Of a stretch of DNA of 39,612 bases, positions 1 to 39,612 are shown piece by piece. This DNA is from Tranquillimonas alkanivorans (GTDB taxonomy: Bacteria; Pseudomonadota; Alphaproteobacteria; Rhodobacterales; Rhodobacteraceae), in contig NZ_FOXA01000022.1 of assembly GCF_900115595.1 (NCBI RefSeq), positions 1 through 39,612 of the forward strand, given 5' to 3'. The notes beneath the pieces are model-generated. The model worked only from the letters and a program-made list of their open reading frames with translations, did no database searches and was not told the origin of the DNA. Each line of letters starts with the position of its first letter. Within the stretch, counting starts at the first letter, position 1. The position numbers and the translations under genes are program-made.

Positions 1-420
1 CATCTCAAGCTCTTCGACGAGCGCTACACCGCTTGTGCCGCGCCCTCGTTACTTGGGCAAACGTCTTTCAGCACACCCGCCGACCTGGCCGGCCACCCTC
101 TCCTGCAGCTCGAATCCCGCCCGACCGCCTGGCCGGACTGGTTCCGCGCACAAGGGGCCGAACCACCGCGTGTTTCCGGCATGGTGACCGACCAGTTTTC
201 GATGATGATACAAGCGGCGATCTCCGGCCTAGGGATCGCGCTCCTGCCCGACTACCTGGCCCGGACCGAGATCGCCGAGGGCCGGCTCGAACCGATCCTG
301 CGGCAGGCAGTACCGGGCACCGGCGCCTATTGGCTGGCATGGCCGGAGCGTCACGCCACCGCACGGCCTCTCGCGTCCTTCCGCGACTGGCTCGAGAGCG
401 TGCGGTCCGGCGCAGGTTGA
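1..420 (+). CDS. LysR-family transcriptional regulator, C-terminal part (5' end outside window)
   Basis: The frame is open from the first base to a TGA at 418-420 and encodes about 139 residues without a start, so the N-terminal helix-turn-helix lies upstream of the window. The visible part matches the second half of a LysR effector-binding domain: an 'LLQLESRP..WPDWF' stretch, then 'MVTDQFSMMIQAAISGLGIALLPDYLA', the typical LysR segment in which G-GIALLP lines the inducer pocket, and a closing 'YWLAWPE...FRDWL' helix like that of GcvA-type members. The family acts as inducer-responsive activators or repressors in the cytoplasm. The target cannot be deduced because the partner gene is probably outside the window. 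Family assignment is firm, function unknown. Confidence 0.9.
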   Translation, partial: HLKLFDERYTACAAPSLLGQTSFSTPADLAGHPLLQLESRPTAWPDWFRAQGAEPPRVSGMVTDQFSMMIQAAISGLGIALLPDYLARTEIAEGRLEPILRQAVPGTGAYWLAWPERHATARPLASFRDWLESVRSGAG

Positions 421-605
421 ACCGGCGTCAACGCCCGAGCGTGAGGGCGAAGTGCGAGATCAACCGAGCGATCCGGTCCCGGTCATGGTCGAGCCGGCAG
501 TCCGTCCAGGCGGCTTCGAGCTCCCCTGAGGTTGCGAAGCTTGAGCCAACCTGCTTCCCTCGGGACAACCTGCGCACGAAATGTGTACCTTGAGGGAGGG
601 CAGAG

Positions 606-2873
606 ATGCGAATGGCACTTTCAAGCGTCGCGGCGGCATGCCTGGCTGCCGGCGGTGCGAACGCGGCGGAAGACATCATGGTGGTTTTCGACGGCTCCAA
701 TTCCATGTGGGGCCAGATCGACGGTGTCTCCAAGATCGAGATCGCGCGCGACACCATGGAGAGCCTCATGGGCGACTGGGTCGAGGGCACCAATCTGGGC
801 CTCATCGCCTACGGCCATCGCCGCGAGAGTGACTGCGGCGACATTGAAACAATCTTGCAACCCGGACCGGCGGACCGCGACGACTTCCTCGCCCGCATCA
901 GCGAGATCACGCCGCGGGGCAAGACGCCCCTGACCACGGCCATCGAGGAGGCGGCGAAACAACTCTCCTACCGCGACAATCCCGCGACGGTCGTCCTGAT
1001 ATCGGACGGAATCGAGAGCTGCCAGCGCGATCCCTGCGCCCTGGCCGAAGAGCTTGAACGAAGCGGCGTTGACTTCACCGCCCACGTCGTCGGGTTTGGC
1101 CTTGCGGACGAGGAGGACCAGGCGGCCATCGCGTGTATCGCGGAGCGGACGGGAGGCCGTTTCATCGCGGCGCAGGACGCCGACGAGCTTGGCGAGGCAC
1201 TGGGAGCGGTGAGCGCGGAAGTGGCTCGTCGCGCGCCGGAGCCGGAACCTGAACCTGTCGCCACGACTCCTGTCGAGATAACGGCGCCCTCCACCGTGAC
1301 GGCGGGCGCGGACTTCGACGTGAGCTGGAGCGAAACGCTCGACCCGCGCGACATCGTCACCATCGTGCCGCTTACGGCGGATGAAGACGAGGTCGCAGAT
1401 CACCTGCGGACGCGGGACGATACGTCGGGACGACTGCGCGCGCCGGCCGAGACCGGTCTTTACGAGGTCCGCTATCTCCGCGACGACGACCGCTCCGTCG
1501 CCGGCAAGCACGGCGTCGAGGTGACGCCGGCTCAAGCCACGGTCAGCGTGCCAGAGTTCGCGATGGCCGGCTCGCGCGTTCCGGTGTCATGGACGGGAAA
1601 CGTCTCGTCGCGGGACATCGTGACGATCGTGCCGGCCGGGGCCGACGAGGGCACGGTCGCCGGGCACCTCCGGGTCAAGGACGACGAGACGGGCAAGCTC
1701 ACGGCGCCGGCCAGCCCCGGCCTCTACGAGGTGCGCTACGTCCTCGACGGGGGTCGCAAGACGGTGGCCTCCGGGAGCATTGAGATCACCGAGGCGGAGA
1801 CCGACATCACGGCGCCGGAAACGGCGGCGACGGGATCGCGGTTCGACGTCTCCTGGAGCCGCGCGATTTCGCCCCGCGACATCGTCACCATCGTCACCGC
1901 CGGCGCCGGCGAGGGCACCGTGGAAAAGCACGTCCGGGTGAAGGACAACGGCTCCGACACCCTGCGCGCGCCCGGCGTCCCCGGCCTCTACGAGGTGCGT
2001 TACGTCTTGGACGAGGGGCGCAAGACCGTCGCCGCGAGTCCCATCGAGGTGACCGCCGTGGAGACCGAAATCACGGTGCCTGAGACGGTACTCGCGGGGT
2101 CGCACATCCCGGTGTCCTGGAGCCGGTCCATCGACGCGGGCGACATCGTTACCGTCGTTCCCGCCGGCGCGAACGAGGGCACGGTCGAGGCGCATGTCCG
2201 CGTGCGGGACAAGGACGGCGACGAGGTACGGGCGCCGGGCCGGCCCGGCCTTTACGAAGTGCGCTACGTTCTGGACGAAGGCCGCAAGACACTGGCCTCG
2301 AGCCCGGTCGAGATCGTGGAGCCCGAGGTTGAGATCACCGCGACCGGCACCGTCCGCGCGGGCGACATGATCGAGGTCGGCTGGAGCGGCGACGTTCCGC
2401 ATCCCGGCGACATCGTCACGCTCGTTCCGCTTGGCGCGCCGGAGGGCGAGGTTATGGACCACAAGCGCGTGCGCGACGGCCGCGCGGCCGAGCTACGCGC
2501 GCCGGACCAGACCGGGACGTACGAGGTCCGCTACGTGCTCGACGAGGGGCGTCGGACACTGGCCCGAGCGCCCGTGGAAGTGGTGGACGAGACGGCAGCG
2601 ATCGATACCGGCGGTTCGCTGGAGGTGCCCGAGACGGCGACACCCGGCGAGGAAGTGCAGGTCTCCTGGACCTCGTCCTCAGACAGCGGCCGGCAGCGCG
2701 TCTCGCTTGCCCAAAGCGATCACGCCGACTTCACCTGGATCGAGGCGCAGGCGACGGACAACGAACCGCCGCTCTTCTTCACGATGCCGGACCAGCCGGG
2801 ACTCTACGAGTTCCGCCTGCTCGACCTGGCTGGTCCGAAGGTCCTGAGCCGCGCGACCATCGAGGTTCGCTGA
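606..2873 (+). CDS. Exported von Willebrand factor A domain protein with 88-residue tandem repeats
   Basis: 755 residues. Residues 1-21 form a signal peptide with a likely cut after Ala-Asn-Ala. A VWA domain follows (about 22-205): the metal-ion site DGSNS is at residues 29-33, with a downstream 'GKTPLT' threonine and the 'LISDGIESC' aspartate loop, so the MIDAS metal site looks intact. From about residue 223 come five tandem Ig-like repeats of 81-89 residues, then a divergent sixth segment to the C terminus. Each repeat carries an 'SW' strand, 'DIVTIVP', a 'H.RV.D' turn, 'APG.PGLYEVRYVLDEGRKT' and a closing 'EV' strand. VWA domains bind protein ligands through a metal; the repeats probably act as a spacer or adhesive stalk in the periplasm or at the surface. 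A GGGAGG site precedes the ATG. The next gene is an exported SH3-domain protein, probably co-transcribed. Ligand unknown. Confidence 0.9.
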   Translation: MRMALSSVAAACLAAGGANAAEDIMVVFDGSNSMWGQIDGVSKIEIARDTMESLMGDWVEGTNLGLIAYGHRRESDCGDIETILQPGPADRDDFLARISEITPRGKTPLTTAIEEAAKQLSYRDNPATVVLISDGIESCQRDPCALAEELERSGVDFTAHVVGFGLADEEDQAAIACIAERTGGRFIAAQDADELGEALGAVSAEVARRAPEPEPEPVATTPVEITAPSTVTAGADFDVSWSETLDPRDIVTIVPLTADEDEVADHLRTRDDTSGRLRAPAETGLYEVRYLRDDDRSVAGKHGVEVTPAQATVSVPEFAMAGSRVPVSWTGNVSSRDIVTIVPAGADEGTVAGHLRVKDDETGKLTAPASPGLYEVRYVLDGGRKTVASGSIEITEAETDITAPETAATGSRFDVSWSRAISPRDIVTIVTAGAGEGTVEKHVRVKDNGSDTLRAPGVPGLYEVRYVLDEGRKTVAASPIEVTAVETEITVPETVLAGSHIPVSWSRSIDAGDIVTVVPAGANEGTVEAHVRVRDKDGDEVRAPGRPGLYEVRYVLDEGRKTLASSPVEIVEPEVEITATGTVRAGDMIEVGWSGDVPHPGDIVTLVPLGAPEGEVMDHKRVRDGRAAELRAPDQTGTYEVRYVLDEGRRTLARAPVEVVDETAAIDTGGSLEVPETATPGEEVQVSWTSSSDSGRQRVSLAQSDHADFTWIEAQATDNEPPLFFTMPDQPGLYEFRLLDLAGPKVLSRATIEVR
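1272..2573 (+). repeat. Five in-frame tandem coding repeats of about 264 bp
   Basis: Unit borders by protein alignment: 1272-1514 (81 residues), 1515-1778 (88), 1779-2042 (88), 2043-2306 (88) and 2307-2573 (89). A diverged unit continues at 2574-2870. Units 2-4 are the most alike, with long shared blocks around 'GLYEVRYVLD.GRKT' and 'DIVTIV'. The constant 88-residue period implies duplication of one Ig-like domain by unequal recombination. Confidence 0.9.
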
Positions 2874-2880
2874 AGCTAAA

Positions 2881-2905
2881 GGGCCGGCGCGGATGACGCC
2901 GGCCC
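2881..2905 (+). other. Intercistronic hairpin between the VWA and SH3 genes
   Basis: A perfect 9-bp stem, GGGCCGGCG at 2881-2889 and CGCCGGCCC at 2897-2905, with a 7-base loop. No T-tract follows, so it is more likely a messenger-stabilising or attenuating structure than a full terminator. Confidence 0.5.
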
Positions 2906-2926
2906 GACCGCCGAGGGAGGAACGCC

Positions 2927-3685
2927 ATGCCGCGCCGACCGCATCTATGCGCCATGCTCTGCGTCGGGCTGCTGTCGCTGCCGCCGATGGCCATTGCCGA
3001 CGCAGATGGCCCTGACGCCTGGCGCGTGACGGGCGTCGCCCGCGAGGACGTTCTCAATATCCGGATGGGGCCCGGCACCGAATACCCGGTTATCGGCGCT
3101 CTGCCGCCAGATGCCCGGCATCTGCGCGCGAAGACCTGCACGCCGCTCGCGACCGTCGCCCAGTACGACACCCTGTCTGCCGACGAGCGCACGGCCCTGC
3201 CGGCGCGCTGGTGCCTTGTCGATGGCGGCTCGCAGGGGCGCGGCTGGGTGCCCCAAGCATACCTCGCCGAGGACAGCACCGCGAGCAGCCCCTTCCGAAC
3301 CGCGTCCGGTGAGGAAGCGCCGCCACCCTTCGACATCGCGGTCCCTCTCGTCCGCAACCTCTTCAGGAAAGAGACCTTCCTGCTGTCCCGCGGCGAGTCC
3401 CTGTTGCGCGACCCCGAGGCATCCCGCTCCTGGTTCTTCCTGGATCTTGCGCGAAAGATGGCATCGGACCCGGGTGCACACCCCTTGTTCGACGCGCAAG
3501 ACACCGACATCGGAGACATCTCCGTCGCGCTCGATCCGGACGAGCCCATCCGGCAGGGTGTCGTCACCGTCCTGGTCCGTTACACGAATTTCGGCATTTC
3601 CCGCGAAGCGCGTGCGTATCTCAGGGCCGACCCGGAGCAGGGAGGCGCCCTCCGCATCTTCCGCATCGTACACGGGCAATCGTAA
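2927..3685 (+). CDS. Exported SH3-like (SH3b) domain protein
   Basis: 252 residues with a signal peptide (1-25, ending around 'AIADA'). Residues 32-112 form a bacterial SH3 domain: 'VTGVAREDVLNIRMGPGTEYPVIGALP' is the classic SH3b start (V..V.DVLNIR.GPG), and 'WCLVDGGSQGRGWVPQAYL' is the closing strand with GWV. A Cys near residue 65 and the Cys of 'RWCLV' could form a disulfide. The C-terminal half (about 125-252) resembles no domain I recognise. Bacterial SH3 domains bind cell-wall peptides or partner proteins. The ATG has a strong GGGAGGAA site and follows the VWA gene by 53 bases, so the two probably form an exported pair. Exact role unknown. Confidence 0.85.
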   Translation: MPRRPHLCAMLCVGLLSLPPMAIADADGPDAWRVTGVAREDVLNIRMGPGTEYPVIGALPPDARHLRAKTCTPLATVAQYDTLSADERTALPARWCLVDGGSQGRGWVPQAYLAEDSTASSPFRTASGEEAPPPFDIAVPLVRNLFRKETFLLSRGESLLRDPEASRSWFFLDLARKMASDPGAHPLFDAQDTDIGDISVALDPDEPIRQGVVTVLVRYTNFGISREARAYLRADPEQGGALRIFRIVHGQS

Positions 3686-3851
3686 CGACAGATACCGGGC
3701 GCCGCCTCAGCCCCCCCCGTGCCTACGGTCAATGCAAAATCATGTTTTACGATGGCCTGACCTAATTTTCCTGTCCCACCGGAAAGTCTGCCGTTAACGT
3801 CCCGGAATAACCGGGAGCAACCCGGCCGGAACCAACAGGAGAGGAAGATAT

Positions 3852-4634
3852 ATGAAACTAGCACTCGTCCCGTCTCTCGCCTTCGCGCTTGGCCTATGCG
3901 CGGCCGCGGCCGGCGCCCAGACGCTGGAGATCGGCGCGTACCCCTCGAACCCGCCATGGGAGTTCAAGAACGAGCAGAGCGAGTTCGAGGGCTTCGAGGT
4001 GGATCTGGTGAAAGAGATCGCCGAGCGGATGGGAGCGGAGTTGAACATCCAGGACCTCGGCTTCCAGGCGCTCTTCGCCGCCACCAGTTCGGGCCGGATC
4101 GACATGGCGATCTCGACCATCACGGTGACGCCGGAACGCCTGGAAAACCAAGCGTTCACGCAGCCTTACTATGACAGCGACCTCGGCCTCGTGACGGGCG
4201 CGGCGGGCGTGGAGAGCCTGGAGGAAATGGAAGGCAAGACCGTTGGCGCGCTCGCTAGTTCGACCGGCGAGAAGTGGATCAACGAGAACATGGAGGAGTA
4301 CGGCTTCGGCGAATACCGCAGCTACTCCAGCCAGCAGGGCCTGCTGCTCGACGTTGCGAACGGGCGCGTGGCGGCCGGCATCGGCGACATCCTCGGCTTT
4401 GAGTTCGCCGCCGAACAGATGCCGGCCCTCGACGTGACGCAGCGTATCCGTACCGGAGAGCAGTTCGCGATCATGATGCCCAAGAACTCGGACAAGCTTG
4501 AGGAAGTGAACGCCGCCATCACCGAGATCAAGGAAGACGGCACTATGGCCGAACTCTATCGCAAGTGGCTGGAGGCCGAACCGGCCGCGGGAACGTCGAC
4601 GGTGACGGTGCTGCCGATCCCCGGAATGGAGTGA
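3852..4634 (+). CDS. Amino-acid-type ABC transporter substrate-binding protein
   Basis: 260 residues, family 3 extracellular solute-binding protein (the family of polar amino acid and opine receptors). There is a signal peptide at 1-22 (cut near AGA/QTL). Family landmarks: 'YPSNPPWEFKNEQSEFEGFEVDLVKEIAERMG' (ligand pocket start), 'FQALFAATSSGRIDMAISTITVTPERLENQAFTQPYY' (hinge and pocket, with the arginine that usually binds the ligand carboxylate) and 'AELYRKWLEAEP' at the C terminus. AGGAGAGGAAG precedes the ATG. A terminator-like hairpin separates it from the permease gene, which would give excess binding protein as is common for such operons. The linked aminotransferase suggests an amino acid or amino-acid-like ligand; identity unknown. 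Confidence 0.92.
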   Translation: MKLALVPSLAFALGLCAAAAGAQTLEIGAYPSNPPWEFKNEQSEFEGFEVDLVKEIAERMGAELNIQDLGFQALFAATSSGRIDMAISTITVTPERLENQAFTQPYYDSDLGLVTGAAGVESLEEMEGKTVGALASSTGEKWINENMEEYGFGEYRSYSSQQGLLLDVANGRVAAGIGDILGFEFAAEQMPALDVTQRIRTGEQFAIMMPKNSDKLEEVNAAITEIKEDGTMAELYRKWLEAEPAAGTSTVTVLPIPGME

Positions 4635-4654
4635 GCCCAAAGCGCGGCTCTGGC

Positions 4655-4685
4655 GGGCGGCCTTCTCGGAGGCCGCCCTTTCTTT
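4655..4685 (+). terminator. Intrinsic terminator / attenuating hairpin after the binding-protein gene
   Basis: Perfect 8-bp stem GGGCGGCC (4655-4662) with GGCCGCCC (4671-4678), an 8-base loop, then TTTCTTT. It lies 20 bases after the binding-protein stop and 19 bases before the permease start. It probably lets only part of the transcription continue into the permease and aminotransferase genes. Confidence 0.75.
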
Positions 4686-4704
4686 CGCAAGGCTCTGACT
4701 CTAC

Positions 4705-5373
4705 ATGGACTTCGCCGAAACATTTCTGAACTGGGACGTCATCGTCCGCATCTACCCGATGCTGCTCAAGGGCGTGTGGAACACGCTCGCGCTGGCGTTC
4801 ACCACCATCGTCGGCGGCGGCATCGTCGGCGTGCTAATCTGCCTCGTCCGTCTTTACGCCGCGCGCCCGCTGCGCTGGCTCGCCATCGCCTATGTCGACG
4901 TCTTCCGCGCCATCCCGATCCTGGTGCTGCTGGTGCTGGTGTATTACGCGCTGCCCTTCATGGGCGTACGGCTGTCCTCCTTCACCTCGGCCGTCGTGGC
5001 GCTGGGGCTGGTCTTCTCTTCATTCACGGCCGAGGTATTCCGCGCGGGCATCCAGGCCATTCCGAAGGGCCAGGTCGAGGCGGCCGAGGCGCTGGGTCTT
5101 CCGTTCCGCGTCACCATCTGGAAAGTAATCCTGCCGCAGGCGCTGAAGATCGCGATCCCGCCGCACACCTCTAACTCGGTCGCCATCGCCAAGGACACCT
5201 CTCTCGCCTCGGTCGTGGCGATGCCGGACCTTCTGAAGCAGGCGACCGATGCGCAGGCTCTTACGGCGAACCCCTCGCCGTTGATCGCGGCGGCCGTGAT
5301 GTACCTGATTTTCCTTCTGCCCGCCGTGCGGCTCGTGTCGTATTTCGAGCAGCGCTACCGCCACTCTGTCTGA
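4705..5373 (+). CDS. Amino-acid ABC transporter permease (HisMQ type)
   Basis: 222 residues with about five membrane segments. Hallmarks of the polar amino acid permeases: 'LLKGVWNTLALAFTTIVGG' at the start, 'YVDVFRAIPILVLLVLVYYALP', and the EAA loop 'EVFRAGIQAIPKGQVEAAEALGLPFRVTIWKVILPQALKIAIPP', which docks with the ATPase. It follows the binding-protein gene on the same strand, with the aminotransferase gene starting 10 bases after its stop. Unusually, there is only one permease and no ATPase gene next to it: either it works as a homodimer with an ATPase encoded elsewhere or the locus has lost genes. Confidence 0.92.
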   Translation: MDFAETFLNWDVIVRIYPMLLKGVWNTLALAFTTIVGGGIVGVLICLVRLYAARPLRWLAIAYVDVFRAIPILVLLVLVYYALPFMGVRLSSFTSAVVALGLVFSSFTAEVFRAGIQAIPKGQVEAAEALGLPFRVTIWKVILPQALKIAIPPHTSNSVAIAKDTSLASVVAMPDLLKQATDAQALTANPSPLIAAAVMYLIFLLPAVRLVSYFEQRYRHSV

Positions 5374-5383
5374 GGTCCTCCCC

Positions 5384-6547
5384 ATGTCGCGCCGCTTCGC
5401 CAAACGCATCACCGAGACGTCGAAGAAGGACTTCGGAATGTTCGCCAGAGCCCTGGGCCGGGAGGGCGACCTGATCCACCTGGAACTCGGGATGCCGGTC
5501 GAGGACACGCCGGAGCACATCAAGGAGGCGACGGTCGCCGCACTCCGCGCCGGGCATGTCCACTATTCCGACCTGCAGGGCCTGCCCGACCTGCGCGAGG
5601 CGCTGGCCGAGAAGATGCGCCGCGACAACGGCATGGACGTGGCCGCCGACGAGGTGCTGGTGACCAACGGCCTGACTCAAGCCAGCTTCGCCGCCTTCTT
5701 CGCCTTCCTCGATCCCGGCGACGAGGTGATCCTGCTGTCGCCCTACTACCCACAGCACGTCGGCAAGATCGAAATGGCAGGGGCGACCCCGGTTTTCGCG
5801 CCGCTCGATGCGAGCGACGGCTTCTCGATCAAGCGCGAGTTGATCGAGCCGAAGATCACGGCCCGGACGCGGATGATGGCGCTGGTGAACCCGTGCAACC
5901 CAACGGGCCGCGTCTATTCCCGCGACGAGTTGCAGGTGCTGGCCGACCTGGCGGTCGAGCATGACCTGCTGGTGACCTCGGACGAGGTCTACGAGCACAT
6001 TGTCTACGACGGTGCCGACCACACCTCGATCGCGTCGCTGCCGGGGATGAAAGACCGCACGATCACCATGTCGGCCTTTACCAAGGCCTATGCCATGGAC
6101 GGCTGGCGGCTTGGCTACCTCGCCTGCGACCGCGCGCTGATGCCGGGGCTGATGAAGATCACCACGTCCGAGGTCACGCACGTCAACACCTTCATCCAGC
6201 ACGGCGCGCTCGCGGCCGTCACGGGGCCGCGCGAGGTACTGGCGGGCATGGTGGCTGACGACCAGGCGCGGCGCGATCTGGTGGTGTCGCGGCTGAATCA
6301 GATGCCGGGGGTGACATGCCCCGCGCCCGGGGGGACGATCTATGCCTTCCCCGACATCTCGGGCACCGGCATGAAGGCGCAGGAGACGGCGGACGCGATC
6401 CTCGACTCCGTCGGCGTGGTGGTGGAATCCGGCCGCTTCTACGGGCCCGAGGGCGAACATCACCTGCGCATCTGCTTCGGCGCGCAGACGCTGGAGCGGC
6501 TGGAAGAGGCGATGGACCGCCTCTCCCGCTTTTTCAACGATCTCTAG
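5384..6547 (+). CDS. PLP-dependent class I/II aminotransferase (A)
   Basis: 387 residues, the usual length for fold-type I aspartate-aminotransferase relatives. Visible sites: 'YSDLQGLPDLREALA' (about 61-75), NPCNPTG at 169-175, 'SDEVYE' with Asp200 and Tyr203 for the PLP ring nitrogen and O3', and the Schiff-base lysine Lys234 in 'SAFTKAYAMDGWRLGY'. The Arg of 'HLRICFG' near the C terminus is the usual carboxylate binder. The gene follows the permease gene by 10 bases, so import and transamination of the same compound is a reasonable inference. Its stop shares a CTAG with the stop of the convergent gene. Substrate not identifiable; aromatic or branched amino acids are possible. Confidence 0.92.
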   Translation: MSRRFAKRITETSKKDFGMFARALGREGDLIHLELGMPVEDTPEHIKEATVAALRAGHVHYSDLQGLPDLREALAEKMRRDNGMDVAADEVLVTNGLTQASFAAFFAFLDPGDEVILLSPYYPQHVGKIEMAGATPVFAPLDASDGFSIKRELIEPKITARTRMMALVNPCNPTGRVYSRDELQVLADLAVEHDLLVTSDEVYEHIVYDGADHTSIASLPGMKDRTITMSAFTKAYAMDGWRLGYLACDRALMPGLMKITTSEVTHVNTFIQHGALAAVTGPREVLAGMVADDQARRDLVVSRLNQMPGVTCPAPGGTIYAFPDISGTGMKAQETADAILDSVGVVVESGRFYGPEGEHHLRICFGAQTLERLEEAMDRLSRFFNDL

Positions 6548-7665
6548 AAAAGCCGTTTCAGCGCGTCGAGCAGCCGCTCGACGTGCGCCTCCGTCGTGAC
6601 CACACCCGGCGACAGGCGCAGGATCGGACCGCGCGCGTCGGTGAAGATCTGTGCCTCGCGCAGCCCGTTCACCACGCCGGCCGGGTCCGTCACGTCGGGA
6701 AGACGCAACATCACGCTGCCCCCCCGCCGCGACCGCTCCGCCGGGCTTGCGGGCGTCACCCCGAGGCCAGGCGCGGCGTCGAGGATCATGTCGCAGAGTG
6801 CCTGGCTGTGCGCCAGCAGCGCCGCCCGGTCCTGCGCCGACTGCCACTTCAGCCCCGGCACCGAGCCGACGGCCGCCAGCGGCGCTGGCGTCCCGGCGTC
6901 GAACCTGCGGGCGTCGGGGGCATAGTCGAAAGCGTCGAGGTCCCACGAGAACGGGTTGGGCTGACTGAACCACCCCCGCAGCTCCGGTCGGCAGGTCCGA
7001 AGCAGGTCCGGCCGGACGTGAAGGATGCCAGCTCCAGGCGCGCCGCAGAGCCACTTGAGCGAGGTCGAGACGACGATCTCCGGCTTGAGCTGCGTGACCG
7101 AGAACGGCACCACTCCAATCCCCTGCGTGAGGTCGAGCGCCACAAGGCTCCCCACGGCCCGGCAGGCCGGGATCAGCGCGTCGAGGTTGCAGCGGTGCGA
7201 TGCGGTGGAGGTGACGAAGGTCAGCAGCGTCAGCCCCACGTCGGGACCCAGCCGCGCGATCACGTCCTCGTCCCTCACCCACGTCTCACCCTCGCGCAAC
7301 GGCACGGTGTCGAGCTTGAAGCCGAAGCGCTCGGCAAGGCCGGACAACAGGAAGTGCAGGCTCGGGAAACAGTCGGTGGCGACGAGCACGCGCTTGCCCT
7401 CCAGGTGCTCGGACGGCAGCCCGCCGATCACTGTGTAGAGGGCAGCGGTCACCGACTCCGCCGTCGTCAGCGACCCTGCCGGCGCTTCGATCAAGCTTTC
7501 CCACAGCGATAAAAACTCTGCCCGCGCCGCCAGCACGCGCGGCCACTGTGCGTCGTCCAGCGCGCCCCAGATGGAGGAGAACCCTGACAGCGCCTCCGCC
7601 ATCTCCCGGTCCTTGCCGGGATAGAGGCCGATGGAGTGATACAGGAAGTAGGCCGGGTCGCTCAT
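6544..7665 (-). CDS. Kynureninase-like PLP enzyme (class V fold)
   Basis: 373 residues. The order of motifs is that of kynureninase / class V enzymes: 'LVATDCFPSLHFLLSG', 'LLTFVTSTASHRCNLDALI', 'VALDLTQGIGVVPF' (Asp178 under the PLP ring), Schiff-base Lys204 in 'STSLKWLCGAPGAG', and 'RRFDAGTPAPL' (the GTP loop typical of kynureninase). Kynureninase cleaves kynurenine to anthranilate and alanine; relatives act on other beta-keto amino acids or as aminotransferases/lyases. The protein is shorter than typical bacterial KynU (about 415 residues) and no tryptophan dioxygenase is nearby, so 'like' is deliberate. It is translationally coupled (ATGA) to the upstream bicupin gene and convergent with aminotransferase A. 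Confidence 0.82.
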   Translation of the reverse strand: MSDPAYFLYHSIGLYPGKDREMAEALSGFSSIWGALDDAQWPRVLAARAEFLSLWESLIEAPAGSLTTAESVTAALYTVIGGLPSEHLEGKRVLVATDCFPSLHFLLSGLAERFGFKLDTVPLREGETWVRDEDVIARLGPDVGLTLLTFVTSTASHRCNLDALIPACRAVGSLVALDLTQGIGVVPFSVTQLKPEIVVSTSLKWLCGAPGAGILHVRPDLLRTCRPELRGWFSQPNPFSWDLDAFDYAPDARRFDAGTPAPLAAVGSVPGLKWQSAQDRAALLAHSQALCDMILDAAPGLGVTPASPAERSRRGGSVMLRLPDVTDPAGVVNGLREAQIFTDARGPILRLSPGVVTTEAHVERLLDALKRLF

Positions 7666-8747
7666 GTCAGCGTCGTCTCGAACCGGCCGGGAAGCGAGAC
7701 CTCGAGCAATTCGATGTCGTCCGAGAGGTCAGCGTAGCGCGTCTTCATCCCCGGCGGGATCACGAAGGCGTCGCCCGCCTGCAACCGGTGCGGCGCACGC
7801 CCCTCGCCCTCGAGCGTCATGGTGCCGTCCATAACGAAGGCGAACAGGATGTCGGCGTCGTGCGCCGCCCACGCGGGCGCACCCTCGCCCTTCTTCGCCA
7901 CGTGCACGCCCGCCACGTTCTGCGTGTTTTCCGCGATGGTCGTGTCACGGCTGATCAGGCCCGGCAGGCGGAACGGCCGCCACTCGGCCTCGTCGGCCTT
8001 GTGATGCACGAACCTCTGCCCCTGGAAGCGCCGGTCGGGGTTCGCCGGGCCGTTGGGCAGCGTCATCTCGTGGTCGATGGTCGTGACGTGCTCGGCCGGG
8101 ACGCCGATCTCGACCACCTCGATCTCGTCCGAGGCATAGAGCACGCGATGCCGGATCTCGGGGGGCTGGATCACGCAGTTCCCGGCATAGAGGCGGAAGG
8201 GCTCGCCCTGATCCTCATAGACCAGATCGACCCAGCCCCGGTAGCAGAAGATCAGCTGAAAGCCGACCGTGTGGTAATGGACCATGTCCGGAACGGGCCC
8301 GCCGTCGGGAATGCGGATATGGCTGGCGATGATCGACCCGCCCAGCCGGTCGGGGATCAGGTCGCGGTAGTGCATTCCCGCCCGACCCACGATCCACGGC
8401 GCCTGGTCGGCGAGACGGCGCACCACGAAGGAATGCAGCGTCGCGGGCAACACCAGCGGCGGGTTCATCTCCACGATCTCGATCCGCGTGCCGTTGGGCG
8501 CGGTGAGCTCCCGCTTGCCGCCGGCGAAGGCGTCGGGGTCGTCCATGCGCAGGCGCAGGGTGCCCGGCGGCTCGGGCGCGTCCTTCTCGATCCTCAGCCG
8601 GACGCCGTGGCCCGAGAACACGCCGACCTGCGGATCGTCGGCCGGATAGATCATGTCGAGCCGCATACCCAGCGTCTTGGTGAAGAAGGGGATGTCGTCC
8701 CGCAGCTCCTGCGTGGGCAGCCGGATCTCGGCCAGGATGTCGCTCAT
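7662..8747 (-). CDS. VOC-bicupin fusion protein, probable metal-dependent dioxygenase or isomerase
   Basis: 361 residues. Residues 1-100 look like a glyoxalase/VOC module ('AEIRLPTQELRDDIPFFTKTLGMRLDMIYP', then 'VRLRIEKD' and 'PNGTRIEIVE'). Two cupin barrels follow. Cupin 1 (about 140-225) has a plausible metal site: His157 and His159 in 'VHYHT', Gln164 in place of the usual Glu, and His200 in 'PPEIRH'. Cupin 2 (about 275-350) keeps the fold signature 'GDAFVIPPGM' but only one early His (His296) and no late His, so it is probably not metal-binding. Bicupins include quercetinase-type and gentisate-type dioxygenases. First gene of a two-gene minus-strand unit with the kynureninase-like gene, and divergent from the SDR. 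Reaction unknown. Confidence 0.75.
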   Translation of the reverse strand: MSDILAEIRLPTQELRDDIPFFTKTLGMRLDMIYPADDPQVGVFSGHGVRLRIEKDAPEPPGTLRLRMDDPDAFAGGKRELTAPNGTRIEIVEMNPPLVLPATLHSFVVRRLADQAPWIVGRAGMHYRDLIPDRLGGSIIASHIRIPDGGPVPDMVHYHTVGFQLIFCYRGWVDLVYEDQGEPFRLYAGNCVIQPPEIRHRVLYASDEIEVVEIGVPAEHVTTIDHEMTLPNGPANPDRRFQGQRFVHHKADEAEWRPFRLPGLISRDTTIAENTQNVAGVHVAKKGEGAPAWAAHDADILFAFVMDGTMTLEGEGRAPHRLQAGDAFVIPPGMKTRYADLSDDIELLEVSLPGRFETTLT

Positions 8748-8808
8748 TCTCGTTACCTTCCTGTTTTCCCACGCAGGCTATGGCCGTGCGGCTCCGGCGG
8801 CAATACAC

Positions 8809-8820
8809 ATGCAACTGCAA
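8809..8820 (+). promoter_or_regulatory. Putative operator, motif ATGCANNTGCAA (copy D)
   Basis: ATGCAACTGCAA lies between the divergent bicupin (start 8747) and SDR (start 8842) genes. Its core TGCA-AC-TGCA is a perfect dyad. The same motif recurs before the cyclase, iorA and TRAP genes, so one regulator may control all of them. Confidence 0.45.
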
Positions 8821-8841
8821 GGAACGGGGAGGAGGATACCG

Positions 8842-9576
8842 ATGACCAAGCGCATCGCGGCCGTGACCGGAGCGGCCGGTGGTATGGGGCGCGCCATCGT
8901 CGCTCGGCTGGTGCAGGACGGCATGGCCGTCGCCGGGCTCGACATCGACGCCGAGGGGCTGGAGGGGATGGCCGCGACCCACGGCGGGGCCTTCCTGGCC
9001 TGTCCGACGGACCTCATGCAGGCCGACGCCATCGCAGCCGCCTTCGAACGGATCGACGGTGAACTCGGCGGGCTCGACGCGCTGGTGAACAACGCCGGCA
9101 CCTGCTTCATGTCCGAGTTCCCCGAGATACCGGAGGACGAGTTCGAGAAGCAGATGAAGATCAACTTCTCGGCCGCGTTCCACTGTTGCCAGGCCGCCGT
9201 GCCGCGGATGCTTAAGCGCGACGGGGTGAAGAAGATCGTCAACATCTCGTCCAACGGCGCCTACAACTTCGATGTCTTCGACCCGCCGCATTACCGCGCC
9301 TCGAAGGCCGCGATGGACACGCTGACCAAGGACCTCGCCCGCCGCTACGCGCGCGAGAAGATCGCGGTGAATTCCATCGCCCCGGCGATGACCGAGACGC
9401 CGCTGTTCGACGTGGTCAGCGAAGAGGTGCTCGAGAAGGCCATCGCGCAGATGCCCCACGGCCGCCCCATGCGGCCCGAGGAGGTCGCGGCCTGGGTCGG
9501 TTTCCTGATCTCGCCCGCCGGGGACATCTCCAGCGGCAACGTCATCATCCTGAACCAGGGCCGCGATGTGCGCTAG
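8842..9576 (+). CDS. Short-chain dehydrogenase/reductase (classical SDR)
   Basis: 244 residues. Cofactor motif TGAAGGMG at 9-16, 'LVNNAG' ending at residue 86, catalytic Ser136/137 in 'NISSNG', Tyr151 and Lys155 in 'YRASK'. Asp34 after the second strand ('GLDID') suggests NAD(H) rather than NADP(H). The ATG at 8842 is preceded by GGGGAGGAGG; longer versions of the frame run into the divergent promoter and are less likely. It probably oxidises or reduces a hydroxyl/keto intermediate of the surrounding pathway. The insertion 'YNFDVFDPP' just before the catalytic Tyr is distinctive. Stop codon shared with the convergent MBL gene in a CTAG. Confidence 0.92.
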   Translation: MTKRIAAVTGAAGGMGRAIVARLVQDGMAVAGLDIDAEGLEGMAATHGGAFLACPTDLMQADAIAAAFERIDGELGGLDALVNNAGTCFMSEFPEIPEDEFEKQMKINFSAAFHCCQAAVPRMLKRDGVKKIVNISSNGAYNFDVFDPPHYRASKAAMDTLTKDLARRYAREKIAVNSIAPAMTETPLFDVVSEEVLEKAIAQMPHGRPMRPEEVAAWVGFLISPAGDISSGNVIILNQGRDVR

Positions 9577-10331
9577 TCGTAGAACTCCGGCGCCTTGCGC
9601 AGTTCCGGCCATTGCTCGGGGCCGTGACCGTAGATGACGAAGGCGCCCCGCTCCTCGGCCAGCCGCATCAGGCGCCGCGCGCTGTCCAGCGCCAACTCGG
9701 GATCGGGGGCCGTGTCGAAGCGCTCCTCGATCTCGGAGGGGCGCGAAATCGCGTCGCTCACGATGAGGACGGGGCCCGTGTTCGGCAGTTCAATCATCAT
9801 CGCGAGCTGGCCGGGCGCATGACCGGGGGCCTGCAGCACCTCGAACCCCGGCCCGATGCGGGTGTCGTCGGCGAGGGTCACATACTCCCGCTCGGGCCAG
9901 TCCCACGGCTGCCCGCCCGTCCAGTAAAGCGGCTTGGGCAGCGCCCTCTCCCGCTCGGAAATCAGCATCGGCGCCTGCGGGAAGTCGAACAGCCCGCCAA
10001 GGTGGTCGATATGCGTGTGGGTGAGGATGAAGAGGTCGATATCCTCCGGCCGCACGCACGCCTTCGCCAACTGCCCTTTCGGCAGGTTCTCGTGCGTCAG
10101 CGACAGGACGTTGCCGAAAGCGCCCAGCGCGTCCTCCTCGGTCGCGCGGTCGGCGTCCTCGGCGTATTTGGCGGGAAAGCCGCTGTCGATCAGCACGCGC
10201 TCGCCTGCGTCGGTGGTGACGAGAAAGCCGACGATGCCGATGTCGCGGGGGCCGGCGTGGACCCGGAAGAACCCGAAATCCAGAACGTAAAGGCGCTCGG
10301 GCCGTCCCTTCAGCAGTTTCAACTCGTCCAT
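9573..10331 (-). CDS. Metallo-beta-lactamase fold hydrolase, N-acyl-homoserine-lactonase-like
   Basis: 252 residues from the ATG at 10331, which has a GGGGAGG site nine bases upstream; an in-frame start six codons earlier lacks one. The zinc motif is HTHIDH (105-110), with His171 in 'APGHAPGQ', Asp193 in 'IVSDAI' and a late His in 'YGHGPEQW'. This spacing and the 'VLIDSGF' start resemble the AiiA/AttM lactonase group, which opens lactone rings. In a catabolic cluster it could equally hydrolyse a pathway lactone or thioester instead of a quorum signal. It is divergent from aminotransferase B with only 41 bases between the starts, so their promoters must overlap. Confidence 0.88.
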   Translation of the reverse strand: MDELKLLKGRPERLYVLDFGFFRVHAGPRDIGIVGFLVTTDAGERVLIDSGFPAKYAEDADRATEEDALGAFGNVLSLTHENLPKGQLAKACVRPEDIDLFILTHTHIDHLGGLFDFPQAPMLISERERALPKPLYWTGGQPWDWPEREYVTLADDTRIGPGFEVLQAPGHAPGQLAMMIELPNTGPVLIVSDAISRPSEIEERFDTAPDPELALDSARRLMRLAEERGAFVIYGHGPEQWPELRKAPEFYD

Positions 10332-10372
10332 CACGCAGCGCCTCCCCAATTCGTTTTGCAGGCAAGGTGACC

Positions 10373-11500
10373 ATGAAAGTCAGGATTCACAAGCTCTTCG
10401 ACTATCTGCTCGAGACGACCGAGCAGGAGCCCGAGGCGATCGTCGGTTTCTCCCTGTCCGAAAGCCCGACGCTCGGCGATTTCATCGACGACCTCGACCC
10501 GACCCTGCCGCTCGACTGGAACGGCCGATCGTTCCGGGGCCTGCCGGAGCTGCGCGGCCACGTGCTGGCGCAGGCGGGGCTGAGCGATGTCTGCGACGCC
10601 GACGACGTGCTGATCACTGCCGGTGCGGCCGAGGCGAACTACCTCGCCATCATGCAGTTGGTGCAGCCCGGTGACCGGCTGGTGATCGAGTCGCCGGGCT
10701 GGCCACAGGCCGACGTGCTGGGACGTGCCATCGGGGCCGAGATCGTGACCGTCGCGCGCGACGAAGGCGACGCTTGGCGCCTGCCGCTGGACCGGCTGGC
10801 CGAGGCCGCGGTGCCGGGCACGCGGATGATCTTCCTGACGAACCCGAATAATCCGACCGGGCAGGTTCTGTCGGAGGACGAACTGCAGGAGGCCGTGGCA
10901 ATCGCCCGCCGCGCCGGAGCGTGGCTGGTGGTGGACGAGGTCTATGCCGGCCTCGAATGGGACGGGCCCCGCGCGCCCTCGGTCGCCGGGCTTTACGAGA
11001 AGGGCATCACCACCGGCAGCGTGTCGAAGGCGCTGGGGCTTCAGGGGCTGCGCACCGGCTGGCTGATCTGCCGGGACCGCGCGCTCGTCATGGACGCGGT
11101 GATCCTGCGCGAGAACTCCAGCGAGATCATGAACATCATGGGCGAGGCCATCGCCGAGATCGCCCTGCGCCCCGAGCGCCTGCGACCCGCGATGGACAAG
11201 GCGCGCACCGAGGGGCGCGCCAACCTCGACCGCATGAACGCCTTTGTCGAGGACACTCCGGGCCTGACATGGCACAGCCCGCGCGCCGGTCTCATCGGCC
11301 TCGCCCGCCTGCCCGAAGGCATCGACGGCGAAACGTTCGCCCGCCGCCTGTTGGAGCCGCCCTACCGGACGTTCCTGCTGCCCGGATCGGCCTATGGGCA
11401 GCCGCACCACATCCGGCTGGGGGTCGGCGGCGGCGCGGGCGTGAACCTGGACACCGGGCTCGACCGCCTTGCGAGGCTCCTGTCGGCGTGGCCGGATTAG
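10373..11500 (+). CDS. PLP-dependent class I/II aminotransferase (B)
   Basis: 375 residues from the ATG at 10373 (AAGGTGA upstream; a GTG two codons earlier is the alternative). Motifs: NPNNPTG at 157-163, 'VVDEVYAGLEW' with Asp188 and Tyr191, Schiff-base Lys219 in 'GSVSKALGLQGLRTGW', and the carboxylate arginine in 'HIRLGVG'. The N terminus 'FGFSLSES' region and the 'ENSSEIMN' segment differ from aminotransferase A, so the two are not recent duplicates. The second aminotransferase in the same cluster could act on a different intermediate, or the protein could be a beta-lyase or cyclase of the same fold. Substrate unknown. Confidence 0.9.
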   Translation: MKVRIHKLFDYLLETTEQEPEAIVGFSLSESPTLGDFIDDLDPTLPLDWNGRSFRGLPELRGHVLAQAGLSDVCDADDVLITAGAAEANYLAIMQLVQPGDRLVIESPGWPQADVLGRAIGAEIVTVARDEGDAWRLPLDRLAEAAVPGTRMIFLTNPNNPTGQVLSEDELQEAVAIARRAGAWLVVDEVYAGLEWDGPRAPSVAGLYEKGITTGSVSKALGLQGLRTGWLICRDRALVMDAVILRENSSEIMNIMGEAIAEIALRPERLRPAMDKARTEGRANLDRMNAFVEDTPGLTWHSPRAGLIGLARLPEGIDGETFARRLLEPPYRTFLLPGSAYGQPHHIRLGVGGGAGVNLDTGLDRLARLLSAWPD

Positions 11501-11737
11501 GCGTGCAGAAGCGCCGTCGCCTCGTCCTCGAGGAACGTGGACGGCGAACGTCCTCAGCGCCGCAAGATGGTTGGTCCATCATCTCGCGATCGGCAGCGCC
11601 GGCCTTTTCTGGCGAGCGATACCTGCGGCTAGGACAGCCGGACGCTGAAGACTAAGCCGCTCCAACGAGACGCTGCCCTAGACGCGAGCCGGCAAGATGC
11701 AACGCTTCCGCCTGGAGCCTCGAGAACGCCGCGCCCC

Positions 11738-12283
11738 TCAGTCCCGCCGCTGCGTCGTGGCGGACAGGGCCGCCCGGTCATAGATTCCGCACAGGATCTC
11801 GAGTGTCTGGGCGGCCTCTCCCAAGACCGTCTCTGCGTCGTCGAGGCGGCCCAGCAGCCTTACAAGCAGGGCCTGACGCACCTCGGCGTAGCGGTCAGTG
11901 ACAGCGCGCCCCTTCTCCGTCACGCTGTATAGGACGCCGGTGCGCGACGCGCCCTCGCGCTCGATCAGCCCGCCCTTCGCGAGCTTGCGCAGCCCGTACT
12001 GAATGTTCGGAATGTCCTCGCGGTTCGTGAGCCGCGCGATTTCTTTCACCGATTTAGGGCGGTCATTCATGCGGATGACGTGCAGCAGCGCGTTTTCAGC
12101 GCCGCTAGCCTGCACGTCGCCGCTGGAAGCAAGGCACTCGGCCTGCCAACGGCTGAAGGATTCCGTCGCACGCATGAGCGCGAACTCCAGGTCAGCCAGA
12201 CGCCGTTCGAGGGGCGAGTCGCCGAGGTGCCACCGATGTTCGAAGTGACCGGCGGATGACACAGGAGGAGTGTTTTTCGTCAT
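11738..12283 (-). CDS. MarR-like winged-helix transcriptional regulator
   Basis: 181 residues. An N-terminal dimer helix (about 25-55, 'LERRLADLEFALMRATESFSRWQAEC') is followed by a winged helix: 'SGAENALLHVIRMNDRPKSVKEIARLTNREDIPNIQYGLRKLAKGGLIER' with recognition helix 'IPNIQYGLRKL' and wing 'GVLYSVTEKGRAVTDRYAEVR'. A C-terminal dimer helix completes a MarR-type architecture. It is divergent from the flavin monooxygenase gene, and a 20-bp AT-rich palindrome sits between the two starts; ligand-relieved repression of that gene and itself is the simplest reading. The ribosome site before the ATG is weak. Confidence 0.85.
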   Translation of the reverse strand: MTKNTPPVSSAGHFEHRWHLGDSPLERRLADLEFALMRATESFSRWQAECLASSGDVQASGAENALLHVIRMNDRPKSVKEIARLTNREDIPNIQYGLRKLAKGGLIEREGASRTGVLYSVTEKGRAVTDRYAEVRQALLVRLLGRLDDAETVLGEAAQTLEILCGIYDRAALSATTQRRD

Positions 12284-12349
12284 GGAATCAGGATGAAGAC
12301 CACCTCAGCGCAAGGCAATCGAAAGTTTTCGTTGATTTTGCAGAGATTA

Positions 12350-12377
12350 TTGATTTGAATTTTTATTCAAATATCAA
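12350..12377 (+). promoter_or_regulatory. Palindromic operator before the flavin monooxygenase gene
   Basis: Perfect inverted repeat ATTTGAAT (12353-12360), TTTT, ATTCAAAT (12365-12372), with further symmetry out to TTGA and TCAA. It ends 15-19 bases before the monooxygenase ATG, overlapping the expected start of transcription. The size and symmetry suit a MarR dimer; the adjacent divergent regulator is the obvious binder. The stretch is AT-rich in otherwise GC-rich DNA. Confidence 0.6.
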
Positions 12378-12391
12378 AGGGAGGAGATCAC

Positions 12392-13507
12392 ATGCGCGAC
12401 TTTCTGAAGTCCGACCATTTCAAGCTGGGCACGTTCTCGACCAACTGTTCGAGCGGCATGACCGTCACCAAGGTCAACGAACGCTGGGATAACAGCTGGA
12501 AGAACAACCTGCGCCTGGCGCAGATGCTGGACGATGCCGGCATCGACTTCATGCTGCCCATCGCCCGCTGGATCGGCTACGGCGGCGAAACGAACTTCCA
12601 CCACAACGTACTCGAGACGATGACCTGGGCCACGGCCCTTCTGGCCAAGACCGAGCGACTGACGATCTTCGCCACCATGCATACTGCGGCGAACAACCCG
12701 GTGGTCGTGGCCAAGCAGATCGCCACCGCCGACCAGGTGGGCCGCGGCCGCATTGGGCTGAACATCGTGGCGGGCTGGAACAAGCCGGAGTACGAGGCGC
12801 TCGGCCTCACTCTGCCCGACGACCACGAAACGCGCTACGGCTACGCGCAGGATTGGTTCGATGTCGTCCAGAAGCTCTGGACCAGCGATGAGATCTTCGA
12901 CTGGACGGGAAAGTACTTCGACCTCAAGGGCGTACTGGGCAACCCCAAGCCCGTGGACGGCCGCCCGCCGATCCTCAACGCCGCCGGCTCCGGACAGGGG
13001 CGCGAGTTCGCGACCCGGAACGCGGACTTCCTGTTCACTCCCGCCATCGACCTCGAACGCTCGGTGGGCGAGGTTCAGCAGATCAAGGACCAGGCGGCCG
13101 AGAAGGGGCGTAAGGTGGGCGTGCTGACCTTCAGCCACATCTGCTGCCGACCGACTGAGAAGGAGGCGCGCGAAGTGCACCAGTGGTACGCGCAGGACAA
13201 CGCGGACTGGGAGGCCGTGGACAACCTCGTGAACCTGCAATTCGCCAACGCGCAGAGCTTCCCGCACGATCTCCTGGCGCTCATCAAGGACCGCATGGCA
13301 GCGGGCCATGGCGGCTTTCCCCTGGTGGGCACGCCCGAGCAGGTTGCAGACGGGATCGAGAGCCTTGCCAAGGCCGGCTTCGCGGGCAGCACGATGTCCT
13401 TCCTCGACTACGCGGAAGAGTTTCCGTACTTCCGCGACGAGGTCCTGCCGCTGCTGGCCGAGAAGGGCCTGCGCCCCGGTGCGCCGGCCTCCGTCGCCGC
13501 GGAGTAA
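12392..13507 (+). CDS. LLM-class flavin-dependent monooxygenase, RutA-like
   Basis: 371 residues, bacterial luciferase-like TIM-barrel fold. The block 'RWIGYGGETNFHHNVLETMTWATALLAKTERLTIFATMHT' and 'GRGRIGLNIVAGWNKPEYEALG' closely parallel RutA (GFGGKTEF...HNLES; GRFGVNLVTGWQKPEYE), the pyrimidine monooxygenase that opens uracil via a flavin-N5-oxide. Related enzymes (DszA, HcbA1) cleave C-S or C-Cl bonds. Such enzymes use FMNH2 from a partner reductase and O2. A strong AAGGGAGGAG precedes the ATG. The nitroreductase gene overlaps its stop (TAATG), suggesting a coupled pair. No other rut genes are present, so the substrate is probably another cyclic or linear amide/heteroatom compound. Confidence 0.88.
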   Translation: MRDFLKSDHFKLGTFSTNCSSGMTVTKVNERWDNSWKNNLRLAQMLDDAGIDFMLPIARWIGYGGETNFHHNVLETMTWATALLAKTERLTIFATMHTAANNPVVVAKQIATADQVGRGRIGLNIVAGWNKPEYEALGLTLPDDHETRYGYAQDWFDVVQKLWTSDEIFDWTGKYFDLKGVLGNPKPVDGRPPILNAAGSGQGREFATRNADFLFTPAIDLERSVGEVQQIKDQAAEKGRKVGVLTFSHICCRPTEKEAREVHQWYAQDNADWEAVDNLVNLQFANAQSFPHDLLALIKDRMAAGHGGFPLVGTPEQVADGIESLAKAGFAGSTMSFLDYAEEFPYFRDEVLPLLAEKGLRPGAPASVAAE

Positions 13508-14160
13508 TGGCCACACCCGAGGACATGGCGCGGCGCTATGCGGTCAAGCGTTTCATTCCCGGCCAGCGCGACGACGCCGCGCTGGCCAGGGCCCTCGAGG
13601 CGGCGCGGCTCGCGCCGTCCTCCTTCGGGCTGCACCCCTGGCGCATCGTCCGGGCCGAGGATCCGCAGGTGCGCCGGGCCGTGCTGGATCGTGCTTACGG
13701 GCAGGAAAAGGTCGTCACTGCGGGCCATCTGCTCGTTTTTGCGAGCCGCTCTCCGCTCACGGAGGACGACGTCGATGCGCATGTGGATCTGACGGCCCGC
13801 ATCCGCCCCCTCGACGAGGCGGCGCGCGAGAAACTGCGCGGCACTCTGGTGAAGAACGTGCTGGAACGGCACGACGCGGCTGGTCTCGACGCTTGGTGCC
13901 GCGCGCAGTGCTACCTAGGCCTCGGCGTGTTCCTTTCGGCTTGCGCGACGCTGCGGCTGGACGCCTTCCCGATGGAGGGGTTCGACCCGCAGGCTGTCAC
14001 CCGGCTGCTCGGCCTCGACCGGGAGCGCCTGACGGCGCAGGTGCTCGTCACCGCCGGATACGGCGCGCCGGACGACGCCGAGGCCGCCCGGCCGAAGGTC
14101 CGCCTCGCCCGGGGGAATTTCGTTCTCGACGCCGGGCTTCCCACCACTGCTCAAGCTTGA
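13507..14160 (+). CDS. NfsB-like nitroreductase family flavoprotein
   Basis: 217 residues from the ATG at 13507, which shares its A with the TAA of the monooxygenase gene. Family marks: 'RRYAVKRFIPG' (FMN phosphate site), 'EAARLAPSSFGLHPWRIV' (the S-S-x-x-x-x-P-W block), 'AGHLLVFASRSPLTEDDV', and 'AWCRAQCYLGLGVFLSACATLRLDAFPMEGFD', the helix and loop over the flavin. These dimeric FMN enzymes use NAD(P)H to reduce nitro groups, quinones or flavins. Coupling to an LLM monooxygenase suggests either supply of reduced flavin or reduction of a product such as a hydroxylamine or enone. Substrate not determinable. Confidence 0.9.
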   Translation: MATPEDMARRYAVKRFIPGQRDDAALARALEAARLAPSSFGLHPWRIVRAEDPQVRRAVLDRAYGQEKVVTAGHLLVFASRSPLTEDDVDAHVDLTARIRPLDEAAREKLRGTLVKNVLERHDAAGLDAWCRAQCYLGLGVFLSACATLRLDAFPMEGFDPQAVTRLLGLDRERLTAQVLVTAGYGAPDDAEAARPKVRLARGNFVLDAGLPTTAQA

Positions 14161-14272
14161 CCGACGACTTCGCTGGGTGGAATGCCCTCGTTCCAAGCGC
14201 ACGGAGTTGCGGCCGCCTTCGGAGGCGCTGACGATACAAACCCGGCGCGCCGCCAAAGCGGCGGGCCCGGCT

Positions 14273-15850
14273 TCACGCCCGCCCGGCGGTGGTGAACGAG
14301 CGGATGGTGTCGAGCGCGCCGTCGAGCGCCTCGCCCTTCGGATCGGCCAGCGCCGCCTGGATCAGTCGCGCCGTCCAGTCGGCGGCGTCGTCCCGCCCCT
14401 CGACCAGCGCCGCGCCCGACATCACCCGGTCGAACTTCGACAGGCCGCGGGCGTGGGTGTCGCTGTAGCCCTTGATCAGGCGGCGAATCTTCAGCGTCTC
14501 GACCGCGTGGGGGTAGTCGCGCGGCAGGCGATCGAGCGCGGTGGCGAGCCAGGCGTCGATGTGCGCCATCTCGCGCTCGTGCCGCAAGAGCGACCGGCGC
14601 CAGCGGCGCAGGCCGCCCACGATGTAGAGCGACACGAACGACGGCAGGCGGTCGGTCCGCATCCGGCGGCCGCGGTTCATCACCCGGTCCACGAAGGCAT
14701 AGACCTTCGGCCGCGACTCGATCCACTTTCCAAGCCGCGCCGGCATCACGCTGACGAACTCGGCCGCGCCGGGGTGGACGTATTCGGTGATTTGCACCAG
14801 CGTCCCGTCCGCCGCGCGCACCTCCTGCGCGATGCGGTCGAAGCGGCCCGCGCGGGTCTTGAGGTCGGCCACCCGCAGGATGTCGTCATAGGCCATCGCG
14901 TTGGCAAGGTACTTCGCCGCGGTGGCGGTAAAGTCGAAACCGTGCGCCTCGCCCTCGGCCGCACGGTCCTTCGCCAGCAGATCCTCGACACGATCCATGT
15001 ATTCGCGGCCATAGGCCGTGTCCTGGTAGTCGACGATCTTGCGCAGGCCCGCCGACGCCAGCGGCCGCACCGTCTCGGGCAGCGCCTCTACCCGGTCGCA
15101 AAGGGCCTTCCACTCGCCCATCAGCGCCTCGGGGCCGCGCGCGGCCGACGCAGCAGCCTTCGGCTCGGGTGCGGGCTCGGCCTCGACACGCCGCGCCTCC
15201 GCCGCCTCGCGCGCCAGTTCGAAGGCGCGAAGCGACTGCTCGACCCCGCGACCCGAGGCGCGGATGGTCTCGCGGTAGGTTTCGGCCTCGAACGGCAGCG
15301 TGCCGGACCCTGCCAGCGCACCGAAGAGGCTGGCGGAGATGACGGACCCCGCCTCCTGCGCCATCGCCTCCATGTCGAAGGCGATGAACTCGCGCGCGGC
15401 TTCCTCGGCGGCCTTCCGCACTTCGGTGCTGTCGGCAAGCCCCGACCCCGGCACGACCTTCTCGCTAACGGCGAGCGCGCGGTGGGACGAGGCGATGAGC
15501 GTGGTGCGGTCGGGGGTGACGAAGCCTCGCATGATGGCGCGGCCGGCTTCCATCATCTCGGCGGCAATCAGGATGTCCACGTCGCCCTCGGCCGGGGCCA
15601 GCGCGAAGACCGGTTGCTTGCCGTCGTCGGGCAGCATCTCGACATAGTAGATCGTCGCGCCCGTGCGCTGCGCGACACCGGCGACCGAGGTCGCCTGCGC
15701 GGCATAACCGTTGCGCTCGGCCAGATCGACGATCCAGTTGGTCAGGACGCCGCCGCCCTGCCCGCCCACGGCGAGGCAGGCGAGCTTGATGATCTGGTCG
15801 AGCCGCGCGTCGGGCGCCTTGGCCTTCAGGATCGGTGCTGTCTGGTTCAT
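14273..15850 (-). CDS. iorB: Indolepyruvate oxidoreductase subunit B, long form
   Basis: 525 residues; the ATG at 15850 overlaps the iorA stop (ATGA), so the frame further upstream is not coding. Residues 20-210 are the pyruvate:ferredoxin-oxidoreductase gamma domain ('LACLAVGGQGGGVLTNWIVDLAERNGYAAQ..SVAGVAQRTGATIYYVEM'), which forms the active dimer with IorA. The remaining ~300 residues, absent from archaeal IorB (about 200 residues), form the helical C-terminal extension seen in aerobic proteobacterial versions ('YGREYMDRVEDLLA', 'AMAYDDILRVADLKTRAGRFDRI', 'LPSFVSLYIVGGLRRWRRSL'). The complex decarboxylates an aryl-pyruvate to aryl-acetyl-CoA. Gene order on this strand is cyclase, MarR, iorA, iorB. 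Confidence 0.9.
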   Translation of the reverse strand: MNQTAPILKAKAPDARLDQIIKLACLAVGGQGGGVLTNWIVDLAERNGYAAQATSVAGVAQRTGATIYYVEMLPDDGKQPVFALAPAEGDVDILIAAEMMEAGRAIMRGFVTPDRTTLIASSHRALAVSEKVVPGSGLADSTEVRKAAEEAAREFIAFDMEAMAQEAGSVISASLFGALAGSGTLPFEAETYRETIRASGRGVEQSLRAFELAREAAEARRVEAEPAPEPKAAASAARGPEALMGEWKALCDRVEALPETVRPLASAGLRKIVDYQDTAYGREYMDRVEDLLAKDRAAEGEAHGFDFTATAAKYLANAMAYDDILRVADLKTRAGRFDRIAQEVRAADGTLVQITEYVHPGAAEFVSVMPARLGKWIESRPKVYAFVDRVMNRGRRMRTDRLPSFVSLYIVGGLRRWRRSLLRHEREMAHIDAWLATALDRLPRDYPHAVETLKIRRLIKGYSDTHARGLSKFDRVMSGAALVEGRDDAADWTARLIQAALADPKGEALDGALDTIRSFTTAGRA

Positions 15851-17997
15851 TGCGCGGCCTCCCAGCTGAGCCTGCGGCTGGCCCGGCGGGCCTGCAGCCA
15901 GTCGATCACGCGGCGCTGCCAGCGCGCCCAACGCGTTTCGAAATCCGATGGGTTGTGCACCAGGTCCGCGCGATAGAACGACGGGCAGAGCACGGCGGTA
16001 TCCGCCACCTCGCCACAGTTGCCGCAGCCGACGCAGCTCTGGTCGATGTGCGCGATCGGATCGTCGCGCAGCGGATCGTCGGGCATCTTCAGCGTCAGCG
16101 ACGGGCAGCCCGAAAGCCGCATGCAGGCGTGATCGCCGGTGCACACGTCCTCGTCCACGCCGAACTTCGGCTTCTCGACGCGCCGCCCTTCCTTGATCGC
16201 CTGCTTCAACAGCGGCTTCTCGCGGCGCTGGCGGTTCAGCATGCATTCCGAGGACGCGACGATGACCTTCGGCCCCTCGTGGTCGGTGGTCAGCGCCTCT
16301 TTGAGCGTCTCGCGCATCTTGCCGACGTCGTAGGTGCGGTCGATCTGGCGCACCCATGTGACGCCGACGCCCTTCACCGCCTCGGTGATCGGGTGCTTCG
16401 TAGCCTTCGACTTGTTGTCCGCGCGGCTCGACAGGATGTCCTGCCCGCCGGTGGCGGCCGAGTAGTAGTTGTCGACCACGATGGTCACGCCGTCGGACTT
16501 GTTGAACACGGCGTTGCCGATCGATGAGGACAGCCCGTTGTGCCAGAAGCCCCCGTCCCCGATGATCGAAATCGGGCGCTTCTCGCCGCCCCCGTCGAAG
16601 GCGGCGTTGGAGGCCGGGCCGAGGCCGTAGCCCATCGTCGTGCCGCCGATCTCGAACGGCGGCATGATGGAGAAGAGGTGGCAGCCGATGTCGGCCGAGA
16701 CCTGGTGCGGCCCGGTCTCCTCTTCCACCAGCTTCATCGCGGCGAAGATCGGGCGCTCGGGGCAGCCGGTGCAGAAGCCCGGCGGACGAGCCGGGACGGT
16801 CTTCGACAGATCCGGCACGTCCGAGGGCGCGGGCCGGTTCGGCGCACGGGCGAGGTCGGGCAGGATGCCGGGCGCGTGGGCCTTCAGGAACGCCTCGACG
16901 CCTTCGTACATCACCTTGCCGGTGTATTCGCCGGCCATCGGCAGCACGTCCTTGCCCGCGAGCTTCACCGTCGCGCCGGCCTTGTGCAGGATCGAGCGGA
17001 GGTTCTGTTCGATCAGGTCGGGCTGGCCCTCCTCGACCATGAGCACGGCGTCCTTGCCCTCGCAGAACTCCAGGAATTCCTCGTCCACGATCGGGTAGGT
17101 CACGTTCAGCACGTAGAGCGGCACTTCGCTTTCACCGTGCACGTCGGCAAGGCCGAGGCGCTGGAGCGCACGGATCACGCCGTTGTACATGCCGCCCTGC
17201 ATCACGATGCCGACCTTGCCGTCCTCGGGGCCGAAGCGCTCGTTCAGCTGGTTCTCGCGGATGTATTTCACCGCGGCGGGCCAGCGCTTCTCGATCTTCT
17301 CCTTCTCGTGAAGGTAGGAGGCCGGCGGCAGCACGATCCGCCCGGTGTCGCGCTGCGGGTTCGCCAGCGCATCGCGCACGGTCAGCGGCGGCGGCACGTT
17401 GTCTTTCGCCTCGAACGAGCCGTGGACGTGGCAGCAGCGGATGCGGACCTGAAGCATGACGGGCGTGTTCGACGCCTCGGACAGCTCGAAGCCGTGGCGC
17501 ACGGCGTCGGTGATCGACGGAAGGTTCGGGCGCGGATCCAGAAGCCAGATCTGCGACTTCTGCGCGAAGGGGTGCGAACGCTCCTGCATGATCGAGGAGC
17601 CTTCGCCGTAATCCTCGCCCACGATGATGAGCGCGCCGCCCTTCACCCCGCCCGAAGCGAGGTTGGCCAGCGCGTCCGAGGCGACGTTGGTGCCCACGGT
17701 GGACTTGAACGTCACCGCCCCCCGGATCGGGTAGTGGACCGAGGCCGCGAGCATCGCCGCGGCGGCGGCTTCGCTGGCGTTGGCCTCGAACCGGATGCCG
17801 AGCTCGCCCATCAGCTCCTCGGCGTCGGCGAGCACGTCCATCAGGTGACTGATCGGCGCGCCCTGATAGCCGCCGACATATCCCACGCCGTTTTCCAGCA
17901 GCGCCTTCGTGATGGCGAGGATGCCCTCGCCACGAAAGGTCTCGCCCGCGCCGATGCGTAGCTGTTCGACCTCTTTCTTGAACGACCTCTCGGCCAT
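15847..17997 (-). CDS. iorA: Indolepyruvate ferredoxin oxidoreductase subunit A
   Basis: 716 residues. N-terminal pyrimidine-binding half ('YVGGYQGAPISHLMDVLADA', 'FEANASEAAAAAMLAASVHYP', 'KSTVGTNVASDALANL'); TPP/Mg half around 'GFCTGCPERPIFAAMK', 'DIGCHLFSIMPPFE' and 'SIIGDGGFWHNGLSSSIGNAVFNKSDGVTIVVDN', the GDG...N cofactor motif. At the C terminus are two Fe-S regions: an atypical C-x5-C-x5-CP ('VCTGDHACMRLSGCP') and a canonical CxxCxxC...CP ('CVGCGNCGEVADTAVLCP'). The enzyme turns indolepyruvate or phenylpyruvate plus CoA into the acyl-CoA, CO2 and reduced ferredoxin. A GGGGAGG site precedes the ATG. A copy of the ATGCANNTGCAA motif lies about 30-40 bases upstream. Two aminotransferases in the cluster could supply its 2-oxoacid. 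Confidence 0.93.
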   Translation of the reverse strand: MAERSFKKEVEQLRIGAGETFRGEGILAITKALLENGVGYVGGYQGAPISHLMDVLADAEELMGELGIRFEANASEAAAAAMLAASVHYPIRGAVTFKSTVGTNVASDALANLASGGVKGGALIIVGEDYGEGSSIMQERSHPFAQKSQIWLLDPRPNLPSITDAVRHGFELSEASNTPVMLQVRIRCCHVHGSFEAKDNVPPPLTVRDALANPQRDTGRIVLPPASYLHEKEKIEKRWPAAVKYIRENQLNERFGPEDGKVGIVMQGGMYNGVIRALQRLGLADVHGESEVPLYVLNVTYPIVDEEFLEFCEGKDAVLMVEEGQPDLIEQNLRSILHKAGATVKLAGKDVLPMAGEYTGKVMYEGVEAFLKAHAPGILPDLARAPNRPAPSDVPDLSKTVPARPPGFCTGCPERPIFAAMKLVEEETGPHQVSADIGCHLFSIMPPFEIGGTTMGYGLGPASNAAFDGGGEKRPISIIGDGGFWHNGLSSSIGNAVFNKSDGVTIVVDNYYSAATGGQDILSSRADNKSKATKHPITEAVKGVGVTWVRQIDRTYDVGKMRETLKEALTTDHEGPKVIVASSECMLNRQRREKPLLKQAIKEGRRVEKPKFGVDEDVCTGDHACMRLSGCPSLTLKMPDDPLRDDPIAHIDQSCVGCGNCGEVADTAVLCPSFYRADLVHNPSDFETRWARWQRRVIDWLQARRASRRLSWEAAQ

Positions 17998-18025
17998 GGC
18001 GTCACCTCCCCGTTTACGGAACTAT

Positions 18026-18037
18026 ATCCATTTGCAT
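18026..18037 (-). promoter_or_regulatory. Putative operator, motif ATGCANNTGCAA (copy A, degenerate)
   Basis: Read toward iorA, the site is GTATGCAAATGGAT. It matches the shared motif in its left half, with two mismatches at the right end, and lies 29-40 bases before the iorA start and after the MarR gene. It shares GTATGCAA with the copy before the cyclase gene. Confidence 0.4.
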
Positions 18038-18102
18038 ACACTCTGAGAAGGGTGGTTCCGTCGAAATTGCAAGGAATGCCCGCCAAGGTCGCGGGTGCGC
18101 GG

Positions 18103-18594
18103 TCAGAGTTCGTGCCGGCGCACGTTCTTGAGCATTTTCTGAAGCGTTCCCACGAAGGCCGCCCGCTCGTCCTGGCTGACGCCCGCGAACATTTCCTCAT
18201 AGCGGGCGTGCATCGTCGGCCAGACCCGGTCGAATTCGTGCCGGCCCTTGTCGGTCAGGTAGACCTCGCGCACCCGCGCGTCGCTCTCCCTCTCCTGCCG
18301 GCGCACCAGCCCCGCCTTCTCGAGCGCCTCGAGTGTCCGGCTCATCGTCGACTGCTCGGTGACGGCATAGACCGACAACTCGTTGATGGTCAGTCCCGGC
18401 ACCACCGCGAGCACCGCAAGCGTGCGCATCTTCGCCGTGGTCAGGTTCTGCGCCTTCAGCGCGCTCTGAATGTTCGCATTGTAGCGCCCCATGATGCGGT
18501 TCATCAGATAGGGCGCGAAATGCCACAGGCCGATTTCGCCAAGGCTGACGTCCGGCCGCTGGACCGCTTCGCTTCCGGACGCATCTTCAGCCAT
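18103..18594 (-). CDS. MarR-family transcriptional regulator
   Basis: 163 residues from the ATG at 18594; an in-frame ATG at 18687 would add about 31 residues that look unlike a MarR N terminus, so the start is not certain. MarR fold: dimer helix 'HFAPYLMNRIMGRYNANIQSAL', helix-turn-helix 'MRTLAVLAVVPGLTINELSVYAVTEQSTMSRTLEALEKAGLVRRQE' (recognition helix 'EQSTMSRTLEAL'), wing 'RESDARVREVYLTDKGRHEFD'. MarR regulators of indole-acetate and phenylacetate catabolism are well known (IacR). Its position between the cyclase gene and iorA, both preceded by the same motif, makes it the best candidate to bind that motif; this is inference. Confidence 0.88.
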   Translation of the reverse strand: MAEDASGSEAVQRPDVSLGEIGLWHFAPYLMNRIMGRYNANIQSALKAQNLTTAKMRTLAVLAVVPGLTINELSVYAVTEQSTMSRTLEALEKAGLVRRQERESDARVREVYLTDKGRHEFDRVWPTMHARYEEMFAGVSQDERAAFVGTLQKMLKNVRRHEL

Positions 18595-18751
18595 CTTCGT
18601 CACCCGAATCTGTTTGCCACCGCCCTCGGCCGCCTGCGTGGCCAGCGCCCGCCAGCGGTAGAGGTTCCGAGCGCCCGGACGATGCATCAACGATCATCCG
18701 AGAGAACACCAGCGCGAAACCCCGCCGGCGGCCGGTCACCCTTACCGACGC

Positions 18752-18768
18752 TGCCGGCGAGGCCGGCA
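18752..18768 (-). terminator. Hairpin just after the cyclase gene
   Basis: TGCCGGC (18752-18758) and GCCGGCA (18762-18768) form a 7-bp stem with a 3-base loop, 5 bases beyond the cyclase stop. No T-tract is present on the minus strand, so termination is uncertain. Confidence 0.3.
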
Positions 18769-18772
18769 AGGG

Positions 18773-19561
18773 TCACGCGGGGACGAGCGCCATCGCCCGT
18801 ATGGGGCTTCCGGTGCCACGCCTGATCTTGAGCGGCGCGGCGACCATCACTGCCCCCTTGGGCGGCAGCTGATCAAGGTTGGCCAGCGACGCGAGCCCGA
18901 AGCAGTTGTCACGGTGCAGGAAGTTGTGCGCCGGGAACGGCGGCTCGAGCCCGCCGGCGCAGCCCGCGTCGGTGCCAATGCACTGCGTGCCCCAGCCGAC
19001 GATTTTCTTCGACAGCAGGTACTCGATGCACTCGGGGGTCGGTCCGGGCGAATGCGGGCCGTTCTCGTCGGCGTTCAGGAAAGCGGCCTCGTCGTCAGCG
19101 CGCTTGTCCCAGTCCGTGCGCATGACGACCCACTCGCCCTCGCCGATCTCGCCGTGCTGCTCTTCCCACGCCTTCACGTGCTCTGGCGTCAGCAGGAAGT
19201 CGGCGTCCTCCGCACTTTCCTTCGAGAAGTCGAGCACGTTGACCGGGGCGACCGTGCGCTGGAGCTCGAGCGTGTCGGTATAGCCCTCCTCGTAGTCCTT
19301 CCCGGTGACCCAATGGTGCGGCGCGTCGAAGTGCGTGCCCGAATGTTCGCCCAGCACCATCCAGTTCCAGGCGAAGAAAGGCCCGTCCTGGTCGTATTCG
19401 CTGATCTTGTGGATCTCGACTTTCGGCGTGTTCTTCGCGAAGTCGGGCGGAAGCTGGAGGATCGGCGTGTCGGGGCCGAGCGATCCCGAAAGATCCACCA
19501 CCTTCACCTCGCCGCTCAGAAGCTTCGCACCCAGTTCCTTAACCAAGTTTTCCGCCGACAT
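18773..19561 (-). CDS. Cyclase-family metal hydrolase (isatin hydrolase / kynurenine formamidase-like)
   Basis: 262 residues. The family metal motif is clear: 'GEHSGTHFDAPHHW' (HxGTHxDxPxH), preceded by the 'VVDLSGSLGPDTPILQLP' start and followed by 'WVVMRTDW', 'VGWGTQCIGTDAGCAG' and 'HNFLHRDNCFGLASLANLDQLPPKGAVMVAAPLKIRRGTGSPIRAMALV', the typical C-terminal core. Members hydrolyse cyclic or formyl amides: KynB acts on N-formylkynurenine and isatin hydrolase opens isatin to isatinate in indole-acetate breakdown. Length (262) and the WGTQCIGTDAG block look nearer to isatin hydrolase than to KynB (about 210 residues). GGGAGGGAAGAG precedes the ATG, and the shared operator motif lies 50-61 bases upstream. 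Substrate unproven. Confidence 0.85.
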   Translation of the reverse strand: MSAENLVKELGAKLLSGEVKVVDLSGSLGPDTPILQLPPDFAKNTPKVEIHKISEYDQDGPFFAWNWMVLGEHSGTHFDAPHHWVTGKDYEEGYTDTLELQRTVAPVNVLDFSKESAEDADFLLTPEHVKAWEEQHGEIGEGEWVVMRTDWDKRADDEAAFLNADENGPHSPGPTPECIEYLLSKKIVGWGTQCIGTDAGCAGGLEPPFPAHNFLHRDNCFGLASLANLDQLPPKGAVMVAAPLKIRRGTGSPIRAMALVPA

Positions 19562-19610
19562 CTCTTCCCTCCCTGTCCAGCGTCTTTAGGTGGAAGCGTA
19601 GACACAAAAT

Positions 19611-19622
19611 ATGCGTATGCAA
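19611..19622 (+). promoter_or_regulatory. Putative operator, motif ATGCANNTGCAA (copy B)
   Basis: ATGCGTATGCAA, one mismatch to the motif, 50-61 bases before the cyclase start, in the 240-base gap between the TRAP permease stop and the cyclase gene. GTATGCAA within it also matches copy A. Confidence 0.45.
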
Positions 19623-19801
19623 GTTATTTTGCCGTCTGTGTTCAAGGCTTACGGCAGTGTTGGCCGCCGATGAGTAGGCGGCACGATCAGCTAGCCGAGG
19701 CCGACAACCGAGGATTGGGCCTTGTTGGCGGAGCCTCTGACAACGCCCTCCAAGGCTCTTGACAGTTTTCGCGCAACAGGGTCGCACGAATGCACGTCAC
19801 T

Positions 19802-21121
19802 CTATTCCCCCATGACCGAAGGCAGCCAGATGGCGACTTCCGGGACAGCCACAATCAGCGCCAGGATCACCAGTTTGATCGCGATGAAGGGCAAGATGGA
19901 AGCATAGATCGTCCTCATTCCGATCTCGGGCGGCGCAACACCGCGCATCACGAAAAGCAACAAGCCGAACGGCGGCGTCAGCAGACCGATCTCCATCGTC
20001 AAAAGGTAGACGACACCCAGCAGAAGCGGGTCGACGCCAGCCGCCTCGGACAGCGGCACGAAGATCGGGACGGTCACCATCAGCATCGAGACCTGGTCGA
20101 CGAAGCACCCCAGCAAGAGCAGAAGCGCGATCATGCCCAGCAGAATCTCGATCGTACCGAACTCGTATCCTTCAATCAGCCGGATCAGGCCGCCCGTGGC
20201 TCCCGAGAACGAGAGGACTTGGGCGAACGTCTGGCTCGCCGCGATGATAAACAGAATCATCACGGACAGCTTCACCGTCTCGGTCAGGGCCCGCACGACG
20301 CGCTCGACCGACAGCGCCCGGTAACCGGCGCCGACCAGCAGCGCAGCGACCGATCCGAGCGCTGCGCTCTCGGTCGGGGTGGCGAAGCCGGCGAGGAGAC
20401 TGCCGATCACGACGGCGAACAGCAGCGACAACGGCGCGACGTAGAGAAGGAAAGGTCGCCAGCGCTCGGCCAACGTCATCTCGGGCAGCGGATCGCTCGG
20501 CGCCAGGTCCGGATTGCGGACGGCGCGAAGCACGATCCAGCCCACGAACAAGACCGAAAGCAGAAGCGCCGGTATGACACCCGCGACGAGCAGGCCCGCA
20601 ATGGAGATCCCGGCCAGGCTACCGACCAGAACGGCCAGCGCCGACGGCGGGATCAGCATGGCGATGGCGCCGGATGCCATGATCGGGCCCATCGCGAGCG
20701 ACGGCGCATATCCCTTCTTCAGCATGTTGGGTAGAAGCGTTGAGCCCAGCATTGCGGTGTTCGCGATCGTCGAGCCAGACAATGCCGCGAAGATCGTGCC
20801 ACCAAACACCGTGACGACCGACAGCCGCCCTGGCACACGCGTCACGACCCTCTCGACCGCATCGATGGCCTTGTGCGCGACCCGCGTCTGGAACAGCAAC
20901 TCTCCCATCAGGATAAAAAGCGGGATCGGCGCGAGTTGGAAATTCGCCACCGACTGCGCAGCGTTCCGGGCCAGTTGCGCCACACCGCGGTCTCCGCCCA
21001 GCACCTCGTAGGCGCCGACGATGGTGACGGCGATGAAGGCGAACGCGACCGGCAGCCCGATCAGCAGCAGGAATCCGAGTCCGCCCATCATGAGACCGAG
21101 AACGAGGGGCCACTCCATCAT
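19802..21121 (-). CDS. dctM: TRAP transporter large permease (DctM)
   Basis: 439 residues from the ATG at 21121, which overlaps the dctQ stop (TGATG). Hydrophobic throughout, with about 12 segments; family blocks 'GLPVAFAFIAVTIVGA', 'PLFILMGELLFQTRVAHKAIDAVERVVTRVPGRLSVVTVFGGTIFAALSGSTIANTAMLG', 'GPIMASGAIAMLIPPSALAVLVGSLAGISIAGLLVAGVIPALLL' and 'FATPTESAALGSVAALLVG'. It carries the sodium-coupled substrate path of a tripartite importer for organic acids. Gene order dctP-dctQ-dctM on the minus strand, placed right before the cyclase gene. Confidence 0.94.
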   Translation of the reverse strand: MMEWPLVLGLMMGGLGFLLLIGLPVAFAFIAVTIVGAYEVLGGDRGVAQLARNAAQSVANFQLAPIPLFILMGELLFQTRVAHKAIDAVERVVTRVPGRLSVVTVFGGTIFAALSGSTIANTAMLGSTLLPNMLKKGYAPSLAMGPIMASGAIAMLIPPSALAVLVGSLAGISIAGLLVAGVIPALLLSVLFVGWIVLRAVRNPDLAPSDPLPEMTLAERWRPFLLYVAPLSLLFAVVIGSLLAGFATPTESAALGSVAALLVGAGYRALSVERVVRALTETVKLSVMILFIIAASQTFAQVLSFSGATGGLIRLIEGYEFGTIEILLGMIALLLLLGCFVDQVSMLMVTVPIFVPLSEAAGVDPLLLGVVYLLTMEIGLLTPPFGLLLFVMRGVAPPEIGMRTIYASILPFIAIKLVILALIVAVPEVAIWLPSVMGE

Positions 21122-21621
21122 CACAGCCCCGTCGCCTGCCGTGCCCCGCTGCGCGGCGCCGCGGCCTGCCTCAGGAACTCCACGCACATGAGCGCGAGCG
21201 AGACAGGCAACACGGATAGAACCCACCATTCCGGAATGGTGAACGCCGTGCGGATCATGGAGCCTCGGGTCGCGGACGCGAGTGCGGCATCCGTCGCGTA
21301 CCAAAGCAACGACGCACAGATCAGGAAGCCGATCAGCGCGGTCACTCGGGACAGCGGCTCTGACAGTCTCTCGGGCAGCGCGCCCGTCACCAGATCGACT
21401 GTGACATGAGCATTCTTCGAAAGCACCCACGGCGCGCCCAGGAACGTCGCCAAAAGGAGGCCGTATTCCACGGCGTCCAGCAGTCCGAAGAGGGTAACCC
21501 CGCCCACGTTGCGCAGGACCACGTTCAGCGAAATCAGTATTGCCGCGCTTGCGAAGACCAAGCCAGACACGACGGCGCAGGCGCGCAGTAGCGCCTCGAA
21601 CAGGGAATTGAGCTGGTTCAT
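21121..21621 (-). CDS. dctQ: TRAP transporter small permease (DctQ)
   Basis: 166 residues with four membrane helices. Family pattern: 'SAAILISLNVVLRNVGGVTLFGLLDAVEYGLLLATFLGAPWVLSKNAHVTVDLV' (the R-N...E..L...FLG...L.K..HV.VDL block), then 'TIPEWWVLSVLPVSLALMCVEFLRQA'. It joins the large permease and is needed for TRAP function. It starts 34 bases after the dctP stop and its stop overlaps the dctM start. Confidence 0.93.
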   Translation of the reverse strand: MNQLNSLFEALLRACAVVSGLVFASAAILISLNVVLRNVGGVTLFGLLDAVEYGLLLATFLGAPWVLSKNAHVTVDLVTGALPERLSEPLSRVTALIGFLICASLLWYATDAALASATRGSMIRTAFTIPEWWVLSVLPVSLALMCVEFLRQAAAPRSGARQATGL

Positions 21622-21655
21622 GTGGTTCGGGCCGGGAAGACCCCGGCCCAGGTCC

Positions 21656-22609
21656 TTACTGGGTCAGACAGGGCTTGAGGTCGGCAGCGACCTCAGGATC
21701 GATCGCTTCGACGACACCCCAGCCAGCGTCCTGCGCCATGCTCAAGTAATTCTCGGCGGTTTCGCCGGTGAACTCGATCACCTGGATCCCCGACTCGGCC
21801 TGGCGCTCCTTCTCACGTTCGTTGATCTCGAGATTCTCTGCGTTCTTCTCTTCGATCCAAAGCGCCGCCTCTTCCAGCACCGCCCTGGCTTCTTCCGACA
21901 GCCCGTTCCAGCGGTCCAGATTGACCAGGAAATTCACGTCGACCTGGTAAAAGCCCGGATCGATGCGATAGCTCGTCTGCTCGTTCCATCCCAGGTCCAT
22001 GACGCCCTGGACCGGCCAGCCATAGCCGTCGATCGCACCCCGCTCCAGGGCCGTATATACTTCGCCCGGCGCGGTCCGGACCGGCGTGGCGCCCAGTCGC
22101 TCGAGCATCGCGCGGTAGACGGGCGTGGTCCGGATGGTGCGTCCGGACAGGTCCGGCCCCTCCACATCCTCGGTCAGATAGATGTGGAATTGAATATGAT
22201 CGCCCGTACGGGCGAGGAACTTCGCGTTCATCTGCTCTTGGTGAAGCGCGTCGATCTTGTCGAAGCAGCCGTTCTCCCGCTGCTCCTGCACGGTGTTGGT
22301 CGCCAGGTGAAGAGCGTCTCCCGCCGGCAGCAGGTTCGGGTAGAACGCTGTCGTGTTATTGGCGATGTCCACGATCCCGGCCGAGACGGCATTACCCAGT
22401 TCGAAGGTCGGCACGGCTTCGGGTCCGCCTAGATACTCGATCTGGACGACCCCCGCCCCCTGTTCGTTGACGCGGTCCACGAACGCTTCGAACGGTTTCG
22501 AGAAGGTGGTTCCGGTCGCGAAGGCGCTGACGCCGCGCAGAACCTCTTGTGCATGTAACGGTGCTGCGGCAAGCCCAAGAGCCAGGCTGCAGAGCGCGAG
22601 ATTCTTCAT
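21656..22609 (-). CDS. dctP: TRAP transporter substrate-binding protein (DctP)
   Basis: 317 residues from the ATG at 22609, which has GGGAGGAAAA directly upstream; a start ten codons earlier would place charged residues before the signal peptide. Signal peptide to about residue 20 (PLHA/QEV). Family features: 'GNAVSAGIVDIANNTTAFYPNLLPAGDALHL', the 'GRTIRTTPVYRAMLERLGATPVRTAPGEVYTALERGAIDGYGWPVQG' block with the carboxylate-binding arginine, and a C-terminal helix. The ligand is probably an organic acid. Two Cys residues (in 'ENGCFDKID' and near the C terminus 'KPCLTQ') may form a disulfide. The shared operator motif lies about 75-90 bases upstream. Confidence 0.93.
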   Translation of the reverse strand: MKNLALCSLALGLAAAPLHAQEVLRGVSAFATGTTFSKPFEAFVDRVNEQGAGVVQIEYLGGPEAVPTFELGNAVSAGIVDIANNTTAFYPNLLPAGDALHLATNTVQEQRENGCFDKIDALHQEQMNAKFLARTGDHIQFHIYLTEDVEGPDLSGRTIRTTPVYRAMLERLGATPVRTAPGEVYTALERGAIDGYGWPVQGVMDLGWNEQTSYRIDPGFYQVDVNFLVNLDRWNGLSEEARAVLEEAALWIEEKNAENLEINEREKERQAESGIQVIEFTGETAENYLSMAQDAGWGVVEAIDPEVAADLKPCLTQ

Positions 22610-22684
22610 TTTTTCCTCCCTCGATCGCTCGAGGCGCACTCAACCATCGCAGCTGAGCCACCCGAACTACTTCAAGCATGAAGT

Positions 22685-22696
22685 ATGCAGATGCAA
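22685..22696 (+). promoter_or_regulatory. Putative operator, motif ATGCANNTGCAA (copy C)
   Basis: ATGCAGATGCAA, an exact match with perfect dyad core TGCA-GA-TGCA, in the 248-base gap between dctP and mtlK, 76-87 bases before the dctP start. This links the TRAP genes to the catabolic cluster genes that carry the same site. Confidence 0.5.
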
Positions 22697-22857
22697 TCTT
22701 CAAGCCGCTTCACCGCGACCTTCGCCCTAAGAGTCGAGCCGTTGCGACCCGGAATTTTCCACGTCCGAATGGATGAAGGAGGAAGAGCCCTGAAGCACAA
22801 GCGGTTCGGCGAGCCCTCCTCGGCGCCGGAAGCTCCTGGTGCTCCCTCTCAAGGTCG

Positions 22858-24333
22858 TCAGCCGGACGGTGCGACGTAACTGCGTAACTCGGCCCGCACG
22901 CCGGTGTCGTACAACCGCCTCAGCGCCGCGGCAAAGGCGTCGCGGAAGCGGTCCTCGTGGACGAGGTCCCCGAAAACGTCACCGATCCTCAGGAAGGCCA
23001 ACGGGTCCTCGCGAGCCTCTTCCGCGGCCTTCTTCAGACGCAGGGCCCGCTCGTCCTCGATGCGGATCGGCCGGCCCTCCTCGTCTTCGCCCCGGCAGTA
23101 GCGGCACCAAAGCGCCACCTCGAGCGCGAGCCCCTCGACCGGACCGCCGTCGCGCAGCGCGTCGCGCACGGTGGGCAGGATGAATTTCGGCTGACGATTG
23201 GAGCCGTCGAGGCAGAGCCGGGCGATGGTGTCTCCGACCTCGGCATTGCCGAACCGTTCGGCGCAGGTGGCCAGGTACTGCCGGAAATCCACACCCGGGA
23301 TCTTCGGCAGCGTCGGGATCGCCTCGCGGCCGATCACCGCCTCGAGCCAGGCCGCCATGTCGGGATCATTCATGGCGTCCGAAGCCAGCGTGTGCCCCAG
23401 CAGAGCCGAGGGATACGCGATGGCGGCGTGACCCGCGTTGAGGATGCGCAGCTTCATCAACTCGTACGGCAGCACGTCGTCCACGAACTCGACTCCCACG
23501 TCCTCGAGTCGCGGCCGCCCGGCCGGGAATCTGTCCTCGAGCACCCACTGGCGAAACGGTTCGCACACCACGGGCGCCGCGTCCTCGATGCCGAAGCGAT
23601 CGCGCACCATCTTCAGCTCGCGCTCCGATGTGGCGGGCGTGATGCAGTCCACCATACCGTTCGGAAATGCCACTTCGAGCTCGATGCGATCAGCCAACTC
23701 AGGGTCCGACAGCCGGGCGAAGCCGACAACCGCACGCTTGGTCGCCTGCCCGTTTTCAGGGATGTTGTCGCAAGACATGACTGTGAACGGTGGCACGCCT
23801 GCGTCGAACCGGCGCTTAAGGGCCGCGCAGATCTGGCCGAACACGGTGCGCGGCGGGCGCAGGCTTTCCAGGTCCGCCTGAACGTCGGGGTGGTCGCCGT
23901 CGAAGCCGCCCGTCTCGGCGTCGATGTAGTAGCCTCCCTCGGTCACGGTCAGCGACACGATGCGGGTTTCCGGCGCTGCCATCCGCTCGATGTTGGCCTC
24001 GGGATCCACCGGGCAGAAGTCGGTCATCGAGCCGACGACCCGCGCCGACAGTCCCTGCGGATCGAGATCGACTACCGTGTAAAGCCAGTCCTGCGTCGCG
24101 AGCCTGTCCCGCATCGCTGCGTCGCCCGGACGCACGCCAGCGCCGACGATGGCCCAGTCGCGGTCCTTGCCGCTCGCGAACAGCCGATCGAGGTACGTCG
24201 CCTGGTGCGCGCGGTGGAAGTTGCCGACGCCATAATGGACGATGCCGGGCGACAGGTCCGCCCGGTCGTAGCCGGGGCCGGCGACGCCCTCGGGCAGGTG
24301 TCCCAGCGCGGCGGAGGAAAGCTTCACACTCAT
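22858..24333 (-). CDS. mtlK: Mannitol 2-dehydrogenase family polyol dehydrogenase
   Basis: 491 residues from the ATG at 24333 (CAGGAGG seven bases upstream). Long-chain polyol-specific dehydrogenase family: NAD site 'VHYGVGNFHRAHQATY' (31-46), 'SCDNIPENG' with Asn190, and the catalytic block 'YELMKLRILNAGHAAIAY' with Lys294, Asn299 and His302, equivalent to Lys295/Asn300/His303 of Pseudomonas mannitol dehydrogenase. It oxidises D-mannitol (and often arabitol) to the ketose with NAD. Last gene of the polyol operon, 20 bases after smoS, in the same order as the Rhodobacter sphaeroides smo locus. A mannonate oxidoreductase is less likely because of that context. Confidence 0.9.
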   Translation of the reverse strand: MSVKLSSAALGHLPEGVAGPGYDRADLSPGIVHYGVGNFHRAHQATYLDRLFASGKDRDWAIVGAGVRPGDAAMRDRLATQDWLYTVVDLDPQGLSARVVGSMTDFCPVDPEANIERMAAPETRIVSLTVTEGGYYIDAETGGFDGDHPDVQADLESLRPPRTVFGQICAALKRRFDAGVPPFTVMSCDNIPENGQATKRAVVGFARLSDPELADRIELEVAFPNGMVDCITPATSERELKMVRDRFGIEDAAPVVCEPFRQWVLEDRFPAGRPRLEDVGVEFVDDVLPYELMKLRILNAGHAAIAYPSALLGHTLASDAMNDPDMAAWLEAVIGREAIPTLPKIPGVDFRQYLATCAERFGNAEVGDTIARLCLDGSNRQPKFILPTVRDALRDGGPVEGLALEVALWCRYCRGEDEEGRPIRIEDERALRLKKAAEEAREDPLAFLRIGDVFGDLVHEDRFRDAFAAALRRLYDTGVRAELRSYVAPSG

Positions 24334-24353
24334 GGGTCGACCTCCTGCGGCGG

Positions 24354-25120
24354 TCAGCTCATCCACTGGCCGCCGTCGACGTTGTAGGTTTGCGAAACGA
24401 TGTAGTCGGCCTCGCCCGTGGCAAGGAAGATCGCCATTCCGGTCAAGTCCTCGGCCCGGCCCATCCGGCCGTAGGGCACTGCGTCGCCCACTTCCTTCTT
24501 CTTCTGGCCAGGCGCCTTGTTCTCGTACTTGGCAAAGAACGCATCCACGCCGTCCCAGTGTTCCCCGTCCACGACGCCGGGGGCGATGGCGTTCACGTTG
24601 ATGCCGTGCTGGATCAGGTTCAGCCCCGCCGACTGCGTCAGCGAGATCACCGCGGCCTTGCTCGCGCAGTAGACCGCGACCAGCGACTCGCCCCGGCGGC
24701 CAGCCTGCGAGGCCATGTTGATGATCTTGCCGCCGCCGCCCCGCTCGATCATGTGGCGCGCGACGGCCTGCATCGTGAAGAGCACGCCCGAGACGTTGAC
24801 GGCGAAGACCTTGTCGTAGTCGGCCCTGTCGATCTCGACGATGGGCGCCGCGGTGAAAAGCGCGGCGTTGTTGATCAGGATGTCGATGCGCCCCAGCCGC
24901 TCGACGGCCTCGGCTACGGCGGCGTCGATGCTGTCCTGCCGGGTCACGTCCATCTCGACGGCAATGGCCGCGTCGCCGATGTCCCCGGCCGCCTTGCGGG
25001 CACGGACGATGTCGAGATCGGCGATGGCTACGCGCGCGCCTTCGCGGACATATGCCCGTGCGAAGGCCAGCCCGATGCCCCGGGCCGCGCCCGTGATGAG
25101 CGCCGTCTTTCCCTGCAACC

Positions 25121-25124
<4 letters not shown>
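24354..25124 (-). CDS. smoS: Sorbitol dehydrogenase (SDR type)
   Basis: 256 residues. Close in sequence, as I recall it, to Rhodobacter sphaeroides SmoS, sharing for example '[12 protein letters not shown]', '[21 protein letters not shown]', '[23 protein letters not shown]' and '[18 protein letters not shown]'. Cofactor motif TGAARGIG at 11-18, NNAA at 85-88, catalytic Ser139, Tyr152, Lys156; Asp36 ('IADLD') points to NAD. It oxidises D-sorbitol to fructose and galactitol to tagatose in the known enzyme. Its ATG overlaps the smoK stop (ATGA). Confidence 0.94.
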
Positions 25125-26125
<1,001 letters not shown>

Positions 26126-26135
26126 CGTTCGTTCC

Positions 26136-26966
26136 TTATTTCACGGCGCCGAAGGTCAGGCCGCGGACGAGTTGCTTCTGGCTGAACCAGCCGAGGATCA
26201 GGATCGGCGCGATGGCCATCGTCGAGGCGGCCGACAGCTTGGCATAGAACAGCCCCTCGGGACTGGAATAGCTGGCGATGAAGGCGGTGAGCGGTGCGGA
26301 ATTCGCGGCCGTCAGGTTCAGCGTCCAGAACGCCTCGTTCCAGGCCAGGATCACGTTGAGCAGGAAGGTCGAGGCGATGCCCGGCAGCGCCATCGGCAGC
26401 AGGACGTACAGCACTTCGGAGCGAAGGTTCGCCCCATCCATTCGCGCGGCTTCCAGGATGTCTCCGGGAATCTCGCGGAAGTAGGTGTACAGCATCCAGA
26501 CGATGATCGGCAGGTTGATCAGCGTCAGGACGATCACCAGCCCCACTCGCGTGTCGAGCAGTCCGACATCGCGGAAGATCAAGTAGATCGGCACCAGCAC
26601 GCCCACCGGTGGCAGCATCTTCGTGGACAACATCCACATCAGCACGTTCTTGGTCTGCTTGCCCGGTACGAACGCCATCGCCCAAGCGGCGGGCACGGCG
26701 ATCGCCAGCCCGATGATCGTCGAGCCGATCGAAATGACGACCGAGTTCCAGAAGTGCCGGAAGTAATCGGACCGTTCCTGCACGACAAAGTAGTTCTCGA
26801 GCGTCCAGTCGAAGGCCACGAAGCTAGGCGGGTCGGCGACGGCCTCGGCCTCCGTCTTGAAGCTGGTCAGCACCGTCCAGAGGATCGGGAAGAAGATCAG
26901 CAGCGCGACGATCCAGGCGAGGACACTGATCGCGGCGCGGCGGCGGGGGGAAGCTGCGCGTGCCAT
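26136..26966 (-). CDS. smoG: Polyol ABC transporter permease (MalG type)
   Basis: 276 residues, six membrane segments starting with '[31 protein letters not shown]'. The EAA loop '[39 protein letters not shown]' contacts the ATPase. The pattern matches the MalG family for sugars and polyols. CAGGGAG precedes the ATG. About 140 bases separate it from the smoF stop, longer than elsewhere in the operon; I see no gene in that gap. Confidence 0.93.
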
Positions 26967-27108
26967 GGCTCAGACGCTCCCTGTGGTGGTGGCATGAGTG
27001 GCGATACCGGCGGCGGCGTGCTCGATGTCCATTGCACTGGCCGTGGAGACAGCCGCGAGCGGCGTGCGGAGGCCCCGGATCATCCCCGAAGATCGATGTG
27101 TGCGTGCC

Positions 27109-27981
27109 TCAAGCATCGAGGTTCTTTCCGATCATCCGCATCAGGAAGATCGCGACGATGTTGGCAAGGATGATGGCGACCACGCCGCCGGCCGACCCGG
27201 TGCCGACGTCGAAGCGCAGGAGGCTCTCGGCATAGACGAGATATGTAAGGTTGGTGGACGCCGTGCCCGGGCCGCCATTCGTTGTCACCAGGATTTCTGC
27301 GAAGACCGACAGAAGGAAGATCGTCTGGATCAGCACCACCACCGTGATCGCCCGCGCGAGGTGGGGCAGCATGATGAACCAGAAGCGCGACAGCGGCCCC
27401 GCCCCGTCCATCTCGGCCGCCTCGAGCTGCTCGCTGTCGAGCGACTGCATCGCGGTCAGCAGGATCAGCGTCGCGAAGGGCAGCCATTGCCAGCTCACGA
27501 TCCCGATGATCGACGCGAGCGGCGCCTGCGACAGGAAGTCGAAGGCCGAAAGGCCCAGGAACTCGGCCAGGTGTGCGAAAAGACCGTTCACCGGGTTCAT
27601 GAACATGTTCTTCCAGACCAGCGCCGAGACGGTCGGCATCACGAAGAACGGCGCGATGACGAGGATACGCACGACGCCCTGCCCCCAGATGTCCTGGTCG
27701 AGAAGCAGGGCCAGCAGGATGCCGCCGACGACGGTGATCACCAGCACCCCGCCGACGAGCAGCAGCGTGTTTACCATCGCCGCAGTGAAGGCAGGGTCGC
27801 TTAGGAAGTACGAGTAGTTCTCAAGCCCGACGAAAGGGTTCGTGCCCGGCATCAGCAGGTTGTAGCGCAGGAACGAGAAGTACAGCGTCAGGGCCAGCGG
27901 GATCAGCATCCAGCCCAGAAGCAGGATGACTGCGGGGGATATCATCAAGCGTGCCGCCGATCGGGAATGCTGCGTGGCCAT
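27109..27981 (-). CDS. smoF: Polyol ABC transporter permease (MalF type)
   Basis: 290 residues from the ATG at 27981 (AAAGGA upstream; an earlier in-frame start adds a proline-rich stretch unlike a permease N terminus). Six membrane segments; 'LLGWMLIPLALTLYFSFLRYNL', 'VLVIAPFFVMPTVSALVWKNMF', the EAA loop 'QSLDSEQLEAAEMDGAGPLSRFWFIMLPHLARAI' and 'ILVTTNGGPGTASTNLTYLVY'. It pairs with SmoG. A GC-rich hairpin lies between it and the smoE stop. Confidence 0.93.
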   Translation of the reverse strand: MATQHSRSAARLMISPAVILLLGWMLIPLALTLYFSFLRYNLLMPGTNPFVGLENYSYFLSDPAFTAAMVNTLLLVGGVLVITVVGGILLALLLDQDIWGQGVVRILVIAPFFVMPTVSALVWKNMFMNPVNGLFAHLAEFLGLSAFDFLSQAPLASIIGIVSWQWLPFATLILLTAMQSLDSEQLEAAEMDGAGPLSRFWFIMLPHLARAITVVVLIQTIFLLSVFAEILVTTNGGPGTASTNLTYLVYAESLLRFDVGTGSAGGVVAIILANIVAIFLMRMIGKNLDA

Positions 27982-28048
27982 GCGATCCGGTCCTTTCGGA
28001 GCCCTGGGACAAGGCCCGGCGGCCATTTTCGAAGACCGCCGGGAAGCC

Positions 28049-28075
28049 GGCGGGGCGCGCCGAAAGCGCCCCGCC
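28049..28075 (-). other. Intercistronic hairpin between smoE and smoF
   Basis: Perfect 10-bp stem GGCGGGGCGC (28049-28058) with GCGCCCCGCC (28066-28075) and a 7-base loop, 8 bases after the smoE stop. No T-tract follows on the minus strand. Such structures usually protect the binding-protein messenger and raise its level over the permeases. Confidence 0.65.
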
Positions 28076-28083
28076 TCGGGAGG

Positions 28084-29406
28084 TCAGTCGATGTAGCCCG
28101 CGCGCTGCATCTCGCGCTGGGTCAGCTGCTGGGCCGTCTGGAGCGCCTGCTCGGCGTCCATCTGCCCTGCGAGCGCGGCCGAGAACGTCTGTCCGACCGC
28201 CGTGCCGATGCCCTGGAACTCGGGAATTGCGACGAACTGCCCGCCAGTATAGGGCACCTCGTCAACCGAGGGGTTTTCGGGCGTCGCGGCCTGCATCGCT
28301 TTCAGCGTCATCTCGGCGAAGGGTGCCGCGGCCTGATACTCCTGGTTCTGGTAAAGCGAGGTGCGCGTGCCCGGAGGCGCGGCGCGCCACCCCTCTTCCT
28401 GCGCGACGAGGGTGGTGTAGTCCTTGCTCGTAGCCCACGCCACGAAGCGCTTGGCCGCGTCCTCGGCGTCGGTCGAGGACGGCACGGCGAGGCTCCAGGC
28501 CCAAAGCCAGTTGCCGCGGTTGTCCACACCCTCGCGGCTGGGGAAGGTGGCGTAACCCACGCTGTCGGCCACCGTGGAGTCGTCGGGATCGGTCACGAAG
28601 GAGGCGGCGACCGTGGCGTCGATCCACATGCCGCACCGGCCCTGCTGGAACAGTGCGAGGTTCTCGTTAAAGCCGTTCGAAGACGCGCCCGGCGGGCCAT
28701 AGTTGTTCATCAGCTCGAGGTAGTCGTTCATCGCGGCTTGCCACGGCTCGCTATCGAACTGCGGCTGCCACTCCATGTCGAACCAGCTCGCGCCGTAGGA
28801 GTTCGCCATCGCCGTGATGAAGCCCATGTTCTCGCCCCAGCCCGGCTTGCCGCGTAGACAGATGCCGTAGACCTCGTTGTCGGGGTCGTGCATCGCCTCG
28901 GCGGCGGCCTTGATGTCAGACCAGGTCGGCTCGTCCGGGATCTCGACCCCAGCCTGCTCGGCGACGTCGGTGCGATACATCACCATGGCGGACTCGCCGT
29001 AGAACGGCGCGGCATAGAGCGTGCCGTCGACAGACAGAGCCGAGCGGATCGCCGGCAGCAGGTCGTCCACGTCGTAATCGGCCGGCAAGTCGTCGAGCGG
29101 CAGCAGCCAGTCCTGCGCGGCCCAGATCGGAACCTCGTAGGTGCCGATGGTCATCACGTCGAACTGGCCTCCGCCTGTGGCGATGTCCTGCGTGACCCGT
29201 TGACGCAGCACGTTTTCTTCAAGGGTCACCCACTCGAGCGCGATGTCAGGGTTCTGCTCGGTGAAATTGTCCGAAAGCGCCTGCATCCTGATCATGTCGC
29301 CGTTGTTGACGGTGGCGATGGTCAGGGTCGTGGCGTCCTGCGCCGCAGCAGTCAGCCCGACCGCCGTCAGCGCCGTTGCCGCCCCCAAAACAGCTCTCAT
29401 ATTCAT
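28084..29406 (-). CDS. smoE: Polyol ABC transporter substrate-binding protein
   Basis: 440 residues, family 1 extracellular solute-binding protein. Signal peptide to about residue 22 (TAAA/QDA). Blocks: 'LTIATVNNGDMIRMQALSDNFTEQNPDIALEWVTLEENVLRQRVTQDIATGGGQFDVMTIGTYEVPIWAAQDWLLPLDDL', 'AAPFYGESAMVMYRTD' and 'FQQGRCGMWIDATVAASFV'. It delivers sorbitol/mannitol-type polyols to SmoFGK in the periplasm. First gene of the operon, with a GGAGGAGGAG site; a palindromic LacI-type operator lies about 75-90 bases upstream. Confidence 0.93.
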   Translation of the reverse strand: MNMRAVLGAATALTAVGLTAAAQDATTLTIATVNNGDMIRMQALSDNFTEQNPDIALEWVTLEENVLRQRVTQDIATGGGQFDVMTIGTYEVPIWAAQDWLLPLDDLPADYDVDDLLPAIRSALSVDGTLYAAPFYGESAMVMYRTDVAEQAGVEIPDEPTWSDIKAAAEAMHDPDNEVYGICLRGKPGWGENMGFITAMANSYGASWFDMEWQPQFDSEPWQAAMNDYLELMNNYGPPGASSNGFNENLALFQQGRCGMWIDATVAASFVTDPDDSTVADSVGYATFPSREGVDNRGNWLWAWSLAVPSSTDAEDAAKRFVAWATSKDYTTLVAQEEGWRAAPPGTRTSLYQNQEYQAAAPFAEMTLKAMQAATPENPSVDEVPYTGGQFVAIPEFQGIGTAVGQTFSAALAGQMDAEQALQTAQQLTQREMQRAGYID

Positions 29407-29478
29407 CCCGACTCCTCCTCCAACAGTGGATGATACAAGGTGACGTTACGTAGATTCGGGAAACAGAGTCAAAAAGTA

Positions 29479-29496
29479 TTTTTACGTGCGTAAAAA
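29479..29496 (-). promoter_or_regulatory. LacI-type operator before the smo operon
   Basis: Perfect 18-bp palindrome TTTTTACGTGCGTAAAAA (8-bp arms, 2-base centre) between the regulator stop (29498) and smoE (start 29406). A central CG within a symmetrical site is typical of LacI-family operators. A related site precedes the regulator gene itself. Confidence 0.7.
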
Positions 29497-29497
29497 T

Positions 29498-30550
29498 TCA
29501 GGCCGAGGCTCTCGGGACCAGATGCGCGGGGTAGAGCCACTCCCGGCGCGTCTCGAACTTCCCGTCTCTTGCGATCAGGTCGAAAAGAAGTTCGACCGCC
29601 TTTTCGGAAACGACTTTGTAGTCGTGAGCGACCGTGGTGAGTGACGGGCAGGTAAAGCGCGAATAAGGATGATCGTCGTGAGCTGCGACGCGCAGGGCAC
29701 AACCCTCCCCCTTGCCCACTCGAAGCCCATTTTCGTAGCAGCCCGCCAGGAAGCCGATCGCCAACCGATCATTGCTGCACAACACCGTCCGCATCGTCAG
29801 TCCGTGCCGCTCGATCAACTGGTTGGCCGCCGCATGCCCGATCCGCTCGAAATCCCAGCCTTCGCCTTCGACCTTCAGAACGTGCGGCTCCAGACCAAGC
29901 GCCTCCATCACCGAAACGTAAGCCTCTCGGCGCTTGTTCGCGTTGGGGTTCGCTGGATGAGCCATCTCGACGAACAGCGGAGGCTCACCGGTGGAAACGA
30001 GATACTCAACGCTTTGCTGCACAAAGTTGAAATTGTCCGACCCCACAAAGGCGTCACCCAGCCCCTCGATGTTGCTGTCAAACAGGATCGTGGGAACGTC
30101 TGCGCAGAACCGCTCGATCTCCCGGCGGTTCGACGCCCGGCCGAGCGGCGCCAAAAGCACGGCTGCAGGGCGCAATGTCCGCAGGTTATCCAGGATCTCC
30201 ACCTCGAGATCAGGCTGTCCGTGGGCGCTGAACAAGCTGGGCCGCAAACCGGCGTCGAGACAACGCTGCTCGATGCGGCGAACGATCGCGGCGAAAAATG
30301 GATCGGCGAGGTAAGGGACGACAATGCCGATGGTTTTGGTGGAGCGCCGGTTCTGATTGATCGCGAAAATGTTCAGGCGATAATCATACTTCTCGAGCGC
30401 CCTTTCGATCCGCGCCCGGCTCGAATCACGGACGCTTGTCGGATCGTTGAAATACTTCGACAGGGTGGGCCTCGAGACGCCGCTGACCTGGGCCAACTCG
30501 TCCATGTTCCTGACTTTTGATCCAGTCACGGAAACCGCCCATCTGAACAT
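29498..30550 (-). CDS. LacI-family transcriptional regulator of the polyol operon
   Basis: About 350 residues. The N-terminal HTH reads 'VRNMDELAQVSGVSRPTLSKYFNDPTSVRDSSRARIERALEKYDYRLNIFAINQNRRSTKTIGIVVPYLADPFF', the LacI recognition helix plus hinge and the start of the periplasmic-binding-protein-like core; 'DNLRTLRPAAVLLAPLGR' and 'TVLCSNDRLAIGFLAGCYENGLRVG' are core landmarks. The start is uncertain: ATG at 30550, GTG at 30562 or GTG at 30529, as none has a strong ribosome site. It is encoded just upstream of smoE on the same strand and probably represses smo until a polyol binds. A related operator at 30600 suggests autoregulation. Confidence 0.9.
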   Translation of the reverse strand: MFRWAVSVTGSKVRNMDELAQVSGVSRPTLSKYFNDPTSVRDSSRARIERALEKYDYRLNIFAINQNRRSTKTIGIVVPYLADPFFAAIVRRIEQRCLDAGLRPSLFSAHGQPDLEVEILDNLRTLRPAAVLLAPLGRASNRREIERFCADVPTILFDSNIEGLGDAFVGSDNFNFVQQSVEYLVSTGEPPLFVEMAHPANPNANKRREAYVSVMEALGLEPHVLKVEGEGWDFERIGHAAANQLIERHGLTMRTVLCSNDRLAIGFLAGCYENGLRVGKGEGCALRVAAHDDHPYSRFTCPSLTTVAHDYKVVSEKAVELLFDLIARDGKFETRREWLYPAHLVPRASA

Positions 30551-30599
30551 CCGCTCGAGCACCCGATGCCTGCGTCGGCGCCCATAGCCGCACTATGTA

Positions 30600-30615
30600 T
30601 TTTACGCGCGGCAAA
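30600..30615 (-). promoter_or_regulatory. Second, imperfect LacI-type operator before the regulator gene
   Basis: TTTTACGCGCGGCAAA, flanked by GTA and TTCA exactly as the perfect site at 29479 is flanked (GTA...TTCA). The left arm and CG centre match and the right arm is partly degenerate. It lies about 50 bases before the likely regulator start, fitting autoregulation. Confidence 0.5.
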
Positions 30616-30676
30616 TTCAATACCAACATGCGCAGGACCTGTCGCCAGCTACCGCCGCAGATCAGGCTGGCGGCCG

Positions 30677-30896
30677 CAGGCGTCGGTACAGCTACGACAG
30701 TGCTTCGGCCGAGACGATCAACGGTCTGTTCAAGGCGGGGGTCATCCACCGCCGCGGCCCTTGGCCCGGTTCCGAGGCTCGAATACGCGGCGCTCGGATA
30801 GGTCAACTGGTTCAATACCCGCCGCCTGCTCAAGCCCATCGGGGAAATCCACCCGCAGAACTCGAAGAAGAATACTGGTTGAGGGAGCGCGCCTGA
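30677..30896 (+). pseudogene. Decayed IS3-family transposase (orfB) C-terminal fragment
   Basis: Translation gives the well-known IS3-family C terminus, broken by frame changes: 'YDSASAETINGLFKAGVIHRRGPWPGSEA' (from 30693), then after a frame change 'EYAALG*VNWFNTRRLLKPIGEIHPQNS' with an in-frame TAG where Trp/Glu-Trp is expected, then after another shift 'EEYWLRERA' and a TGA at 30894-30896. Intact relatives read DNALAETINGLYKAEVIHRRGPW...FATLEWVDWFNNRRLL. The 'E' of AETING is the third residue of the DDE triad. No terminal repeats found. Clearly inactive. Confidence 0.85.
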
Positions 30897-31180
30897 TTGG
30901 CGTTCACCCGCGAGAGGGGGTATTCGCGTAGGGGCTACGCTCACGACGGAGGCCGACGAGGAAGCGTTTCGTGGACGACCGGGTCGCTAACGCTGGCGTT
31001 TCAAGATCGGCGGCAGCGGTTGTGCTCCACGTTCTGACGCGCGTGCTTTGGAACTCGCCCGCACGCTTCGTCACCGTTCAACCGTTTCTGATCCCGCCGA
31101 CCCTGATGCGCCGGTTTACGGCCTTGCCGCCGTGACCAACGATGGCAGCCTCAGCTCGCTTTCGGGACAACTCTTCAAAC
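30897..31180. other. Gene-free stretch between IS remnant and amidase
   Basis: Together with the IS remnant this makes about 620 bases without an intact gene. Open frames here lack homology I recognise and codon use typical of the neighbours. It probably contains debris of mobile DNA. Confidence 0.5.
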
Positions 31181-32536
31181 CTAGCCGGCCAAGCTTCTCT
31201 GACCAAGAGCCGCAATAACCTGCGACAGGGGCTCATGTTCGCGAAGCAGCGCAAGCAGTCGGTCATCCTGCCCGCGGCGCGCGGCAACTTGCACCCCGAC
31301 GGGCGCTTCGCCCGGGCGAACGACCGGCAGGGTGACTGCGGCAAGGTCGAGGTAGTTGGCAATTCTCGTGAACCGCGACATCGGGATCTGCATCTCGTCG
31401 ATCTCGGCGACTGGCCGCGCTGTGAGCGGCGTCGTTGGCAGCACGAGCAGATCGTCGGGCCCGAATCGTTCCAGGAACACCTCGGTGTCCTTCTCCCGCT
31501 GGCGCAGCGCCTCCTCTTGCGCCTCGTCCGAGATGTCGCGGCCCGCGGCGATCCTCCGGCGCACCCACGGGTCGAGCGGGCGGCGGTGATCCTCGATGAT
31601 CTCGCGCAGAGCGCGGTAGGCATCGTAGGCCATGATGCTGCCGCAGCGGCTCTGATATTCGGACAGCGCACGCGGGAGTTCGAGGCGCTCCACATCGAAA
31701 CCGGCCGTGCGGAGGGCCTCTAGAACGTACGCGTACATGCTCAAAACAGCCGCATCCGCGGGCTGCAGGTCGCCTTCGGCAAGGCACCAGACGTTGGCCG
31801 GTGTCACGGCTGCCCCGGACGGTTGGTTCAGGCTCATGGCGTCGAGCAGCATCTTCAAGCCCGCGACGTCCCGTGCCAGTGGACCGATTGCGTCGAGCCT
31901 TGCGCTGAGAGGGGCGACTCCGTCGAGCGAGACCGCGCCGTGGCTGGGCTTCATGCCAGTGATGCCGCAGAGCGCTGACGGGATGCGGACCGAGCCGCCG
32001 GTGTCCGAGCCGATGGCCAAGGGCACGAGCCCGGCCGCCACCGCAACGGCAGAGCCGCTCGACGACCCGCCCGGCGAGCAGTGACCGGGACAGGCGGGAT
32101 TGACCGGCGTGCCCAGAGCATAGTTCGTGCCCCAGCTTCCGAACGCGAACTCGACCGTATGCGTCTTGCCGATGATCACCGCCCCGGCCTGCTCCAGCGC
32201 CTGGACGAACGCCGCGCTCTTCATTGCAGGCGTATCGGAGTAGCACCGCGAGCCGAAGCCCGTCACGTGTCCCTCGATGTCGGCTAGGTCCTTGATGGCC
32301 ACGGGCAGGCCATGCAGCGGGCCACGCCAGCGACCATCCCTGATCTCTGCATCCAGTTCCCGCGCACGCTGCCGCGCGGAAGCGTCGAAGACCTCGACGA
32401 AAGCGTGCAGTGCGTCGTTCCGCTCGGCGATCCGTTGCAGGCTGGCCGCGACCACGGCTTCGCTGGTGAAACGCTGCGTGCGGACTCCAGCGGACAACTC
32501 CTCCGTGTCCCAATCCAGAAATTGATCATCCACCAT
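31181..32536 (-). CDS. Amidase (amidase signature family)
   Basis: 451 residues. The Ser-cisSer-Lys triad is visible: Lys82 in 'GLPVAIKDLADIEG', the Ser158/159 region in 'GGSSSGSAVAVAAG', and nucleophile Ser182 in 'GSDTGGSVRIPSALCGITGMKPS'. It hydrolyses a carboxamide to acid plus ammonia or amine in the cytoplasm; GatA is excluded by context because no gatB/gatC is present. It is divergent from livH with a 198-base gap holding a palindrome. Neighbouring Liv-type importer genes suggest that the imported compound is an amide. Exact substrate unknown. Confidence 0.9.
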   Translation of the reverse strand: MVDDQFLDWDTEELSAGVRTQRFTSEAVVAASLQRIAERNDALHAFVEVFDASARQRARELDAEIRDGRWRGPLHGLPVAIKDLADIEGHVTGFGSRCYSDTPAMKSAAFVQALEQAGAVIIGKTHTVEFAFGSWGTNYALGTPVNPACPGHCSPGGSSSGSAVAVAAGLVPLAIGSDTGGSVRIPSALCGITGMKPSHGAVSLDGVAPLSARLDAIGPLARDVAGLKMLLDAMSLNQPSGAAVTPANVWCLAEGDLQPADAAVLSMYAYVLEALRTAGFDVERLELPRALSEYQSRCGSIMAYDAYRALREIIEDHRRPLDPWVRRRIAAGRDISDEAQEEALRQREKDTEVFLERFGPDDLLVLPTTPLTARPVAEIDEMQIPMSRFTRIANYLDLAAVTLPVVRPGEAPVGVQVAARRGQDDRLLALLREHEPLSQVIAALGQRSLAG

Positions 32537-32623
32537 CCGCGGTCCTCCCCTTCTCAGACGGGGCGACGTTAGCGCCTGGGTCCGCGCCGCGACATTGCGG
32601 AGACGCTTTGCGGCAGACGCTTA

Positions 32624-32635
32624 AGGAAGCTTCCT
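32624..32635 (+). promoter_or_regulatory. Palindrome in the amidase-livH divergent promoter
   Basis: AGGAAGCTTCCT is a perfect 12-bp palindrome, flanked by CGCT and AGCG that extend the symmetry imperfectly. It lies midway between the amidase start (32536) and livH start (32735), where one regulator could govern both genes. The XRE-type protein at 37517 is a possible binder. Confidence 0.4.
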
Positions 32636-32734
32636 GAGCGTCAGATAGCGTCAGGCGGTGACCGCTCCCCGGATTGTCCGGAGGCGACCCCTGCCGCATT
32701 GTGCCGCGCAAACAAAGCAGGGAGCAGAACAAGA

Positions 32735-33637
32735 ATGAGCCTCGTGGCAATACTCGAGCAAGCCCTGAACGGGCTGATCGTGAGCTCGTTCTACGCCTTG
32801 GCGGCGTTGGGCCTCGCGATCATCTTCGGCGTCTTGCGCGTCGTGAACTTCGCGCATGGTGAACTCTACATGCTCGGCGGATACGCGTACTTCCTGGCGG
32901 TCGCCTCGATGGGCCTGCCGCCCGTCGTCGGGATTGTCGTGGCGGCCGCCGCGCTGGCGGCAATGGGGGCGCTGGTCGAGTGGCTTCTGATCAGGCCGGT
33001 CTATGACGGCCGGGCCGACAGGCCCGAAGAATACTCGATCATGATCACCTTCGCCCTGTCGATCCTGCTGCTTAACCTGGCCAACAGCCTGTTCGGTCCT
33101 TGGCCGCGCCGTCCAGAGCCGCTTTTTCGCGGCGGTGTCGAGATCGGGGAGCTGATCGTGAGCGGCGACCGGCTTGCCGCCGCAGGCGTCGCCGTGGTGC
33201 TGATCGCGGTGCTCCTAGCCGCGCTCCGCTACACGTGGGCAGGACGCGCGGTGCGGGCCGTGAGCCAGAACCGCGAGGCGGCGGCGATCTTCGGGATCAG
33301 TGTGACGCGCGTCGGAATGCTCGCCTTCGCGACCGGCGCAGCGCTGGCCGGGCTGGCGGGCGCGCTCATGGGCCCGGTGTTCAACGTGGTGCCGCCGATG
33401 GGCGTCATTCCGGTGATCAAGGCTTATGTGATCGTGGTTCTCGGCGGCCTCGGGTCGATCCCCGGCGCCATCATGGGGGCAATCATCCTCGGCCAGGTCG
33501 AGAGTTTCGCCACCATCCTGATACCGGACCCGAGCCGGGCGCTGGCCTACAAGGACGCCTACGGGCTGGTCCTGCTGGTCGGCATCCTGCTGCTTCGCCC
33601 GCAGGGTCTGTTCGGCACAAAGGAGCGCCGGGCATGA
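32735..33637 (+). CDS. livH: Branched-chain-type ABC transporter permease (LivH)
   Basis: 300 residues from the ATG at 32735 (GGGAG upstream). LivH marks: 'GLIVSSFYALAALGLAIIFGVLRVVNFAHGELYMLGGYAYF' at the N terminus, 'VRAVSQNREAAAIFGISVTRVGMLAFATGAALAGLAGALMGP' and 'VIVVLGGLGSIPGAIMGAIILGQVES' (cytoplasmic coupling loop). About eight membrane segments. Liv-type importers also carry amides and urea. The stop overlaps the livM start (ATGA). Confidence 0.94.
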   Translation: MSLVAILEQALNGLIVSSFYALAALGLAIIFGVLRVVNFAHGELYMLGGYAYFLAVASMGLPPVVGIVVAAAALAAMGALVEWLLIRPVYDGRADRPEEYSIMITFALSILLLNLANSLFGPWPRRPEPLFRGGVEIGELIVSGDRLAAAGVAVVLIAVLLAALRYTWAGRAVRAVSQNREAAAIFGISVTRVGMLAFATGAALAGLAGALMGPVFNVVPPMGVIPVIKAYVIVVLGGLGSIPGAIMGAIILGQVESFATILIPDPSRALAYKDAYGLVLLVGILLLRPQGLFGTKERRA

Positions 33638-34578
33638 AGCTGCAAACTCTTCGCCTGCTCGGCCTCGGGCTGATCTTGCTTGTCTTCCTCGCGCTGCCGC
33701 TGCTTCTCGGGGACTACTGGGTCTACACGATCACCATCGGCTTCTACTACGCGATCCTCGCCGCCAGTTGGGCGCTGCTCGTCGGCTACATCGGGCGGAT
33801 CAGTTTCGCGCAGGCGGCGATGGCGGGTCTCGGTGGCTACGCTTCGGCGCTCAGCGTTCAGCACGCCGGACTGCCGCCGGTCCTCGGGCTCGCGGCCGGG
33901 GTCCTCGTGGCCGGTGCGCTTGGCTTCGTGATCGGTCGGCTCACATTGCGGCTTCACGGCGCTTACCTCGGCCTGACCACGATCGCCTTCGCCGAGATCC
34001 TCCGGATCACGGCCACCGCCGAGTACCAGCTAACCGAGGGCTCGCGCGGATTGCAGGTGGAGCCGCTGCTGCAGGACGGGTCGCGCAGCGAGTACTACTA
34101 CCTGTTCCTCGCGGTCACCGTCGCCTGCCTGGCGCTCATGACATGGCTTCTGCGCTCGCGCGTCGGGCTGTTCTTCCAGTCGATCCGCGAGGACGAGGAC
34201 GGCGCCGCCAGTCTCGGCGTCAACGTGACGCTGTGGAAGACCGTGGCCTTCGCGATCTCGACCGCGTTCGCGGGCCTGGCGGGCGGTCTTTACGCCCACT
34301 TCGTCCAGCTGATCACCCCGTCGATGATGTCGCTTCAGGAGATGGGGATCGTGCTCGCCATGGCGGTCATCGGCGGGTTCCACAATGTCGTCTTTGCCGC
34401 GCTGGGGGGTGTCAGCCTGCAGGTTTTGCTCGAGGGCCTGAGAGAGCTGGGCGAGTGGCGGCTTGTGGTCTTCGGCCTCATCACGCTGCTGATCCTGCGG
34501 CTCATGCCCAACGGCGTCTTCGGAACGGTCGCCGACGTCCTTACCGACCGGCTGCGCAAGAGCGGAGATGACAAATGA
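33634..34578 (+). CDS. livM: Branched-chain-type ABC transporter permease (LivM)
   Basis: 314 residues from the ATG at 33634. 'FYYAILAASWALLVGYIGRISFAQAAMAGLGGYASALS', 'HGAYLGLTTIAFAEILRI', 'FFQSIREDEDGAASLGVNVTLWKTVAFAISTAFAGLAGGLYAHFVQLITPSMMS' and 'MAVIGGFHNVVFAALGGV' are LivM family blocks. Partner of LivH in the membrane. The stop overlaps the livG start. Confidence 0.94.
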   Translation: MKLQTLRLLGLGLILLVFLALPLLLGDYWVYTITIGFYYAILAASWALLVGYIGRISFAQAAMAGLGGYASALSVQHAGLPPVLGLAAGVLVAGALGFVIGRLTLRLHGAYLGLTTIAFAEILRITATAEYQLTEGSRGLQVEPLLQDGSRSEYYYLFLAVTVACLALMTWLLRSRVGLFFQSIREDEDGAASLGVNVTLWKTVAFAISTAFAGLAGGLYAHFVQLITPSMMSLQEMGIVLAMAVIGGFHNVVFAALGGVSLQVLLEGLRELGEWRLVVFGLITLLILRLMPNGVFGTVADVLTDRLRKSGDDK

Positions 34579-35309
34579 TGCACGAACAACTCGACATCAG
34601 CGGTCTCGTGAAGCGCTTCGGCGGCCTGACCGCGCTCAACAGCGTCGACATGACGGTCGGCAGCGGCGAGCTTCTGGGCCTGATCGGGCCGAACGGTTCC
34701 GGAAAGACGACGCTGCTGAACATCGTCAGCGGCTATTACAAGGCGGACGGCGGCAGCATCAACTTCGAGCGCCGGCCGGTTTTGGGTCATGCTCCGCACC
34801 AATTGGCGCGGCAAGGCATCGGCCGCTCTTTCCAGGTCACGAAGATCTTCCGCCGCCTGACGGTCCTGCAGAACATGCTCGTCGCCGGCCTGTCCGACGG
34901 CGCGCAGTCTCAATCCGAGGCGACGGACAGGGCGATGGGTCTCTTGCGGGACCTGAAGCTCGAAAGGCTGGCGCACGAGCGGGCGTCGAGCCTGTCCGGC
35001 GGACAGGGCAAGCTGCTGGAATTCGCGCGGATCATGATGCTGTCGCCAAAGATCGTCCTGCTGGACGAGCCCTTCGGCGGCGTGCACCCCGAACTCAAGC
35101 GCTTCATGCACGACCACATCAGGAAATGGAACGACAGCGGGGTGACGATCATCCTGATCAGCCATGACATGGGGTCGATCTTCGACCTGTGCCAGCGCGT
35201 CGTCACGCTCAGCTACGGCGACATCATCTGCGACGGCACGCCTGAAGAAACCCGCAACGACCCCGCCGTCCTCGACGCCTACCTCGGAGATCACCATGGC
35301 GCAGCTTGA
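34575..35309 (+). CDS. livG: Branched-chain-type ABC transporter ATPase (LivG)
   Basis: 244 residues. Walker A GPNGSGKTT at 38-46, 'GIGRSFQVTKIFRRLTVLQNMLV' (Q-loop region), signature 'LSGGQGKLLEFARIMMLSPKIVLLDEPFGGVHPEL' with Walker B, H-loop 'ISHDMGSIFDLCQRVVTLSYGDIICDGTPEE'. The usual LSGGQ tail is GQGKLLE, as in other LivG proteins. The start overlaps the livM stop and its last 14 bases overlap livF. Confidence 0.94.
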   Translation: MMHEQLDISGLVKRFGGLTALNSVDMTVGSGELLGLIGPNGSGKTTLLNIVSGYYKADGGSINFERRPVLGHAPHQLARQGIGRSFQVTKIFRRLTVLQNMLVAGLSDGAQSQSEATDRAMGLLRDLKLERLAHERASSLSGGQGKLLEFARIMMLSPKIVLLDEPFGGVHPELKRFMHDHIRKWNDSGVTIILISHDMGSIFDLCQRVVTLSYGDIICDGTPEETRNDPAVLDAYLGDHHGAA

Positions 35310-36015
35310 AGTCCGCAACCTGCACGCAGGCTACAGCCGCGACATAGACATCCTGCGCGGGCTCGACGTCACCGCGCGCGAGAGCATGCTGACGACGATC
35401 ATCGGGGCGAACGGCGTGGGCAAGTCGACGCTGCTCAAGACGATCATCGGGCAACTCCGCCCGCACACCGGCACCATCCGCTTTGGCGAGCGCGACATGC
35501 GCGACGTCAACACCCGCGACCTGGTCAACCTCGGGATCGCCTACGTGCCCCAGAAGCACGCAATCTTCCCCGAGATGACGGTGCAGGAAAACGTCGAGAT
35601 GGCAACGTGGGCCTTCCGGCACGAGAAACCGCGCGCCCGCTCGGCGGTCGAGCGGGTCTTCGAGCGCGCACCTTACCTGCGCGAGTTTCGAAGCAAGCGG
35701 GCGGGCCTGATGTCGGGCGGACAGCAACGCCTCATGCAGCTCGAACTGGCGCTGATGAGCGACCCGGAACTCCTTCTCATCGACGAGCCCACGGTGGGGC
35801 TGGACCCGAAGCGGGCGGGACAGATTTACGACCACCTGAGGCGCCTCGTGACGGAAGAGCGGCGCACGATCCTGATGGTGGACCAGAACGTGATCGCGGG
35901 CACCGACGTGGCCGACTACATCTACGTGCTCGAACTCGGGGCCAACAAGCTTGAAGGGACCAAGAAGAAGTTCGACGAGGAATACCGCGACGCCATCTCT
36001 GAATGGCTGTTCTGA
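35296..36015 (+). CDS. livF: Branched-chain-type ABC transporter ATPase (LivF)
   Basis: 239 residues from the ATG at 35296, inside the end of livG. Walker A GANGVGKST at 37-45, 'LVNLGIAYVPQKHAIFPEMTVQENVEMATWAF' (LivF Q-loop pattern), signature 'MSGGQQRLMQLELALMSDPELLLIDEPTVGLDPK', and 'MVDQNVIAGTDVADYIYVLELG'. The N of 'DQN' replaces the usual histidine switch region seen as 'EQN' in LivF proteins. Last gene of the plus-strand operon, followed by a terminator. Confidence 0.94.
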   Translation: MAQLEVRNLHAGYSRDIDILRGLDVTARESMLTTIIGANGVGKSTLLKTIIGQLRPHTGTIRFGERDMRDVNTRDLVNLGIAYVPQKHAIFPEMTVQENVEMATWAFRHEKPRARSAVERVFERAPYLREFRSKRAGLMSGGQQRLMQLELALMSDPELLLIDEPTVGLDPKRAGQIYDHLRRLVTEERRTILMVDQNVIAGTDVADYIYVLELGANKLEGTKKKFDEEYRDAISEWLF

Positions 36016-36044
36016 CGCGCACGCGCTGAGCAGAGTTGCAAGAG

Positions 36045-36069
36045 GCCGCGGCATTTGCCGCGGCTTTTT
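36045..36069 (+). terminator. Intrinsic terminator of livHMGF
   Basis: GCCGCGGC (36045-36052), loop ATTT, GCCGCGGC (36057-36064), then TTTTT. It lies 29 bases past the livF stop. Confidence 0.85.
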
Positions 36070-36089
36070 CCGTTCCGGCTCCCAACTTG

Positions 36090-36118
36090 AAAAAAGGGCC
36101 GCGGCTTGGCCGCGGCCC
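36090..36118 (-). terminator. Intrinsic terminator of the binding-protein gene
   Basis: On the minus strand GGGCCGCGGC, loop CAA, GCCGCGGCCC, then TTTTTT (36095-36090). It lies 24 bases past the stop of the convergent binding-protein gene. Its stem shares the CCGCGG core with the livF terminator. Confidence 0.85.
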
Positions 36119-36142
36119 CTCTGATTGCGCCGTCTTACGTGA

Positions 36143-37360
36143 TCAGGGCTTGAGCACGATCTCGTCGGTCGTCGCCTGAGACTTCGGCCACAGGATCTCG
36201 GCCTCCGACGGAGTCTGGTTCGCCTCGGAATACTGGATCACGAAGATCGGAACCTCGGGCCACTGCTGGAACGCCCAGGCGGGCTCCTTCGTCTGCGGGA
36301 AGAAGATCGTCCCCCGCGTGCCGTCCCAGCTGAGGTTGCGCAGGGCCTCTTCCACCGCGTCGCTGTCGGTCGTGCCGGCGGCCTCGATGGCCTCGGCCAG
36401 GACCATGACACCGTCGTAGCCTTCCATCGCGACGGCATTGGCCGGACGGTCGAACTTCTGCTGGTACGCCTCGCCGAAGCTGCGCGACAGCGGGGTGTCC
36501 GGCTTGCCCGGCAGGCCGGCGGGGTTGCCGATGACGTACTTGCCGGCATCGCCCATCACGTCCCAGAACTCGGGTTCGAGCACGTCCGCGCCGGCGGCGA
36601 AGATCGCGGTCTCGGGGCTGGGCGCGAGGCCCAGGTCATACGCCTGGCGCAGCATCAGCAGCAGGTTCGAGCCGGTGAAGCCGGCGACGATCAGGTCGGG
36701 TTGCGGGTCGGCGCGCTTGAGCTGAAGAAGCTGCGGCGTGAAGTCGGAGACCGTCCGCTCGGCCGTGAACGACGTGACGGTGGCACCGGTATCCTTCAGG
36801 TTCTCCGTGAACACGTCGATGATGCCGAAGCCCCAGTCCGAGTTCTCCGAGATGATCGCGATGTTCTCGAAGCCGGCTTCCTTCACCCAGTCCGCCGCGA
36901 CCGAGTAGACCAGCGAGTTCGCGACCGTGATCCGGAAGACCTCGGGGATTTGCGCGGCGGTCACCGAGTCGGACCAGCACTCGCCGGCCACGAAGACGGT
37001 GTTGGTTTCCTGCGCGACCGGGCCCACGGCCGAGCACACGGCGCTGTGCGCCGAGCCGGTGACGCCAACGACGTTCTCGGCCGTGGCCAGACGCTCGAAC
37101 GCCGCCACGCCCTTTTCGGGGACGCCCGAGGTGTCCTCGACGATCAGTTCGACAGGCTGGCCAAGAATGCCGCCGTTTGCGTTGAGCTCCTCGACGGCGA
37201 CGATCATGCCGTCACGCAGCGACTCCCCGGTCTGCACGCCGCCCGGGGGCGACAGAGGCGCGATGCCACCGATTTTGATGGCATCTTGTGCGGAAACCGC
37301 GCCCGCGGTGGCCGCGAGCGAGACCGAAAGGGTCGCCGCAAGCTTTGCTGTTCGATTCAT
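36143..37360 (-). CDS. Liv-type ABC transporter substrate-binding protein
   Basis: 405 residues. Signal peptide to about residue 24 (VSA/QDA). Leu/Ile/Val-binding-protein family: 'IKIGGIAPLSPPGGVQTGESLRDGMIVAVEELNANGGILGQPVELIVEDTSGVPEKGVAAFERLATAENVVGVTGSAHSAVC' and 'AGFTGSNLLLMLRQAYDLGL', 'AMEGYDGVMVLAEAIEAAG'. The ligand is probably an amide or amino-acid-like compound given the amidase. It is transcribed toward livF, so it has its own promoter and can be expressed at a different level from the permease operon. Three Cys residues ('AVCSAV', 'GECWSD') near the pocket may form a disulfide. Confidence 0.93.
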   Translation of the reverse strand: MNRTAKLAATLSVSLAATAGAVSAQDAIKIGGIAPLSPPGGVQTGESLRDGMIVAVEELNANGGILGQPVELIVEDTSGVPEKGVAAFERLATAENVVGVTGSAHSAVCSAVGPVAQETNTVFVAGECWSDSVTAAQIPEVFRITVANSLVYSVAADWVKEAGFENIAIISENSDWGFGIIDVFTENLKDTGATVTSFTAERTVSDFTPQLLQLKRADPQPDLIVAGFTGSNLLLMLRQAYDLGLAPSPETAIFAAGADVLEPEFWDVMGDAGKYVIGNPAGLPGKPDTPLSRSFGEAYQQKFDRPANAVAMEGYDGVMVLAEAIEAAGTTDSDAVEEALRNLSWDGTRGTIFFPQTKEPAWAFQQWPEVPIFVIQYSEANQTPSEAEILWPKSQATTDEIVLKP

Positions 37361-37516
37361 CCTGAACTCCCTGTTGAGTTGGAAGGTCCGCCTTTACCGG
37401 CGGTCACCCGCTCCGAGTCTGAGCCACGCGGGACCCTCCGGCAATCTCCGCGGCAGGCTCGACAGGACGCCACTCGTCTCTTATGCAGCGACAGTTGACG
37501 ACAAGTGGGCCTTTAG

Positions 37517-38377
37517 ATGCGAAAAGCCTTTCCAAAGAATCTGCGCCTGTTGTGCAGCTATCACGAGTCCATCTCGGACGTGGCACGCCGGCTTGGCATG
37601 AATCGGCAGCAGATCATGAAATATCTCTCTGGCACCGCGTACCCGTCGGCCCGATCAATGCGCCGACTGTGCGACTTCTTCGGGGTCGAGGAGCACGAGA
37701 TCGTCATGCCGGATGACCAGTTCCGCGACATCGTGCGACTGAAGCCGGCCCTGCCCGTCTCCGCCGACCTGACGCCGCCGGTGCTGTCAGCGCTGCTGAA
37801 GGCCGCCGCCGGGCAGACGCCGCAGCTGCGGGTTTACACCGGCTACTACTACGAATTCCGCTATTCGTTCACATCGCCTCACCTGGTGCTGAAATCACTC
37901 CTGCACATCCACGAGAGCGACGGCCTCGTGATGTACAAGTCGATCGAACGCCTGCGGGATCACGAAACCGACAGCGCCCCGGCCGGCGTGGACGTCTTCA
38001 AATACGCCGGCGTCCTGATGATGATCGGCAACAGGATCCACATGCTAGACCAGGAGGCCGTGATGGGGCAGGAACTGTCGCATATGGTGCTTTTCCCACC
38101 CTACCGCAGCCGGATCTCGGCCCTTCGGGGCATGAAGATGGGCGTCACAGCGACGGCGGCGCACGAGCCGATCGCGGGGCGTGTCGTTCTGGAGAAGATC
38201 GGCCGAACGGTGGCGCTGAGACGCGCCATGCGCCACTGCGGCCTCTACGCGCCCGCCAGCGACGGCGTGCCCGGCAGCGTGCTGGAGTACCTCGGCCGGC
38301 CCGGCAACGGAGAACCCGTCACGTTCAATGCTGAAGCAGATCCGCCGGCAGATCCATCGACCACTGCACAACGCTGA
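37517..38377 (+). CDS. XRE-family helix-turn-helix regulator with sensory C terminus
   Basis: 286 residues. An XRE/Cro HTH at about 17-62: 'SISDVARRLGMNRQQIMKYLSGTAYPSARSMRRLCDFFGVEEHEIV', with recognition helix 'NRQQIMKYLSG'. The rest (about 95-265) shows no metabolite-binding family I recognise for certain; 'TGYYYEFRYSFTSPHLVLKSLLHIHESDGLVMYKSIERLRDH' resembles the sensor part seen in regulators beside transporters. Divergent from the binding-protein gene with 156 bases between starts, so it probably controls it and perhaps the liv and amidase genes. The ribosome site is weak. Confidence 0.85.
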   Translation: MRKAFPKNLRLLCSYHESISDVARRLGMNRQQIMKYLSGTAYPSARSMRRLCDFFGVEEHEIVMPDDQFRDIVRLKPALPVSADLTPPVLSALLKAAAGQTPQLRVYTGYYYEFRYSFTSPHLVLKSLLHIHESDGLVMYKSIERLRDHETDSAPAGVDVFKYAGVLMMIGNRIHMLDQEAVMGQELSHMVLFPPYRSRISALRGMKMGVTATAAHEPIAGRVVLEKIGRTVALRRAMRHCGLYAPASDGVPGSVLEYLGRPGNGEPVTFNAEADPPADPSTTAQR

Positions 38378-38587
38378 CCCAGGACCGTATCCGCAAGACC
38401 GGCGCGCACCGCAACTCGCCCTGCTCAGCGACCTATTCCAGGCTTCGAACCCACCGTCGCTGTCGCACCTCACCCGCAGGGCAAGACCCTAAACCGGCGT
38501 GCTCGTCTATCTTGCCTTGCCGGCGCCTCCGCAGCCACCAGATTAAGCGTGGGCGCTTACTACGGCGGGACCTTCTCAGGGATAAAG

Positions 38588-38635
38588 TGGTGCCCGGGGG
38601 CGGAATCGAACCACCGACACGAGGATTTTCAATCC
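38588..38635 (-). tRNA. 3' part of tRNA-Phe(GAA): attachment-site-like remnant
   Basis: Read on the minus strand it gives anticodon loop TTGAAAA (anticodon GAA), the T-arm GGTGGTTCGATTCCGCC, the acceptor strand CCCGGGC and A, then CCA. No D-arm or 5' acceptor strand is found upstream, where GCCCGGG...GGTAGAGC would be expected; the match stops just 5' of the anticodon stem. It is therefore a truncated tRNA-Phe, as left by tyrosine-recombinase elements that integrate at the 3' end of a tRNA gene. Not functional on its own. Confidence 0.75.
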
Positions 38636-38752
38636 GTCCACAGTAGCGACTTCGCATTTGCGTTGCAGCTACGCTGTAGCGCATGCCGCCAAAGCTTTTC
38701 GTCGATGCATGCGCCGCCCCCTTGCGAAGCGGCGCATGCGAGATTTGTCGCG

Positions 38753-39290
38753 TCAGAAGCGATGCTCGATCTTCAGTTGGAAGCCGGATCGGGTTGTGTC
38801 GCCCACCTGCTCAATCATCACTCGAGCATCAATCTGGCTGAGGCTGTCGTTTGAACGCCGCGCCACTCCGACCTCTGCTCCAGCGCCGCAGCTGCTTTGG
38901 GTGCCCGTGGCTTCGACGCGCTCACAAAGGAACTGCGGTGCAAAAGTGAGCAGCGAAAGCGTGTTCACTACCGAAAGATCGTCCAACGGAACCCGAAACT
39001 CGGGCCGCAGAGAGAAGTTCGTAACCCTCACACTATCGGCGTTGAGCACGAGCGTATCATCCACGAGCCCGTAGGCGCGGCCCGTGAAGTCAACGTCGCC
39101 GATTTCAGTGTGACCGTAGGTGAATGCAACTTCAGGCCAGATCTCGTAGCCGTCGCGCTCGATCACTCCGGAAACGGCGCCACCAACCGTCACGGAAGGC
39201 GTCTTGTAGTCACTGCTGATGTAGAATGTGCCGTTATTCAGGTCGAGATGGTTTTCGCCGACGCCAAGAGAGACGAAGCCATCGAGATAT
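38753..39290 (-). pseudogene. Autotransporter-type beta-barrel C terminus, 5' truncated by an IS
   Basis: About 178 C-terminal residues of an outer-membrane barrel: alternating beta strands 'YLDGFVSLGVGENHLDLNNGTFYISSDYKTPSVTVGGAVSGVIERDGYEIWPEVAFTYGHTEIGDVDF', then '...SGFQLKIEHRF', ending in Phe as outer-membrane proteins do for insertion. Two Cys ('FLCERVEATGTQSSCGAG') could form a disulfide. No start or passenger domain is present: the frame runs upstream directly into the end of an IS256-family transposase around 39290-39315, so the gene was cut by that insertion. Confidence 0.75.
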
Positions 39291-39314
39291 GCGCAGAAGT
39301 TGGTGACGCCGTGA

Positions 39315-39612
39315 TCAGGCGGCGGTTGGAAATTGGCGGACGCCGTCGCGGAACTCAACCCCGCTGATGACCTCCGGCAAGCGGTTCTGACCGTCGAGTT
39401 TGCGCCATTTCTGCTGCGCTGACATCATCAGCTTGAACGCCATGGCGAGGCCGGTCTTGCGGCTGAGGCAGCCCTTGGTGCGCTTTGTTCGGTGTCTGAC
39501 GGTGGCGAACGTGCTCTCGATCGGGTTCGACGTCCGGATGTGTTTCCAGTGTTCGGCCGGGTAGTCGTAGAAGCTCAGCAGCGCGTCGCGGTCCTTGACC
39601 AGCTTGGCGACC
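39315..39612 (-). mobile_element. IS256-family (Mutator-type) transposase, C-terminal part
   Basis: The minus strand from the window end reads 'VAKLVKDRDALLSFYDYPAEHWKHIRTSNPIESTFATVRHRTKRTKGCLSRKTGLAMAFKLMMSAQQKWRKL...VISGVEF' and ends at a TGA at 39315-39317. 'HWKHIRTSNPIESTFATVRHRT' with its Glu (third residue of the DDE triad) is diagnostic of the IS256 family. The N-terminal part is beyond the window. The IS end falls a few tens of bases after the stop, next to the autotransporter fragment. Confidence 0.9.

Follow-up and report, generated by a model that had tools for sequence, protein, structure and literature searches.

We lean towards reading a stretch of the Tranquillimonas alkanivorans genome as a conserved, isatin-centred catabolic island, in which a PLP enzyme would feed an isatin hydrolase and IorAB would then form 2-aminobenzoyl-CoA. 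If this is true, the gene fusion and near-obligate pairings put isatin hydrolase in a defined step order in many alphaproteobacteria. The island also assigns a candidate role to a PLP family so far without function, and it suggests where photo-oxidised tryptophan may find a physiological sink. Structures of isatin hydrolases have been solved (e.g. PDB 4j0n, 4m8d), and the available text of one paper does not decide whether indole degradation really passes through isatin (PMC6221969).

The window, the whole stretch of DNA that was analysed, is 39,612 nucleotides long. An initial annotation had proposed that a set of its enzymes breaks down an indolic or other nitrogen ring compound. These enzymes are present, most of them belong to one island that recurs in many alphaproteobacteria of sea and soil, and the indolic chemistry is upheld. 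Gene calls together with Pfam/NCBIfam scans of the window define the following genes:

3852..4634, plus strand: family 3 solute-binding protein of an amino-acid ABC transporter (PF00497, E 4.5e-35)
4705..5373, plus strand: amino-acid ABC transporter permease (PF00528, E 8e-27)
5384..6547, plus strand: aminotransferase 1, class I/II, aspartate/aromatic aminotransferase-like (PF00155, E 4e-63)
6544..7665, minus strand: kynureninase-like fold-type-I PLP enzyme, proposed isatin-releasing lyase (PF00266, E 4e-17)
7662..8747, minus strand: bicupin protein whose N-terminal part is weakly VOC-like (Cupin_2, two stretches); overlaps the start of the PLP gene
8842..9576, plus strand: SDR oxidoreductase (PF13561, E 7.5e-47); the listed ORF begins at 8653, the domain fits the ATG at 8842
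9573..10349, minus strand, ATG at 10331: metallo-beta-lactamase-fold (MBL) lactonase-like hydrolase (PF00753)
10367..11500, plus strand: aminotransferase 2, class I/II (PF00155, E 5.6e-41)
11738..12283, minus strand: winged-helix (MarR-like) regulator, divergent from the monooxygenase, apparent optional insert (HTH_27, E 2.7e-13)
12392..13507, plus strand: luciferase-like FMN monooxygenase, SfnG/RutA superfamily, apparent optional insert (PF00296, E 1.5e-59)
13507..14160, plus strand: nitroreductase-family protein, apparent optional insert (PF00881, E 3.3e-18)
14273..15856, minus strand: IorB, 2-oxoacid oxidoreductase beta subunit with DUF6537 (POR + DUF6537, NF006179)
15847..17997, minus strand: IorA, TPP-dependent 2-oxoacid:ferredoxin oxidoreductase alpha subunit (TPP_enzyme_C)
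18103..18690, minus strand: MarR-family regulator (MarR_2, E 1e-11)
18773..19561, minus strand: isatin hydrolase B relative (PDB 4j0n/4m8d, E 1.4e-154)
19802..22639, minus strand: TRAP transporter DctM/DctQ/DctP (PF06808, PF04290, PF03480)

The protein first described as a cyclase-family, isatin-hydrolase-like enzyme is a full-length relative of isatin hydrolase B by PDB match and motifs. It scores 516 bits to 4j0n (isatin hydrolase B), and its match to 4j0n/4m8d covers residues 1-261, nearly the full length. The metal motif HSGTHFDAPHH, FAW and GLAS are all intact; the available part of PMC6117287 gives the isatin hydrolase signature as HxG[T/A]HxDxPxH, [W/F]xW and GLAS/GLQC. In match length and motifs it is like the isatin hydrolase B of the marine Labrenzia aggregata, but the accessible literature gives that enzyme no pathway context, whereas the window hydrolase has a PLP enzyme and IorAB as genomic partners. 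At other loci the MarR regulator is recurrently placed between hydrolase and IorA.

The hydrolase would open isatin to isatinate (2-aminophenylglyoxylate), and IorAB, an aryl 2-oxoacid:ferredoxin oxidoreductase, would convert isatinate to 2-aminobenzoyl-CoA and CO2. We consider this module, from isatin through isatinate to 2-aminobenzoyl-CoA, likely. IorB reaches 671.9 bits against NF006179 (cut-off 348) and belongs to the PRK08312 indolepyruvate oxidoreductase beta family. IorA scores 295.5 bits against the IOR_alpha equivalog, below the cut-off of 650.9, which does not by itself appear to mean another substrate. We infer that together they are an isatinate oxidoreductase. A broken fusion was considered and rejected; these are two overlapping genes, with an internal IorB ATG at 15856 and the IorA stop at 15847.

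Our survey covered 295 genomes of Rhodobacteraceae, counted as 295 genera, and 114 PLP loci were compared (34 other Rhodobacteraceae loci and 80 from the genome_contigs set). The PLP protein is found in 37 of the 295 genomes. The hydrolase, at 60% identity or more, occurs in 34/37 PLP-positive versus 16/258 PLP-negative genomes (Fisher p 7e-29). The dependence runs one way, since the PLP gene lacks the hydrolase in 3/37 genomes and the hydrolase lacks the PLP gene in 16/50. Further PLP-positive genomes outside this set gave a hydrolase match in 30 of the 30 tested (of 80), 29 of them at 55% identity or more. An IorA match is present in 50/50 Rhodobacteraceae genomes with the hydrolase and lies within 6 kb of it in 42/50. 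PLP enzyme and hydrolase are fused in 11 of the 114 loci, all 11 of them among the 34 Rhodobacteraceae loci. The fusion gene is followed by IorA-IorB at one locus (L084) and flanked by IorA/IorB at two more (L087, L088). The main partners are absent nearby in 8 of the 34 loci, some on short contigs, and neither hydrolase nor IorA is matched in G096 and G254, two PLP-positive genomes that are nearly complete. As far as gene comparison can tell, a functional link of the PLP enzyme to isatin hydrolase B and IorAB is well supported.

One could argue that these are independent operons neighbouring by chance, with a nucleoside-linked cupin, generic aminotransferases, and separate isatin and monooxygenase operons. 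Lack of conserved co-occurrence had been named in the initial annotation as the observation that would refute its proposal, yet other genomes repeatedly combine the PLP protein, hydrolase, IorAB, transporter, aminotransferases, SDR and MBL. Gene order is mirrored over 8 genes at L061 and 9 genes at L100, and with the co-occurrence statistics this puts the gene set beyond a chance neighbourhood. The fusions argue the same way. We regard chance as a very improbable account of the set; judged from gene neighbourhoods it is refuted for the core of PLP enzyme, hydrolase and IorAB, and it is possible for the cupin, the monooxygenase trio and the TRAP genes.

Of these outer genes, the trio and the bicupin are by their distribution only loosely attached to the island. 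The PLP gene has orthologues of the monooxygenase pair and regulator (67-68%) nearby in 2 of the 34 Rhodobacteraceae loci and in none of the 80 genome_contigs loci. The regulator orthologue accompanies the monooxygenase in both cases (L076, L079). L100, otherwise co-linear, runs from IorB to aminotransferase 2 without the trio, which looks like an optional insert. The monooxygenase is RutA-like at the superfamily level, but we rejected it as RutA itself because it reaches only 150.1 bits against a RutA equivalog cut-off of 498.3. Its score to the SfnG model is higher (189/383 bits), and its PDB matches are SfnG 8t0u (E 3e-42) and RutA (E 2e-35). As for the supposed VOC-bicupin, its two cupin stretches are solid but its VOC part is a sub-threshold glyoxalase match (E 0.19). 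The bicupin gene is near or next to the PLP gene in 6/34 Rhodobacteraceae and 1/80 genome_contigs loci, occurs without it too, and is present in 14/61 relatives; the tree implies three or more changes of its context. Around its copies in 13 other genomes the other 18 window query proteins are absent, bar one weak DctM match, and its neighbours can often be read as a nucleoside operon.

The PLP protein belongs, by its sequence, to an unnamed family. It shares the fold, PLP lysine and carboxylate arginine of kynureninase: kynureninase 1qz9 is its best PDB profile match (E 4e-24), its KYNU_C match is below cut-off, and it groups with the alanine-releasing enzymes kynureninase and cysteine desulfurases. 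Its predicted structure has a pLDDT of 94.7. The Lys, Asp, Trp and Arg that align to kynureninase K227, D201, W256 and R375 do not vary among 38 sequences. In this alignment K204 corresponds to the PLP Lys K227 and R350 to R375, which we take to be the alpha-carboxylate Arg. However, identity is about 22%. Kynureninase Y226, H204 and H259 are replaced by L203, Q181 and Q235, so kynureninase-like chemistry is not guaranteed. The Tyr before the PLP Lys and the DxAH and GWFGH motifs of kynureninase are absent from the protein.

A divergent kynureninase is nevertheless the obvious competitor. Here the hydrolase would be a kynurenine formamidase, and N-formylkynurenine would run through kynurenine and anthranilate to 2-aminobenzoyl-CoA by a ligase. 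The top PDB match fits this, as does tryptophan dioxygenase, found in 34/37 PLP-positive versus 102/258 other genomes. So do the two genomes lacking hydrolase and IorA, and the PLP genes that adjoin a monooxygenase/reductase set (6/34 Rhodobacteraceae loci; such a set is near in 19/80 others). Yet 33 of the 37 PLP-positive genomes, the source genome included, already have a match to the kynureninase model TIGR01814 at E 1e-30 or better (of the 240 genomes with such a match, 237 exceed the cut-off, and the few that fall short may be among the 33), and the PLP protein itself has none at E 0.01. The hydrolase scores 26.9 bits against the arylformamidase (KynB) model TIGR03035, cut-off 223, and all 11 fused hydrolases keep [FW]xW and GLAS, motifs of isatin type and not formamidase type. 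The tight IorAB link is left without explanation. We therefore think a divergent kynureninase unlikely.

The monooxygenase/reductase gene just mentioned occurs in 34/37 PLP-positive versus 72/258 PLP-negative Rhodobacteraceae genomes, and in 46/50 with the hydrolase. The source genome has this fusion gene (G000:C33:19096-21375), 74% identical to the monooxygenase/OYE fusion protein at L067, which passes the NF006101 cut-off. NCBIfam names NF006101 salicylyl-CoA 5-hydroxylase; we take it, also from gene context, to be a 2-aminobenzoyl-CoA monooxygenase/reductase. At other loci a CoA ligase, an enoyl-CoA hydratase and dehydrogenases stand alongside the fusion, and the source genome, on contig C33 and not on the contig of the window, shares all of these with the Azoarcus-type 2-aminobenzoyl-CoA pathway. 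This pathway would break down the ring. The known route begins at anthranilate, whereas here the CoA ester is proposed to come from isatinate. The 2-aminobenzoate-CoA ligase-like gene in these sets means that anthranilate itself may be an intermediate, and a direct anthranilate-forming PLP reaction would explain equally well the layout in G254 (L093), where the PLP gene adjoins the monooxygenase/reductase set.

We lean, as stated, towards isatin. The ABC transporter would import an amino-acid-like precursor from which the PLP enzyme would release isatin; that the enzyme makes isatin or isatinate we put at even chances. The substrate could be the tryptophan oxidation product dioxindolylalanine (3-hydroxy-oxindol-3-yl-alanine), and its retro-aldol cleavage to isatin and alanine would mirror kynureninase chemistry with a gamma-alcohol as the substrate. 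This choice of substrate is tentative. The full proposal is more doubtful still: an undescribed aerobic pathway for oxidised tryptophan, with a kynureninase-fold PLP lyase family yielding isatin and alanine, a partner or fused hydrolase, and IorAB forming 2-aminobenzoyl-CoA with no free anthranilate.

The initial annotation held that no known pathway matches. The iad auxin locus of Variovorax and Bradyrhizobium is closer than that allowed, because it carries IorA/IorB homologues and an amidase, IadI, with a kynurenine formamidase annotation; it has MarR regulators as well. On an iad-type reading IorAB would make indoleacetyl-CoA from indolepyruvate, a product of the aminotransferases, and the hydrolase would act late on isatin derived from indole-acetate. 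The iad amidase is needed for anthranilate, and the available part of PMC6117287 says that isatin was originally reported as an intermediate in the breakdown of indole-acetate. In the accessible portions of PMC9613470 and PMC12633357, isatin and isatinic acid are detected with anthranilate as the end, and a nine-gene region, in which IorAB is not named, is enough to restore anthranilate, which weighs against our proposed IorAB step. But this reading leaves the PLP enzyme of the fusion proteins without a role, and a Rieske-type motif was found in 0/115 PLP-gene neighbourhoods (predicted genes, window included; a scan without positive control). The island differs from iad in that fusion, present in some genomes, in its amino-acid transporter and 2-aminobenzoyl-CoA-type link, and in having no Rieske oxygenase IadDE seen nearby. 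We find the iad reading quite improbable.

The MBL could open the spiro-gamma-lactone of dioxindolylalanine by analogy with homoserine-lactone lactonases, an unlikely role in our opinion. Its best PDB matches are AHL lactonases (E 5e-23), and its 89.9 bits to the AiiA model fall below the cut-off of 375. Vitamin B6 degradation also pairs an SDR with a lactonase (4-pyridoxolactonase), but the window SDR and MBL are far below those models (118/325 and 83/325 bits). Aminotransferase 1 (best PDB matches 1gd9, 1j32 and 1dju) is present in 28/80 genome_contigs loci; the best match of aminotransferase 2 is 3op7. Near the PLP gene, homologues of the solute-binding protein occur in 46/80 and of the permease in 45/80 genome_contigs loci, and both together in 6/34 Rhodobacteraceae loci; no gene for an ABC ATPase was found next to that of the solute-binding protein. 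The TRAP genes are a possible uptake system of the island. A single genome (L072) has their orthologues (83/64/73%) next to its bicupin and PLP genes. The window type is found in 0/80 genome_contigs loci; the TRAP genes that recur next to the PLP gene are of another type.

The hydrolase of the island (18773-19561) is a relative of isatin hydrolase, closer to the B type than to the A type. It matches the Labrenzia isatin hydrolase B structures 4j0n and 4m8d at E 1.4e-154, against about 1e-82 for the isatin hydrolase A structures. A motif check finds the metal motif, FxW and GLAS, all of which are described for isatin hydrolases in PMC6117287. With the arylformamidase model it scores 26.9 bits, where the cut-off is 223. 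The initial annotation had placed this protein among kynureninase-like, cupin, RutA-like and IorAB enzymes, and our gene calls (ORFs and codon-position composition) with Pfam and NCBIfam scans bear that list out. Family-model scans also led us to reject RutA-type pyrimidine opening and vitamin B6 degradation. IorA and IorB (14273-17997) are two overlapping genes, so we reject a frameshifted IorAB fusion; a sequence search of the PDB with IorA gave no match at E 1e-8.

The PLP protein (6544-7665) belongs to the Pfam family Aminotran_5, with the kynureninase C-terminal model slightly below its cut-off, and an NCBIfam scan at E 0.01 gives no match to TIGR01814. Kynureninase 1qz9 is the top PDB match of a profile built from 38 homologues (E 4e-24). 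A fold search with the AlphaFold2 model (mean pLDDT 94.7) discriminates poorly: cysteine desulfurases, C-DES and kynureninase are about equally alike, and the cysteine desulfurase 5b7s and the C-DES 1elq rank with 1qz9. The HMMER alignment places K204, D178, W232 and R350 on kynureninase K227, D201, W256 and R375, while kynureninase Y226, H204 and H259 correspond to Leu, Gln and Gln here. None of the seven positions varies among the 38 sequences. Kynureninase Y226 and R375 have known roles, and kynureninase has retro-aldol activity on dihydrokynurenine.

Protein searches of 295 Rhodobacteraceae genomes, tallied as 295 genera and some of them fragmented, used thresholds that vary among searches, with each identity class based on one query. 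On that footing the PLP protein occurs in 37 genomes (E 1e-40 or better), isatin hydrolase in 59 (of which 50 reach 60% identity), IorA in 71 (at 52-57% identity in some), a two-domain monooxygenase/reductase of the 2-aminobenzoyl-CoA type in 106 (four, G081 included, at only 48-50%), tryptophan dioxygenase in 136 and kynureninase in 240 (237 above cut-off). Among the 37 PLP-positive genomes, IorA is found in 35 and the hydrolase, the monooxygenase/reductase and tryptophan dioxygenase in 34 each; 31 hold hydrolase, IorA and monooxygenase/reductase together. Fisher tests against the PLP protein, which take genera as independent, give p 7e-29 for the hydrolase, 3e-23 for IorA, 4e-14 for the monooxygenase/reductase and 5e-10 for tryptophan dioxygenase. 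Seen from the hydrolase, all 50 genomes have an IorA match, 42 of them within 6 kb, and 46 have the monooxygenase/reductase. The PLP gene lies within 20 kb of the hydrolase gene in 20 of 37 genomes. One could argue that the PLP protein is a stand-in kynureninase; we reject this because a kynureninase match is also present in 33 of the 37.

Two sets of gene neighbourhoods were compared. The first consists of up to 20 kb from 34 of the 36 other PLP-positive Rhodobacteraceae genomes, the truncated copies in G188 and G030 being excluded. The second comes from a GTDB-species scan with alignment, which returned 356 stretches encoding relatives; the best 80 of 356 were used, with 10 kb flanks (several shorter), and they include roseobacters, Mesorhizobium, Aminobacter, Hoeflea, Devosia and Ochrobactrum, among other groups. 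A single stop-free frame encodes the PLP protein with the hydrolase behind it in 11 of 114 loci, all within the 34 of the first set, and all 11 fused hydrolase halves keep the isatin-type motifs. IorA and IorB follow the fusion in L084, and in L087 and L088 they come immediately downstream in the same orientation. This arrangement ties the reaction of the PLP enzyme both to isatin chemistry and to IorAB. Three observations count against the isatin reading: two PLP-positive genomes lack hydrolase and IorA; in 8 of the 34 Rhodobacteraceae loci the main partners are absent nearby at 35% identity or more; and none of the 80 loci of the second set has the luciferase-like monooxygenase, its regulator or the TRAP orthologues.

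At that same threshold the 34 loci hold the hydrolase in 18 (one of A type only, 49%), IorA in 7, the ABC binding protein and permease, the bicupin and the monooxygenase/reductase in 6 each, the aminotransferase 2-MBL-SDR group in 5, aminotransferase 1 in 4 and the luciferase-like monooxygenase in 2. L061 mirrors eight window genes exactly in order and orientation, and the remainder of its contig (L096) carries the hydrolase, MarR, IorA, IorB and the monooxygenase/reductase set. For the best 80 of 356 the counts are binding protein 46, permease 45, aminotransferase 1 28, hydrolase 21, monooxygenase/reductase 19, MarR 19, IorA 17, SDR 13, MBL 11, aminotransferase 2 11 and bicupin 1; the luciferase-like monooxygenase, its regulator and TRAP orthologues occur in none of these 80. 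From the best 80, 30 PLP-positive genomes, mostly Rhizobiales, were checked for a hydrolase match anywhere in the genome; all 30 have one, 29 at 55% identity or more and one MAG at 49%. Palleronia abyssalis (L100) keeps nine window genes in order and orientation, without the trio of winged-helix regulator, luciferase-like monooxygenase and nitroreductase (11738-14160). Identity to it is uneven inside the one co-linear island (hydrolase 95%, IorA 87%, PLP protein 69%), which suggests a mosaic history.

Several other genes recur in these neighbourhoods. A second class V aminotransferase/cysteine-desulfurase-like gene is found near the PLP gene in 35 loci of the second set (for example L122, 12826-14136). 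A small protein that we named START/SRPBCC-like by eye directly follows the PLP gene in L104 (11119-11565), its family occurring in 12 loci. In many relatives (L060, L062, L067, L072, L076, L079, L096-L098), though not in the window, the hydrolase has CrtO/phytoene-desaturase-like FAD proteins and an opp-type ABC transporter on its flanks.

The bicupin (7662-8747) is rejected as a diagnostic partner of the island, being present in 14 of 61 relatives and mostly away from it. The fetched stretches of the 13 other bicupin genomes hold none of 18 other window query proteins, bar one weak DctM match. The commonest gene families beside it there occur in 8 to 10 of 13 loci, and reading by eye we would call these neighbours malic enzyme and nucleoside-salvage genes. 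In L017-L029 it often stands first, its neighbours being, again by eye, cytidine deaminase, thymidine phosphorylase and phosphopentomutase genes; it is often divergent from a malic-enzyme-like gene.

The linkage, the gene fusion and the identity of the hydrolase are shown by the sequences; on them a route can be proposed. An amino-acid-type precursor would be imported, and the PLP enzyme would cut its beta-gamma bond to give isatin and alanine. Dioxindolylalanine fits as this precursor because its gamma carbon, which bears the hydroxyl group, would become C3 of isatin. Isatin would be converted to isatinate, an aryl 2-oxoacid, which IorAB would turn into 2-aminobenzoyl-CoA, and the 2-aminobenzoyl-CoA gene set would then degrade the ring. 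The PLP gene lies near a two-domain monooxygenase/OYE gene in L067, L068, L076 and L079, in a set with a benzoate-CoA-ligase-family protein, enoyl-CoA hydratase, acyl-CoA dehydrogenase and 3-hydroxyacyl-CoA dehydrogenase. The protein passes NF006101 (1266 vs 1078 bits), which NCBIfam names salicylyl-CoA 5-hydroxylase; from its domain architecture and from context, we take it to be a 2-aminobenzoyl-CoA monooxygenase/reductase. The window is one complete contig (C31 of 92); elsewhere in its genome, contig C33 carries this set, which encloses tryptophan dioxygenase, and C90 carries kynureninase. Dioxindolylalanine can give an amino-gamma-lactone by spirolactone chemistry, and the window MBL resembles homoserine-lactone lactonases, so a lactonase role for it in the pathway is attractive but speculative. 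Neither bacterial catabolism of dioxindolylalanine nor an isatinate oxidoreductase appears in titles or abstract openings among the matches listed, subscription papers falling outside the scope.

The nearest described system is the indole-3-acetate degradation locus, iad. According to PMC9613470 and PMC12633357, it includes homologues of IorA and IorB, MarR regulators and an amidase, and both isatin and isatinic acid have been detected; the later study reports a route revised on the basis of isotope tracing. A motif search run without a positive control finds no Rieske-type motif in the predicted genes of 115 neighbourhoods. The lower half of the island is thus iad-like, and its proposed entry through a PLP enzyme differs from that of iad.

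The rest of the window has features of its own. An amidase adjoins branched-chain amino-acid-type ABC transporter genes (31181-36015), with an additional binding protein beyond them (36143-37360). To the right of 22858 lies an unrelated-looking polyol-type operon (22858-30562) of mannitol dehydrogenase, SDR, sugar ABC transporter and LacI-family regulator. At 606-2873 a protein whose only Pfam match is a VWA domain continues into about 5-6 imperfect repeats, spotted by eye, of an 80-residue unit that includes DIVTIVP and GLYEVRYVLD.
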